Source: Streptoalloteichus hindustanus
GTDB lineage: Bacteria > Actinomycetota > Actinomycetes > Mycobacteriales > Pseudonocardiaceae
NCBI RefSeq assembly: GCF_900129375.1
Contig: NZ_FQVN01000005.1
Coordinates: forward strand, 248,001 to 312,000
Direction: 5' to 3'
Length of the DNA stretch: 64,000 nt
The notes below the pieces were generated by a model that was given only the letters and a program-made list of their open reading frames with translations, was not told the DNA's origin and did no database searches. The first letter of the stretch is position 1; each line of letters starts with the position of its first letter. Both the position numbers and the translations under genes were made by a program. Shown in pieces: positions 1 to 64,000 of this stretch.

Positions 1-645
1 CAGTTCGGGTGGACCACGCACACCACCCAACTGCTGGAGAGCCGCTGGCTGCGCCTGGGCGCGCCGCTGTTCCACCTCGGTCTGCTCCTGGCCATCGGCG
101 GTCACGCGATCGGCCTGCTGGTGCCCAAGGCGTGGACCGAGGCGCTGGGCGTCTCCGAGCACACCTACCACATCGTGGCGCTCGGCGGCGGTGTGCTGGC
201 GGCCGTGCTGGTGGTGAGCGGTCTGGTGCTGTTGCTCGCCCGACGACTGGTGAACGGGCGCGTGCGCCGCACCACGACCCGGATGGACAAGGTGCTCTAC
301 CTCGTGCTGTCAGCGGTGATCGCGTTCGGCACGGGCGGGACGGTGGGGCGCAACCTGCTCGGCTGCGGGTACGACTACCGGGAGACCATCGCCGTGTGGT
401 TCCGCGGGATCTTCTGGTTCCACCCCGAACCGCGGCTCATGGTCGACGTCCCCCTGGTGTTCCAACTGCACGCGCTGAGCGCGCTCGTGCTGTTCGGGCT
501 GTGGCCGTTCACCAGGCTCGTCCACGTCTGGTCGGTGCCCGTCGCCTACCTCTGGCGCCCCTACGTCCTCTACCGGCACCGGAGGCCTCGGCTCTCGGCG
601 TCGGCGCGACCGGGCGCGGTCGGTGACGGGCGGCGAGGAGCGTGA
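1..645 (+). CDS. narI: Respiratory nitrate reductase gamma subunit NarI (5' truncated by window edge)
   Basis: The reading frame is open from base 1 and ends with TGA at 643-645, giving the last 214 residues of a NarI. NarI is the membrane cytochrome b subunit that takes electrons from quinol and passes them to NarH. Several hydrophobic segments are visible, with histidines in the first complete helices (HLGLLLAIGGH) and near the C-terminus (FQLHALS, RLVHVW), the positions expected for haem ligands. The conserved YDYRETIAVWFRGI stretch before the last helices is also present in the second, complete NarI at 6989-7732, so this is a separate paralogue. Its own narGHJ would lie left of the window. 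The C-terminal tail after the last helix is short and Arg/Gly-rich. Confidence 0.93.
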   Translation, partial: QFGWTTHTTQLLESRWLRLGAPLFHLGLLLAIGGHAIGLLVPKAWTEALGVSEHTYHIVALGGGVLAAVLVVSGLVLLLARRLVNGRVRRTTTRMDKVLYLVLSAVIAFGTGGTVGRNLLGCGYDYRETIAVWFRGIFWFHPEPRLMVDVPLVFQLHALSALVLFGLWPFTRLVHVWSVPVAYLWRPYVLYRHRRPRLSASARPGAVGDGRRGA

Positions 646-1054
646 GGCCACCCGCGAGTTCGGGGACCTGGTTTTCCTTGCCCCAGGAGCGGGTAAAGAA
701 GAGAAAAGCGTCCTGGTCGGTCCGCTTGATCCCGTTTGTCCCTACCTTGCGCCAGCCTGCCCAAGGGGAGTCTGCGCCGAGCGGTCGGCGGCCACTGGGG
801 CGACGTTTCGCCTGTGGGGCAACGAAAACAGCACAAACCAGCACATAAAGAATATTCATAACACATGCCGCGAAGTGAGTGATCACGCAGCTTCGCGGTG
901 AATCGCTTCGGCCAACCCGGTGATTCTCCGATCGTCTTCTGATCGCCCAGGGCGCGTTTCGCGGAGAGGCGCGTAGCTTCCGTGGTGCAACGCGTTGCGC
1001 ACGTTGGTGGACCTCCGCCGCGGTCCGCTTCAGACTGGGGAGACGAGGATCGGG
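646..1054. promoter_or_regulatory. Intergenic region upstream of narG, probable promoter/regulatory region
   Basis: About 410 bp separate the upstream narI from narG. No convincing gene is present. The stretch around 826-866 is conspicuously AT-rich for this genome and holds the palindrome GAATATTC (850-857); it is followed by an inverted repeat (868-898). This is where the promoter and oxygen- or nitrate-responsive operators of the narGHJI operon would be expected. I could not recognise a full FNR (TTGAT-N4-ATCAA) site; only an isolated TTGAT at 726-730. Confidence 0.5.
868..898. promoter_or_regulatory. Nested inverted repeat upstream of narG (operator or terminator)
   Basis: Perfect 8-bp arms CCGCGAAG (868-875) and CTTCGCGG (891-898) flank a 15-nt spacer that itself contains the 8-bp palindrome GTGATCAC (879-886). 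It may be an operator for the nar operon or the terminator of the upstream narI; no T-run follows the second arm, so a regulatory role seems at least as likely as intrinsic termination. Confidence 0.45.
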
Positions 1055-4000
1055 ATGTGCGCCCTGCGCAAGTCGTTCGACCCGAGCGGTGTTGAGGATT
1101 CGGCCAGTGCGGCCCTGCTGCGCCTGAGCCGCCTGCTCACCCGCTCCGACACCTCACCCGACCTCCGCGCCGTGCACCGGCGCGGGGGTCGCGCGGGGGA
1201 GTCCTACTACCGGGATCGTTGGAGCCACGACAAAGTCGTCCCGTCCACCCACGGCGTCAACTGCACCGGCTCATGCCGGTGGAAGGTCTACGTCAAGGAC
1301 GGGATTATCACCTGGGAGACGCAGGACACCGACTACCCCTCCGTCGGGCCCGACCGCCCGGAGTACGAGCCCCGCGGTTGTCCCCGGGGCGCTTCCTTCT
1401 CCTGGTACACCTACTCGCCCCTGCGCGTCCGCTACCCCTACGCGCGCGGCGTCCTGGTCGAGATGTACCGCGTGGCCAAGGAGAAACACGGTGATCCCGT
1501 CCGCGCGTGGAAGTCCATCATGGACGATCCGGTCAAGCGCGGCGTGTACCACCGGGCCCGGGGACGTGGCGGGCTGGTGCGGATCGACTGGGACGAGGCG
1601 GCCGAACTGGTCGCGGCCGCGCACGTGCACACCATCGCCGAGCACGGCCCGGACCGCGTCGCCGGATTCTCGCCCATCCCGGCCATGTCGATGGTCTCGC
1701 ACGCCGTCGGGTCCCGGTTCATGGCCCTGCTGGGCGCTCCGATGCTGTCCTTCTACGACTGGTACGCGGACCTTCCCGTGGCCTCGCCCCAGGTGTTCGG
1801 CGACCAGACCGACGTGCCCGAGTCGGCGGACTGGTGGGACGCCGCCTACCTGCTGATGTGGGGCTCGAACGTCCCGGTGACCCGCACGCCCGACGCGCAC
1901 TTCATGACCGAGGCCCGGTACCGGGGCCAGAAGGTCGTGGTGGTCTCCCCGGACTTCGCCGACAACACGAGGTTCGCGGACGAGTGGATGGCGCCGCACC
2001 CCGGCACCGACGCCGCGCTGGCGTTGGCGATGGGGCACGTGGTGTTGCGCGAGTTCTTCGTGGACAACGCCACACCGGCGTTCACGGACTACGTCCGCCG
2101 CTACACCGACCTGCCGTTCCTGGTCACCCTGCTGGAGCGCGACGGGCACCTGGTCCCGGGCAGGTTCGTCACGGCCGCCGATCTCGGCCGCGTGGAGGAG
2201 CACGCCGAGTGGAAACCCGCCCTGCTCGACGACGTCACCGGAAAACCCGTGGTGCCCAACGGATCGCTCGGCTTTCGCTGGTCCGCCGAGCCCGGCAGGT
2301 GGAACCTGGACCTGGCCGGCGTGGAACCGGCGCTCTCCCTGCACGGCCACGCGGACGCGGAGCCGGTGGGCGTGGCGCTTCCCCGGTTCGACCAGCCGGA
2401 CGGAACCGGCGAGGTGCTGCGCCGGGGTGTGCCCGCCGTTCGACTGGGTGCGGAGAAGCGTTGGGTCACCACGGTTTTCGACCTGCTGCTCGCCCAGTAC
2501 GGCGTCGCGCGGGAAGGTCTGCCCGGCGAGTGGCCGACGGGCTACGACGACGCCGAGGAACCGGCGACTCCGGCGTGGCAGGAGACGATCACCGGGGTCC
2601 CGGCGGCGCAGGTGGTGCGCGTCGCGCGCGAGTTCGCCGACACCGCCGTGCGGTCGAAGGGCCGCTGCATGATCATCATGGGGTCGGGGGCGAACCACTG
2701 GTTCCACGCGGACCTGATCTACCGGTCCATGCTGGCACTGCTCCAGCTCACCGGGTGCCAGGGCCGCAACGGCGGGGGATGGGCGCACTACGTCGGACAG
2801 GAGAAGGTCCGACCGCTGACCGGGTGGGCCACGATGGCCGGCGCGCTGGACTGGTGCCGCCCGCCGCGCCAGATGATCGGGACCGCCTACTGGTACACCC
2901 ACACCGACCAGTGGCGCTACGACGCGCTCGGCGCCGACGCGCTGTCCTGGCCGCTGGGCGGCGGCCACCTCGCCGGCGCAACCGTCGCCGACCTGCTGGC
3001 CCGCTCGGCGCGGATGGGCTGGATGCCCTCGTACCCCACGTTCGACCGCAACCCGCTGGACCTGGTGGCCGAGGCCGACGCCGCCGGCGCCGATCCCGTC
3101 GCGCACGTCGTCGAGGAACTGCGGGCCGGGCGGCTGAAGTTCGCGTGCGAGGACCCGGACGCGCCGGAGAACTGGCCGCGCGTGCTCACGGTGTGGCGGG
3201 CCAACCTGATCGGCTCCTCGGCGAAGGGCAACGAGTACTTCCTGCGGCACCTGCTCGGCGCCGACACCGAGGTCCGCGCGCAGGAGACGCCCTCGGCGCG
3301 CCGGCCGCGTGAGGTGCGCTGGCGTGAGCAGGCGCCACAAGGCAAGCTCGATCTCCTGCTGGCACTGGACTTCCGGATGACCAGCACCACTCTGTACGCC
3401 GACGTCGTGCTGCCCGCGGCGACCTGGTACGAGAAGCACGACCTGTCCAGCACGGATATGCACCCGTTCGTCCACTCGTTCAACGCGGCCGTGGACCCGC
3501 CGTGGCAGTGCCGCACGGACTTCGACATCTTCCACGGGATCGCCCGCGCCTTCAGCGAACTGGCCGCCACCCACCTCGGCGTGCGTCGCGATCTCGTGGT
3601 CACCGCGTTGCAGCACGACACCCCCGGCGAGATCGCCCAGCCCGGCGGGACCGCGCGGGACTGGCGTGCCGGGGAGTGCGAACCGATGCCCGGCGCGACG
3701 ATGCCCGTGTTCACCGTGGTCGAGCGCGACTACCCGGCCGTGGCCGCGCGACTGGCCGCACTGGGCCCGGTCGTGGAGAAAGCGGGCGTCACCACGAAGG
3801 GCGTGACCGTGGACGTGGCACGGGAACTGGCCTGGCTGGCCGAGGCCAACGGCACCGCCCCGGCCGGTCCGACCGCTGGTCGGCCCCGGGTCGACACCGA
3901 CCGCCGGTTCGCTGACGCGATCCTCGCGTTGTCCGGCACCACCAACGGGCGGGTCGCCACCGAGGGGTTCCGCGTGTTGCAGGAGCGGGTTGGCCGCCCG

Positions 4001-4759
4001 CTGACCCAGTTGTCGGCCGAGTCCGCGCACCACCGGGTCACCTTCGCCGACACGCGCTCCCGCCCGGCCCCGGTGGTGACGAGCTACGAGTGGTCGGGCG
4101 ACGAGTCGGGCGGGCGGCGGTACTCCCCGTTCACGATCAACGTGGAGCAGCTCAAGCCCTGGCACACGCTGACCGGCCGGCAGCACTTCTTCCTCGACCA
4201 CGAGTGGCTGGCCGAACTCGGGGAGCAGCTCCCCGTCTACCGGCCGCCGTTGGACATGCACCGCCTCTACGACGAACCGCCGCTGGGGCCCGACGGTCAG
4301 CGCCAGGTGGTCGTCCGCTACCTGACGCCGCACTCGAAGTGGTCGATCCACTCGGAGTACCAGGACAACCCGCTGATGCTCACGTTGTCCCGGGGTGGGC
4401 CCACGTTCTGGATGAGCCCGGCGGACGCCGACGCGATCGGCGTGCGGGACAACGACTGGGTCGAGGCCGTGAACCGCAACGGCGTCGTGGTGGCGCGAGC
4501 CGTCGTGTCCCACCGCATGCCGACCGGCACCGTGTTCATGTACCACGCGCAGGAACGCACGGTGAACGTGCCGCGGAGCGAGACCACCGGCCGGCGGGGC
4601 GGGGTCCACAACTCCCTGACCCGCCTGCAGATCAAGCCGACGCACCTGGTCGGCGGCTACGCCCAGCTCTCCTTCGGCTTCAACTACCTGGGGCCGACCG
4701 GGAACCAGCGCGACGAGGTCACCGTGATCCGCCGGCGCGGCCAGGAGGTGACCTACTGA
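1055..4759 (+). CDS. narG: Respiratory nitrate reductase alpha subunit NarG (molybdopterin)
   Basis: The product (1234 aa, normal for NarG) is the catalytic subunit reducing nitrate to nitrite at a bis-MGD molybdenum centre, working with NarH and NarI at the membrane. The N-terminal HxxxCxxxC motif (His66, Cys70, Cys74) and Cys109 are the NarG-type ligands of the FS0 [4Fe-4S] cluster. The region containing YDWYADLP carries the segment with the Asp that ligates Mo in this family. No twin-arginine leader is obvious, as usual for the cytoplasm-facing NarG. ATG at 1055 is chosen because a GACGAGG ribosome-binding site lies just upstream; a TTG at 995 is in frame but has no such site. The stop codon overlaps the narH start by one base (TGATG), showing translational coupling. 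Confidence 0.95.
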   Translation: MCALRKSFDPSGVEDSASAALLRLSRLLTRSDTSPDLRAVHRRGGRAGESYYRDRWSHDKVVPSTHGVNCTGSCRWKVYVKDGIITWETQDTDYPSVGPDRPEYEPRGCPRGASFSWYTYSPLRVRYPYARGVLVEMYRVAKEKHGDPVRAWKSIMDDPVKRGVYHRARGRGGLVRIDWDEAAELVAAAHVHTIAEHGPDRVAGFSPIPAMSMVSHAVGSRFMALLGAPMLSFYDWYADLPVASPQVFGDQTDVPESADWWDAAYLLMWGSNVPVTRTPDAHFMTEARYRGQKVVVVSPDFADNTRFADEWMAPHPGTDAALALAMGHVVLREFFVDNATPAFTDYVRRYTDLPFLVTLLERDGHLVPGRFVTAADLGRVEEHAEWKPALLDDVTGKPVVPNGSLGFRWSAEPGRWNLDLAGVEPALSLHGHADAEPVGVALPRFDQPDGTGEVLRRGVPAVRLGAEKRWVTTVFDLLLAQYGVAREGLPGEWPTGYDDAEEPATPAWQETITGVPAAQVVRVAREFADTAVRSKGRCMIIMGSGANHWFHADLIYRSMLALLQLTGCQGRNGGGWAHYVGQEKVRPLTGWATMAGALDWCRPPRQMIGTAYWYTHTDQWRYDALGADALSWPLGGGHLAGATVADLLARSARMGWMPSYPTFDRNPLDLVAEADAAGADPVAHVVEELRAGRLKFACEDPDAPENWPRVLTVWRANLIGSSAKGNEYFLRHLLGADTEVRAQETPSARRPREVRWREQAPQGKLDLLLALDFRMTSTTLYADVVLPAATWYEKHDLSSTDMHPFVHSFNAAVDPPWQCRTDFDIFHGIARAFSELAATHLGVRRDLVVTALQHDTPGEIAQPGGTARDWRAGECEPMPGATMPVFTVVERDYPAVAARLAALGPVVEKAGVTTKGVTVDVARELAWLAEANGTAPAGPTAGRPRVDTDRRFADAILALSGTTNGRVATEGFRVLQERVGRPLTQLSAESAHHRVTFADTRSRPAPVVTSYEWSGDESGGRRYSPFTINVEQLKPWHTLTGRQHFFLDHEWLAELGEQLPVYRPPLDMHRLYDEPPLGPDGQRQVVVRYLTPHSKWSIHSEYQDNPLMLTLSRGGPTFWMSPADADAIGVRDNDWVEAVNRNGVVVARAVVSHRMPTGTVFMYHAQERTVNVPRSETTGRRGGVHNSLTRLQIKPTHLVGGYAQLSFGFNYLGPTGNQRDEVTVIRRRGQEVTY

Positions 4760-6330
4760 TGCGGGTCATGGCGCAACTGGCGATGGTGATGAACCTGGAC
4801 AAGTGCATCGGATGCCACACCTGCTCGGTCACCTGCAAGCAGACCTGGACCAACCGCGAGGGTGTGGAGTACGTCTGGTTCAACAACGTCGAGACCCGGC
4901 CCGGGCAGGGCTATCCCCGGCAGTACGAGGACCAGCGGCGCTGGCGCGGCGGGTGGGAGCTGTCCCGGCGCGGACGACTGCGGCTGCGCGGCGGAAGCCG
5001 TCTGCGCCGCCTCGGTTCGCTGTTCGCCAACCCCGAGCTCCCCGCGCTCACCGACTACTACGAGCCCTGGACCTACGACTACCGCACGCTCACCACCGCG
5101 CCGCTCGGCGACGACAGCCCGGTCGCCCGCCCCGTCTCGGCGGTCACCGGCGCGCCCACAACCATCCACAGTGGACCGAACTGGGACGACAGCCTCGGCG
5201 GCGGACCGGAGAACGGCGCGCTGGACCCGGTGGTGGCCAAGCTGCGGGACGAGCTGGGGCACCAGGTGCGGTTCGAGTTCGAGCAGACGTTCATGTTCTA
5301 CCTGCCCCGCATCTGCGAGCACTGCCTCAATCCGTCCTGTGTGGCCAGTTGCCCCTCGGGAGCCATGTACAAGCGGGTCGAGGACGGCATCGTGCTGGTC
5401 GACCAGGACCGGTGCCGAGGCTGGCGGATGTGCGTCAGCGGGTGCCCGTACAAGAAGGTGTACTTCAACCACCGCACCGGCAAGGCCGAGAAGTGCACCT
5501 TCTGCTACCCCCGCATGGAGGTCGGCCAACCCACGGTGTGCGCCGAGACCTGCGTGGGCCGGCTGCGCTACATCGGGGTGCTGCTCTACGACGTCGACCG
5601 CGTGACCGAGGCGGCGAGCGTCCAGGACGAGAAGGGCCTCTACCCCGCGCAGCTCGACCTGTTCCTCGACCCGGAGGACCCCGAGGTCGTGGCGGCCGCC
5701 GAACGCTCCGGCGTGCCGCACGAGTGGATCCAGGCGGCGCGGCGCTCCCCGGTGCGCGACCTCATCTGCACCTACCGACTGGCGCTCCCGTTGCACCCGG
5801 AGTACCGGACGATGCCCATGGTCTGGTACATCCCGCCGCTGTCGCCGGTGGTGGACGCGTTGGCGAAGACCGGTTTCGACGGGGAGGACGCCGGAAACCT
5901 GTTCGGGGCCATCGAGGCGCTGCGGATTCCCGTGGAGTACCTGGCCGAGCTGTTCACCGCCGGCGACCCCGAGCCGGTTCGGGCCTCGATGCGCCGGTTG
6001 GCCGCCATGCGGTCGTTCATGCGGTCGGTGAACCTCGGGGAAGTGCCCGACCAGAACCTGTTGAGCGGCGTCGGGTTGACCGAGGACCAGGTTCGGGCGA
6101 TGTACCGGCTGCTCGCGGTGGCGAAGTACGACGAGCGTTACGTCATCCCGACCGCCGGTGTCGGTCAGGCCCACGAGTTGGAGGCCGTCGCCACGAAGTG
6201 CAGCCTGGACACCGAGGGCGGGCCGGGCATGGGTGGCGGTGGCGGGTCTCGGGGCGGCCCGGTCGAGTTGGTCGTGTGGAACGCGCAGAGCCGCCCGGAA
6301 GGGCTCTTCCCCCGGCGAGAGCGGTCATGA
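4759..6330 (+). CDS. narH: Respiratory nitrate reductase beta subunit NarH (Fe-S)
   Basis: A 523-aa iron-sulfur electron-transfer subunit carrying electrons from NarI haem to NarG. Four cysteine groups are present: Cys16/19/22/26 near the N-terminus, the CEHCLNPSC group, the CRGWRMC group, and the CTFCYP/CAETC groups. The Trp in CRGWRMC stands where a fourth Cys would be and is diagnostic for NarH, giving a [3Fe-4S] cluster. The start ATG overlaps the narG stop, and the 3' end overlaps narJ (ATGA), so narG-narH-narJ-narI are coupled. The C-terminal extension is Gly-rich but the overall length is normal. Confidence 0.95.
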   Translation: MRVMAQLAMVMNLDKCIGCHTCSVTCKQTWTNREGVEYVWFNNVETRPGQGYPRQYEDQRRWRGGWELSRRGRLRLRGGSRLRRLGSLFANPELPALTDYYEPWTYDYRTLTTAPLGDDSPVARPVSAVTGAPTTIHSGPNWDDSLGGGPENGALDPVVAKLRDELGHQVRFEFEQTFMFYLPRICEHCLNPSCVASCPSGAMYKRVEDGIVLVDQDRCRGWRMCVSGCPYKKVYFNHRTGKAEKCTFCYPRMEVGQPTVCAETCVGRLRYIGVLLYDVDRVTEAASVQDEKGLYPAQLDLFLDPEDPEVVAAAERSGVPHEWIQAARRSPVRDLICTYRLALPLHPEYRTMPMVWYIPPLSPVVDALAKTGFDGEDAGNLFGAIEALRIPVEYLAELFTAGDPEPVRASMRRLAAMRSFMRSVNLGEVPDQNLLSGVGLTEDQVRAMYRLLAVAKYDERYVIPTAGVGQAHELEAVATKCSLDTEGGPGMGGGGGSRGGPVELVVWNAQSRPEGLFPRRERS

Positions 6331-6992
6331 GACCGTGGCGCCGCCGCGCTCCGCGACCGGACGAGCACGGGACGTCCGTGATCAGGCAGGCCGCCGCCTG
6401 GTGCCTGCACTACCCGGATGTTGAGCTGCGGCAACGAGTTCCGCTCCTGCGGTCGGCGTTGGGTGAACTGGCCACCGCTCCGGCCTCGCTGCTGCTCGAC
6501 GTCGTGGAGTACCTCGCGACCACCCCGGTGGTGGAAGCCGCGCGGCACTACGTCGAGGTCTTCGACAGCCGGCCCCGGCTCTGCCTCTACCTGAGCTGGT
6601 ACACCGACGGGGACACCCGGCGTCGCGGCACCTCCCTGGCCGAGTTCAAACAGCTCTACCGCGACCACGGTTTCCTCCCCGGTCGGGGAGAGCTCCCGGA
6701 CTACCTGCCGATGTTGTTGGAGTTCACGGCCACTGGCGGCCCCCAGGCCCGCGCGGCCGGCGAGGAGATGTTGACCAGGTACCGCCCGGCGCTGGAACTG
6801 CTCGCCGGCGGACTGGACCGCTGTGGCACACCGTATGTCCACTGTGTACGAGCCGTGTTGGCCTCCCTGCCACCGGCCCCGCCCACGACGAAGGGCGAAC
6901 ACGCCGCCAGCACCACACCTCCCCACGAACTCGTCGGCCTGGGCCTGCCCGGTTTCGGCCGACCGGAGAGCGAGCCGGAAGGCGCCCGATGA
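6327..6992 (+). CDS. narJ: Nitrate reductase molybdenum cofactor assembly chaperone NarJ
   Basis: A 221-aa protein of the NarJ/TorD-type chaperone family. NarJ binds apo-NarG and lets cofactor be inserted before membrane docking; it is not part of the final enzyme. The YLSWYTDGDTRRRG segment followed by LPDYLPMLLEF is characteristic of NarJ. It sits between narH and narI, overlapping both by 4 nt (ATGA at each junction). The last 40 residues are Pro/Thr-rich and probably disordered. Confidence 0.92.
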   Translation: MRPWRRRAPRPDEHGTSVIRQAAAWCLHYPDVELRQRVPLLRSALGELATAPASLLLDVVEYLATTPVVEAARHYVEVFDSRPRLCLYLSWYTDGDTRRRGTSLAEFKQLYRDHGFLPGRGELPDYLPMLLEFTATGGPQARAAGEEMLTRYRPALELLAGGLDRCGTPYVHCVRAVLASLPPAPPTTKGEHAASTTPPHELVGLGLPGFGRPESEPEGAR

Positions 6993-7732
6993 CCAGCCCA
7001 CTCGACCTGCTGCTCTGGGCCGTGCTGCCCTACGTGACGATCGCCGTCCTGGTGGGCGGCACGCTGTGGCGGTTCCGCTACGACCGGTTCGGTCTGAGCA
7101 CGCGCAGCTCCCAGCTCCACGAGTCCCGGTTGCTGCGCACCGCGAGCCCGCTGTTCCACTTCGGACTGTTGTTCGTGGCCGCCGGGCACGTCTTCGGGCT
7201 GCTCGTGCCCAAGAGCCTCACGAGCTTTCTCGGCGTGAGCGAGGAGATGTACCACCTCGGGGCGTTGGTGATGGGAGCCCTCGCCGGCTGCGCCACCGTC
7301 GCGGGATTGGCCATCCTGATGTGGCGTCGCTGGCGCACGCCGGCCGTCCGGGGCGCCACCACGCGAAACGACCGCCTGACCTACGTCCTGCTCGGCGTGG
7401 TGCTGTTGGCCGGCATGTCCACCACCGTCCTCACCAACGGGGTGATGGGGGAGTACGACTACCGCGAGACCATCTCACCGTGGTTCCGCGGAATCCTTCT
7501 GCTGCAACCTGATCCGGCGCTGATGGAGTCGGTTCCGCTCACCTACAAGGCGCACATCCTGGGCGCGATGGCGTTGTTCTGCCTGTGGCCCTTCAGCCGG
7601 CTGGTCCACGCCTTCACTGCTCCGGTTCAGTACCTGCTGCGGCCCTACGTGGTCTACCGCAGCCGGGGCGAGGGACTGGGCACCCGGGAGCTGGGCGCCC
7701 GGGAACGGCGGCGGGAGAGGCAGGGCCTGTGA
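6989..7732 (+). CDS. narI: Respiratory nitrate reductase gamma subunit NarI
   Basis: A complete 247-aa NarI with about five hydrophobic segments, the quinol-oxidising dihaem cytochrome b subunit. Histidines in HFGLLFVAAGH, YKAHIL and RLVHAF are at the expected haem-ligand positions. The conserved YDYRETISPWFRGI is shared with the partial NarI at the left edge, but the flanks and tails differ, indicating an old rather than very recent duplication. It ends with TGA overlapping the GTG of the next gene. Confidence 0.95.
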   Translation: MTSPLDLLLWAVLPYVTIAVLVGGTLWRFRYDRFGLSTRSSQLHESRLLRTASPLFHFGLLFVAAGHVFGLLVPKSLTSFLGVSEEMYHLGALVMGALAGCATVAGLAILMWRRWRTPAVRGATTRNDRLTYVLLGVVLLAGMSTTVLTNGVMGEYDYRETISPWFRGILLLQPDPALMESVPLTYKAHILGAMALFCLWPFSRLVHAFTAPVQYLLRPYVVYRSRGEGLGTRELGARERRRERQGL

Positions 7733-8286
7733 GCCGACCGAGCCCGCGCGTCGGCGGCGTGCTCCGGGAGCGCCCTCGGTCCCGACCACGCAGGGCCGCC
7801 TACTCCGCGATCAACTCCTTCCTCTCGCTGGCCCTCATCGGCGTCGCCGCCCTGCTCTCCGGGGAGCCGCTGCTGTTCCCCTCGCTCGGCCCCACGGCGT
7901 TCCTGCTGTTCGCCGCGCCGCTCACCCCGGCCGCGTGCCCGCGCAACACGCTCGTCGGCCACCTCGTCGGCGTGCTCTCCGGCGCGTTCGCGTTGCTCGT
8001 CACCGGCCTGCACGACCAACCCCCGGACCTCAACCACGTCACGGGCGCCCGGATGGCCGCCGCCGCCATCGCCCTGGGACTCACCTGCGGCCTGATGCCG
8101 TTGCTGGACCGGGCGCACCCGCCGGCGGGCGCGACGACGTTGATCGTGGCCCTGGGATTGCTGCGCACGCCCGAACAACTGGTCATGGTGATGGTCGGCG
8201 TCATCCTGATCACCGCGCAGGGCGTGGTGATCAACCGGCTCGCCGGCATTCGGTACCCGTGGTGGAGCCCGGCCCCCGCGCCGTGA
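7729..8286 (+). CDS. HPP family integral membrane protein, candidate nitrite transporter
   Basis: A 185-aa protein with four or more hydrophobic helices and the family-defining HPP signature in the segment AHPPAGAT. HPP proteins of plastids and cyanobacteria have been linked to nitrite transport (NITR2-type). GTG at 7729 overlaps the narI stop by 4 nt, so the protein is made together with nitrate reductase. This makes export or uptake of the product nitrite, or of nitrate, a reasonable role, though this is inference from context. The first 24 residues are Arg-rich and precede the first membrane segment, fitting the positive-inside rule. Confidence 0.85.
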   Translation: MSRPSPRVGGVLRERPRSRPRRAAYSAINSFLSLALIGVAALLSGEPLLFPSLGPTAFLLFAAPLTPAACPRNTLVGHLVGVLSGAFALLVTGLHDQPPDLNHVTGARMAAAAIALGLTCGLMPLLDRAHPPAGATTLIVALGLLRTPEQLVMVMVGVILITAQGVVINRLAGIRYPWWSPAPAP

Positions 8287-8384
8287 CTCCCGGTGACCGT
8301 CGCTGCTCTGTCTCGGCGTAACCGTTACCGGTGGTCGTCGTCGGTGACGGGGGTAGGCGGGAGCGAAACGGGTAGGCCGTAGTC

Positions 8385-9440
8385 ATGCGTGCCTTGACGG
8401 TGGACCCTCGGCAGGCCGGGTCGTTGCGCGTGGCCGAGGTCCCCGACCCGGAGCCCGCGCCGGGCGAGCTGCTGGTCGACGGGCTGGCGCTCGGGGTCTG
8501 CGGCACCGACCGGGAGATCGCGCGTGCCGAGTACGGCTGGTCGCCGCCGGGCAGGCCCTGGCTGGTGCTGGGGCACGAGTCGCTGGGCCGGGTGCGCCAG
8601 GCGTCGCCGGGCAGCGGCTTCACGCCCGGTGACCTGGTGGTCGGCGTCGTGCGCCGGCCCGACCCGGTGCCGTGTGGGGCGTGCGCGCGCGGTGAGTTCG
8701 ACATGTGCCGCAACGGCCAGTACACCGAGCGCGGCATCAAGGAGATCGACGGGTACGGCAGCCAGGTCTGGTGCGTGGAGCCCGACTACGCGGTGACGCT
8801 CGACCCGCGACTGGAGCGCGTCGGCATGTTGATGGAGCCGACGACCGTGGTGGCCAAGGCGTGGGACCAGGTGCGGCGCGTGGGCGAGCGAGCGTGGTTC
8901 GAGCCGAGGCGCGTGCTGGTCACGGGCGCCGGCCCGATCGGCCTGCTCGCCGCGCTGCTCGGCGCGCAACGCGGCCTGGACGTGCACGTCCTGGACCGGG
9001 TCACCGACGGCCCCAAACCCCGCCTGGTCCGGGACCTGGGCGCGACCTACCACAGCGATCCGATCGACACCGTGGCGTCCCGACTCCAACCCGACGTCGT
9101 CATCGAGGCCACCGGCGTGGGCAGTGTCGTCTTCGGCGCGATCGAGCACACCGCGCCGTACGGCATCGTCTGCCTGACCGGCGTGTCACCCTCGGGCCGT
9201 GCGCTGCCGATCGACGCGGGCGCGCTCAACCGGTCGCTGGTGCTGGAGAACGACGTCATCATCGGCTCGGTCAACGCCAACCTCGACCACTACCGCCAGG
9301 CGGCCGAGGCGTTGGCGAGGGCGGACCTGGACTGGCTGGACCGCGTGATCACCCGCCGCGTCCCGCTCACCCGGTTCGCCGAGGCGTTCGCCGCCGAACC
9401 CGACGACGTCAAGGTCGTCATCACCCTCGACGAGGCATGA
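8385..9440 (+). CDS. Zinc-dependent glucose 1-dehydrogenase-like MDR oxidoreductase
   Basis: A 351-aa medium-chain dehydrogenase with an N-terminal zinc-binding GroES-like fold and a C-terminal Rossmann fold. Catalytic zinc ligand candidates are Cys39 (GVCGTD), His64 and Glu65 (LGHES). A structural-zinc-like region CGACARGEFDMC follows, and the nucleotide-binding motif is GAGPIGLL. The GVCGTDREI and YTERGIKEIDGYG stretches resemble archaeal-type glucose/aldose dehydrogenases, so sugar oxidation with NAD(P) is the best guess; substrate is not certain. It follows the HPP gene by about 100 bp and is convergent with the next gene, with only 19 bp between the stops. Confidence 0.85.
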   Translation: MRALTVDPRQAGSLRVAEVPDPEPAPGELLVDGLALGVCGTDREIARAEYGWSPPGRPWLVLGHESLGRVRQASPGSGFTPGDLVVGVVRRPDPVPCGACARGEFDMCRNGQYTERGIKEIDGYGSQVWCVEPDYAVTLDPRLERVGMLMEPTTVVAKAWDQVRRVGERAWFEPRRVLVTGAGPIGLLAALLGAQRGLDVHVLDRVTDGPKPRLVRDLGATYHSDPIDTVASRLQPDVVIEATGVGSVVFGAIEHTAPYGIVCLTGVSPSGRALPIDAGALNRSLVLENDVIIGSVNANLDHYRQAAEALARADLDWLDRVITRRVPLTRFAEAFAAEPDDVKVVITLDEA

Positions 9441-9459
9441 GCGCCCCCGGCCCAACGGG

Positions 9460-10821
9460 TCAGAAGATTCCCTGGCCGGGTGTGAGGACGTGGTGCGGGT
9501 CGTACCGTTCCTTGGCTTCGTGCAACGAGGGCCACGCGGTGCCGAAGTGCCGCACCCAGTCGGCACGGTCGAACGGCACCGTCCCGACGGGGTACCGGGT
9601 TCCGCCGGCGGCACGAACCTGCTCGTACAGGGCGCGGTTGAGACGGATGATCTCCTCTACCGCCGTCGGCTGGTCCGGGGGAGCGGTGCGCAGGATCGCG
9701 AAGAGGAAGACGACAGGATCGTCAGGGGTGCGCACGAGCGGTGTGGTCAGGCGTCGCCGCGTGAAGGGGTAGAGGAGCAACGCACCGCCCGCGCCGATGT
9801 CGTCGGGCGTGACTCGGGCGGCGACCTCCTCGACCAGGTCGTCCACAGTGGAGCCGGGGAGGAACGCGTTCCACCACGGGTGGGGGTGGAACCACTCGCC
9901 CGTGGCGCGCAGGTCGGCCTCGCTGGACGTCAGCCTGTCCACGAAGTCCACATAGGACAGATCTTCGATTTCCTCGCTTCCGCGCTCGTGTCCCAGATCG
10001 TCCAACAGCGACTCGTCGAGGGGGAGCTCCGGCGGCGAGAAGAAGGAAGCGGCTTCCAACCTCGGCCGCCATCCGCTCGCGTCGGGCTTCAGCTGTCCTT
10101 CGAGGTAGGGGAAGCGGTCGGAGGCCAGGAGGCGGCGCTGGTCGGCGGTGAGCCTGCGCGGTGTGGCGTAGTACAGCTTGTAGCGGCGGACGCGGGCAGG
10201 AGCCGGAACGAGGCGAAGTCTGGCGCGGGTGATGACACCGCACTGGCCCAGCCCGCCGAGAACCGCGTGGAACAACGTGCTCTCGGTGTGCGCGGAGCAG
10301 GTTCGCGCCACGCCGTCGCCGGTGACGACGTCGAGTCGCAGGACGTTGTCGGTCTGCATGCCGTGCCGGTGGGTCACGCCACCGACGCCGCCCACCGAGA
10401 GCGTGCCGCCCACGGACAGCCCGAGGTAGTCGGTGAGCACCGGGGGAGTCAGCCCGCGGGGCACCGTCGCGAGCACGACGGACCGCCAGGAGGCGCCCGC
10501 GTCCACGTCCACGAAGTCCGGGCCGACCTCGTGGACCGCGCGCAGACCGCTCAGGTCGAGGACGATCCCGTCGGCGGCCTGGGCCTGTCCGAAGGTCGAG
10601 TGCCCCCGACCCCGGGGCGCCACCGCGCGTCGCTGAGCGGCCGCGAACCGGACGAGGGCGCTGACGTCCTCGGCGGACTCCGGCCGGAACACCGCCCACG
10701 GCTCCTGTCGGACGACGCGCCCGAAGTCCTGGCCGGCGGCAGACCTGCTGGCCTTGTCGTGAGCCAGCCGACCCCGGACGGACAGGCGTCCCTCGGGGAA
10801 CTCCGCCGGCCGCCCTGTCAT
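9460..10821 (-). CDS. FAD-linked oxidase, cytokinin dehydrogenase-like (PCMH type)
   Basis: A 453-aa flavoprotein with an N-terminal FAD-binding PCMH domain and a C-terminal substrate domain. The GRGHS motif (His74) is the covalent-FAD attachment motif of cytokinin dehydrogenases, and the C-terminal segment YDPHHVLTPGQGIF is typical for that family. Oxidation of a secondary amine or alcohol is therefore likely; the substrate in this organism is unknown. The ATG at 10821 is preferred because it is preceded on its strand by GGAGGAAGG; an in-frame GTG 15 nt upstream would lie on the far side of that site. No signal peptide is seen. Confidence 0.85.
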   Translation of the reverse strand: MTGRPAEFPEGRLSVRGRLAHDKASRSAAGQDFGRVVRQEPWAVFRPESAEDVSALVRFAAAQRRAVAPRGRGHSTFGQAQAADGIVLDLSGLRAVHEVGPDFVDVDAGASWRSVVLATVPRGLTPPVLTDYLGLSVGGTLSVGGVGGVTHRHGMQTDNVLRLDVVTGDGVARTCSAHTESTLFHAVLGGLGQCGVITRARLRLVPAPARVRRYKLYYATPRRLTADQRRLLASDRFPYLEGQLKPDASGWRPRLEAASFFSPPELPLDESLLDDLGHERGSEEIEDLSYVDFVDRLTSSEADLRATGEWFHPHPWWNAFLPGSTVDDLVEEVAARVTPDDIGAGGALLLYPFTRRRLTTPLVRTPDDPVVFLFAILRTAPPDQPTAVEEIIRLNRALYEQVRAAGGTRYPVGTVPFDRADWVRHFGTAWPSLHEAKERYDPHHVLTPGQGIF

Positions 10822-10880
10822 CCTTCCTCCCCACACCGGTCCAGCGCCGCTCGCGTCGTCCCGCCCTCGCGGCGTGCCGG

Positions 10881-11723
10881 CTAACGGGAGGGGAGGCGGC
10901 CGAGGCCGGCGACGGCTCGGCTGCTGATCGCGTCCTGCTGGTGGATCGGCCGGTCCGGCCGCCAGGCCGCGGTGAAGACGACGCCGGGCTCGACCAGCTC
11001 GTACCCCTCGAACAGCGCCGCCACCTGCTCGGGGGTGCGCAGGTGCAGGGGGTGGGTGCTCGACCGGTACAGCTCGATGGCCTGGTCGACGTTGCCCGGC
11101 CAGAACTCCGGCGTGAGGCTGTGCGCCAGGGCCAGATAGCTGCCGGGCACGCAGGCCGCCCGGTAGGCGGCGACGATGCCCCTGGGGTTGTCGGCCTCGG
11201 GGACGAAGGGCAGCACCTGGAGCATCAGCACGGCGAGCGGCCGGTCGAAGTCCAGCAGCCGGCGGGTGTCCGGGTGGGACAGCACCGTCGCGGCGTCGCG
11301 GACGTCGGCCTGGATGACGGCCGCGTTGTCGTTGCCCTCCAACAGCTTGCGCGAGTGGGCCACGGCGACGGGCTCGTGGTCGACGTAGACCACGCGGCAG
11401 GCGGGGTTCACGTCCTGGGCGATCTCGTGCACGTTGCCCACGGTCGGGATGCCCGAGCCCAGGTCGAGGAACTGGACGATGCCGGCCTCGGCGGCGAGGT
11501 GGCGCACCACGCGGCGGAGGAACGCCCGGTTGCGCAGGGCGAAGTCGCGGGTCTCGGGCAGGATCGACAGCACGTCGGCCGCGGCCCTGCGGTCGACCGC
11601 GAAGTTGTGCACCCCGCCGAGGTAGTAGTCGTACATGCGGGCCGGGTTCGGCCGGCTGAGATCCACTCCGCCCTCCCGCGCCGTCGTCACCCCGGAGCCG
11701 GGGTCACCGTCCTGATCCCGCAC
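10881..11723 (-). CDS. SAM-dependent methyltransferase, DUF574 / Methyltransf_19 type
   Basis: A 280-aa member of a methyltransferase-like family that is abundant in actinomycetes. The family signature PNPARMYDYYLGG is near the N-terminus and the SAM-binding FLDLGSGIPT motif follows, with VVYVDHEPVA as the acidic loop. Methyl acceptor and role are unknown for most of the family. The GTG at 11723 is chosen because a GGGAGGAGG site lies about 8 nt upstream; an in-frame GTG at 11744 lacks one. It is divergent from the ABC exporter and lies 59 bp downstream of the flavoprotein gene on the same strand. Confidence 0.85.
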   Translation of the reverse strand: MRDQDGDPGSGVTTAREGGVDLSRPNPARMYDYYLGGVHNFAVDRRAAADVLSILPETRDFALRNRAFLRRVVRHLAAEAGIVQFLDLGSGIPTVGNVHEIAQDVNPACRVVYVDHEPVAVAHSRKLLEGNDNAAVIQADVRDAATVLSHPDTRRLLDFDRPLAVLMLQVLPFVPEADNPRGIVAAYRAACVPGSYLALAHSLTPEFWPGNVDQAIELYRSSTHPLHLRTPEQVAALFEGYELVEPGVVFTAAWRPDRPIHQQDAISSRAVAGLGRLPSR

Positions 11724-12172
11724 CCGCTGTGCCTCCTCCCTCACCGACAGTTCGCACCGACGTTATCCGAACGCGGCGCGCCCGCTCGACCGCGACTCGG
11801 CTGACCCCCGATCCACCCCGGTGGTCCGTTCGGTGGGGGTTTCCGCCGCCCATGGGCCGACATACAATGCGGCGACGGCTTGATCAACTCTGTCGTCCGG
11901 CCCCGACCGCGGCCGGGGCGGCGGACGCGCGTGGCGCGAGGCGGCCTCCGCCGCCGAGGGCGACCACGCGGCGACGAGCGCGCCCGCGCCCCACCCACGG
12001 CTGGCGTGATCCCTGTTCGACCCGGAGCGGACCCCACGACCCTCGGCCGGAGCCGCGGCGACGGCGTGGTCCCGCCTCGCGCGGCCCCTTCGCCCGAACC
12101 GGCCCCGCGCCGCTTCCGGATGATCGGCGGCGGGGCGGAACGCACGTCGGGACGGAAGACAGGAGCGACGAG
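11724..12172. promoter_or_regulatory. Divergent intergenic region with a candidate -10 box
   Basis: About 450 bp separate the divergent methyltransferase and ABC exporter genes. TACAAT at 11863-11868 on + is a good -10 hexamer, but no convincing -35 is found at the right distance. Open frames running through here are GC-rich, Arg/Pro-rich shadows. An AGGAG ribosome-binding site at 12161-12165 serves the exporter. Confidence 0.35.
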
Positions 12173-13972
12173 GTGAACGACCAACGCGGCCGGACCGGGG
12201 CCACGAGGGTGCTGTGGTCCTACACCCACGACATGCGCGCCGCGCTGATGTGGTTGTTACTCCTGGAGCTGGTGTCCAACGGAGCCGCGCTGGCCCAGCC
12301 GCTGGTGGTGCGCGCCGTGGTCGACCGGTTGGGGGCGGGGGAGAGCCTGGTCGGGCCGGTGGTGCTGCTCGTGGTGATCGCGGCCACCGGCCTGGTGCTC
12401 ACCTGGTTGTCCACCTACCTGATGGAACGGTTCGGCCAACGCATCGTGCTGACCGTGCGGCAACGGCTGGTGCGCCGCATCCTCGGGGCTTCGGTGTCCA
12501 CAGTGGAGGAACGACCGGTCGGGGACTTCCTGTCGCGGGTCAGCGGCGACACGACGGTGCTGCGGCACACGGTCACCGGGATGCTGGTGCACGGCGCGGC
12601 GGCGCCGCTGACCATCGCGGCCGCGGTGGTGGTCATGGCCAGCATCGACCTGGTCCTGCTGGCGATCGTGGTCGCGATGTTCGGCCTGTCGATGGTGGCC
12701 GCCAAGTGGGCGCTGGACCGGGTGGGCCGGGCCAGCGAGGAGGCCCAGGGCCACCTCGGTGGGCTCACCAGCGTGCTCCAGCGCGCGTTGGTGGCCTTCC
12801 GCACCGTCAAGGCGTCGGGCACCGAGGAGTGGGAGCGCCGACTGGCCGACGAGGCGGCCGGCTCCTCCTACCGGGCCGCCGTCCGCGCGGGCCGGGCCGA
12901 GGCGACGGTGGACGTCATCGCGGTGACCGGCATCGAGTTGTCCTTCATCGTGGTGCTGGTGGTCGGCGCGGCCAGGGCCACCTCCGGCGCCCTCACGCTG
13001 AGCGACCTGATCGCCTTCCTGCTCTACGTGGTCTACCTGCGCGGACCGGTGGGGACGCTGGCCATGGTCGGGTCCTCCTTCGCCGAGGGCCTGGCGGCGG
13101 TGCGCCGGGTGCGGGAACTGGAGCTCCTCCCCGCCGAGGCCGGGGACCGGCCGGCGACCACCGCCCCGCGCGCCGAGCAGAACGGCGGGCGGAACGGGGA
13201 GCCGTCGCTCCGGCTGGACGACGTGTGGTTCGGCTACCAGGGTCAGCCCCTCCTGCGCGGGGTCACCCTGGACGTGCCGCGCGGGCTGACGGTGCTGGTC
13301 GGCCCGTCGGGCACGGGGAAGACGACGGTGCTCAGCCTGGTCGAGCGCTTCGCCGACGTGGACCGCGGGCGCATCCTGCTGGACGGGGTGGACCTGCGGG
13401 AGATCGACCGGGGCGCGCTCCGGCGGAGGCTGGGCTACGTCCAGCAGGACGCCCCGCTGCTGGGCGACACCATCGGGGCGGCCGTGCGCTACGGCGTGCC
13501 CGACCCGGACGGGGCGGACGTGGTTGAGGCGTTGCGCACGGTCGGGCTGTGGTCGTGGGTCAGCGGCCTTCCGTCCGGTGTGGACACTCCGGTCGGGGAG
13601 CGCGGGGTGGCGATCTCGGGCGGGCAGCGGCAACGGCTGGCGGTCGCCAGGGCCCTGCTCCGCGACCCCGCGGTGTTGTTGCTGGACGAGGCGACCAGCC
13701 AGCTCGACGCCCGCAGCGAGCGCGTCCTGATGCGCGCGGTCGTCGAGCAGGCCGCGCACCGGGTCGTGCTCGCGGTCACCCACCGGGGCGTGGTGGCCGG
13801 CCTCGCCGACCAGGTGGCGTTGCTGGACGGGGGTCGGGTGCGCGCCGTGGGTCGGCACGAGGAGTTGTTGTCCTCCGACACGCTCTACCGGGAGCTGCTG
13901 GCGGTTCCCGAGTTCCCGTCCGCACCGGAGCGCGGGAAGCGAGAAGAAAGATCGGTAATCTCCGCGGATTAG
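12173..13972 (+). CDS. ABC transporter, fused permease/ATP-binding exporter
   Basis: A 599-aa half-transporter with an N-terminal six-helix membrane domain (about residues 20-310) and a C-terminal nucleotide-binding domain. Walker A GPSGTGKTT is at about 377-385, the signature SGGQRQR starts at about 482, and Walker B VLLLDEATSQLD plus the switch His (THR) follow. It works as a dimer to export a small molecule or lipid. GTG 12173 follows AGGAG with 7-nt spacing; the much longer in-frame extension upstream is Arg/Pro-rich shadow sequence. It lies 2 kb upstream of the glycopeptide cluster on the same strand, so drug export/self-protection is possible but unproven. Confidence 0.9.
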   Translation: MNDQRGRTGATRVLWSYTHDMRAALMWLLLLELVSNGAALAQPLVVRAVVDRLGAGESLVGPVVLLVVIAATGLVLTWLSTYLMERFGQRIVLTVRQRLVRRILGASVSTVEERPVGDFLSRVSGDTTVLRHTVTGMLVHGAAAPLTIAAAVVVMASIDLVLLAIVVAMFGLSMVAAKWALDRVGRASEEAQGHLGGLTSVLQRALVAFRTVKASGTEEWERRLADEAAGSSYRAAVRAGRAEATVDVIAVTGIELSFIVVLVVGAARATSGALTLSDLIAFLLYVVYLRGPVGTLAMVGSSFAEGLAAVRRVRELELLPAEAGDRPATTAPRAEQNGGRNGEPSLRLDDVWFGYQGQPLLRGVTLDVPRGLTVLVGPSGTGKTTVLSLVERFADVDRGRILLDGVDLREIDRGALRRRLGYVQQDAPLLGDTIGAAVRYGVPDPDGADVVEALRTVGLWSWVSGLPSGVDTPVGERGVAISGGQRQRLAVARALLRDPAVLLLDEATSQLDARSERVLMRAVVEQAAHRVVLAVTHRGVVAGLADQVALLDGGRVRAVGRHEELLSSDTLYRELLAVPEFPSAPERGKREERSVISAD

Positions 13973-14526
13973 GCCGTTCGGGGCGCGCGCTGTTCCTTGT
14001 GGACCTGTCGAAACGAGGTGGGGAACGGTTGTCCGGTGGACATCGGGAACGCCCGAACGGAGTAAATGTGGATCGGGCGGCGGGGGAGAGGACGCGGCCC
14101 TGACCGACATGTTCGGGACAGGGAGTGGTGCTGTCGACCGTCGGGTTGTGCGAGGTCGGTCCTTTCCGTTCGGCGCGGGGCTGGACGGGCTTCCCGGTGT
14201 CGCCGATGCCCGGCGCGGCCGGCTCCACCTGCGGTGGAGAGGTCGGGGCCTCGGCGAAGGGCCGGCGGTGCCGAAGCGTCGGCACACGAATCTCTGTCAT
14301 CAATGTTTCCGATGTCTTTTCGTACTTCCGCACGGAACCTGGCGGAGGGCAAACAGTTCTGGCGGACGGATCGGGGCCGTTCGGTGCGGGGGTGCCGGCG
14401 AACAGCCCAAAAGGATCATTGCGGTGCCCCGGCCCGCGCGGCTAACGTCGGCCCCGCGATGCCATTCCCCGCGGGACTTCCCGCTTTGGCGCTCGTGGCT
14501 GGCGAACCAGGAGGAGGGAGGTTCGG

Positions 14527-14829
14527 ATGCGTCGTCCCGACCGGTCCGCCGTGCTCCCGGCGGCCACCGCCGTCTCGGCGGCCGTGGTTGACGCGCCGGA
14601 CCCGTCCGCCCTGGACCCGGACCGCGACGAGGCGTCCGAGAACGCCTCCGCCATCTCCACCAGCTCCGTCGTCTCCGGGCCTCGCCCGGTGACCCCGCGC
14701 GGCCGCACCGGGCCGCGTCGGGGCGCGTCCCGCCTCGCGCGGCGCGCGCACCCTCGGGGGCCTGTTCGTCCACAGTGGCGCGAGCGTCCTCCGGACCGGG
14801 GGGCTCGTCAGCCGCAGTCTCGCTCCTAG
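14527..14829 (+). CDS. Possible small ORF of unknown function
   Basis: A 100-codon frame starting at ATG 14527 is preceded by an unusually strong purine-rich ribosome-binding site (GGAGGAGGGAGG). The first half (about 50 codons) has the high third-position GC of genuine genes and encodes an Ala/Ser/Asp-rich sequence. The second half turns Arg/Pro-rich and looks noncoding, so the frame may be a decayed remnant or chance. No family is recognised. Confidence 0.22.
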   Translation: MRRPDRSAVLPAATAVSAAVVDAPDPSALDPDRDEASENASAISTSSVVSGPRPVTPRGRTGPRRGASRLARRAHPRGPVRPQWRERPPDRGARQPQSRS

Positions 14830-15287
14830 TCGATCCGCCGCCCGTTCCACCAACCAGGCTTGCCCCAGCCGCAGTACTCACGATCTTCTTCCGTTGACCG
14901 TCGTAGGCGGTCGCCCGCTCCTCGGAGCGCGCGACCGCGGTGACCGCACGCTGTCCGCTCGTCAGCGTGTCGCGGCCATGCCCTGCTCGTCGGGGCGTCC
15001 GAGACAGGATTGGGGGTGAGCACGTTGGCCGGAACCTTTCGCAGCGGTGCGGTTCGCCGCTCCGAGGCGGGGGCGGAGGCGGGGCGCGTCCCCGTTGTCC
15101 GGAAACCGGATTCGGCGACGCCGCCCCCGTCTGGCGTCGGGTCACCGCCCTCGCCACGCTGTCCACGATGGACACGGAATCGGTTCCGACGGTGGGGGGC
15201 CGGGCAGGTCCGTTCCGTCGGCTCCACCAAAGGATCTTGGTGCGACGAGGGGAACGCACCCCGGCCGCCGGCCTCGCTCCCACGAAT

Positions 15288-15300
15288 GTCCACAGTGGAC
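15288..15300. repeat. Highly iterated palindrome GTCCACAGTGGAC
   Basis: Perfect copy of a 13-nt palindromic word recurring, exactly or with one or two changes, dozens of times across the window; this one lies between genes. Confidence 0.7.
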
Positions 15301-15950
15301 CGGCGAGGGCGTTCGGTCGCCGATGGGGTGTTCACACTCCCGTTCACGCTCGGCCACCTGGCGGAAGTGCGAGTGGCAGCCGAGAGGTTCCGCCCGGACC
15401 TGGCGCGAACGGGAACGCGATGTCAGCCCGGACCGCGGTGCAGATCCCTTACGTCGCAAGGCACTCCTGACCTCGCCGGACGCGTGACCCGCGATGGCCG
15501 CCTCCCCGACCCGACGCCGGTCGGGGAGACGCCGGCCCCTCGTCCCGCCGGCTCCTCCCGGTTCTGGCCCCTCCTCCTCGGCACGACCGCACCCGGCGCC
15601 CGGCCTGTTGGAACCCGTTTCCGCGCCGCGTCGGGATCGCCCGAACCGGCCGAGTCAACCGACCGTTTCGCCCATAGACCGTCCCGGAGTTCCGCTGATA
15701 ACGTCGAGCGCGCGACCGCGCGTTTCCCCGTGTCAGCGCCGGAACCTGTCGCGGGACTGACAGTTCTCCGCCGTGGGGAGCCGATTCTTTCGGCCCCGTC
15801 CGGTCGCCCGAGTTGTGGGCAAAGCCGCCCGGCAACTGTTCTGTCAACAGCTCCGCCAACAGATCCGTCCCGCACCGACCGACACCGTTGGACCGACAAT
15901 TTCGCAGGCGTGAGGGCCTTTAGTGGGCCTCTGTGCTGGGGAGGCAGATA

Positions 15951-18900
15951 GTGTCCGAAACGGCGAATGCTGGCTACCGCGTTTCCCCGCTCCAGCGCCA
16001 TAGGTGGGCCCGGCGGCTCGACGGCCGCGAGCAGCCGTACGCGCAGCTGGGAGTCCGGCTGGAGGGACCGGTCGACGCCGAGCGACTCGCCGCCGCGACC
16101 GCCGCCGTCGTGGCCAGGCACGAGTCGCTGCGCACCAGCTTCGTCGGACTGGCCGGCCGCGCCGCGCCGCTCCAGGTCGTCGGCGAGCCGGGGCCGTCGC
16201 CGTTACGGGTCGTCGAGGCGCCCGACGCCACGGTCGAGGCGCTGTGCCGCGACGAGCGCGCCGGCCTCGACCCCGTCGACGGGCCGACCTTCCGGGCCGT
16301 CCTGACCAGGGTGGCCCCGGACCGGGCGCTGTTCGTGCTGACCGCGCACGCCCTGGTCGGCGACCGGGGCTCGCTGCGGACCGTGCTCGCCGAGATCGCC
16401 GCCGCGTACCGGGGCGACGCCGCGTCGTCGGAGCTCCCGATGCAGTACGCGGACTTCGCCGCCTGGCACGACGAGCTGCTCACCGGTGAGGACGGGGCGG
16501 CGGAGCGCGCGGCGTGGGCCGGGCAGCTCACCGCCGAGCTGTTCGAGCCGGTGCTGGGCTTGGCGCGGCGCGCCGACGGCGCTGCCAGTGCTGCCAGTGC
16601 CGCCAGTGCTGGCAGCGCTGACGGGGCCGGCGGGTGGCGGACGCACCGGACCGAGGTGGACGCCGAGCTGACCCGCCGGGTCGCCGAGTTCGCCGCCGCC
16701 GCGTCCGGCACGCCGGCAGACGTGCTCGCCGCCCTGTTCGAGGTCCTGGTCTGGCGGTTCTGCGGGGAGCGGGACGTCCTGGTCGCCGAGGTCGCCCCCG
16801 GGCGGTCCTACGACAGCCTGCGCGGCGCGGTCGGCGCGTTCGAGCGCGAGGTCCCGGTCGCCTGCCGGCTCAGCGCCGACACCCCGTTCCGCGAGCTGGT
16901 CGCCGAGAGCGCGCGGCGTCGCGCGGAGTGGGTGGACCGCGTCGACCACCTCGATCCGGAGAAGGTGGTGGACCACGCCGGAAAACCCGCGGCCCCGTTC
17001 TTCGCCTTCCACTTCGCCGACGCGTCGGAATCGCTGGTCGCCGACCAGGTCACCTTCGTTCCGGTGCTTGAGGCCGCGACGTCGGACGCCGCGTTCCGGC
17101 TCACCTGCGCCGAGCGCGACAACCGACTCGTCGTCGAGATCGGATACGACGAGGAACGCGTCGACCCGGCCCAGCCCGAGCGTGTCGCGGAATGCTTCGC
17201 CGTCCTGCTGCGGAATGCCATGGCGAATCCCGCGACCCCGGTCGGGGAAATCGACATGCTGTCCGACGCCGAGCGCGAGCGCGTGGTGGCGCTCAGCCGG
17301 GGGCCGGTCGTCGACTCCCCGGTCGTCCCGGTGCACCAGGCGTTCGCGGCGCAGGCGCGGCGCACGCCCGACGCGGTGGCCGCCGTCGCCGACGGCGTCG
17401 AGATCACCTACGCCGCGCTCGACGCCCGCGCCGGACGGCTGGCCCAACGGCTCGTCCAGCTCGGCGTGCGCCAGGGCGACCCGGTCGTCATCTCCGTGGG
17501 CCGGTCGGTGGAACTGCTCGTCGGCGTCCTGGGGGTGCTGAAGGCCGGGGCGGCGTTCGTGCCGGTCGACGTCGCCTACCCGTTGCGCCGCCTGGAGTTC
17601 GTGCTGGAGGAGACGGCGGCGCCGGTGCTCCTGGGCACCAGTGAGTTGCGCGACCGGTTGGGCGAGTGCCGGGCGATTCTCCTGGCGCTGGACGAGGACG
17701 AAGACGACGACGAGCTGGTCGTCGGCAAAGAGTCCACTGTGGACGCTGAGTCGACCGACCTGGCCTACGTCATGTACACCTCCGGCACCACCGGCTCCCC
17801 CAACGGCGTTCGGGTGACCCACGGCGGTCTGGCCAACTACCTGCACTGGGCCGCCGAGGCGTACCAGCTGCGGGAGGGCACCGGCGCGGTGGTCCACTCC
17901 TCGATCAGCTTCGACCTCACGCTGACCGCGCTGCTCGCGCCGCTGCTGGTCGGGCAGCGGGTCGTCCTGCTGTCCGAGACGGCCGGCGTGACCGGTCTGG
18001 TCGCCACGCTGCGCACCAGCCGCGACCTCAGCCTGGTCAAGCTGACCCCGACCCACCTGGACGTGGTCAACCAGCTGCTGGAGCCCGAGCAGGTCGCCGG
18101 CAGCGTCCGCACCCTGGTCGTGGGCGGCGAGGCGCTGCACGCGCGCAGCGTCGAGCCCTTCCGCGCGGCCGGCACGCGGATCGTGAACGAGTACGGCCCG
18201 ACCGAGACCGTCGTCGGCAGCGTCGCCCACGTCGTCGACGAGAGCACCCCGCACGCGGGACCGGTCCCCATCGGCGTGCCGATCGCCAACACGCAGGCGT
18301 ACCTGCTCGACCCGAGGCGCCAGCCGGTGGCCGACGGGGTCGTCGGCGAGGTCTACCTCGGTGGCGCCGGCGTCGCACTCGGCTACCTGAACCGCCCCGA
18401 GCTGACCGAGCAGCGGTTCCTGCCCAACCCCTTCGGTGACGGGCGGCTGTACCGCACCGGCGACCTCGCCCGCCGCCGGGCCGACGGCACCCTGGAGTAC
18501 CTGGGCCGGGCCGACGAGCAGGTGAAGATCCGCGGTGTCCGGATCGAGCCGGCCGAGATCGAGAACGTGTTGCTGCGGCACGGTTCCGTGGGCCAGGTCG
18601 CGGTCGTGGCCCGGCGGGACGAGGACCCCGGCCGGTCCTCCCCGCTGGTCGCCGAGCTGACGCTCGTGGCCTACGTCGTGCCCGCCGACCAGGCGGCCGC
18701 GCCCGGCGTCGCCGACCTCGCCGAGCACTGCCGGGCGCACCTGCCCGAGCACCTGGTGCCGGCCGCGTTCGTGGTCATGGACGCGCTGCCGGTGACCGCC
18801 AACGGCAAGCTGGACCGCGCCGCGCTGCCCCGGCCCGCCGGCCACACGCCGGTCGTCGCCGACTACGTGCCGCCCAGGACCGGCACCGAGGAGATCCTGG

Positions 18901-21900
18901 CCGCCGCGATCGCGACCGTGCTCGGCGTGAGCCGGGTCGGCATCGACGACAACTACTTCGCGCTCGGCGGCGACTCCATCCGCAGCGTCATGATCGCCAG
19001 CCGGGCCCAGGCCAGCGGCGTGGAGGTCTCCGTCGCCGACCTCCACCGGCTGCCCACGGTCCGCCAGTGCGCCGCGCACCTGGACGCCCGCGAGGAGCCG
19101 GCGGAGCCGCCGCGCACCGAGCCGTTCGCCCTGGTGCGCGAGGAGGACCGGCCGCTGATCCCGGCCGAGGTGGAGGACGCCTTCCCGCTGAACCTGTTGC
19201 AGGAGGGCATGATCTTCCACCGCGACTTCGCGGCGAAGTCGGCGGTGTACCACGCGATCGCGTCGGTGCGGCTGCGCGCGCCGTTCGACCTGGACGTGAT
19301 GCGCATGGTGGTGCGCCAGCTCCTGGAGCGGCACCCGATGCTGCGCACCTCGTTCGACATGGGCACCTTCAGCCAGCCGCTGCAGCTCGTGCACACCGAG
19401 TACGAGACCCCGCTGTACCACGAGGACCTGCGGGGGCTGCCGGCCGAGGAGCAGGACTCCCGGGTCGAGGCGTGGATCGAGCACGAGAAGGAGCGCGGCT
19501 TCGAGCTGCACGAGTACCCGCTGATCCGGTTCATGGTCCACCGGATCGCCGACGACGTCTTCCAGTTCACCTACGGCTTCCACCACGAGATCGTGGACGG
19601 CTGGAGCGAGGCGCTGATGATCGCCGAGCTGTTCAGCCACTACTTCTCGGTGGTCTACGACGAGCCGATCGCGATCCGGCCGCCCACCTCGACCATGCGG
19701 GACGCGGTCGCGCTGGAGCTGGAGGCGTTGGAGGACCGGCGCAACTACGAGTTCTGGGACTCCTACCTGGCCGACGCCACGCTCATGCGGCTGCCCAGGC
19801 TGGGCTCGGGGCCCCGGGCCGACAAGGGCGACCGGGAGATCGTGCGGATCGCCGTCCCGGTCTCGGTCGAGTTGTCCGACCGGCTCAAGGAACTGGCCCT
19901 GGCCAACGCCGTTCCGCTCAAGACCGTGCTGATGGCCGCGCACATGGCGGTGATGTCCACCTACGGCGGGCACACCGACACGCTGACCTACACCGTCACC
20001 AACGGTCGTCCCGAGACCGCGGACGGCAGCACGGCGATCGGCCTGTTCGTCAACAGCCTGGCGCTGCGGGTGCGGATGGCCGGCGGGACCTGGCGGGACC
20101 TCATCCTGGCCACGCTGGAGTCCGAGCGGGCCTCCCTGCCGTACCGGCGGCTGCCGATGGCGGAGCTCAAGCGGCACCAGGGCAACGAGCCGCTGGCCGA
20201 GGCGCTGTTCTTCTTCACCAACTACCACGTCTTCGGCGTGCTGGACCGGTGGAAGGACCGCGGCGTCGAGCACGTCGCCAACGAGCTGTACGGCGAGTCC
20301 ACCTTCCCGTTCTGCGGCATCTTCCGGCTGAACCGGGAAACCGGTCACCTGGAGGTGCGGATGGAGTACGACAGCCTCCAGTTCTCCGCCGAGCTGATGG
20401 ACAGCATCCGGGACTGCTACGCGCGGGTCATGGAGACGATGGTCGCCGACCCGCGGGGCCGCTACGACACCCGGGCGTTCCTGTCCGACCGCGACCGGGA
20501 GCTGTTGGCCTCGTACGTCTCCGGCCCCACCGCGCACCACGACGACCTGTGCCTGCACGAGCTGATCGAGGACCGCGCCAGCGAGCGGCCGGACGCCGTG
20601 GCGGTGCAGCTCGACGACGCGGTGCTGACCTACCGGGAGCTGAACCGCAGGGCGAACCGGTTGGCCCACGTGCTCCGCCGGCACGGCGTCGGTCCGGAGT
20701 GGACGGTCGGCGTGCTGGCCGAGCGCTCCGTCGAGCAGATCGTGTCGCTGCTCGCGGTGCTCAAGGCCGGCGGCGCCTACCTGCCGCTGGACCCCAGCCA
20801 GCCGGACGAGCGGATCAACGCCCTGGTGCGCGCCAGCGGGGTCACGGTGGTGCTCGCGCAGGAGCACCTCGTCTCCCGGGTTCCGGCCGGCCCCACGACG
20901 ATCGGGGTGAACCCGAGCGCCGGGGCGGGCGAGGACGCGCCCGACACCAACCCGGTCAGCGGGGTCGTGCCCGCGAACCCGGCCTACGTCATGTTCACCT
21001 CCGGGTCCACCGGACAGCCCAAGGGCGTGGTCGTCGAGCACCGCAACGTCGTGGCCTCGCTCGCCGCGCGGGCGGCGGCCTACGAGGGCGAGGTCGAGCG
21101 GTTCCTGCTGCTGTCGTCGTTCGCCTTCGACAGCTCGGTCGCCGGCATCTTCTGGACCCTCACGCAGGGCGGCACCCTGGTGCTTCCCCGCGAGGGCCAG
21201 CAGATGGAGCCCGCGGGCCTGGTCGAGACCATCGCCCGCCAGCGGCCCACCCACACCCTGGGCATCCCGTCGCTGCTCGCGCCAGTGGTGGAACAGGCCA
21301 ACCCCCCGGGCGAGCTCTCCTCGCTGCGCCTGATGGTCGCGGCCGGCGAGCCCTGCCCCACCGCGCTGGCGCGGGCCTGCGCGACGGCCGTCCCGGAGTG
21401 CGTGCTGGCCAACGAGTACGGGCCGACCGAGGCGACGGTGTGGGCCACGATGTGGTCCGCCGCCGAGGCCCCGGACCGACCGCAGTTGCCGATCGGCTCG
21501 CCGGTGGCCAACACGCGGGTGGAGGTGCTCAACCCGCACGGCCTGCCGGTGCCGATCGGGGTCTCCGGCGAGCTGCACCTCGGCGGCGCCGGCGTCGCCC
21601 GGGGCTACCTGGGCCGGCCGGCCGAGACCGCGGCCAGCTTCCGGCCGGACCCGGCGTCGCCGGGCCGCCGCCGCTACGCCAGCGGCGACCTCGGCCGCTA
21701 CCTGGCCGACGGCGAGCTGGAGTTCCTGGGCCGGGCCGACCACCAGGTGAAGGTGCGCGGGTTCCGGGTCGAGCCGGGCGAGGTCGAGGCGGTCCTGGAG
21801 ACCCACCCGGACCTCCAGCGGGTGATCGTCGTGGCCAGGGGGGAGAACGCCGCGGACAAGGTGCTCGTGGCGTACGTGCTCCCCGTGCCGGGGCAACGGC

Positions 21901-22352
21901 CCGACCCCGCCGACCTCCAGCAGTACGTGCGGGACCGGCTGCCGAAGTACATGGTGCCCAGCGCGTGCGTCGTGCTCGACGCCGTGCCGCTCACCGCGAC
22001 CGGGAAGGTGGACCGGGCGTCGCTGCCGGAGCCGACCCGCGCCGAGCTGACCGGCGGTCGCGGCTACCAGCCGCCGCGCACCGAGACCGAGCAGGCCCTC
22101 GCCGCGATCTGGGCCGACGTGCTCAAGCTGGACCGGGTCGGGATCGCCGACCGGTTCTTCGACCTGGGCGGCGAGTCGTTGCGCGCCATGCAGGTCACCG
22201 CCGCGACCAACCGGATGTTCGGCATCAAGCTGTCGGTGCGGCGGCTGTTCGACGCGCCGACCATCGCCGAGTTCGCCCTCGGGGTGGACGAGGCGCGGCT
22301 GGCGCGGGAAGGGGCCGGCGCGGCCACCGGGGACGGGGCTGGCCGCGCATGA
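15951..22352 (+). CDS. tlmX: NRPS, C*-A(Asn)-T-C-A(His)-T (BlmX/TlmX-like)
   Basis: A 2133-aa two-module synthetase. The first condensation domain (about 1-440) has a ruined active site: HHxxxDG reads HAxxxDR at His133-Ala134. A1 (core YTSGTTG at 609) gives the code DLTKVGEVGK, an Asn code. T1 carries the phosphopantetheine Ser1009 (GGDSI). The second C domain has an intact HHEIVDG at 1211. A2 (FTSGSTG at 1682) reads DSALVAEVWK, closest to the bacitracin His code. T2 has Ser2076. In bleomycin logic this adds the second Asn and the His that becomes beta-hydroxyhistidine; the non-functional first C is explained by the upstream partner TlmV bringing its own C domain. GTG 15951 follows GGGGAGG. 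It heads the co-directional block and overlaps the next gene by 4 nt. Confidence 0.93.
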   Translation: MSETANAGYRVSPLQRHRWARRLDGREQPYAQLGVRLEGPVDAERLAAATAAVVARHESLRTSFVGLAGRAAPLQVVGEPGPSPLRVVEAPDATVEALCRDERAGLDPVDGPTFRAVLTRVAPDRALFVLTAHALVGDRGSLRTVLAEIAAAYRGDAASSELPMQYADFAAWHDELLTGEDGAAERAAWAGQLTAELFEPVLGLARRADGAASAASAASAGSADGAGGWRTHRTEVDAELTRRVAEFAAAASGTPADVLAALFEVLVWRFCGERDVLVAEVAPGRSYDSLRGAVGAFEREVPVACRLSADTPFRELVAESARRRAEWVDRVDHLDPEKVVDHAGKPAAPFFAFHFADASESLVADQVTFVPVLEAATSDAAFRLTCAERDNRLVVEIGYDEERVDPAQPERVAECFAVLLRNAMANPATPVGEIDMLSDAERERVVALSRGPVVDSPVVPVHQAFAAQARRTPDAVAAVADGVEITYAALDARAGRLAQRLVQLGVRQGDPVVISVGRSVELLVGVLGVLKAGAAFVPVDVAYPLRRLEFVLEETAAPVLLGTSELRDRLGECRAILLALDEDEDDDELVVGKESTVDAESTDLAYVMYTSGTTGSPNGVRVTHGGLANYLHWAAEAYQLREGTGAVVHSSISFDLTLTALLAPLLVGQRVVLLSETAGVTGLVATLRTSRDLSLVKLTPTHLDVVNQLLEPEQVAGSVRTLVVGGEALHARSVEPFRAAGTRIVNEYGPTETVVGSVAHVVDESTPHAGPVPIGVPIANTQAYLLDPRRQPVADGVVGEVYLGGAGVALGYLNRPELTEQRFLPNPFGDGRLYRTGDLARRRADGTLEYLGRADEQVKIRGVRIEPAEIENVLLRHGSVGQVAVVARRDEDPGRSSPLVAELTLVAYVVPADQAAAPGVADLAEHCRAHLPEHLVPAAFVVMDALPVTANGKLDRAALPRPAGHTPVVADYVPPRTGTEEILAAAIATVLGVSRVGIDDNYFALGGDSIRSVMIASRAQASGVEVSVADLHRLPTVRQCAAHLDAREEPAEPPRTEPFALVREEDRPLIPAEVEDAFPLNLLQEGMIFHRDFAAKSAVYHAIASVRLRAPFDLDVMRMVVRQLLERHPMLRTSFDMGTFSQPLQLVHTEYETPLYHEDLRGLPAEEQDSRVEAWIEHEKERGFELHEYPLIRFMVHRIADDVFQFTYGFHHEIVDGWSEALMIAELFSHYFSVVYDEPIAIRPPTSTMRDAVALELEALEDRRNYEFWDSYLADATLMRLPRLGSGPRADKGDREIVRIAVPVSVELSDRLKELALANAVPLKTVLMAAHMAVMSTYGGHTDTLTYTVTNGRPETADGSTAIGLFVNSLALRVRMAGGTWRDLILATLESERASLPYRRLPMAELKRHQGNEPLAEALFFFTNYHVFGVLDRWKDRGVEHVANELYGESTFPFCGIFRLNRETGHLEVRMEYDSLQFSAELMDSIRDCYARVMETMVADPRGRYDTRAFLSDRDRELLASYVSGPTAHHDDLCLHELIEDRASERPDAVAVQLDDAVLTYRELNRRANRLAHVLRRHGVGPEWTVGVLAERSVEQIVSLLAVLKAGGAYLPLDPSQPDERINALVRASGVTVVLAQEHLVSRVPAGPTTIGVNPSAGAGEDAPDTNPVSGVVPANPAYVMFTSGSTGQPKGVVVEHRNVVASLAARAAAYEGEVERFLLLSSFAFDSSVAGIFWTLTQGGTLVLPREGQQMEPAGLVETIARQRPTHTLGIPSLLAPVVEQANPPGELSSLRLMVAAGEPCPTALARACATAVPECVLANEYGPTEATVWATMWSAAEAPDRPQLPIGSPVANTRVEVLNPHGLPVPIGVSGELHLGGAGVARGYLGRPAETAASFRPDPASPGRRRYASGDLGRYLADGELEFLGRADHQVKVRGFRVEPGEVEAVLETHPDLQRVIVVARGENAADKVLVAYVLPVPGQRPDPADLQQYVRDRLPKYMVPSACVVLDAVPLTATGKVDRASLPEPTRAELTGGRGYQPPRTETEQALAAIWADVLKLDRVGIADRFFDLGGESLRAMQVTAATNRMFGIKLSVRRLFDAPTIAEFALGVDEARLAREGAGAATGDGAGRA
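16581..16616 (+). repeat. In-frame 9-nt tandem repeat in first C domain
   Basis: Four near-identical 9-nt units (GCTGCCAGT type) encode Ala-Ala-Ser-rich residues in a loop of the degenerate N-terminal condensation domain. Confidence 0.7.
17732..17744. repeat. Highly iterated palindrome GTCCACTGTGGAC inside tlmX
   Basis: Perfect copy of the recurring 13-nt palindrome, here inside coding sequence where it encodes Ser-Thr-Val-Asp in the A1 domain. Confidence 0.7.
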
Positions 22353-25300
22353 CGACGACGGCGTGCGGTGGGACCGGGGTCGGGGGCGCTGGCGCGCCCC
22401 TGGCCTCGGCCCAGCGCCGGCTGTGGTTCCTGCACCAGCTCGCACCCGGCAGCGCGGCGTACAACATCTGCACCGCCATCGAGCTGACCGGCCGGCTGGA
22501 CCTGGCCGCGCTGCGGGACGCCGTCCTGCGGCTCGGCCGGCGGCACGAGGTCCTGCGGGCCACCTTCGGCGTGGTGGACGACGAACCGCGGCAGTGGTTC
22601 GACTCGCCGGCGGTGGCGCCGACCCTGGTCGATCTGTCCGAAGTGGACGGTGGCGGCTGGTCGGAGGTCGAGCGGCGGATGCGGGAGGTCGCCGCTCGGC
22701 CGTTCGACCTGGCGGCCGGCCCGCCGGTCGCCTGGCTGCTGTTCCGCCTCACGCCCGAGCGGCACGTCCTGGTGTTCTCCGTGCACCACATCGTGTTCGA
22801 CGGCGGGTCCCTCGCCGTGGTCTGCGCCGAGCTGGAGGCCGCCTACCGCGCGAGCCGTGAGGGGCGTCCGGACGGTCTGCCCGACGGGATTCCGGGCTAC
22901 AGCGACCTGATCGGCCTGGAGAGCACGCTGGCCGACGAGGACAGTGTGGACTTCTGGCGCGAGACGTTGCGGGACGCGCCGGCCCGCAGCGCGGTGTTCG
23001 GAACCCACCGTGCTCCTGCCGCTGCGCCGGCGCAGCTCGTGGACCGCCGCGCGGTCACCGACTGGGACGCCTTCGACGCGCTGTGCCGGCGCGAGGGCGT
23101 CACCCACTACGTGACGTTGTTGGCCGCCCTGGGCTGCCTGGTCGCCCGCTACTCCGGTCAGCGGGACGTCGTTCTCGGCTCCCCGGTGGCCCTGCGCGGG
23201 CACGAGGCACTGTCCTCTGTGGTCGGAATGCTGACCAACACGCTGCCGTTGCGGCTCCGGCTCGACGGCGACCCCACGTTCCGCCAGGTGCTGGCGCGCG
23301 CCAGGGACAGCGTGATGGACGCGCTCGAACACCAGCTCACGCCGTTCGAGGAGATCGTGGACGCGCTGGAGGTGGCGCGCGATCCCCAGGTGAGCCCGCT
23401 GTTCCAGGTGTTGTTCGCCTACCAGCGGCGACCGGAGGCCCCCGCCCTGCCCGAGGTCGCCAGCCGACTCGTGCCGGTGCCCACGGCGGCGGCCAAGTAC
23501 GAGCTGACGGTCACCGCCACCGAGTTTGCCACCAGGTCCAGCACCGGGTCCGACACCGGGTCCGCCACTGGATCCGGTACCGGGTCCGTCTCCGGGCTCG
23601 AACTGGCCTTCGAGGCCGACCCCGGCCACTGCGGGGACGCGGATCTGCGGGCGTTCTCCCGGCACTTCCGCACCCTGCTCGACGCGGCGGTGCGGAAACC
23701 GGACACCCCGCTGAGCGCGCTGCCACTGCTGTCCGAAGTGGAGCGTCAGCGCCTGGCCCCGCTGACCCGACCGCGCGAGCGCACGCCGGCGGCGCGTCCG
23801 GTGCACCACCTGGTGGAGCGGGTGGCGCGGGAGCGACCGGACGCGATCGCGTTGGTGTGCGGGCAGGAGCACGTCAGCTACCGCGAGCTGAACCGCCGAG
23901 CCAACCGACTGGCCAGGGAACTGCGCCACCGGGGCTGCGGCCAGGACGAGATCGTGGCCGTCCGGATGCGCCGCCGGCCCGACCTCGTGGTCGCGATCCT
24001 CGCGGTGCTCAAGGCGGGCGCCGCCTACCTCCCGATCGACCTCGCGCATCCCGTCGAGCGCGTTCGCGGAACACTGCGCGACGCGGTCGCCCGTCTCGTG
24101 ATCACCGAGTCGGAGCTGCGCTCCGACCTCGACGGCACGGCCGTCCCGGCCGTCCTGCCGGACGACCCCGACCTGGCCCGGCACTCCGACGGCGACCTCG
24201 GCGTGCCCGTCGCCCCGACGGCCCTGGCCTACGTGCTCTCCACGTCCGGCTCGACCGGCCGGCCGAAGGGCGTGGCCATCCAGCACGACAGCGCCGCCGC
24301 CTTCCTCGGGTGGGTCGCGGACGCCTTCCCCGGCGACGACCTCGCCGCCGTCCTGGCGACGACGTCCGTCGGGTTCGACCTGTCGGTCTTCGAGCTGTTC
24401 GGGCCGCTCACCACCGGGGGTTCCGTGGTGCTGGCCGACAGCGCCCTCCAGGTGCCGGAACTCGCGGCGGCGCGCGCCGCGACCCTGCTCAACACCGTGC
24501 CCTCGGCCGCCGAGGCGCTGCTCGACGTCGACGGGTTGCCCACGTCGTTGCGCGCGGTCAACCTGGCCGGCGAGCCGTTGCACCGCGACCTCGTCCGCCG
24601 CATCCAGGACCGGCTGCCGGGCGTGGTCGTCCGCAACCTCTACGGCCCCTCGGAGGCCACCACCTACGCCACCGCGACGGCACTGTCCACAGAGGACGAC
24701 CAGCAGCCCACCATCGGAACCGCCATCTCCCCGGCGGCCGCCTGGGTGGCGGGGGAGGCCGGAGAGCCGGAACCCGCCCACGTCGTCGGCGAACTGGTCA
24801 TCGGCGGCCCCACCGTGGCGCGCGGGTACCTCGGGCGACCGGGGCTGACCGCCGCGAGCTTCCGGCCCGACCCGCGCGGCGGTGGGAGCCGGATCTACCG
24901 CACCGGCGACCTGGCGCGCCGGCGTGGCGACGGCCACCTGGTGTTCCTGGGCCGAACCGACGACCAGGTCAAGGTGCGGGGTGTCCGGATCGAGCTGGGC
25001 GAGGTGGAGGCCGTGCTGCGCGAGATCGCCGGTGTCCGGGCGGCCGTGGCCGTCCCGACCGGTCGCGGCGCCGCCGACCGCCAGCTCGTCGGCTTCGTGA
25101 CGCCCGAGCCCGGCGCGGCGATCGTGCCGGAGGAGGTGCTGTCGACGCTGCGGACCCGACTGCCCGCCGTGATGGTGCCCACCCGGTTGACCGTGCTGGA
25201 GGCGTTGCCGCTCAACGACAACGGCAAGATCGACCGGGGCGCGCTCGTCCGGATGGCCGAGCTGGCGCGACCACAGGCCACCCCCCCGGTTCCGCCCCGC

Positions 25301-25627
25301 ACCACGCTGGAGCGGCTCATCGCCGAGGTGTGGCGCGAGGTGCTGGGCCTGGACCAGGTCGGGGTGCACGACGGCTTCTTCGAGGCCGGCGGCACGTCGC
25401 TGACGCTGCTCCGGCTGCACAGCGCGCTGTCCAGGAAGGTGCGGCCGGCGCCGAGCCTGGTGGACCTGTTCCGGTTCCCCACCATCGCCGCGCTCGCGGT
25501 CTTCCTGACGCAGCGGGACACCGCGCCGGACGCGGCCCACAACGAGCTGTCCGCGCGGGCGCGGGAGCGGGGCGCGCGCCGCCGCGCCGTCGCCGCGCGC
25601 CGACCGGCGGGGGAGGTGGACGCGTGA
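22349..25627 (+). CDS. tlmIX: NRPS module C-A(Ala)-T (BlmIX/TlmIX-like)
   Basis: A 1092-aa single-module synthetase. The C domain has an intact HHIVFDG at 146. The A domain (STSGSTG about 631) gives DLFNNALTYK, a known Ala-type code. The carrier domain has Ser1017 in the FFEAGGTSL form typical of PCPs that hand their chain to a ketosynthase. The basic/acidic C-terminal tail after the carrier probably docks to the PKS encoded next. In bleomycin this module adds the Ala that the PKS extends to the aminohydroxy acid. ATG overlaps the tlmX stop (ATGA) and the 3' end overlaps the PKS start (GTGA). A Ser/Thr/Gly repeat insertion lies in the C domain. Confidence 0.93.
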   Translation: MTTTACGGTGVGGAGAPLASAQRRLWFLHQLAPGSAAYNICTAIELTGRLDLAALRDAVLRLGRRHEVLRATFGVVDDEPRQWFDSPAVAPTLVDLSEVDGGGWSEVERRMREVAARPFDLAAGPPVAWLLFRLTPERHVLVFSVHHIVFDGGSLAVVCAELEAAYRASREGRPDGLPDGIPGYSDLIGLESTLADEDSVDFWRETLRDAPARSAVFGTHRAPAAAPAQLVDRRAVTDWDAFDALCRREGVTHYVTLLAALGCLVARYSGQRDVVLGSPVALRGHEALSSVVGMLTNTLPLRLRLDGDPTFRQVLARARDSVMDALEHQLTPFEEIVDALEVARDPQVSPLFQVLFAYQRRPEAPALPEVASRLVPVPTAAAKYELTVTATEFATRSSTGSDTGSATGSGTGSVSGLELAFEADPGHCGDADLRAFSRHFRTLLDAAVRKPDTPLSALPLLSEVERQRLAPLTRPRERTPAARPVHHLVERVARERPDAIALVCGQEHVSYRELNRRANRLARELRHRGCGQDEIVAVRMRRRPDLVVAILAVLKAGAAYLPIDLAHPVERVRGTLRDAVARLVITESELRSDLDGTAVPAVLPDDPDLARHSDGDLGVPVAPTALAYVLSTSGSTGRPKGVAIQHDSAAAFLGWVADAFPGDDLAAVLATTSVGFDLSVFELFGPLTTGGSVVLADSALQVPELAAARAATLLNTVPSAAEALLDVDGLPTSLRAVNLAGEPLHRDLVRRIQDRLPGVVVRNLYGPSEATTYATATALSTEDDQQPTIGTAISPAAAWVAGEAGEPEPAHVVGELVIGGPTVARGYLGRPGLTAASFRPDPRGGGSRIYRTGDLARRRGDGHLVFLGRTDDQVKVRGVRIELGEVEAVLREIAGVRAAVAVPTGRGAADRQLVGFVTPEPGAAIVPEEVLSTLRTRLPAVMVPTRLTVLEALPLNDNGKIDRGALVRMAELARPQATPPVPPRTTLERLIAEVWREVLGLDQVGVHDGFFEAGGTSLTLLRLHSALSRKVRPAPSLVDLFRFPTIAALAVFLTQRDTAPDAAHNELSARARERGARRRAVAARRPAGEVDA
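23540..23596 (+). repeat. In-frame 12-nt tandem repeat in C domain of tlmIX
   Basis: Four 12-nt units of the type NNC-ACC-GGG-TCC, plus a partial fifth, encode a repeated (x-Thr-Gly-Ser) tract near the end of the condensation domain. Confidence 0.75.
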
Positions 25628-28600
25628 GCGACGACGCGCCCGAGCCGATCGCCATCGTCTCCCTGGCGGGACGTTTCCCCGGTGCGGACGACGTGCCGAC
25701 CTTCTGGGAGAACCTGCGCGCCGGCGAGGAGAGCATCCGCCGGTACACGCGCGAGGAACTCCTGGCGCTGGGCCGGGATCCCGCGCTGGTCGACCACCCC
25801 CGCTTCGTCGGGGCGGAGGGCGTGCTCGGCGACATCGCGGGCTTCGACGCCGACTTCTTCGGCTACTCCCCGCGCGAGGCCGAGATCATGGACCCGCAGC
25901 ACCGGCTCTGCCTGGAGACGGCCTGGGCGGCGTTCGACTCGGCCGGCTACGACCCGGCGGCGCTGACCGAGCCGGTCGGGGTGTTCCTCGCGACCAGCCT
26001 CAGCTCGTACCTGGTGCGCAACCTCCTGTCCGATCCCGGTCTGGCGCGCGGGATCGGCGGATTTCCCCTGCTGATCCACAACGACAAGGACTTCGCCGCC
26101 ACCACCGTCTCGCACAAGCTGGGCCTGACCGGCCCCAGCTACGCCGTCGGCTCCGCCTGCTCCTCGTCGCTGGTCGCGGTCCACCTCGCCTGCCAGAGCC
26201 TCCAGTCGCACGAGTGCGACATGGCGTTGGCCGGCGGGGTCTCCCTCCAGGTGCCGCAGGGTCAGGGCTACGTGTACGCCGAGGACGGCATCTACTCGCC
26301 GGACGGCCGGTGCGCGGCCTTCGACGCCTCCGCCGGCGGCACGGTCGGCGGCAGCGGCGTGGGACTGGTGCTGCTCAAGCGACTGTCCGACGCCGTCCGC
26401 GACCGGGACCAGGTGCACGCGCTGGTTCTCGGCACCGCGGTCAACAACGACGGCGCGAACAAGGTCGGCTACACCGCGCCCAGTGTGGACGGACAGAGCG
26501 CGGTGATCGTCGAGGCGCACGCCGTTGCCGGGATCAGCGCGGACACCGTCGGCTACGTCGAGGCGCACGGAACCGGCACCAGCCTGGGCGATCCGATCGA
26601 GGTCACCGCGCTGACCCAGGCCTTCCGCGCCAGCACCGACCGGACCGGGTTCTGCGCGCTGGGCTCGGTGAAGACCAACATCGGGCACCTGGACGCCGCC
26701 GCCGGGATCGCCGGCCTGGTGAAGGCCGCGCTCGCCGTGCGCGACGGGATCATCCCCGCCAGCCTGAACTTCCGCGAGCCGAACCCGCGCATCAACTTCG
26801 CCGCCACGCCGTTCCACGTCGCGGACACGACGCGGCCGTGGCGGGCTGAGGGCGCGCCGCGCCGGGCCGGCGTCAGCTCGTTCGGGATCGGCGGCACGAA
26901 CGTCCACGTGGTGCTCGAACAACCGCCGGCGCCCCCGCTCCGGGCCAAGCGTCGTCGGGTGGCGCAACCGCTGGTGTTGTCGGCTCGCACCGGGGAGGCG
27001 CTGGCCGAGGCCACCCGCGATCTCGCCGAGCGACTTCGTCGGGACCCCGGGGTCGATCTGGCCGACGTGGCCGCCACCCTGGCCAGCCGTCGGGCCTTCC
27101 CCCACCGGAAGACCGTGGTGTGCCGCGATGTCAGCAGTGCGATCAGTGCTCTCGACCTGTCGAACGCGCCCGCACGAGTCGCGGACGCCGAGCGCCCCGT
27201 GGTGTTCCTGTTCCCCGGGCAGGGAGCCGCCTACCCGGGGATGGCCCGGGAGCTGGCCCGCGAGGACGTCACGTTCCGGGCGCATCTCGACGAGTGCGCC
27301 GACCTCCTGGCGGGACTGGGCGTCGAGCTGGACGCGGCGTTGGACTGTCCACCCGGGACTGTCGAGGCGACCCGGCTCGGCCAGCCGGCGCTGTTCGCGG
27401 TCGAGTACGCCCTGGCCCGCGCGCTCCAGGACTGGGGGCTCACGCCGACCGCGATGCTCGGGCACAGCCTGGGCGAGTACGTGGCCGCGACCCTGGCCGG
27501 TGTTCTCTCCCTGCCGGACGCCCTGCGGCTGGTGACGGCCCGGGGACGGGTGCAGGCCGCGATGGCACCGGGTCGGATGCTCGCCGTGTCCCTGCCCGAG
27601 GACCGCCTCCGCCCACTGCTGGCCGGCGGGTTGTCCGTGTCGGCCGTGAACGCGTCGGACCGGTGCGTGGTCGGCGGAGAGCCCTCAGCGGTGGCCGACC
27701 TGGCGAAAGCCCTTGGTGGGCAGGGAATTCCCACTCAGATGCTTCCCACGGCGCACGCCTTCCACTCCACCGCCGTGGAACCGGTGCTGGACCGGTTCCG
27801 CGAGGTGTTGGCCGAGGTCGAGTTCCGCGCGCCGTCGGCGCGGTACGCGTCGAACCTGACCGGGAACTGGGTGCGCCCCGAAGAGGCGTGCGACCCGGAC
27901 TACTGGTTGGCCCACATGCGTCAGCCGGTGCGGTTCGGGGACGGCCTCGCCCGTTGCCTGGAGCTGGGGCCGGTGTCCCTGGTCGAGGTCGGCCCGTCCG
28001 CCGGTCTCACCGGCCTGGTCCGCCGGCATCCGCTCGCGAGCGGGGACCACCGCGCGGTGCGGACCATTCCCGGGGCGCGCGACTCGGGCGAAAAGTCCGA
28101 AGTGGACAGTGTGGTGACGGCGGTGGCGGAGCTGTGGGCCGAGGGCTGCGCCGTCCGCTGGGACGCGTTCCACCGCCAGCAGGAGCCGCGCCGGGTGGCC
28201 GTTCCCGCGTACCCCTTCCAACGCGAGCGGTACTGGGTCGAGCCGCCTGCGACGACGAGTGGCGGGAGCGACCTCGCCGCGCCGGTCGCGTCCCGCCCGG
28301 AGGACACCGGTGATCGGGACTGGCCGGAGAAGCGGCCCGACATCGCGAGCTGGGGGTACCGACCCGGCTGGCGGCACGCGCCGACGCCGGTTCCCGACCG
28401 CGAGGCCGTGGCCGGGCGGTGTCTCCTGTTCTCCTCCGGCCCGTTGGGACACGCCGTCGAACGCCGGCTGGTGGCCGCTGGGGTGGATGTGGAACGGGTT
28501 CCCGCCGACCCCGCGATCTGCTTCGACCCCGACCGCCCCGAGCACTACCGCGAGCTGGTCGCGGGGCGCGGCGGCGCGCCGCGACTCGTCGTGCACCTCT

Positions 28601-30221
28601 GGGCGTTGGAGGACGCGCTCGCCCGGGGTGGCGCCGCGCCCTCCGGCCTGATGCCCGAGGTCCAGCGGCGGGGACTGCACAGCCTCCTCCACCTGGCCAG
28701 GGCGCTCGGCGCGGCCGAGAACGGCGGTCCGACGCGGCTCGTGGCCGTCACCGGAGGGGCACAGGAGGTGCTCGGCGACGACCTGCGCCACCCGGAGCAC
28801 GCCACCGCGCTCGCCGCCGTCAAGATCATTCCTCGGGAGTACCCGGGGATGGCCTGCACCGCGGTGGACCTCGACCTCACGCGGCTGGACCGGGACCTGG
28901 ACTGGTTGGCCGAGCGCGTGGTCGACGAGCTCCTGGCCGCCAGGGAGTCCACTGTGGTCGCCTACCGCGGTCGACGTCGGTTCCGGCTCGACCACGCGCC
29001 CTGCCCGCTGGAGCCGGGCGATCCGGCCGCGGGACCACGCCCTGGCGGGGTGTACCTGGTCTGCGGCGGGCTCGGCGGGATCGGCCTGAACCTCGCCGAG
29101 GACCTCGGCCGACTCCCGGCGAAGGTGGTCCTGACCCACCGGCGTCCGTTCCCGGCCGCCGAGGACTGGGCCGACCACCTCGCCACCCACCCGGCGGACG
29201 ACGCCACCAGCGTCGCGATCAACCGCCTGCGGGGGATCACCGAGGCCGGCGGCGAGGTCCTCGTGGCACCGGCCGACCTCACCGATTCGGACGCGGTCCG
29301 CGCGGTGGTGGCCGAGGCGGAGCGCCGTTTCGGTCCGCTCACCGGAGTGGTGCACGCCGCCGGTGTGCCTGACACCGCCGGGGTGATCCACCGCCGCACC
29401 ACCGCCGACACCGAGGCCGCCATCGCGGCCAAGGTGCACGGCACCGCGGTGCTCGACGAGGTGCTGGGTGACCGGCCGCTCGACTTCTTCGTGCTGTGCT
29501 CGTCCATCGGCTCGGTGCTGCACAAGCTGAAGTTCGGCGAGGTCGGCTACGTCGCCGGGAACGACTACCTGAACGCCTACGCCGCCTATCGCGCGGCCCG
29601 CCGGCCGGGGATCACGACCGCGATCGCGTGGACGGACTGGCTGGAGTCCGGGATGTCGGCCGTCGCCCAGGAACGGCTCGTCGACCGCTACGACACGGGT
29701 GGCACACAGTCCACAGTAGACAGTGCGTCGGTCGGGCCGGCGGGCGACCTGCTCGGCGCGCTGACCCGGGACGAGGGCGTCGAGGTGTTCCGGCGCGTGC
29801 TGCGCGCCGGTCTCGGCCCCCAGGTGCTGGTGTCCACACAGGACCTGGACGCCCTGCTCGCCCGGCACGACGCCTACACCACGGGCGACCACCTCGCGGT
29901 GGTGAGCGGGCTGAGCGCACACGGCGGCCGGTCCCGGGCGCGGTTGAGCACCGCGTACGCGGCCCCGCGGTCCGACCTCGAACGCACGCTCGCCGGCTGG
30001 TACGCCGAACTGCTCGGCTACGACCAGATCGGCCGCGACGACGACTTCTTCGAACTGGGCGGCGACTCGCTGCTGGCGCTGCGGCTGCGGTCGATGGTGC
30101 GCTCCGGATACGGCGTGGAGGTGTCGGTGGCGCAACTGTTCGACGCGCCCACCGTCACCGGACTCGCCACCCTCGTCGGACACGCGGTCGGCGGCGACCC
30201 CGACCGGCAGGAGGTGGTGTT

Positions 30222-30225
<4 letters not shown>
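25624..30225 (+). CDS. tlmVIII: Type I PKS module KS-AT-KR-ACP without methyltransferase (BlmVIII/TlmVIII-like)
   Basis: A 1533-aa single PKS module that extends the Ala-ended peptide by one malonate and reduces the new ketone to a hydroxyl. KS has Cys179 (SACSSS), EAHGTGT and NIGHLDAAAG; AT has GHSLGE with Ser615 and HAFHS, the malonyl-CoA type. KR has GGLGGIG and a YxxxN with Tyr1309; the stereo motif reads PDT where B-type KRs have LDD. ACP has Ser1482. About 275 residues lie between the AT end and the KR Rossmann motif, enough for the KR structural half only, so no C-methyltransferase is present. Bleomycin's PKS has one; the product here should be the unmethylated 4-amino-3-hydroxyvalerate, as in tallysomycin. 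It is coupled to both neighbours by GTGA overlaps. Confidence 0.94.
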
Positions 30226-33643
<3,418 letters not shown>

Positions 33644-33647
<4 letters not shown>

Positions 33648-36600
33648 CGTCGACCCGAGCGCGCTCCGCCCGCACCATCGTGGACGTGGCCCGGCACCAC
33701 GCCGAGACCACGCCGTCCCGTCCCGCCTACGTGTTCCTGCCGGACGGCGAGACCGAGTCCGAGCGGTTCGACTTCGCCGGCATCGACCTGCGTGCCCGCG
33801 CGATCGCCGTGGCCCTGCGGGAGCGGGGCATGGTCGGGGAACGCGTCCTGATCGCCTACCCGTCGGGCTCCGCCTACGTCCAGGCGATCCTGGGATGCCT
33901 GTACGCGGGCGCGATCGCCGTGCCGTGCGACGCTCCCGAGCGAGCGTCCAGTGTGGAGCGACTGACGGCAGTGGCCGGGGACGCCGCTCCCGCGCTGACG
34001 CTGGCGGCGGCCGACGGGCCGTTGGCCGGGCGGATGCCGCTGTTCGACATCACGACGGTGTCCGACGAGGCGGCCGAGAGCTGGAGCGCGCCAGCGCTCG
34101 ACGTCGACGCTCCGGCCTTCCTCCAGTACACCTCGGGATCGACCCGCACCCCGCGCGGCGTCATGGTCAGCCACGCCAACCTCCTGGCGAACGAGGAGGC
34201 GATCCGCCGGACCTGCGGCCACGACCAGGACTCGACGTTCGTGGGCTGGCTGCCGCTGTTCCACGACATGGGCCTGGTGGCGAACGTCCTCCAGCCGCTG
34301 TTCCTCGGATCGCTGTCGGTGCTGATGCCGCCGTCCGCCGTCCTGCGGCATCCCATCCGCTGGTTGCGCGCGGTCACCCGGTACCGCGCGCACACCAGCG
34401 GTGGACCGAACTTCGGCTACGAGCTGTGCGTGGAGCGGACGAGCCCGGAGGAGCGCGCCGAGCTGGACCTGTCCTCGTGGCTGGTCGCCTACAACGGCGC
34501 GGAACCGGTGCGGGCGGCCACCCTCCGGCGGTTCGCCGAGGTCTTCACGCCGCACGGTTTCGCCTCCACCGCGCACTTCCCGTGCTACGGCTTGGCGGAG
34601 GCCACCCTCCTGGTTTCCGGCACCCCCAAGGCGGAGGCACCGTTGGTGCTCACCGTCGACCCGGCGGAGCTGCGGCAGGGTCGGGTGACGCCGGCCGTGG
34701 AACCGGCCCCGGGCACGGGGTCGGTGGGCACCGGATCGTTGGGCACCGGATCGTTGGGCACTGAGTTGGTGAGCTGCGGGAAGGTCGCCGTGGACACCGA
34801 GGTCCGGGTGGTCGACCCGGAGACGGCGCGTCCGGTGGCCGACGGCCAGGTGGGCGAGGTGTGGGTCCGCGGACCCGGCGTGTCCGGTGGTTACTGGCGC
34901 GATCCGGACGAGTCGGACACGGTGATGCACGCCCGGCTCGGCGAGGAGGGGCCGTACCTCCGCACGGGCGACCTCGGCTGTCTGCTGGACGGCCAGCTCT
35001 ACCTGACCGGCCGGCGCAAGGACCTGCTCGTCGTGCGGGGGCAGAACCACTACCCGCACGACCTGGAGTGGACGGCCGAACAGGCGCACCCGGCGCTGCG
35101 GCCGAGCTGCGGGGCGGCCTTCGCCGTGGACGACGGCGACCGGGAACGGCTGGTGCTCTGCTACGAGCTGCGCGCCCCGGTGTCGGACCTCGCCGACGTG
35201 GCCGAGGCCGTGCGCCGGGAACTGTCCCGCCGACACGGGGTCGAGCCGCACGAGCTCGTCTTCCTGGAGCGCGGCGGTGTCCCGAAGACGACGAGCGGCA
35301 AGGTCCGCCGCCAGAGCTGCCGACAGTCCTACGTGGACGGAAAGTTGCCGGTGCTGGCCGTGGTCCCGCTGGCCGTCGGGGACGCCCGGTCGGACATGGC
35401 CCTGCCCTCGCTGGCGGATCTGGCCGAGCTGGACCCGGCACAGCGGGTTCTGGTTCTCGCGTCCGCGCTCCGCGACGCTCTGATCGCCCGCGCGGGCGTC
35501 GCCGGTGCTCCTCCGGCGCTGGACGAGCCGCTCTCCGCGATGGGCGTGGACTCGCTGGCCCTGATGGAACTGGGCCACCACGTCGAGGCGTGCTACGGCG
35601 TCGTTCTGGGGCCGGGCGTGTTGTTGGGTGACACCGGAGTCCGCGAGGTGGCACAGCGGATTCTCGATGCCGCCGAGGAAGTCTCGGAGAGCTCCGCGCC
35701 CACCCCACCCGTGGCCGACCCGACGTGGCTTCCGCTCACGGGCGGACAGCGCGCGTTGTGGTTCGAGCAGGCGTTGGCGCCCGAGTCCGGGGCCTACCAC
35801 CTCGCGCGCGCGATGCGGATCGAGGGACGGTTGGACGTCGCCGCGTTCACCCGCGCCTTCGACCGGCTGGTCGCCCGCCACGCCGCGCTGCGGACCCGTT
35901 TCGCCGTCCACGACGGCCAACCCGTGTGCCGTGTCGATGACGAGGGACCGCGTCTGGTCATCACCGAGGCGGGACCGGCGGAGGACAGCGCGCTGACCCG
36001 GCAACTCGCCACGCTGGCCGACGAGCCGTTCGACCTGCTGGCCGGACCACCGGTGCGGGCCGTGCTGTTCCGACGCGACGCCGAGGCGTCCGTCCTGTTC
36101 CTGATGGTGCACCACCTGCTCGCCGACTTCTGGTCGTTCGTCGTGGTGATGCGGGACCTGGCCGCGCTCTACCGCGAGGAGACCGGCGGAGACGCGGCGG
36201 ACCTCCCGCCCCCGCGGGTGGGGCACGCCGACCTCGTGCGGGCCGAGAACCTGGCCGCGGACTCGCCCTCGGCCGAGCGCCAGATCCGGTTCTGGCGCGA
36301 GACTCTCGCGGAGGCGCCGGCCGCCCTCGACCTTCCCACCGAGCGGCCAGAACCGACGCGCCGGACGTTCGAGGGCGCGACCCAGACGTTCCGCGTGCCG
36401 GCCGAGCTGACCGACCGCCTCCGGGACCTGGCTCGCGCCGAGCGCTGCACGCTCTTCACCACCCTGCTGACCGGATACCAACTCCTGCTCCACCGGTACG
36501 CCGCGCAGCAGGACATCGTGGTGGGCACGTTGCTGGCGCGCAGGGAGCGCGCCGAGCTCGCCAACCTGGTGGGGTACCTGGTCAACCCCCTGCCGATCCG

Positions 36601-39600
36601 CTCCCGGTTCGAGGCCACCGAGCCGTTCCGGGCGCTGCTGCTGCGCACTCGTCGGTCCATTGTGGACGCGATGGAGCACGCCGACGTCCCGTTCGACCGG
36701 TTGGTCGGTGAGGTGGCCCCGGTCCGACTCCCGGGCCGCGCGCCGCTGGTGCAGAGCCTCTTCGTGATGCAGCGGGAGTACGGCCCCGCCGCCGACGGCT
36801 TCCGCGCGTTGGCACTCGGGGTTCCCGGGAAGCTCCCGCTGGGCGACCTCGCCGTGGAGACGGTCCCGGTTCCGCGTCGGTGGGCGCAGCTCGACCTGAC
36901 GCTGTCCATGGCCGAGGTCGATGGCGAACTGGTCGGTGTGTGGGAGTACCGCACGGATGTCCTGGCGGAGCCCGCTGTCTCGGCGATGACCCGGCACTTC
37001 CTGCGGCTGCTCTCGGAAGCCGTGGCCGAACCCGACCAGCCCGCCGGGAATCTCGACCTGCTGTCCACAGAGGAGCGTGGTGAAGTCCGGCGCGGCGCGA
37101 CCGGGCCGGAACGCCCTCGCGACGGTGCTTCCCTGCACGATCTCGTGGCGCGCGCCGCGGCCCAGCGACCCGACGCCGTGGCGGTGATCGCCGACGACGC
37201 GAGCGGCGTCCCGGTTCAGATCAGTTACCGGGCGCTCCAGCGCGCGGCGACCCGGATCGCGGCGCGACTGGGGGAGCGGGGTGTCCAGCCCGAGGAGCCG
37301 GTGGCGCTGCTGGTGGAGCGGGGTTCCGCCCTTCCCCTCGGATACCTCGGCGTGCTCAACGCGGGCGCCGTCGTGCTCCCGCTCAATCCGGAGGACCCGG
37401 ACCACCGCCTGTCGACGGTGCTCGCCGACAGTGGTGCGCGCACCGTGCTCACGCAGCGATCGCTGGTGGATCGCGCCGGCGGGCTCGGCGCGCACGCCGT
37501 GGCTGTGGAGGATCTGCTGACGGCCGACGGGGACGGCCACACCCGCGGTATCCATCCCGAACAGGCGGCCTACCTGCTCTACACGTCCGGATCGACCGGG
37601 AAGCCGAAGGGCGTCCTGGTGCCGCAGCGCGGCATCGTGAACCGGATTCTCTGGATGCAGGAGGAGTACCAGCTCGGTCCGGGCGAGCGGGTCCTGCACA
37701 AGACCCCGGTCACCTTCGACGTGTCGTTGTGGGAGCTGTTCTGGCCGCTGGTCGCCGGCGGCTGCCTGGTGATCGCGCGTCCCGGCGGGCACCGCGATCC
37801 CGCGTACCTGCACGCGCTCATCGCGCGGCACCAGGTGTCCACCGCGCACTTCGTGCCGTCGATGCTGGGGCCGTTCGTGGCGGAGCGGGCGCGGGGAGAG
37901 GCGTTGCCGTCCCTGCGGCGGGTGGTGTGCAGCGGTGAGGTTCTTTCGCCGGAGCTGTGCCGGCGGTTCGCCGCGCTGTTCGACGCGGAGCTGCACAACC
38001 TCTATGGGCCAACCGAGGCATCGGTTGACGTCACGGCCTGGCGTTGCTCCGCGCGCGAAACCGGGGCCGTCCCCATCGGACACCCCATCGCCAACACGAC
38101 ATGCGTGGTGCTCGACGAGCGCCTGCGTGTCCTGCCCGCCGGAGTGACGGGCGAACTCCACCTCGGCGGGGTCGGGCTGGCCCGCGGCTACCTGAACCGC
38201 CCGGAGCTGACGGCCACGAGCTTCGTGCCCGACCCGGACGGGACCGGGGAACGGCTCTACCGCAGCGGAGACCTCGCCAGGAGCCGGGCCAACGGGGTCC
38301 TGGAGTACCGGGGGCGGCGCGACGACCAGACCAAGATCGCCGGCAACCGGGTGGAGCCGGGCGAGGTGGCCGAGGTGCTGCGCGGGCAGCCCGAGATCAC
38401 CGACGCGGCCGTGGTGGCGCGGGACCAACGCCTCGTCGGCTACGTCGTGGCGGACCGGCCGGTGTCGGCCGAGGCGCTGCGGGCCAGGCTCCGGGATCTC
38501 CTGCCCGCCTTCCTGGTTCCCGCCGCCATCGTCCAACTCGACCAACTTCCGCTCACCAGCAGCGGAAAGCTGGACGCCCGCGCTCTGCCCGTGCCGGTGG
38601 AGCGCGCCGCTGACAGCGAGCCACCCCGTGGCGACACCGAGCACCGCCTGGCGGAGATCTGGCGGGAGCAGCTCGGTGTGAGCGGCCTGGGCGTCACCGA
38701 CGACTACTTCACCCTCGGCGGCGACTCCATCCGCGCCATTCGGGTCGTCTCCGCCGCCAGGGACGCCGGTCTCGACCTGACGGTCACGGATCTGCTGCAC
38801 CACCGCACGGTCCGGGACCTGGCGCATTACCTCGACCGTCGCGCCGAGCCACGTCCGGACACAGTGGACGCTTCGGAGGTGGTCCCACCCTTCGCGCTGT
38901 GTCCGGCCGCCGCCGGCAGGGAAGGTGTGGCGGACGCCTACCCGATCTCGATGGCCCAACGCGCGCTGTTGTTCCACAGAGAGAACAACCCCGGGTACGA
39001 GGTCTATGTCACCAGCGTCGCCGTGCACGGCCCGCTCGACCGGGAGCGGATGGCCGAAGCCGTCGCCGGGGTGATGCGGCGACACGCCTATCTCCGCTCC
39101 TTCTTCGACCTCACCAGCTACGACGAGCCCGTTCAGCTCGTCATGGCGGACGTGCCCACCCCACTGCACGTCATCGATGTCCGCGACCTTCCGGCGACGG
39201 AGCGGCAGACCGCGTTCCAGCGCTGGTTGCACGCCGAGCGCCAGCGCCACTTCGACGTCGACCACGGGCCGCTGGTCCGGTTCACCGCCCACGACGCCGG
39301 AACGGAGTTCCGCCTGACCGTCAGCAGCTTCGGCCTGGACGGCTGGTGCGTGGCGATCGTGCTCACCGAGCTGCTCCGCCACCACCGCGAAGGCGCGGCG
39401 GGACACGCGACCCACGAGGCCGAGCACGTGGGCTACGCGGACTTCGTCGCGCTGGAACGCCAGGCCATGTCCTCTGAGGAACATCGACGCTTCTGGACGA
39501 CGGAGTTGTCAGGGGCGGAGGAGTGCCTCCTGCCGCGTTCCCCCGGTTTTCCGCGGAAGCGGACAGCGGAAGCCCGCCAGCACCGGCACGTCGTCGAGGT

Positions 39601-41872
39601 GGACGCCGACGTGCACGCGAAGCTGACCGACCTCGCGGCGACGCTGGGCGTCGGGCTGAAACACGTCCTGCTCGCCGCCCACCTCCGCGTGGTCCGGACC
39701 TGGACGGGTCACAGCGACACCGTGACCGGCCTGGAGTGCAACGGTCGGCCGGAGCGGCGAGGCGGTGACCGCGTCGTCGGGGTGTTCAACAACATCGTTC
39801 CGCTGCGGCTCAACACGAGCGAACCGCGGAGCTGGGCGGAGTTGGCCAGGGCCGCGCACGCCGCCGAGGTTCGCCTCTCCCCGTTCCGCCGCTACCCGCT
39901 GGCCCAACTGCACCGCGAGCACGGAGCGGGGCGGCTCTTCGACACGCTGTTCGTCTTCACCCACTTCCACCTCTACGAGGAACTGGCCGAGGCGGGCGTG
40001 TCGGATCTCCAGGCCCCGGACCAGACCTACGTGCCGCTGACCGCGCACTTCAACCTCGACGCCTGGTCGGGGCGGTTGCGCCTGTTGCTCGACTTCGACC
40101 CGGCCGAACTGGCCGAGGACCAGATCGCCGCCCTGGCCGACAGTTACTCGCGCGCGGTCGAGGCGATGGCCACCGAGCCCGAGCGGCACCCCGCCGCGAC
40201 CGCCCTGGCCGAGGCCAGTGCTGACGCCGACGGTGGATCGGGATTCGCGTGGCCGGACAGCGTCGCGGACCTTGTGCACGACACCGTGCGACGGACTCCG
40301 GACCACGTCGCGCTCTCGGAGGGCAGCCGTCACCTGAGCTATGCCGGTCTCTGGTCCCGCGCCGGCGCACTGGCCGCCGCGCTGCGTTCCGTCGGTGTCG
40401 GACCGGAGTCGGTGGTCGGACTGTTCGCCCCGCGCCGGCTCGACACCGTCGTGGCGATGGTGGCGATCCTGCGGGCGGGCGGCGCCTATCTGCCCCTGGA
40501 CCCCACGTCTCCGCCGCACCGGCTGCGCCAACTGCTCACGGAGTCCGGAGCTTCCGTGGTGGTGCTGCCACCGTCGACGGCTCAGCAGGCCCAGCCGGAG
40601 TGGGCGGAGGGAATGACGGTCGTCCACGCCGACGCGAGGACGGAAACCCGGTCGCCCGTCCGGAGAACCCACCGGGACGCGCTCGCCTGCGTCATGCCGA
40701 CCTCCGGGTCCACGGGCGTCCCGAAACTGGTCGGCGTCCCGCACCGGGGGATGGTCAACTACCTGCGCTGGGCCGTGGAGCGGTACGGCATCGACGCGCG
40801 GACCGTCGCGCCGGTGGCCTCCTCCCCGGCGTTCGACCTCACCGTCACCTCCCTGCTCGCCCCGCTCGTCGGCGGGGGAACAGCCGAGCTGCTTCCTGCC
40901 GACGCGCCAACCACTCTCGGCGACGCGCTGGCACGGGGCCGCCACACCCTGGTCAAGCTCACCCCGGCTCATCTGGCGGCGGTGGCCGAGCAACTCGCCG
41001 CGCACGGCGGGCGGTCGAGCCTGCGCACAGTGGTGGTGGGCGGTGAGCAACTCCACGCCGGACACGTCCGTGCACTGTGGACAGTGGCTCCGGAGGCGGT
41101 CGTGGTGAACGAGTACGGGCCGACCGAAACCGTGGTCGGTTGCAGTGTCCACCAGGTCACCGACCTTCCCTCGGAGGGCCCGGTTCCGATCGGGCGGGCG
41201 ATCTCGGGCGCCAGCGTTCGGGCCGTCGACGAGTACGCATCTGGTTTTGGTGCGACGGAAGCCGCCCCCGGTGTCCTCGGCGAACTGCACGTGGGCGGAG
41301 CGGGCGTCACGCGCGGATACCTCGGCCGTCCCGCCGACACCGCCGCGGCCTTCGTCCCCGACCCCCATCGGGAGGGCGCACGGCGGTACCGGACGGGAGA
41401 CCTCGCGCGCCGCCTTCCCCACGGTGAACTGGTCTTCGTCGGCCGCGCCGACCGCCAGGTGAAGATCCGGGGCCACCGGGTCGAACTCGGGGAGCTGGAG
41501 CACACCCTGGCCGCGCACCCCGCCGTGCGCCAGGTCGCGGCGGTGACCCGCCCGGGGCCGGGCGGCCGGCTCCGCCTCACGGCCTACTGGGTGTCCGCAC
41601 CCGGGACCGAGGCCGCCACGGCCGAACTCCAGGACTGGCTGGCCCACCGGCTGCCCGCCCACCTCGTCCCGGACGCCCTGGTGCGGATGCCGGCCCTGCC
41701 GATGACCGCCAACGGCAAGGTAGACCAGAGCCGACTGCCGGACGGCGCGGACCGCGTCGCGGCGGTGCTGGAGCGGATCGAGGAACTGTCGGACGCCGAG
41801 GTGGAACGGTTGCTGGCCAACGCCCGCACGGCCGCAGGGCCGTCCCCGACCGAAGGAGGCGCGCGTGGCTGA
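33644..41872 (+). CDS. tlmVI: FAAL-ACP-C-A(Ser)-T-C*-A(Asn) synthetase (BlmVI/TlmVI-like)
   Basis: A 2742-aa protein that should start the assembly line. Residues 1-570 are a fatty acyl-AMP ligase-type domain with a YTSGSTRTPRG P-loop and an A10 Lys (TSGKVRR); an ACP with Ser637 (GVDSL) follows. The first C has HHLLADF (His823-His824; Gly replaced by Phe). A1 reads DVWHVSLVDK, a Ser code; its carrier Ser is 1695. The second C reads SSFGLDG (Ser1894-Ser1895) where HHxxxDG is expected, so both histidines are lost. A2 reads DLTKVGEVGK, an Asn code, and has no carrier after it; the carrier is on the next protein. Ser then Asn are the first residues of bleomycin's pyrimidoblamic acid. The function of the acyl ligase in this family is not known to me. 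It overlaps tlmV by 8 nt. Confidence 0.93.
34712..34765 (+). repeat. In-frame 15-nt tandem repeat in acyl-ligase domain
   Basis: Three 15-nt units (GGCACCGGATCGTTG type) plus a partial copy encode repeated Gly-Thr-Gly-Ser-Leu/Val in a loop of the FAAL domain of tlmVI. Confidence 0.75.
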
Positions 41873-43685
41873 GGAGCGATCCGAGGACCGCGTCGGCCGG
41901 CTTTCCGCCGCCCGCAGGGAGTTGCTGGCCCTGTGGCTGGCCGAGGAGCCGTCGGAGGCCACCGGGAGCACACCGCACGCCGACCCCGCGACGGCGGAGG
42001 AGCACGTGCTCGCCCGGGTGTGGCGGGAGGTCCTGGAGGTCGAGCGGATCGGCGTCGACGACGACTACTTCGCGCTCGGCGGGGACTCCATCCACGCGAT
42101 CGTGATCGTGGCCCGGGCCAGGGAGGCCGGCCTGCACCTGACGGCCCAGGACCTGTTCGAGCAGCGGACAGTCCGCGCCCTCGCCCGGCTGGCCGTTCCC
42201 GTCGAGGAAACCGAGCTCCCGGAAGCAGAAGCGCCCGACAGGGCGGATCTTCCGCTGGGGCCCATGCAGCAGGGCATGCTCTACCACTCGGTGGGCGGCA
42301 GCTCTGCCGGCGCCTACGTGGTCCAGGTGACCTGCCGGCTCGTCGGAGACCTGGACCGCGACGCCTTCCGGGCGGCGTGGCAGGAGGTGGTGACCGCCAC
42401 TCCCGCGCTGCGCGCCTGTTTCCGGTTCGCCGAGGGCGACGAGCCGCGCCAGGTCGTCGTGCCGGACGTCGTGGTGCCGATGGTCTTCACCGACTGGCGC
42501 CCTCTGTCCACAGAGGAGCGGACGGCCCGGTTGGAGGAGCACCTCGACGCTGACCGCGAGCGGGGGTTCGCGCTCTCGGAGGCGCCCCTGTCGCGGCTCG
42601 CGGTGTTCCAGGAGGCCGACGACCGGCACGTGTGCGTGTGGACGCACCACCACCTGATCCTCGACGGCTGGTCCCAGCAACACGTTCTCCGGGACGTGCT
42701 CGACCGGTACGACGCGCTGGTTCGGGGCGAGCGGACCACCCCGCCGTCCCGACCGTCCTTCGCCGCGTACCTCGACTGGCTCGCCGACCAGGACCCGGCC
42801 GCCGACGAGACGTACTGGCGCGACCGCCTCGCCGGATTCGGCGCGCCGACGCGCGTCGCCGGCCCCGGCTGTGTCGACGGACAGGTCGTCGCGGCGCGAC
42901 GCCGGGAGGCGACGCTCCGGATTTCCGAGCAGGCCACGGAGAAACTGGGCGCGTTCTGCCGAGAGCACGGAGTCACGGCGGGCAGCGTGCTCACCGCGGG
43001 GTGGGGTTTGCTGTTGGCCGGCCACCACTCCGTCGACGACGTGCTGTTCGGGGTCACCGTCTCCGGTCGACCGGCGGAACTCCCCGGCGCGACCGAGATG
43101 GTCGGCCTGTTCATCAACACGTTGCCCCTGCGCCTGAGCTGCCCGGCCGACACGACCGCGACGCGGTGGCTGGCGAACACCCAGCACACCATGGCCGAAC
43201 TCCGGGAGCACCAGCACCTCCCGCTCAGCCGGGTCGAACGGGCGGCCGGGCGGGGCCGTTCCGGCGGCCTGTTCGACAGCATCGTCGTGGTCGAGAACTT
43301 CCCCACGTGGGTCGGCGACGGCTCCGGTTCGGCGCGGTTGCGCGTCGAGGAACCCGCCGTCCTCATCGACGAGGGCTACCCCCTGGTCCTGGAGATCACC
43401 CCGGGCGCGACCGTGCTGCTGCGCGCCCGCTACGACCCGAACCGGCTCGACCACGCGCGGGTCCACGCGGCCCTGGTGGCGCTGGAAACCTACGTCGACG
43501 CCCTGGTGTCCGACCCGACGACCACCCTCGCGGTCCTGCGGACCCGGATGGTCGAGCGGTGGCAGGAGCACGTCGACGAAGGTCGCCGCAGCAGCCGGGA
43601 GCGCGGGGAGCAGCGGTTGCGCGCGGCGCGCCGTCGGGCGGAAACCGTGACCGAACCCGAGACGACCTCAGGAGGAGATCGGTGA
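41865..43685 (+). CDS. tlmV: NRPS T-C didomain protein (BlmV/TlmV-like)
   Basis: A 606-aa protein. It begins with a ~50-residue segment resembling an A-domain tail, then a carrier with Ser75 (LGGDSI) and a condensation domain of the type that starts MQQGMLYH. The active site is HHHLILDG (His261-His262-His263, Asp267), with one extra His before the canonical pair. It supplies the carrier missing after the Asn A domain of tlmVI and the condensation function missing in the degenerate first C of tlmX. The Arg/Glu-rich C-terminus may be a docking tail. GTG 41865 follows AAGGAGG; the gene overlaps tlmVI by 8 nt and tlmG by one base (TGATG). Confidence 0.92.
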   Translation: MAEERSEDRVGRLSAARRELLALWLAEEPSEATGSTPHADPATAEEHVLARVWREVLEVERIGVDDDYFALGGDSIHAIVIVARAREAGLHLTAQDLFEQRTVRALARLAVPVEETELPEAEAPDRADLPLGPMQQGMLYHSVGGSSAGAYVVQVTCRLVGDLDRDAFRAAWQEVVTATPALRACFRFAEGDEPRQVVVPDVVVPMVFTDWRPLSTEERTARLEEHLDADRERGFALSEAPLSRLAVFQEADDRHVCVWTHHHLILDGWSQQHVLRDVLDRYDALVRGERTTPPSRPSFAAYLDWLADQDPAADETYWRDRLAGFGAPTRVAGPGCVDGQVVAARRREATLRISEQATEKLGAFCREHGVTAGSVLTAGWGLLLAGHHSVDDVLFGVTVSGRPAELPGATEMVGLFINTLPLRLSCPADTTATRWLANTQHTMAELREHQHLPLSRVERAAGRGRSGGLFDSIVVVENFPTWVGDGSGSARLRVEEPAVLIDEGYPLVLEITPGATVLLRARYDPNRLDHARVHAALVALETYVDALVSDPTTTLAVLRTRMVERWQEHVDEGRRSSRERGEQRLRAARRRAETVTEPETTSGGDR

Positions 43686-44677
43686 TGCGGACCGTGGTCA
43701 CCGGGGCCGGTGGGTTCATCGGAGCCCACCTGGTGCGCTTCCTCGCACAGCAGGGCTGCCACGTGCGCGGCGTCGACCTGCGGCACCCGGAGTTCGCCCC
43801 CTCGGCGGCCGACGAGTTCGTCACGGCCGACCTCCGCGACCCGGCCGCCGCGGCGGACGCGGTCGCCGGCGCCGACGTGGTCTTCGCCCTGGCGGCCAAC
43901 ATGGGCGGCATCGGCTGGACGCACGCCGCCCCGGCCGAGATCCTGCGGGACAACCTGCTGATCTCCACCAACACCGTGGAGGCGTGCCGTGCGGCCGCTG
44001 TGGGCAAGGTGGTCTACACGTCCTCCGCGTGCGTGTACCCCGGGTACCTCCAGCGGAACCCGGACGACCCGCCGTTGCGGGAGGACCGGGTTTTCCCCGC
44101 CGAGCCCGACATGGAGTACGGCTGGGAGAAGCTGACCACCGAGATCCTGTGCGCCACCTACCGCCGGACCTACCGGATGGACGTCAAGGTCGCCCGGCTG
44201 CACGCGATCTACGGCCCCTGGGGTAGCTACGAGGGCTTGCGGGCCAAGTCGCTGTCCATGCTGTGCGGCAAGGTGGCGAGACTCCCCGGCCCGGCGGGGG
44301 AGATCGAGGTGTGGGGGGACGGGACCCAGACCCGCTCCTACTGCTACGTCGACGACTGCGTCGAGGGGCTCTGGCGGCTGTCCAAGTCCGCTGTGGACAC
44401 TCCGGTCAACCTCGGGTCCGAGGAGCGGGTGACGATCGCCGAGCTGGTCGACCGGATCGCGGTGGTCGCGGGGAAGACGGTGACCTCCCGCTACCTGACG
44501 GACAAACCGGTCGGTCCCCGTGGCCGCAGCTCGGACAACACCCTGTGCCGCGAGCTGTTGGGGTGGGCGCCGGAGACGAGCCTGGACGAGGGCCTGCGCC
44601 GCACCTACGCCTGGATCGAACAGCACCTGGCGGCAGGGGATTCGACGGCCGATGTCGTGAGGAGCACCGATGGCTGA
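43685..44677 (+). CDS. tlmG: GDP-mannose 3,5-epimerase-like sugar nucleotide epimerase (BlmG/TlmG-like)
   Basis: A 330-aa extended short-chain dehydrogenase with TGAGGFIG for NAD and the catalytic YxxxK (Tyr145, Lys149). Motifs SSACVYP, NMGGIGW, IYGPWGSYEG, WGDGTQTRSYCYVDDCVEG and GRSSDN are those of plant-type GDP-mannose 3,5-epimerase; the Cys in SSACVYP is a catalytic residue in that enzyme. The bleomycin disaccharide is L-gulose plus 3-O-carbamoyl-D-mannose, so making GDP-L-gulose from GDP-D-mannose is the obvious role. ATG 43685 is chosen; a GTG one codon upstream is equally placed behind AGGAGG. It overlaps the next gene by 8 nt. Confidence 0.9.
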   Translation: MRTVVTGAGGFIGAHLVRFLAQQGCHVRGVDLRHPEFAPSAADEFVTADLRDPAAAADAVAGADVVFALAANMGGIGWTHAAPAEILRDNLLISTNTVEACRAAAVGKVVYTSSACVYPGYLQRNPDDPPLREDRVFPAEPDMEYGWEKLTTEILCATYRRTYRMDVKVARLHAIYGPWGSYEGLRAKSLSMLCGKVARLPGPAGEIEVWGDGTQTRSYCYVDDCVEGLWRLSKSAVDTPVNLGSEERVTIAELVDRIAVVAGKTVTSRYLTDKPVGPRGRSSDNTLCRELLGWAPETSLDEGLRRTYAWIEQHLAAGDSTADVVRSTDG

Positions 44678-46571
44678 GCGCAGGATCTCCAGCGCCGCCA
44701 GGGATCTGGCACGGCTGCTTCTCGGCCACTCCTCCCGGTACCGGGACGGCCGTCTCCAGGACGTGGCCACCGAGGCCCTGCGGGAGGACGCCGACGGCCG
44801 GGGATGGGTTGTCCGCGTCGTGAACGCGAGCCTGCGGGCTCGACAGCGCCTCGACTACGCCGTGCGCCTGGAACCCCGCCGGGTGCTCTCCCGCCTGAGC
44901 TATCCCCTGCGCGGCCACGCAAGCGGAGACGGCCCGCCACGGTCGCTGTCCCTGCTGTGCCCCACGCGCGGGCGGGTCGACAACGTCCGGGACTTCCTCA
45001 CCAGCGTCTGCCGCACGACCGCCGCACCGGGGCGGATCGAGGCACTGTTCTACGTGGACTCCGACGACCCCGATCTCCCCGCCTACCGGGAGCTGTTCCG
45101 CCGCTCGCGGTGGTTGTTCGGCGACATCGGCCGGTGCGCGCTGCACGTGGGCGACCCGGTCGGGGTGCCGGCCGCGTGGAACCAGCTCGCCGAGGCGGCC
45201 ACCGGCGACCTGCTGATGATGGCCAACGACGACCAGCTCTACGTCGACTACGGCTGGGACGCGGCGCTGGACTCGCGGGTGGCGGAGCTGACCCGGCTGC
45301 ACCCGGACGGCGTGCTGTGCCTGTACTTCGACGCCGGCCAGTACCCCGAGGGCGGGTGCGACTTCCCGATCCTCAGCCGCGCCTGGTACGAGACGGTCGG
45401 CTACTTCACGCCGACGATCTTCCAGCAGTGGGAGGTGGAGCGCTGGCTGTTCGACATCGCCGACCGGCTGGGCCGCCTCCACCCCGTGCCCGGCGTCCTG
45501 GTGGAGCACCGCCACTACCAGGACTACAAGGCGCCGTTCGACGCCACCTACCAGCGGCACCGGATGACCAGGGAGAAGTCCTTCTCCGACCACGCCCTGT
45601 TCCTGCGTACCGAGAAGCTGCGCGAAGCCGAGGTCCGCAAGCTCCAGGCGGTCATCGACCGCGGCGGGGCAGTGGCTTCCCCTGCGGGGGAAGGGACGTC
45701 CGCGCTGTCCGGGCAGGCGCTTCCTGAGGCGGCGCTGTCCGAGGAGGCGCTGTCCAAGAAGGCGCTGCCGGAGGAGGTGCTGCCCGTCGCCCGACGCCAC
45801 TACGCCGGGCTCGTGGACGACCTGCACGCGGCCGGCCAGACCGAGCAGGCGGTCGCCTGCGCCGAGTTGGCGGTCAGCCAGGGAGTCTGGGCGCACCCGC
45901 TGCACCGCCCGGCCGTCTACCGCCCGGACCTGCCGTTGCGGGAGTACGACCCCGGGACGTTCTGGTTCGACGCCTACCTCGCTGAGAACCACGCGAAGCT
46001 GTTGGCCGAGCTCGACCGGTTCACCGGAACGGTCCGGCTCGACGCCGTCGACACCGTCGACGCGGCCGACTCGTCCGCCCGGGTCGGCACCGTGGGGCAG
46101 CAGTGGGACCGGCTCGTCCTGTTCGCCGACGGCGAGTGGACCGCGGCGGCCGCCCGTTCGCTTCCGGTCACCATGACCGTGCTGTCCGCGATCCCGGAGG
46201 CCACCCTCCTGCCGGACAGCTCCGTCGAGCTCGCCCTGCTCCCGTCGGGCGGCCGGGTCGCCGCGCGCTGCGGCCGGAGCAACACCGCGCTGCGCGTCGA
46301 GTTCGGCCTCCAGGTGGGCGAGGGCGTCGGAACGCGGATCGGCGGACGACCGGTGCCGTGGCCGCGTGGTCGGTGCCTGGTCTTCGACGACGGCTGGGAA
46401 CGCGAGGTCTGGAACGAGAGCGCGTCCGCGCACGTCGTGCTGTCCTTCACCGTTCCCCACCCCGACCTCGACCCGGCGGCGCTGCGCCGGGCCGGCAGAG
46501 TGTCCACTGTGTCCGTTTCGGATGTGTCCATTTCGGACAACGGCGCGGTGTCGCCGAAGCCGGGGGCGTAG
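44670..46571 (+). CDS. tlmF: Glycosyltransferase-like / degenerate Asp-Asn beta-hydroxylase fusion (BlmF/TlmF-like)
   Basis: A 633-aa two-part protein. Residues about 90-330 look like a GT-A glycosyltransferase, with a CPTRGR start, a DSDDP acidic motif and MANDDQLY as likely metal-binding site. Residues about 490-615 align by eye with the aspartyl/asparaginyl beta-hydroxylase family: LPSGG...NTALRVEFGL and CLVFDDGWEREVWN. The two iron-binding histidines of that family are replaced by Arg533 and Arg578, and the 2OG-site His after the conserved Arg by Glu, so the second domain is probably not an active oxygenase. The linker carries five to six copies of a 5-residue ALSEE-like repeat. The glycosyltransferase part may add one of the two sugars; the second part may be structural or substrate-binding. 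Confidence 0.85.
   Translation: MAERRISSAARDLARLLLGHSSRYRDGRLQDVATEALREDADGRGWVVRVVNASLRARQRLDYAVRLEPRRVLSRLSYPLRGHASGDGPPRSLSLLCPTRGRVDNVRDFLTSVCRTTAAPGRIEALFYVDSDDPDLPAYRELFRRSRWLFGDIGRCALHVGDPVGVPAAWNQLAEAATGDLLMMANDDQLYVDYGWDAALDSRVAELTRLHPDGVLCLYFDAGQYPEGGCDFPILSRAWYETVGYFTPTIFQQWEVERWLFDIADRLGRLHPVPGVLVEHRHYQDYKAPFDATYQRHRMTREKSFSDHALFLRTEKLREAEVRKLQAVIDRGGAVASPAGEGTSALSGQALPEAALSEEALSKKALPEEVLPVARRHYAGLVDDLHAAGQTEQAVACAELAVSQGVWAHPLHRPAVYRPDLPLREYDPGTFWFDAYLAENHAKLLAELDRFTGTVRLDAVDTVDAADSSARVGTVGQQWDRLVLFADGEWTAAAARSLPVTMTVLSAIPEATLLPDSSVELALLPSGGRVAARCGRSNTALRVEFGLQVGEGVGTRIGGRPVPWPRGRCLVFDDGWEREVWNESASAHVVLSFTVPHPDLDPAALRRAGRVSTVSVSDVSISDNGAVSPKPGA
45702..45785 (+). repeat. In-frame 15-nt tandem repeat in tlmF linker
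   Basis: Five 15-nt units plus a partial sixth (GCGCTGTCCGAGGAG type) encode repeats of Ala-Leu-Ser/Pro-Glu-Glu between the glycosyltransferase and hydroxylase-like parts; likely a helical or flexible linker. Confidence 0.75.
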
Positions 46572-46574
46572 ACC

Positions 46575-48461
46575 ATGTGCGGAATCGTCGCGATCCACGC
46601 GCCGGACGGCGGGCTCGCCGAGGCGGACGCGCTGCCGGGCATGGCGGCGCTGCGCGCCCGCGGGCCCGACGGGTCCGGCGTGTGGTGCTCGCCCACCGGA
46701 CGGGCGGTCCTCGGCCACACCCGGCTCGCGGTGATCGACCCGGACGGCGGGCGCCAGCCGATCGCCGACGAGGAGGGACACCGCCACCTCGTGGCCAACG
46801 GCGAGTTCTACGACTACCGCCGGATTCGCCGGGAGCTCGCCGACGCCGGACACGTGTTCCGGACGCGAGGTGACAGCGAGATCGCGCTGCACCTGCACGC
46901 CAGGGAGGGCCACCACGCGCTCGACCGGCTCCGGGGCGAGTTCGCTTTCGTCATCTGGGACGAACGCACGGGTGAGCTGTTCGCGGCGCGCGACCGCTTC
47001 GGCGTCAAACCCCTGTACTACGCCCGGCACCAGGGCCGTCTGCTGATCGCCTCGGAGATCAAGGCGTTGTTGGCCTGCGGGGTGCCCGCCCGCTGGGACA
47101 CCGCCGCGTTCGCCGCCCACCTCCAGGTCGCGCCACCCCCGGACCGCACCCTCTTCGCCGGGATTTCCCAGCTCCCGCCCGGCTGTTACCTCGTCGCCGG
47201 GCCGCGGGGCGTCGCCGTCCGCCGCTACTGGGACCTCGACTACCCGTTGGCGGCGGATCTGGAGCAGGGGGACGAGCACTGGGAGAGCCACGTCGAGGAG
47301 GTGCGCGCCGCGATCGAGGAGGCGGTCCGGGTCCGGATGATCGCCGACGTCCCGGTCGCCTACCACCTCAGCGGCGGGCTCGACTCGACCAGCGTGGTCG
47401 CCACCGCGGCGCGCCACGACACCGTCACCGCCTTCACCGTCCGGTTCGACGACCCCGCGTACGACGAGAGCGAGGTCGCCGAGCGCACCGCCCATCGACT
47501 TGGAGTCCGGCACCACCAGATCGACTCCCACCGCGCCGACTTCGCCCACCACCTGCGGGAAACGGTGTGGGCGGGGGAGAGCGTCCAGGAGAACGCCCAC
47601 GGGATCGCGCGGTACCTGCACAGCAGGGCGATCCGGGGACACGGCTTCAAGGTCGTGCTGGGCGGCGAGGGCGGCGACGAGATCTTCGCCGGATATCCCC
47701 AGTTCCAGAAGGACCTGGCGCTCGGGCTGTCTCCGGACCTGTTCGCGGAGACGCGCCGCGGCTACCGCAAGCTCGTGGCCGCCGGCGCACCCCAGCACCT
47801 GCGCACCCTGTTGGACGAACTGGGGTTCGTGCCGAGCTGGGTGCTCGACCGGTACCTGTCGGTCACCTCGCCGGTGATGCCGTTGCTGCGCCCGGAGTTC
47901 GCCGCCGAGGTGTCGGTCACCGACGCCTGCGCGCCGCTGCTGGCCGCGACCGGGGACCAGCTCGCCGGCCGCGCGACGTTGCACCAGTCCACGTACCTGT
48001 TCGCGAAGAGCTGGCTGCCCCACTACATCCTCGCGTCGGAGCGGTTGGACGCCGCCCAGGCTGTGGAGGCCAGGCTGCCGTTCTTCGACCATCACCTGTT
48101 CGCCGTCGCCCGCCGGACCCCGTTGCACTGGTACACCCGTGCTGGCGCCACGAAGTACCCCCTGCGCGCCGCGATGGCCGACCGGCTGCCGGCCGAGGTC
48201 AGCGCGGGGCGCAAGCGCGGGTTCTTCGCGCCACCGGTGGTCGGCGACGACGGGATGGTCGCCGCGGTGCGGGACCTGGCCCGCGGATCGGCGTTGCGGG
48301 ACAACCCGTTCTTCCGGCCGGAGGCGGTCGTGCGGCTCGTCGACCGGCTGGCCGACCGCCCGCCCGCCCAACGGGCGACCGCGGAGCGCCTGGTCCAACT
48401 GGTGGGCTCGGTCGGCGCGCTGGCGGAGGAGTTCGGCCTGACGGGAGGGGGAACGCCGTGA
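46575..48461 (+). CDS. asnB: Asparagine synthetase, glutamine-hydrolysing (AsnB type)
   Basis: A 628-aa enzyme with an N-terminal class II glutaminase domain (nucleophile Cys2 in MCGIV; NGEFYDY; RGDSEI) and a C-terminal synthetase domain with PP-loop SGGLDST near residue 265 and GGEGGDEIFAGY. It makes Asn from Asp, or amidates another carboxylate, using Gln and ATP. In a cluster using two Asn residues and ending with a primary carboxamide on the beta-aminoalanine unit, it may supply Asn or act on the peptide; the sequence does not decide. It starts 3 nt after the tlmF stop and overlaps tlmIV (GTGA). Confidence 0.93.
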   Translation: MCGIVAIHAPDGGLAEADALPGMAALRARGPDGSGVWCSPTGRAVLGHTRLAVIDPDGGRQPIADEEGHRHLVANGEFYDYRRIRRELADAGHVFRTRGDSEIALHLHAREGHHALDRLRGEFAFVIWDERTGELFAARDRFGVKPLYYARHQGRLLIASEIKALLACGVPARWDTAAFAAHLQVAPPPDRTLFAGISQLPPGCYLVAGPRGVAVRRYWDLDYPLAADLEQGDEHWESHVEEVRAAIEEAVRVRMIADVPVAYHLSGGLDSTSVVATAARHDTVTAFTVRFDDPAYDESEVAERTAHRLGVRHHQIDSHRADFAHHLRETVWAGESVQENAHGIARYLHSRAIRGHGFKVVLGGEGGDEIFAGYPQFQKDLALGLSPDLFAETRRGYRKLVAAGAPQHLRTLLDELGFVPSWVLDRYLSVTSPVMPLLRPEFAAEVSVTDACAPLLAATGDQLAGRATLHQSTYLFAKSWLPHYILASERLDAAQAVEARLPFFDHHLFAVARRTPLHWYTRAGATKYPLRAAMADRLPAEVSAGRKRGFFAPPVVGDDGMVAAVRDLARGSALRDNPFFRPEAVVRLVDRLADRPPAQRATAERLVQLVGSVGALAEEFGLTGGGTP

Positions 48462-51400
48462 ACGGAGAACAGCGCGGTTCCAACGAACTCGCCCGCAGGA
48501 TCGCCGCACTGCCGCCGGAGCGGCGGGCGATGCTGGAGGAGGTGCTGCGCCGGCAGTCCGGCGCCCGCACCGGAATCCCCCGGCTCGGCCCCGATGAGCC
48601 GGCCCCGCTGTCGTTCGCCCAGCAACGGATGTGGGTCCTCCAGGGCCTCACCCCCGCCGCCTGCAACTACGCCTCCGCCATCCGGCTGCGCGGCCCGCTC
48701 AACACGACCGCGTTGCGCGCCGCGCTGCGCCAGGTCGTCCAGCGGCACGAGGTGTTGCGCACCAGCTTCGTCCTGGATGGCGACGAGATCCGCAACACCG
48801 TCCACTCCTGCGCCGAGCCGCCCTTCCGGCTCGTCGACCTGAGTGGGGTGGGCGCGTCGGAGGACGCCCTCGCGGCGCTGCTGCGGGAGGAGTCCCGTCG
48901 TCCGTTCGACCTCACCGCCGCCGCGCCGACGATGCGGGTCACCGTGTTCCGGCTCGCGGCCGACAACCACCTGGTGCTGCTGGTCTTCCACCACATCGCC
49001 ATCGACGGCTGGTCCAACGGCGTTCTGGTCCAGGAGCTCTCCGCGCTCTACCAGGACCAGGTGCTCGGCCAACCGTGCGCACTGCCCGCGCCGCCGGTCC
49101 AGTACGGCGACTACGCGGCATGGCAACGAAACCGGCTCAGCGGCCCGGAACTGGAGGCCCTGACCGAGTTCTGGGCCGAGCAGGTGCGGGATCTGCCCCG
49201 GCTGGACCTGCCCACCGACCGGCCGCGCGCGGACGCACCGCGAGGTGAGGGCGCGAACCACCACTTCGTCCTGTCACCGGAGGCCACCCGCCGACTCGGC
49301 GAGGTGCGGCAGCGCGAGGGCGGTTCGCTGTTCATGCTCGTGCTGGCCGCTTTCGTGGCGGTGCTGCGAACCGTGACCGACCAGCGAGACGTCGTCCTCG
49401 GCACTCTCGTGGCCGGGCGGAACCGCGCGGAACTGGAACGGCTCGTCGGCTACTTCGTCAACGTCGTCCTGCTCCGGTTCACAGTGGACGACCAGGCCGA
49501 CTTCCGGGAGCTGTGGCGTCACGTGCGGGACCGCGTCCTGGCCGCGCACGCCCACCAGGAACTGCCGTACGAGAAGCTGGTCGAGCTGCTGCGCGCGAAC
49601 GGCCACGCGGACAACGAACCGCCGATCAGGGTCGTGTGCGTGGCGCACCAGACCCCGCCGCCGGTCGACCTCGCCGGGCTCGCGGCCGAGGTGGCGGACG
49701 TCGACCTCGGCACCACCCAGTTCGACCTCGTGGTCGAGGTGCGGGAGAAACCGGAGGGGTTGCAGGTCGCCTTCCAGTACGACGTCGACCTCTTCGCCCC
49801 CGCCACGGTGCGGCTTCTCGCCGACCACCTCCGCACCGCCCTGGAACGCGTCGGAGAGTCCCCCGACCGGCACCCCGCCGAGCTGCTCCGGGCCGCGCCC
49901 GTGGCGGTCGCGGAGACGGCGGTGGAGCACGACACCACCCTGCACGGGCTGTTCGAGGACCGCGTCACGCGGACGCCGGACTCCGTGGCGCTCCTGGCGG
50001 CGGGGCACCAGATCACCTACCGGCAGCTCAACGCGCGGGCGAACCAGCTCGCCCGCCGGTTGCGCGCGCGAGGAGTGCGGGCAGAGGACCGGGTCGCCCT
50101 GTTCCTGCCCCGGTCTTCGGACTCGGTGACCGCGATGCTCGGGATTCTCAAGGCCGGTGGGGCGTACGTCCCGCTGGACCCCGACCACCCGAGCACCAGG
50201 CTGTCCGCGGTGATCGCCGACGCCGCCCCAACGCTTCTGGTCACCACCAAGGAGATCCAGGACCGCTGCCCGGAGTACCGGGGACCGGTGCTGCTGCTGG
50301 ACAGCGAGCGCGACGCACTGTCCACAGAGGACACCGCCGACCTGCGTCTGCCGGTCCGGGCCGACAACCTTGCGTACGTGCTGCACACCTCGGGCTCCAC
50401 CGGACGACCCAAGGGCGTGCTCGGTCTGCACCGCGGCGCGGTCAACCGCGCGGCGTGGTGGGAGAAGGTCTACCCGTTCCAGCCGGGCGAGGTCTGCGCG
50501 GCCCGCACCGCGTTGGGCTTCGTCGACTCGGTGTGGGAAACCTTCGGGCCGTTGATCGCCGGCGTGCCGTTGCTCGTGTTGTCCCCGGACGAGGTCGCCG
50601 ATCCGGTGCGGTTGGTGGACCGGCTGGCCGCGCACCGGGTGACGCGCCTGGTCGGGGTGCCGTCGCTGGCCACCCTGTTGCTGGACGAGCTGCCGGACCT
50701 GGACCAGCGGTTGCCGGAGCTGAGGTTCTGGGTGCTCAGCGGGGAGTCCCTGTCCGGCGGTCTGGCCCGCCGCTTCCACGAGCGGCTGCCCGGCCGGACC
50801 CTGTTGAACCTGTACGGCTCCTCGGAAGCGTCGGCCGACGCCACCGCCGCCGAGATTCCGCACAGCGCGACGGAGTCCCGAGTGCCGATCGGCCGGCCGA
50901 TCAGCGGCGTCGCGGTCCAGGTGCGCGATTCGGCGCTGCGCGCCCTGCCGGCGCTCGCGCCGGGCGAACTGCACGTGGGCGGCGAGTGCCTGGCCCGGGG
51001 ATACCACCGGCGCCCGGCCGAGACCGCGGCGGTGTTCCTGCCCGCGCCGGACGGGCCGCCGGGATCTCGGGCGTTCCGCACCGGAGACGCCGCGCGGTGG
51101 CGCCCGGACGGCCAACTCGACTACCTGGGCCGGCTCGACGGACAGGTCCAGGTGCGCGGCCACCGCGTGGAACCCGGTGAGGTCGAGCAAGCGCTGTCGG
51201 GCCACCCCGAGGTGCGCGCCGCCGCCGTCGTCGCCCGCCCCGACTCCACGGGATCCACCGCCCTGGTCGGATATCTCGTGGCGGACCGCAACCTGGATCT
51301 CGCCCAGGTCCGCGACTTCCTGCGTCAGCGCCTCCCGGGCTACCTGGTGCCGAGCCTGCTCACCCAGGTGCCGGCCCTGCCGATGACGCCGAGCGGCAAG

Positions 51401-54400
51401 GTGGACCGACTGCGCCTTCCGGAGCCGAGCGCCACGGCAGGCGAAGGGATCGAGCGGGTCGTCTCGCCACGCACGCGGACGGAGACCGTGGTCGCCGAGG
51501 TCTTCGCCGAGCTGCTGCCGGGACAGCGCCAACCCGGCCCGCACGACGACTTCTTCGTCCTGGGTGGACACTCCGTCCTGGCCGCGCGGGTGGCGGCCCG
51601 GCTGCGCGAGCGGTGCGGCGTCGACATCGGACTGCGCGACCTGTTCGCGGCCCCCACGGTGGCCGGCCTGGCCGCGCGGGTCGACGAGCGCGACCCGTCC
51701 CGGCAGACCCGGCCGGGCCGGCTGGTGCCCGCGCCCGAGTCGCTGACCGAACCGTTCCCGCTGACCGACGTGCAGCAGGCGTACTACGTCGGACGGGACG
51801 ACAGTCTCGACCTCGGCGAGGTCTCCACCCACGCCTACCTGGAACTGTCGGCGCCCGAGCTGGACCTCGACCGGTTCCAGACCGCCCTGCGCGGCGTCAT
51901 CGAGCGGCATCCCATGCTGCGCGCGCTGGTGCGGCCCGACGGGCGGCAGCAGGTGCTGGCGTCCGTTCCGCCGTACCAGGTCGCCGTGCAGGACCTGCGG
52001 GACGTCTCCGAGGCCACCGAGCGGCGGCGACTGCTGGCGGTGCGGGAGGAGATGTCGCACCAGGTGCTGCCCGCCGACGTGTGGCCGCTCTTCGAGGTGC
52101 GCGTCTCCCTGCTGCGGGACGGGGGAGCGCTCGTCCACGTCAGCGTCGACGCCCTGATCTGCGACGCCTACAGCTTCGGCATGGTGTTGTCCGAACTGGG
52201 CCTGCGCTACCAGGACCCCGCGCGGGAGCTGCCACCGCTGGAGGTCAGCTTCCGCGACTACGTCCTCGCCGACCGGGAGCGCCGAGCCTCCGACGAGTAC
52301 GCCGCCGCGCTGGACTACTGGCGCGAGCGGATCGCCGACCTGCCGCCGGGACCTGACCTGCCGCTCGCGGTGACACCCGAGTCGCTGGGCAAACCCCGGT
52401 TCGAGCGCCGCTCCGGCCGGATCGCCGCTCCGGAGTGGACAGTCCTGAAGGGACTCGCCGCGTCGGTCGGACTCACCCCGTCCGGCCTGCTGCTGGCGGT
52501 CTTCGCCGAGACGTTGACGACATGGAGCCGTCGGCCGCACTACTCCCTGATGCTGACGGTGTTCCAGCGGGAGCCCGTGCACCCCCAGGTCGGCGAGATC
52601 GTCGGCGACTTCACCTCGCTGACCGTGCTGGAGGTGGACCACACCCGCGCCGGCGGTTTCGTCGACCGCGCGCGTGCGCTGCAACAACGGCTGTGGGACG
52701 ACCTGGACCGGTCCGTCGTCAGCGGCGTGACCGTGATGCGGGAGTGGGTCGCGCGGCACGGCGGCCGACCCCGACTGGTCACGCCCGTGGTGTTCACCTC
52801 CAACCTGCCGTTGGCCGACAACGCGACCAGCGCCGACGCCGCCGAGGAGTGGGCACTGGGCTCCACGACCTACGGCATCACCCAGACTCCGCAGGTCCAC
52901 CTGGACCACCAGGTCAGCGAGCAGCAGGGCGAGCTGGTGTTCAACTGGGACGCGGTGGGCGAGCTGTTCGAGCCCGGCGTGCTGGACGACATGTTCGCCG
53001 CCTACCAGGACTTCCTGGCCCGACTCGCGGCGCAGCCCCACGCCTGGCAGCAGCCGATCCGTGTTCCATTGCCCGACGCGCAACGAAACCGCCGCGCCGA
53101 GGTCAACAGCACAGCCGTGCCCCTGCCCGACCGCTGCCTGCACGAGACCGTTTTCGAGGCGGCGCAACGTTTCCCGGAGCACACCGCTGTGGTCGACGGG
53201 GACGTGCGCGTGACCTACCGCGAGCTGGCCGCGCGCTCCCACCGGGTCGCCCGCGCCCTCCGCCGGCTCGGGGCCAAGCCGGGCGAACTCGTCGCGATCG
53301 TGGCCCGCAAGGGATGGCAGCAGGTCGTGGCCGCGCTCGGTGTCCTGGAGTCCGGGGCGGCGTTCGTGCCGGTGGACCCGGACCTTCCGGCGGCCCGCCT
53401 GACCCACCTCCTTCACAGGGCCGAGGCGCGGATCGCGCTCACCCACCTCGCCGTCGCCGAGGAGGTCCCGTTCCCGGACGACCTGAGCGTCCTGGCCGTC
53501 GACGACGACAGCGCCCTCCAGGACAACAGCGCCCTCCAGGACAACAGCGCCCTCGACGCCTCCGACGAACCGCTGGACCGCGCCCAGGGGATGGATGACC
53601 TCGCCTACGTCATCTTCACGTCCGGCTCGACCGGCGAGCCGAAGGGCGTGATGATCGACCACCGGGGCGCGGCCAACACGATCCGGTGCGTCAACCAGCA
53701 CTTCGCCGTCGGCCCGCACGACCGGGTGCTGGCGGTCTCCTCGCTGAGCTTCGACCTCGCGATCTACGACCTGTTCGGCGTGCTCGCCGCCGGCGGCACC
53801 GTCGTGCTGCCACGGCACTCCCGACGCCGCGACCCCGCGCACTGGGCGGAGCTCGTCGCCACCGAGCGGATCACGTTGTGGAACTCGGTCCCAGCGCTCG
53901 CGGAGGTCCTGGTCGGCTACGCCGAGGCGTTGGCGCCCCAGGCGTTGCGCTCCCTGCGCGTGGTCATGCTCAGCGGCGACTGGATTCCCGTCGCGCTGCC
54001 GGACCGCCTCCGGCGGCTCGCGCCGGAGACGCACGTCCGCAGCCTCGGCGGCGCGACCGAGGGGTCGATCTGGTCGGTGTGGTACCCGATCGGCGAGGTC
54101 GACCCGTCCTGGCGCAGCATCCCCTACGGGATGCCGATGGACAACCAGAGCATGCACGTCCTGGACCGCGGGCTGTCCCCGCGGCCGGACTGGGTCGCGG
54201 ACGAGCTGTACATCGGCGGCACCGGCGTGGCCCTGGGCTACTGGCGCGACCCGGAGCGGACGGCGAGCAGCTTCCTGACCCACCCCGACACCGGGGAACG
54301 CCTCTACCGGACCGGGGACATCGCCCGCTACCTGCCGGACGGGAACCTGGAGTTCCTGGGCAGGGAGGACAACCAGGTCAAGATCAGTGGCTTCCGGGTG

Positions 54401-56320
54401 GAGCTCGGCGAGATCGAGTCCACTCTGGAGCGTCTGCCCGGGGTGCGGACCGCCGCCGTGGTCGCGGTCGGCGATCCCCGGGGGGAGAAGCGGTTGGCCG
54501 GTTACGTGGCGCGCGAACCGGGGGAGCAGGTCGACCCGACCGCGCTGCGCCGTCGCCTCGCGGAGCTGCTGCCCAGCCACTTGGTGCCGCCGACGCTCCA
54601 CGTCCTGGACCAGCTTCCCCTGACCAACAACGGAAAAGTCGACCGCGCGGAGCTCCGCTCCCGAGCGGAGAAGCGGCCCGCCGTCCGTCAGGAACCACGC
54701 GACCGGGACCCGGGGCGCGCGCACGCGCTCGTGCCCGAGATCGTGGCGTTGTGGCGTGAAGTGCTGGAGGTCGACGAGATCGACCCCGACGACGGGTTCT
54801 TCGCCCTGGGCGGCACGTCGTTGCAGGCCATCCGGCTGCTCACCCTCATCCAACGCGACCGGGGAATCCGCATCCCGTTGGCGCGCCTGCTCGACGCGCC
54901 AACCGTCCTCGCCCTCGCCGAGGCGATCGCCGACGCCGAGAGCGGCCCGGCCGGCCCCGCCGCCGCGCCGGACGAACTGCCCGTGTTGCGGCCCGACCCG
55001 GAGCGGCGGCACGATCCCTTCCCCCTCACCGACATCCAGCAGGCGTACTGGCTGGGCAGGCGGACCGCCGCCGGCCTGGGCGGCGTCGCCACCCACAGCT
55101 ACGTGGAACTGGACGTCGAGGACCTGGACCCGGCCCGGCTGGAGATCGCGGTGCGCCGGCTCGTCGACCGACACGACGCGCTGCGCACCGTCTTCCGGCC
55201 CGACGGCCAGCAACAGGTGCTGTCCGAGGTGCCGGCCTTCGAAGTGTCCTCTGTGGACCTTCGAGGGCTGTCGGAGGACGAGGCGGACGCGCGGCTGGCC
55301 GCGGTGCGCGAGGAGATGTCCCACGAGGTGCGCGACGCCGCTCGGTGGCCGCTGTTCGAGATGCGCACCCACCGGCTCGACGAGGTCCGCACCCGGTTCC
55401 ACCTCAGCCTCGACCTGTTGATCGCCGACGCCCACAGCACCCGGGTCCTCACCGGCGAACTGCTGGCCCTGTACCACGACCCCGACACGGCCCTGCCGGA
55501 GCTGACCTGTTCCTTCCGCGACTACGTGCTCGCGATGGCGGCGTTCCGCGACAGCGCGACGCACGGCAGGGCGCGGCGGTACTGGGAACAACTCCTGCCC
55601 GAGCTGCCTCCAGCGCCGGCCCTGCCCCTTCTCGCCCGACCCGAGGAGCTGGTCCAGCCCCGGTTCGAGCGGCTGGCGACCACAGTGGACGCCGAGGACT
55701 GGGCCGCGCTGCGGGCATGGGCCGCCGCCGAGGGGCTCACCCCGTCCGCGGTCGTCTGCGCCGCCTTCGCCCACGTGCTCGGGGCGTGGAGCGCCTCGCC
55801 GAGGTTCACCCTCAACCTCACGACGTTCAACCGCTTCCCGCTGCACCCCCAGGTCGACGCGCTCGTCGGGGACTTCACCGCCACGACGCTGCTCGCCGTG
55901 GACGCCACCGCGCCCTCGGTGCCGGAGCTGGCCCGCCAGGTGCAGGCCCGGATCTGGCGGGACCTGGAGCACCGGACGGTCAGCGGCGTCGAGGTGCTGC
56001 GGATGCTGCGCCGAGATCCCCGCCGCCGCGACGAGGCGCTGATGCCGGTCGTCTTCACCAGCACCCTGCTGCCCGACGGCGTGGCACCACCGGCGCCGCC
56101 GAGCCAGTGGCGCGCGCGAGCGGTCTTCGCGGTCAGCCAGACCCCGCAGGTGTTGTTGGACCACCAGGTCGGCGAGGACGCCGGCCGCCTGGTGTGCACG
56201 TGGGACCACGTGCCGGCGGCGTTCCCGCCGGGTCTGGTCCCCGCCATGTTCGGCGCCTTCGAGCACGCGCTCGCCGCTCTCGTGGCGGGGGCCAAGCAAA
56301 CGAAAGGTGGTCAGCCTTGA
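48458..56320 (+). CDS. tlmIV: NRPS C-A(beta-Ala)-T-Cy-A(Cys)-T-Cy (BlmIV/TlmIV-like)
   Basis: A 2620-aa synthetase. C has HHIAIDG at 178. A1 code VDWVVSLADK begins with Val-Asp instead of Asp, the beta-alanine signature. T1 Ser is 1039 (GGHSV). Cy1 has DxxxxD (Asp1231, Asp1236; DALICD). A2 reads DLYNMSLIWK, a Cys code. T2 Ser is 2121. Cy2 has Asp2319 and Asp2324 (DLLIAD). The two heterocyclisation domains make the thiazoline rings that become the bithiazole; the second Cys must sit on the TlmIII carrier. A 6-residue repeat (SALQDN) is inserted in A2. GTG overlaps the asnB stop; the end overlaps the TTG of tlmIII. Confidence 0.95.
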   Translation: MNGEQRGSNELARRIAALPPERRAMLEEVLRRQSGARTGIPRLGPDEPAPLSFAQQRMWVLQGLTPAACNYASAIRLRGPLNTTALRAALRQVVQRHEVLRTSFVLDGDEIRNTVHSCAEPPFRLVDLSGVGASEDALAALLREESRRPFDLTAAAPTMRVTVFRLAADNHLVLLVFHHIAIDGWSNGVLVQELSALYQDQVLGQPCALPAPPVQYGDYAAWQRNRLSGPELEALTEFWAEQVRDLPRLDLPTDRPRADAPRGEGANHHFVLSPEATRRLGEVRQREGGSLFMLVLAAFVAVLRTVTDQRDVVLGTLVAGRNRAELERLVGYFVNVVLLRFTVDDQADFRELWRHVRDRVLAAHAHQELPYEKLVELLRANGHADNEPPIRVVCVAHQTPPPVDLAGLAAEVADVDLGTTQFDLVVEVREKPEGLQVAFQYDVDLFAPATVRLLADHLRTALERVGESPDRHPAELLRAAPVAVAETAVEHDTTLHGLFEDRVTRTPDSVALLAAGHQITYRQLNARANQLARRLRARGVRAEDRVALFLPRSSDSVTAMLGILKAGGAYVPLDPDHPSTRLSAVIADAAPTLLVTTKEIQDRCPEYRGPVLLLDSERDALSTEDTADLRLPVRADNLAYVLHTSGSTGRPKGVLGLHRGAVNRAAWWEKVYPFQPGEVCAARTALGFVDSVWETFGPLIAGVPLLVLSPDEVADPVRLVDRLAAHRVTRLVGVPSLATLLLDELPDLDQRLPELRFWVLSGESLSGGLARRFHERLPGRTLLNLYGSSEASADATAAEIPHSATESRVPIGRPISGVAVQVRDSALRALPALAPGELHVGGECLARGYHRRPAETAAVFLPAPDGPPGSRAFRTGDAARWRPDGQLDYLGRLDGQVQVRGHRVEPGEVEQALSGHPEVRAAAVVARPDSTGSTALVGYLVADRNLDLAQVRDFLRQRLPGYLVPSLLTQVPALPMTPSGKVDRLRLPEPSATAGEGIERVVSPRTRTETVVAEVFAELLPGQRQPGPHDDFFVLGGHSVLAARVAARLRERCGVDIGLRDLFAAPTVAGLAARVDERDPSRQTRPGRLVPAPESLTEPFPLTDVQQAYYVGRDDSLDLGEVSTHAYLELSAPELDLDRFQTALRGVIERHPMLRALVRPDGRQQVLASVPPYQVAVQDLRDVSEATERRRLLAVREEMSHQVLPADVWPLFEVRVSLLRDGGALVHVSVDALICDAYSFGMVLSELGLRYQDPARELPPLEVSFRDYVLADRERRASDEYAAALDYWRERIADLPPGPDLPLAVTPESLGKPRFERRSGRIAAPEWTVLKGLAASVGLTPSGLLLAVFAETLTTWSRRPHYSLMLTVFQREPVHPQVGEIVGDFTSLTVLEVDHTRAGGFVDRARALQQRLWDDLDRSVVSGVTVMREWVARHGGRPRLVTPVVFTSNLPLADNATSADAAEEWALGSTTYGITQTPQVHLDHQVSEQQGELVFNWDAVGELFEPGVLDDMFAAYQDFLARLAAQPHAWQQPIRVPLPDAQRNRRAEVNSTAVPLPDRCLHETVFEAAQRFPEHTAVVDGDVRVTYRELAARSHRVARALRRLGAKPGELVAIVARKGWQQVVAALGVLESGAAFVPVDPDLPAARLTHLLHRAEARIALTHLAVAEEVPFPDDLSVLAVDDDSALQDNSALQDNSALDASDEPLDRAQGMDDLAYVIFTSGSTGEPKGVMIDHRGAANTIRCVNQHFAVGPHDRVLAVSSLSFDLAIYDLFGVLAAGGTVVLPRHSRRRDPAHWAELVATERITLWNSVPALAEVLVGYAEALAPQALRSLRVVMLSGDWIPVALPDRLRRLAPETHVRSLGGATEGSIWSVWYPIGEVDPSWRSIPYGMPMDNQSMHVLDRGLSPRPDWVADELYIGGTGVALGYWRDPERTASSFLTHPDTGERLYRTGDIARYLPDGNLEFLGREDNQVKISGFRVELGEIESTLERLPGVRTAAVVAVGDPRGEKRLAGYVAREPGEQVDPTALRRRLAELLPSHLVPPTLHVLDQLPLTNNGKVDRAELRSRAEKRPAVRQEPRDRDPGRAHALVPEIVALWREVLEVDEIDPDDGFFALGGTSLQAIRLLTLIQRDRGIRIPLARLLDAPTVLALAEAIADAESGPAGPAAAPDELPVLRPDPERRHDPFPLTDIQQAYWLGRRTAAGLGGVATHSYVELDVEDLDPARLEIAVRRLVDRHDALRTVFRPDGQQQVLSEVPAFEVSSVDLRGLSEDEADARLAAVREEMSHEVRDAARWPLFEMRTHRLDEVRTRFHLSLDLLIADAHSTRVLTGELLALYHDPDTALPELTCSFRDYVLAMAAFRDSATHGRARRYWEQLLPELPPAPALPLLARPEELVQPRFERLATTVDAEDWAALRAWAAAEGLTPSAVVCAAFAHVLGAWSASPRFTLNLTTFNRFPLHPQVDALVGDFTATTLLAVDATAPSVPELARQVQARIWRDLEHRTVSGVEVLRMLRRDPRRRDEALMPVVFTSTLLPDGVAPPAPPSQWRARAVFAVSQTPQVLLDHQVGEDAGRLVCTWDHVPAAFPPGLVPAMFGAFEHALAALVAGAKQTKGGQP
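53507..53554 (+). repeat. In-frame 18-nt tandem repeat in A(Cys) domain
   Basis: Nearly three units of an 18-nt repeat encode Asp-Asn/Asp-Ser-Ala-Leu-Gln in a loop of the cysteine-activating domain of tlmIV. Confidence 0.75.
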
Positions 56321-58971
56321 CGGCCAGGTCCACAGCGTCGCTGCTTCCCGCCGACCAACAGGAGCTGCTGCGCGCAATCAACGACCAGACCGCGCCGATT
56401 CCGGCCGGCCGGCTAGACGAGCTGGTGGCGGCCGGGACCGACGCGGTCCGGGCGGACGCCCCGGCCGTGGTCTCCCCGCGCCGCGTCCTCGACCGCGCCG
56501 ACCTGCTCGCCCGCGTGGACGCCCTCGCGGCGCGGCTGCTCGCGGCCGGCGTCGCTCCTGGCGACCGCGTGGTGTGCTCGGTCGAGCCCGGCTGGGAACA
56601 GGTCGTCGCGCTGCTCGGCGTCCTGCGGGCCGGCGGCGTCCACCTCCCGGTGCCGCCCGGCCTCGGCCAGGTCGCCCGGTGGCAGCGCGTCACGCGTTCC
56701 GAGGCGGCGGTCGTGCTCACCCAGTCCTGGCTGGGCGAACGACTGTCCTGGCCGGACTCGGCCACCGTGATCGCCGTGGACGAGGTGGAGCCGGGACCGA
56801 CTCCGGCCACTGTGGACAGAGCACCGGAGGCCGCGGCCTGCCTGGTGCCCGGCGAGGACGGCCGCGACCACGTCGCCGTGAGCCACCGCGCGATCGTCAC
56901 CACGCTCACCGAGCTGAACGCCCGCTTCCGCGTCGGGCCGGAGGACCGGGTGCTGGCCCTGTCCTCGCCCGAGTCCGGGTTCGCGCTCTACGAGACGGTC
57001 GGCGCGCTGCTGGCCGGGGCGACCGTGGTGTTCGGCGACGATCTCGACGCCCGCGACCCCGCGGCGTGGACGGCGTTGCTGCGGCGGGAGAGGATCACCG
57101 TCTGGCACTCGCCGCCCACCCTGCTCGGCATGCTCGTCGACCACCTGGAGGCCAGCGGCGACCGGCTTCCGGCCGAACTCCGGCTGGCGCTCGTCGGTGG
57201 CGAGCGGTTCCCCGCCGACCTGGTTCGCCGGCTTCGCGGCGTTGCGGACCCGGCTCCGGTGGTGGCCGCCCTCGGCGCCGCGACCGTCCCCGGGCTCTGG
57301 ACGACCTGCGCCGAGATCGACGAGATCCCCACCGAGTGGCGTTCGGTGCCGATCGGGCGGCCGTTGCCGAACCACCGCGTCTTCGTGCTGTCGGAGACGA
57401 TGACGCAGTGTCCGGTCTGGGTGACCGGCCGGCTGCACTTCGGCGGTGTGGCCGCCGAACCCTGCTCCGACAGCGACACCGAGAGCGAGTCCGGGGCGCG
57501 GGTGCCGCATCCCGAGACCGGTGAGCCGCTGACGCCCACCGGCCGGTTCGGGCGGGTGCTGCCCGACGGCGTGGTGGAGGTCGTCGGCGACGAGGCCGCC
57601 CAGGTGACGGTGCACGGCCGGGCGTTGAACATGCAGGACACCGAGGTGGCGTTGGCCGGCCACGAGGCCGTGCGGGACGCGGTGGTGGTGCCGGTGACCG
57701 AGGGCGAGTCGGTGGCGCACGTCCGCCTCGCGCCCGGCGCGCAGGTCGACGGCCCGGCGTTGCTGGACTTCCTGCGCCGCAAGGTCTCGCCCTACCTGCT
57801 GCCCACGCGGGTCGAGGTGGTGACCGAGTTCCCCCTCACCTCCGACGGCCGGGTCGACCGCGCCGCGCTGGCCAGCGCCGCGTCTCCGTCCACTGTGGAC
57901 GAGCAGTCCGCGGCGTCGACCGCTCCCGCCGACGACGAGCTGATCCAGCAGGTGACCAGGATCGCCTGCGGCGTGCTCGGGGTCAGCGACATCGAGCCGA
58001 ACATGAACCTGCTCGACGTGGGCGCCACCTCGATCGAACTGGTCCGCCTGGCCACCCTGGTCGAGGAGGAGCTGGGCATCACCGTCGACGTCGAGGAGCT
58101 GCTGCGCTTCCCGTCGATCGCGGTGCTGGTCAGCCGGCAGCTCGGCGAGACCGAGACCATCCCGTCGGCCGCCCCGGACACGGTGTCCGCCACCGGGTCC
58201 GGCACCGAGTCCGACACCCCGCCCGTGGCCGCGTCGTCCGTGCCGGCGACGCCGACTGCGGCGGCCGCCCCGCAGGAGGAGAGCACCTCGGCCAGCACGC
58301 CGCTGCTCGTCGGAATCCTGGAACGGCAGGCCTTCAAGGACGCCGCGCACGGAATCCGCCACGAGTACGACGACACCGAGGGCGTCGAGATCACCGGCTC
58401 CGCGCCCGAGCGGCTGGTGAACCGCCGCACGCACCGCGGCTTCGACTCCCGCCCGGTGGAGTTCGCCGCGATCTCCGAACTCCTCTCCGCGATGCGGCAG
58501 ACCCGCCACGGCGGCGAACCGAAGCGCTGGTACCCGTCGGCGGGCAGCGCCTACCCCGTGCAGGCCTACCTGGTCGTGGAGCCGGGCCGGGTCAGGGAAC
58601 TGCCGTCGGGCAGCTACTACCACCACCCGGCGCGCAACTGCCTGGTGCCCGTGGTTCCCGGCGCCCGCGTCGACGCCTCGGCGCACGCCGAGATCAACCG
58701 CAGGAGCCTGCGCGAGTCCGCCTTCTCGCTCTACCTCGTCGCGCGGATGGACGCGATCACCCCGCTGTACGGGAACCTCGCCGCGGACTTCGCGATGTTC
58801 GAGGCGGGCGCGATGACCCAACTGCTGATGGAGGTCGCCACCGAGCTGGGACTCGGGCTGTGCCCGGTCGGGGCGATGGAGACCGCGCCGCTGCGCGACG
58901 TCCTCCGACTCGGCGAGAGCGACCGCTTCCTGCACGTGTTGCTCGGCGGCTACCCCGGGGACCGGCGATGA
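56317..58971 (+). CDS. tlmIII: NRPS A*(inactive)-T-Ox, thiazoline oxidase (BlmIII/TlmIII-like)
   Basis: An 884-aa protein. The adenylation domain (1-520) has lost the P-loop (the A3 region reads VPGEDGRDH) and the catalytic A10 Lys (GRVDR, Arg512), so it cannot activate an amino acid. The carrier has Ser572 (VGATSI). After a Ser/Thr/Ala-rich linker comes an FMN-dependent nitroreductase-like oxidase (about 665-880; RRTHRGF, YPSAGSAYP), which oxidises thiazolines to thiazoles. In bleomycin the second Cys is loaded onto this carrier by the BlmIV A domain in trans; the same is expected here. The start is an unusual TTG overlapping the tlmIV stop (TTGA), with AAAGGTGG upstream. Confidence 0.93.
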   Translation: MTARSTASLLPADQQELLRAINDQTAPIPAGRLDELVAAGTDAVRADAPAVVSPRRVLDRADLLARVDALAARLLAAGVAPGDRVVCSVEPGWEQVVALLGVLRAGGVHLPVPPGLGQVARWQRVTRSEAAVVLTQSWLGERLSWPDSATVIAVDEVEPGPTPATVDRAPEAAACLVPGEDGRDHVAVSHRAIVTTLTELNARFRVGPEDRVLALSSPESGFALYETVGALLAGATVVFGDDLDARDPAAWTALLRRERITVWHSPPTLLGMLVDHLEASGDRLPAELRLALVGGERFPADLVRRLRGVADPAPVVAALGAATVPGLWTTCAEIDEIPTEWRSVPIGRPLPNHRVFVLSETMTQCPVWVTGRLHFGGVAAEPCSDSDTESESGARVPHPETGEPLTPTGRFGRVLPDGVVEVVGDEAAQVTVHGRALNMQDTEVALAGHEAVRDAVVVPVTEGESVAHVRLAPGAQVDGPALLDFLRRKVSPYLLPTRVEVVTEFPLTSDGRVDRAALASAASPSTVDEQSAASTAPADDELIQQVTRIACGVLGVSDIEPNMNLLDVGATSIELVRLATLVEEELGITVDVEELLRFPSIAVLVSRQLGETETIPSAAPDTVSATGSGTESDTPPVAASSVPATPTAAAAPQEESTSASTPLLVGILERQAFKDAAHGIRHEYDDTEGVEITGSAPERLVNRRTHRGFDSRPVEFAAISELLSAMRQTRHGGEPKRWYPSAGSAYPVQAYLVVEPGRVRELPSGSYYHHPARNCLVPVVPGARVDASAHAEINRRSLRESAFSLYLVARMDAITPLYGNLAADFAMFEAGAMTQLLMEVATELGLGLCPVGAMETAPLRDVLRLGESDRFLHVLLGGYPGDRR
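57888..57900. repeat. Highly iterated palindrome GTCCACTGTGGAC inside tlmIII
   Basis: Perfect copy of the recurring 13-nt palindrome, in the linker before the carrier domain, encoding Ser-Thr-Val-Asp. Confidence 0.7.
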
Positions 58972-60014
58972 GTGTCCACAGGGGACCGGTCAGTGGCCAG
59001 CGCCGCGCCATCGCGCTGGCCACGACCGACTGGGTGCGTCCGGGGGGAACGCCGCCGGGACGGGAACTCCCGCTGGTGCTGCGGCCCAGCCACGACGACG
59101 TCGACCTCGCCGCGTGGGCGGGCACCCACGGCGGCCGGGTCCGCTCCTGGCTGCACCGGTACGGGGCGCTGCTGTTCCGCGACTTCCACGTGGCGCAGGA
59201 GGACTTCGGCGAGGTGGTGCGCGCCCTCGCCGGGGAGCCGCTCGCGTACGTGGAGCGCTCCTCGCCCCGCACCGAGATCGGCGACCACATCTACACCGCC
59301 ACCGACCACCCGGCCGACCAGCCCATCGCGCTGCACAACGAGAACTCCTACCAACGGGAGTTCCCGGCCACCCTGGCGTTCTGCTGCGCGGTCGCGGCCG
59401 AGAGCGGCGGGGCGACCCCGGTCGCGGACACCCGCCGGATCCTGGCCCGTCTCGATCCCGGGGTGGTGCGCGACTTCGCGCGCGTCGGCGTGCGGTACGT
59501 CCGCAACTACGGGGAGGGCGTCGGCCTGCCGTGGCCGGAGGTGTTCCAGACCGACAACCGGGACGAGGTGGCCGCGTACTGCCAGGAGCGGGGCATCGAC
59601 CTGGAGTGGAAACCCGACGGCGGGCTGCGCACCAGCCATGTCCGGCCGGCGCTCGCCGAACACCCCGTGACCGGTGAGCGGGTCTGGTTCAATCACGCCA
59701 TTTTCTTTCATGTCACGAGTTTGCTGCCCGAGGTGCGCGACGCTGTGCTCCGGCAGTTCGCGGAGGAGGACCTGCCGAGCAACACCTACTACGGCGACGG
59801 CCGGCCGATCGAACCGGATGTGCTCGACCACCTCCGGGACGCCTACCGGTCGGAGCTGGTCGCGCTGCCCTGGGAGCCCGGTGACGTGATGGTCGTGGAC
59901 AACCTCCTCTCCGCCCACGGGCGGGAGCCGTTCACCGGGGCGCGTCGCGTCCTGGTGGGCATGGCGGGGACGGTGCGCTGGGACGACGTGCGGGTCACGG
60001 GGGAGACACCATGA
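58968..60014 (+). CDS. Fe(II)/2-oxoglutarate dioxygenase, TauD/SyrP-like, candidate histidine beta-hydroxylase
   Basis: A 348-aa TauD-family oxygenase. The iron site is visible as HNE (His123, Glu125) and distal His317 in SAHGREPF; the 2OG-binding Arg follows in GARRVLVG. HNENSYQ and FNHAIFFHV resemble SyrP-type enzymes that hydroxylate the beta-carbon of amino acids bound to a carrier protein. Bleomycin-type drugs contain beta-hydroxyhistidine, whose hydroxyl carries the sugar, so His on the TlmX carrier is the best substrate guess. Since the hydroxylase-like part of tlmF appears dead, this is the only intact hydroxylase in the window. ATG overlaps the tlmIII stop; the end overlaps the next ATG. 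Confidence 0.88.
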   Translation: MSVHRGPVSGQRRAIALATTDWVRPGGTPPGRELPLVLRPSHDDVDLAAWAGTHGGRVRSWLHRYGALLFRDFHVAQEDFGEVVRALAGEPLAYVERSSPRTEIGDHIYTATDHPADQPIALHNENSYQREFPATLAFCCAVAAESGGATPVADTRRILARLDPGVVRDFARVGVRYVRNYGEGVGLPWPEVFQTDNRDEVAAYCQERGIDLEWKPDGGLRTSHVRPALAEHPVTGERVWFNHAIFFHVTSLLPEVRDAVLRQFAEEDLPSNTYYGDGRPIEPDVLDHLRDAYRSELVALPWEPGDVMVVDNLLSAHGREPFTGARRVLVGMAGTVRWDDVRVTGETP

Positions 60015-61501
60015 CATCGCTCTCCTCGCGACCGGGACTGCGCCGGGCCTCGTTCCTCCAGCGAGGGGCGTGGCGGTGGCTGCGGGAGGCTCCGCCCGCG
60101 GCCGCCTTCGCCGCGCGCGGTCTGCTGGGCAGCGGGCGGATCGATGACGACCGGCTCGCGGCGGCGGCGGACGAGGTGCTGGACGCCTTTCCCCTGCTCC
60201 GCGTGAACTTCGTGGACGACGACGGCCTGTGGATGCGCACCAGGGAGAACGCCGACGCGCTCGTGCGGTCCGACCTGCGCGGCCACCCTGATCCGCAGGC
60301 GCGGTGCGTCGAGTTGTTGCGGGCGGACCGGGACCGGCCCACGGACCCGGAGCGCGATCCGCTGGTCCGCCTGCACCTGGTCCGCCTCTCCGAGACGGAC
60401 GTGGTGCTCGGCGTCGTCGCCCACCAGATGCTCCTCGACGCCCGGTCCCGCTACATGGTGCTGGGCGCGGTGTGGCAGGCCTACTACGGCCGGTTCCGCC
60501 CCGCCCAGTACCGGGACTTCGCCGAGGTCGCGGACTTCCACCCGCTGGACAGGGAGACCGTGCGGGCGGCCCGGCACCGCTGGTGGTCCCGCCGGTTGCC
60601 GGCACTGCCGGTGCGGGGCGGGGACGGCAATCCGGCCGGGCCACCGGCGACCTCGCGGTTGCGGGTGCCCGGGTCGCGCTGGCAGGCGCTGACCGAGCCG
60701 GGCGGACCGTTGGGCGGCAACGGATCGCTGGCCATGGCCGCGCTGACCGCGTGGTGGTTGTGGACACAGGGCACCGGCACGGAAACGGATACCGGCACTG
60801 GCGCTGGCACCGGCACTGGCACTGGCACTGGGAAGGACAGCCTGTACCTGAGCACGGAGGTCGACCTGCGGGACCACCTCCAGCTCGGCTCGGTGGTCGG
60901 CCCGCTGACCGACCGCGTCGTGTTCGGCGTCGACCTGACCGGCCTGCGCGAGCCGTCGTTCCGCGACCTGATGTCGCGGACCCAGGCGGGTTTCCTCGAC
61001 GCGGTCGTGCACTACCTGCCCTACCACGACGTCGTCGACCTCGCGGTGGACCTGGGCGTGGTGACGCCGCCCCGGGTCGCCGCGCGGTGGGACGTGGCCG
61101 TGCACCTGTGCCGCAACGCGCCCAGCAGCTCGCTGACCCGGGGCGAGCGGACGCTGGCCGAGCTCGGGGTCTCCATCGAGCTGTTCCGGGAGGCGGACCT
61201 CATCGGCGGCGACACCAGGTCCGCCACCGACACCTGGGATGGCACCGACACCTGGGACGGCACCACGACGGACCTCAGCGTCGGCGAACTGGGCGAGGAC
61301 ATGGTGATCGTGCTCGACCAGCGCCGAACCCACCCGGCCGGCGGGGGCTCCGCCCTGCTCGACGGGCTCGACGCCGCCATGGCGCAGGCCGTCGCCGACC
61401 CGTCGGCCCCACTGCCGCACTCGGCCGTCGACACCACCACACAGTCCACTGTGGACAAGGACACTGTGGACAGGAACACCGCGCACGAGAACGAGGAGTG
61501 A
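60011..61501 (+). CDS. Stand-alone condensation-like protein, degenerate active site (BlmII/XI type)
   Basis: A 496-aa protein with the overall pattern of an NRPS condensation domain: an FLQRGAWRWL start, LLRVNF, the central motif, and a PYHDVVDLA region. The active-site motif reads HQMLLDA (His138-Gln139, Asp143-Ala144) instead of HHxxxDG, so the catalytic second His is missing. Bleomycin clusters encode free-standing C proteins whose role is thought to include joining the terminal amine; whether this one is catalytic is doubtful. It contains Gly-Thr and Thr-Asp-Thr-Trp-Asp-Gly repeat tracts. ATG overlaps the dioxygenase stop; the C-terminus is polar and repeat-rich. Confidence 0.8.
   Translation: MTSLSSRPGLRRASFLQRGAWRWLREAPPAAAFAARGLLGSGRIDDDRLAAAADEVLDAFPLLRVNFVDDDGLWMRTRENADALVRSDLRGHPDPQARCVELLRADRDRPTDPERDPLVRLHLVRLSETDVVLGVVAHQMLLDARSRYMVLGAVWQAYYGRFRPAQYRDFAEVADFHPLDRETVRAARHRWWSRRLPALPVRGGDGNPAGPPATSRLRVPGSRWQALTEPGGPLGGNGSLAMAALTAWWLWTQGTGTETDTGTGAGTGTGTGTGKDSLYLSTEVDLRDHLQLGSVVGPLTDRVVFGVDLTGLREPSFRDLMSRTQAGFLDAVVHYLPYHDVVDLAVDLGVVTPPRVAARWDVAVHLCRNAPSSSLTRGERTLAELGVSIELFREADLIGGDTRSATDTWDGTDTWDGTTTDLSVGELGEDMVIVLDQRRTHPAGGGSALLDGLDAAMAQAVADPSAPLPHSAVDTTTQSTVDKDTVDRNTAHENEE
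60771..60831 (+). repeat. Short 6-nt tandem repeat (Gly-Thr tract)
   Basis: About ten copies of GGCACC/GGCACT-like hexamers encode a Gly-Thr tract inside the stand-alone condensation-like protein. Confidence 0.75.
61224..61263 (+). repeat. In-frame 18-nt tandem repeat in the stand-alone C-like gene
   Basis: About two copies of an 18-nt unit encode Thr-Asp-Thr-Trp-Asp-Gly in a polar loop. Confidence 0.65.
61444..61456. repeat. Highly iterated palindrome GTCCACTGTGGAC
   Basis: Perfect copy at the 3' end of the condensation-like gene, followed within 6 nt by a second, partial copy (ACTGTGGAC). Confidence 0.7.
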
Positions 61502-61504
61502 CCC

Positions 61505-62074
61505 GTGACCGAGACGACCCAGGCGACCGAGCCCACCTACCACGTGGTGGTCAACGACGAGGAGCAGTACTCGATCTGGCCCACCGAGCAGGACATCCCG
61601 CTCGGCTGGAAGGCCGTGGGCCGCACCGGCACCAAGGAGGAGTGCCTGGCCCACATCGAGGAGGTCTGGACGGACATGCGGCCGCGCAGCCTGCGCGAGC
61701 ACATGGCCGCCACCGCCGACGCCGAGCCGGAGGAGGTGCCGGCCGACCCGACCCCGAGCCTGGTCGAGCGGCTCAGCGCCGCCGAGCAGCCGATCGAGGC
61801 CAGCCTGCGGCCCGAGCGCACCGCCTCGGCGCTGCGCGCGGCGATCGACGAGGGCTACGTGATCGTCCGCTTCACCGAGACCCGCGGCGGCACCGAGCTG
61901 GGCATCCAGCTCGACCAGGGCGCGACCGACCTCGCCGGCGCGGACTTCGCGGCCGGCAGCGGCGAGGTGAAGCTCGTGGGCACCCTCACGCTCGACTTCG
62001 AGCCGGTGCGCTGCGTCGCCCGGATCGACCTGGCGACGCTGGCCGGCCAGGGCCGCCTGGAGCGGGTGGCCTGA
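61505..62074 (+). CDS. MbtH-like NRPS accessory protein with extra C-terminal domain
   Basis: A 189-aa protein whose first ~75 residues are a clear MbtH-like domain: [10 protein letters not shown] (residues 17-26), GWKAVG, and [15 protein letters not shown]. MbtH proteins bind adenylation domains and keep them soluble or active. Ordinary MbtH proteins end near residue 70; here about 110 more residues follow, with an acidic linker and a compact segment ([19 protein letters not shown]... [20 protein letters not shown]) that I do not recognise. GTG 61505 follows GAGGAG and lies 3 nt after the preceding stop. Confidence 0.88.
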
Positions 62075-62109
62075 GGCGACCGGGGCGGACGGCGGCGAGG
62101 GGAGGTGGC

Positions 62110-63258
62110 ATGACCGACAACCCGGCGATCCGGCGGATCGCGGTGTTCGCCCGGCTCCGGGGACCCGGCCTCGGTGACCTCGTCCAGCGGAACATCCTGC
62201 TGTCGTTGCTGCGCAGGGCCCACCCGCTGGCCGAGGTCAGCGTCGTGGCCGGGTCGGAGTTGGTCGACCGCTTCTCCGAACTGCTGACCGGCCACAGCTA
62301 CGCCACGGACGTGCTGCGCTGCCCCGCCGTCGGGGACACCGATCCCGGGCGGTGGCGGGAGTTCCGGCGCGTTCTGGCCGAGCGGGGCTTCCAGATGTGC
62401 GTGGTGGACCCGGACAGCAGGGACCTCGACGCGCGGGAGGCGCGCGCCGCGGGGATCCCGGTCCGGGTCGCCCTGCCCACCGGAGGCCCGGGGGACACCG
62501 CGATCACGCACCCGATCCGGCTGCCACCCTCGTTGCGCGGACGGCCCGACCTGTACGACTACGCCCGCGGCGCCGCCGCCGCGCTCGGCCTGCCCGCGCC
62601 CCGCTCCGGCGAGGTCGTTCCGGTGCTGCCGAAACGTCCGGAGTGGACACCGGAGCTGGACGCCCCGGCGCCCAGGATCGCGGTGCACCCCGGCGGCGCG
62701 CGGCTCTGGAACCGCCGGTGGCCGTTGCGGCACTTCGCGCGGTTGTGCGTCCGGCTGGTCGACGAGCTCGACGCGAGCCTCTACCTGCTCGGGGCCGAGC
62801 AGGAACGGGCGGAACTGGCCGTGTTGAGCCGGGACGTGCTCGCCCAGCGGCCGGACGCGCGCGTCCACGTCGCGGTCGGCGAGTCCCTCAACCGGACGGC
62901 CAACCTCCTGGCGGGCGTGGAACTCCTGGTGGGCAACGACTCCGCGCCCGCCCACCTCGCCGCGGCGCTGCGCACGCCGACCGTGGTGCTGTACGGGCCG
63001 ACGGGAACCGAGTTCCTGTGGGCCAGGGTCTACCCCCGGCACCGCGGGGTGTCCCTGCGGTACCCCTGCCAGGACATCCGGCACGCGGCCGAGGACGTCG
63101 CCACCCGGCGGTGCGAGCACGCCTGCCCGGTGGCCTACGAGTCGCCGGAGGGTCCGTACCCGAGATGCCTGACCGACCTTCCGGTGGACGAGGTGTGGCG
63201 AGCGGTGACCCGGCAGCTCCCCGCCACCTCCGCACGACCGAACGGGAGCCCGAGATGA
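62110..63258 (+). CDS. tlmE: GT9 heptosyltransferase-like glycosyltransferase (BlmE/TlmE-like)
   Basis: A 382-aa GT-B enzyme of the ADP-heptose:LPS heptosyltransferase family (GT9). Visible motifs are GLGDLVQRN near the N-terminus, HPGGARLWNRRWP in the middle, and the donor-site VGNDSAPAHLAAAL followed by PTVVLYGPTG. In a Gram-positive actinomycete without LPS it must act on another acceptor; in bleomycin-type clusters the orthologue attaches sugar (gulose and/or mannose) to the aglycone. ATG follows GGAGGTGG and lies 35 nt after the MbtH gene. The end overlaps the next gene (ATGA). Confidence 0.9.
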   Translation: MTDNPAIRRIAVFARLRGPGLGDLVQRNILLSLLRRAHPLAEVSVVAGSELVDRFSELLTGHSYATDVLRCPAVGDTDPGRWREFRRVLAERGFQMCVVDPDSRDLDAREARAAGIPVRVALPTGGPGDTAITHPIRLPPSLRGRPDLYDYARGAAAALGLPAPRSGEVVPVLPKRPEWTPELDAPAPRIAVHPGGARLWNRRWPLRHFARLCVRLVDELDASLYLLGAEQERAELAVLSRDVLAQRPDARVHVAVGESLNRTANLLAGVELLVGNDSAPAHLAAALRTPTVVLYGPTGTEFLWARVYPRHRGVSLRYPCQDIRHAAEDVATRRCEHACPVAYESPEGPYPRCLTDLPVDEVWRAVTRQLPATSARPNGSPR

Positions 63259-64000
63259 GCGTGGAACGCGTCCGCACCATCCTGTCCGTCAACTTCAACC
63301 ACGACGGCTCTGCGGTGGTGCTGTCCGAGGGGCGCATCCGGGGCTACGTCAACACCGAACGGTTCTCCAGGATCAAGAAGCACCCCGGCCTGCGCGCGGC
63401 CGACCTGGCCGAGGTGCTCGACCAGGCCGGCGTGGAACTGGCCGACGTCGACCACGTCCTGCTGTGCAACCTCCACAACATGGACTCGCCGGACGTGGTC
63501 CGGTTGCACGGCTCGGACCTCAAGGACACGTGGTTCGAGTTCTGGCTCAACCAGCGCAACACCGAGGTGCGGATCGACGGGCGGCGCATCCCGTGCACCG
63601 TCAACCCCGACCACCACCTGATCCACGCGGCCACCGCCTACTTCACCTCGCCGTTCGAGTCGGGGGCGGCGCTGGCCATCGACCCCACGGGCTGCCGGGC
63701 GTTCCTGGGCAGGGACAACAAGCTCTTCCCGTTGCGCCGCGACTACGACAAGTGGTTCAACGCCAACTTCGGCTACTGCTCGGTGTCCGAGCTGATGTTC
63801 GGCTCCAGCATCGTCGGCGCGGGCAAGGTCATGGGCCTGTCGCCCTACGGTCGCCCCACCGGCGAGGTCGAGCCGCCACCGGACAGCATGGTCGACTTCG
63901 AGGAGCTCGTCCGGTTCGCCGACCGCGACCCGGTGCCCGTCCAGGTCGGGGACCGCACCCTCAACGCCGCCCTGGCCTACTACATCCAGCTCGGCCTGGA
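63255..64000 (+). CDS. tlmD: O-carbamoyltransferase, NodU/CmcH family (BlmD/TlmD-like), 3' truncated by window edge
   Basis: The first 248 residues of a carbamoyltransferase are present; the gene runs off the right edge. The N-terminal NFNHDGSAVVL, NPDHHLIHAATAYFTSPF and KVMGLSPYG segments belong to the ATP/carbamoyl-phosphate-dependent family that builds carbamoyl-AMP and transfers carbamoyl to a sugar hydroxyl. In bleomycin-type products the mannose carries a 3-O-carbamoyl group. ATG overlaps the tlmE stop. Confidence 0.92.
   Translation, partial: MSVERVRTILSVNFNHDGSAVVLSEGRIRGYVNTERFSRIKKHPGLRAADLAEVLDQAGVELADVDHVLLCNLHNMDSPDVVRLHGSDLKDTWFEFWLNQRNTEVRIDGRRIPCTVNPDHHLIHAATAYFTSPFESGAALAIDPTGCRAFLGRDNKLFPLRRDYDKWFNANFGYCSVSELMFGSSIVGAGKVMGLSPYGRPTGEVEPPPDSMVDFEELVRFADRDPVPVQVGDRTLNAALAYYIQLGL

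Follow-up and report, generated by a model that had tools for sequence, protein, structure and literature searches.

A tallysomycin-type gene cluster of Streptoalloteichus hindustanus compared with bleomycin-family relatives that keep or lack a PKS methyltransferase domain

Described systems and the locus in Streptoalloteichus hindustanus

The tallysomycin (tlm) cluster of Streptoalloteichus hindustanus was reportedly published by Tao et al. in 2007. The bleomycin (blm) cluster of Streptomyces verticillus is presumed here to have a methyltransferase (MT) domain in its PKS, BlmVIII, and to be without an amino-sugar aminotransferase. Passages in the literature describe tallysomycin as bearing an extra 4-amino-4,6-dideoxy-L-talose and a valerate without a methyl group (PMC6270211), tlmVIII as not encoding an MT domain (PMC8698034), and the tlm cluster as holding tlmT, tlmA and tlmB (PMC6804068), with TlmB also appearing in PMC6283892. 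A distant system on pAMDE1 of Alteromonas (NC_019394) is described in PMC3777966 as having no sugar genes and as having predicted Phe and Gln where the series has Ala and Thr, respectively.

In this study, we analyzed a stretch of 64,000 nucleotides (the window) from a genome of 7.28 Mb assembled into 33 contigs, calling genes by codon usage over the window together with 20 kb of left flank and 39 kb of right flank, and determining domain content by Pfam on the called proteins. The cluster consists of 28 plus-strand genes from 12173 to 75515 (window numbering), 17 of which lie wholly or partly inside the window, and from 15951 the codon-usage calls form a plus-strand gene run without a break past the window end. 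An earlier note, made from the letters of the window, had placed a bleomycin/tallysomycin-type hybrid NRPS-PKS cluster at 15951..64000. The Pfam domains and the computed A-domain codes agree with that type and the assembly line lies where the note had put it, but the full cluster is larger, reaching from about 12173 to a point some 11.5 kb beyond the right end of the window.

Compared through the binding protein Sh ble and the reported tlm traits, the cluster is almost certainly the tallysomycin cluster of S. hindustanus, that is, one already known and published; the earlier note was right, and what it describes is no novelty. Likeness to tlm extends to an identical Sh ble and, as reported in the cited passages, to an acetyltransferase, an ABC exporter, an aminotransferase, a PKS without an MT domain and the residue series; on those reported traits and Sh ble, no difference was found. 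The acetyltransferase and the exporter would correspond to TlmB and TlmT of the reported tlm gene list. With blm the cluster shares the residue series, as given for the family in part of PMC3777966, as well as two cyclization domains, an A-PCP-oxidase protein, carbamoyl and sugar genes and a BlmB-like acetyltransferase. It differs from blm in having an amino-sugar aminotransferase and in its PKS, from which the MT domain expected of blm proper is absent. With pAMDE1 it shares six A codes (Ser, Asn, Asn, His, beta-Ala and Cys) and genes of the TauD and Asp/Asn-hydroxylase types, whereas the MT domain is present in the pAMDE1 row of the PKS alignment.

Relatives were sought in several genome sets. 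A scan of genome contigs gave 62 matched stretches, seven of which were confirmed as loci, in Streptosporangium violaceochromogenes, Lentzea xinjiangensis, Streptomyces pinistramenti, Micromonospora haikouensis, Rhizocola hellebori, M. craterilacus and M. lutea; this census is incomplete, because the second genome of our own query alignment was not returned. The Rhizocola locus (L067-L070) has a partial PKS match, yet no cluster genes in the gene call, and none of the alignments or trees includes it. Two further clusters were added, a syntenic one in genome G021, which we take to be probable Actinosynnema mirum, and one in G582, of the window's family. Matches occurred in 17 of a sample of 60 relatives at E <= 1e-60 and, apart from that of G021 (6e-155), look like ordinary A domains. 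A phylum sample gave one genome of 396 at E <= 1e-100, the window's own, and a family sample gave four of 390 at E <= 1e-150, the window's own included.

Gene by gene, the cluster of S. violaceochromogenes JCM 3281 (L030, L047-L050) is the closest (63-86% identity), the other relatives being mostly at 44-75%. It corresponds to the window cluster nearly gene for gene, including a radical SAM protein, and differs in that its PKS has an MT domain and in that no DegT aminotransferase homologue was among the genes called in 80 kb; the alignment of its Ble-like protein extends over only 73 residues. This organism has, we assume, been described as producing victomycin and platomycin, which belong to the bleomycin group. 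Among the titles and abstract openings returned for these two names, none was about either.

Assembly line and A-domain codes

The following NRPS and PKS proteins were identified, each by Pfam.

15951..22352, plus strand: BlmX/TlmX-type NRPS, C-A-PCP-C-A-PCP, Asn and His (codes DLTKVGEVG and DSALVAEVW)
22349..25627, plus strand: BlmIX-type NRPS, C-A-PCP, Ala (code DLFNNALTY)
25624..30225, plus strand: BlmVIII-type PKS, KS-AT-KR-ACP, without an MT domain
30222..33647, plus strand: BlmVII-type NRPS, TubC_N docking-C-A-PCP, Thr-like (code DFWGVGMVH)
33644..41872, plus strand: BlmVI-type NRPS, a ligase-like A domain (DMASYGCLL, no standard code) and two modules, Ser (DVWHVSLVD) and Asn (DLTKVGEVG); three A, two C and two PCP matches
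41865..43685, plus strand: BlmV-type PCP-C protein
48458..56320, plus strand: BlmIV-type NRPS, C-A-PCP-Cy-A-PCP-Cy, beta-Ala (VDWVVSLAD) and Cys (DLYNMSLIW); three C, two A and two PCP matches
56317..58971, plus strand: BlmIII-type A(degenerate)-PCP-oxidase (AMP-binding, PP-binding, Nitroreductase; code GFYHLGLLW)
60011..61501, plus strand: lone condensation-like protein (Condensation, weak)
61505..62074, plus strand: MbtH-like protein with a C-terminal extension (MbtH at residues 1-53 of 189)

An MbtH gene was also counted in seven relatives.

To obtain nine-position codes, 95 extracted A-domain stretches were aligned, and a single published pAMDE1 domain (100-A1) served to fix the code columns. 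As a control, the 13 pAMDE1 domains of Table 1 in PMC3777966 were read in the same way, and 11 of them were identical at all nine positions, 100-A1 included; ten of the 12 independent domains thus had identical letters, and the other two are incomplete stretches that agree where filled. The computed series for the window is Ser-Asn-Asn-His-Ala-(malonate)-Thr-betaAla-Cys, the single PKS module standing between those for Ala and Thr, and it does not depart from the series that the earlier note had read by eye. The code of the BlmIX-type protein is taken to stand for Ala, as for BlmIX, and that of the BlmVII-type protein presumably differs from the usual Thr code at one position. The note's claim of a module-for-module match to bleomycin holds for the residue series and fails at the PKS, which is without the MT domain present in the closest relative. 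It had also placed a Cys on a carrier with an oxidase in protein III. An A-PCP-oxidase protein is indeed there, and its oxidase part matches the bacillamide oxidase BmdC, but Gly stands at the place of the code Asp, which makes Cys loading by III itself improbable.

The same series, with single-letter differences, was found in S. violaceochromogenes, G021, L. xinjiangensis, S. pinistramenti and G582. In M. haikouensis and M. lutea, the codes differ at IX (DVAHVSLVE and DVAHVSFVE, respectively) and VII (DVFSLALVH), and the Asn code is on a separate A-domain gene, not in VI. M. craterilacus, whose genome is in pieces, was left out of this table.

A motif scan located HHxxxDG in the first C domain of the BlmIV-type NRPS, near residue 178, and DxxxxD in the second and third, near residues 1230 and 2318, making these two cyclization domains; the scan did not find HHxxxDG in the lone condensation-like protein. 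Since the scan used simple patterns and overlooked A motifs in a number of good domains, only its HHxxxDG and DxxxxD results were used. The NRPS modules and the single PKS module would together build a Ser-Asn-Asn-His-Ala-malonate-Thr-betaAla-Cys-Cys chain, whose two cysteines may then become a bithiazole by way of the two cyclization domains and the oxidase of protein III.

Tailoring, sugar and self-protection genes

The remaining genes that we assigned in the window, and two that lie partly or wholly to its right, are given below; L009 denotes numbering on the right-hand stretch, in which L009:5876-6289 corresponds to 68876-69289 of the window numbering.

12173..13972, plus strand: ABC exporter, TlmT candidate (Pfam ABC_membrane and ABC_tran), left of the region covered by the earlier note
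43685..44677, plus strand: NDP-sugar epimerase, presumably BlmG-type (Pfam Epimerase, GDP_Man_Dehyd)
44670..46571, plus strand: large protein with a C-terminal Asp/Asn beta-hydroxylase domain, presumably BlmF-type (Pfam Asp_Arg_Hydrox, 444-598)
46575..48461, plus strand: asparagine synthetase-like amidotransferase (Pfam Asn_synthase and GATase_7)
58968..60014, plus strand: TauD-family Fe/oxoglutarate oxygenase, SyrP-like (Pfam TauD)
62110..63258, plus strand: GT9 heptosyltransferase-like glycosyltransferase, presumably BlmE/TlmE-type (Pfam Glyco_transf_9)
63255..64000, running on to 64871, plus strand: carbamoyltransferase, presumably BlmD-type (Pfam Carbam_trans_N/C on the full protein, L009:255-1871)
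L009:10025-11587: candidate talosyltransferase of 520 residues, N-terminus glyoxalase/Ble-like (Pfam PF00903, E 3e-7)

Pfam therefore bore out the relative of GDP-mannose epimerases, the GT9 transferase and the carbamoyltransferase that the note had listed, and sugar and carbamoyl genes are present, as expected of a bleomycin-family cluster. To the right of the window lie genes for a type II PCP (best PDB match 4NEO), an HldE-like kinase/nucleotidyltransferase and a HemN-like radical SAM protein (L009:3630-4904), then for two further Asp/Asn hydroxylases, a glyoxalase-fold protein, an ankyrin protein and a DUF5990 protein, and last for a DegT aminotransferase, the 520-residue protein and a GNAT-glyoxalase protein. 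Looking there for talose and resistance genes, as the note had proposed, yielded Sh ble, a BlmB-like acetyltransferase and the DegT aminotransferase, with the talosyltransferase reaching candidate status only.

The DegT protein, a sugar 4-aminotransferase two genes before the GNAT-glyoxalase protein, fits a predicted role in making 4-amino-4,6-dideoxy-L-talose; one RmlC-type epimerase is encoded elsewhere in the host genome. Homologues of this aminotransferase occur in Lentzea, S. pinistramenti and G582 (there split into two frames); gene calling over the stretches from G021, S. violaceochromogenes, M. haikouensis, M. lutea and M. craterilacus turned up none. The gene of the 520-residue protein adjoins the aminotransferase gene in the window, Lentzea, S. 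pinistramenti and G582, and is also found in S. violaceochromogenes and M. craterilacus, where the aminotransferase was not. TlmK, which transfers the talose, is an unusual enzyme of its kind. The C-terminal part of the 520-residue protein had no Pfam match up to E = 1, and the protein had no NCBIfam match at 1e-5 and no PDB match at 0.01. In an alignment of eight relatives, this part has the stretch DIDCFVL in the six nearest and PGCLVL in the other two, the former looking like the metal site of a glycosyltransferase. Potentially, then, the tailoring enzymes would carry out hydroxylation and add the carbamoylated disaccharide and the amino-talose.

The protein at L009:5876-6289 is identical to Sh ble (1BYL/2ZHP) at 124 of 124 residues (275 bits), while its matches to the zorbamycin- and bleomycin-binding proteins are much weaker (154 and 151 bits). 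TlmA and Sh ble are, we presume, one protein. The GNAT-glyoxalase protein matches the bleomycin acetyltransferase 2ZW4 (319.7 bits), and homologues of the ABC exporter, at 48-76% identity, lie within or at the edge of the clusters of five relatives (S. violaceochromogenes, L. xinjiangensis, S. pinistramenti, G582 and G021). Self-protection may thus combine export of the drug, its binding by Sh ble/TlmA and its acetylation by TlmB. The ble gene is stated in a passage of PMC3328454 to originate from S. hindustanus, and the cluster is the source of the Zeocin-resistance marker used in laboratories. Among the plasmids searched, the DNA of the ble gene had no match, and the other plasmid searches gave matches below 60% identity only.

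The Sh ble result also bears on whether this could be a separate, closely related tallysomycin-type cluster from another Streptoalloteichus species, with a tallysomycin analogue as product. TobZ of a second Streptoalloteichus genome (G001) is identical at 570 of 570 residues to PDB 3VER, which we take to be TobZ from S. tenebrarius, and TobZ of the window genome differs at many places; the cluster's carbamoyltransferase had no match in G001 at E <= 1e-150. As the genus has two named species, G001 would be S. tenebrarius, leaving S. hindustanus for the window genome by elimination. Given that the likeness to tlm was judged on Sh ble and the reported traits, and that the genus has unclassified members besides its two named species (NCBI), such a cluster is conceivable, but we consider it very improbable, as Sh ble is identical throughout while TobZ differs between the two genomes compared, and as the tallysomycin traits looked for (PKS without the MT domain, aminotransferase, binding protein, acetyltransferase and exporter) are present. 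Identity with the tlm cluster itself is the reading we retain.

Presence and probable loss of the PKS methyltransferase domain

In the window PKS, Pfam at E <= 1e-5 found KS, AT, KR and ACP domains and no MT domain, and alignment to the MT-bearing S. violaceochromogenes homologue left a 355-column gap after residue 894. Ten PKSs were compared: the window's, those of eight actinobacterial relatives and one from Alteromonas. Four are without the domain (window, G021, Lentzea and S. pinistramenti; 1497-1533 residues) and six have it (S. violaceochromogenes, G582, three Micromonospora and Alteromonas; 1762-1955 residues). A Pfam search of residues 344-1955 of the S. violaceochromogenes PKS placed Methyltransf_12 and related models between AT and KR; presence in the other five was read from the alignment with this PKS, and for Alteromonas the domain is also reported in part of PMC3777966. 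Because the window PKS is without an MT domain, the valerate unit of the product would carry no methyl group.

HemN-like radical SAM enzymes can methylate, and the cluster contains such a gene, so that it might in principle be a bleomycin cluster whose valerate is methylated in trans by the protein at L009:3630-4904. This is the least probable reading of all. The S. violaceochromogenes cluster has a radical SAM protein 81% identical to it as well as an MT domain, so the former seems no stand-in for the latter, and the aminotransferase fits tallysomycin. Across the clusters, loss of the MT domain and possession of the aminotransferase are not coupled.

To place the missing domain of the tallysomycin PKS among its relatives, a concatenated tree of a quick kind was computed from 13 proteins and the PKS minus its MT columns (eight clusters, 12236 columns kept), five of its eight rows having a letter make-up unlike that of the alignment; M. 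craterilacus was left out of it and included in the PKS trees. The window groups with S. violaceochromogenes, and G582 is nested among the remaining three MT-less clusters. PKS-only trees agree with this arrangement. On the concatenated tree, the MT state changes three times and is not clustered, as 385 and 404 of 500 shuffles gave values as low. A single group of all four MT-less PKSs was strongly rejected (AU p 3.5e-55). One clade of G021, L. xinjiangensis and S. pinistramenti had p 0.0064 in the AU test, a hypothesis named after the tree had been seen.

Gain of the MT domain, in place of loss, was also considered; against it stand the failure of the MT-less PKSs to form one group and the presence of the domain in the distant Alteromonas PKS. 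Since the four MT-less PKSs are not one clade, the comparison of these sequences fits best with an MT domain that is old and has been lost two times or more, most simply three. Possibly, the domain was transferred into G582, in which case two losses would suffice instead of three. The tree of the MT domain groups S. violaceochromogenes with G582 and M. haikouensis with M. lutea, like the rest of the PKS, with no branch at the starred level. By eye, the leftover linkers differ: that of the window PKS is short and resembles the S. violaceochromogenes domain at both of its edges, the left linker in Lentzea is like that of G582, and G021 and S. pinistramenti retain less linker; as these linkers are short and loosely aligned, their differences are weak support.

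Multiple-loss history of the domain suggests that clean removal of the MT domain from an otherwise intact line, in the tallysomycin lineage, in Streptomyces pinistramenti, and in Lentzea with the probable Actinosynnema mirum, is likely to have been a repeated evolutionary step. Among the matches listed for tallysomycin and for genome mining of the bleomycin family, no title or abstract opening dealt with such a comparison, and an MT-bearing tallysomycin-like cluster in a Micromonospora is described in part of PMC8698034. The comparative point is a modest one. The clusters assembled here provide a small set of relatives for comparison, with one almost gene-for-gene sister that retains the MT domain that tallysomycin lacks. 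If repeated loss is the true history, the tallysomycin PKS records one of several removals of a single domain.

Sister and related clusters

The cluster of Streptosporangium violaceochromogenes JCM 3281 (L047-L050) is a sister to the tallysomycin (tlm) cluster, which it matches almost gene for gene, and is possibly the victomycin/platomycin cluster. Unlike the cluster in the window, it has the methyltransferase domain of the BlmVIII-type PKS; no homologue of the tlm aminotransferase was found among its called genes. The aminotransferase homologue in G582, a genome of the window's family (locus L079, about 16983-18143), was called as two frames of 296 and 87 residues, reflecting either a sequencing error or a broken gene.

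Two Micromonospora clusters (L059-L062 and L063-L066) carry the Asn A-domain on a separate gene, and their A-domain codes at the IX (Ala) and VII (Thr) positions differ from those of the window. Methyltallysomycin is the predicted product of a related strain according to PMC8698034, a prediction that these codes do not clearly support.

Left flank

Window -6014 to 645 (locus L011 and window): first narGHJI-like operon
Window 1055-7732: second narGHJI-like operon

The two operons, whose Nar names were read from the sequences without a family search, adjoin in tandem, their large subunits sharing 67% identity and their NarH-like proteins 65%.

Right-hand proteins

L009 (the locus across the right window end):3630-4904: HemN-like radical SAM protein
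L009:10025-11587 (window numbering 73025-74587): glyoxalase/Ble-like fusion protein

The MbtH-like protein (window 61505-62074) has 189 residues, with the MbtH domain confined to the first 53, and its homologues in the clusters of seven relatives are of similar length (189-195 residues). The HemN-like protein is common to S. violaceochromogenes (81%) and two Micromonospora clusters (64-65%); no homologue occurs among the called genes of G021, Lentzea, S. pinistramenti or G582.

In the fusion protein, a glyoxalase/Ble-like front domain is joined to a C-terminal part without known family, with a DIDCFVL stretch present in six of eight relatives. This protein is a candidate talosyltransferase, the front part of which may bind the drug.
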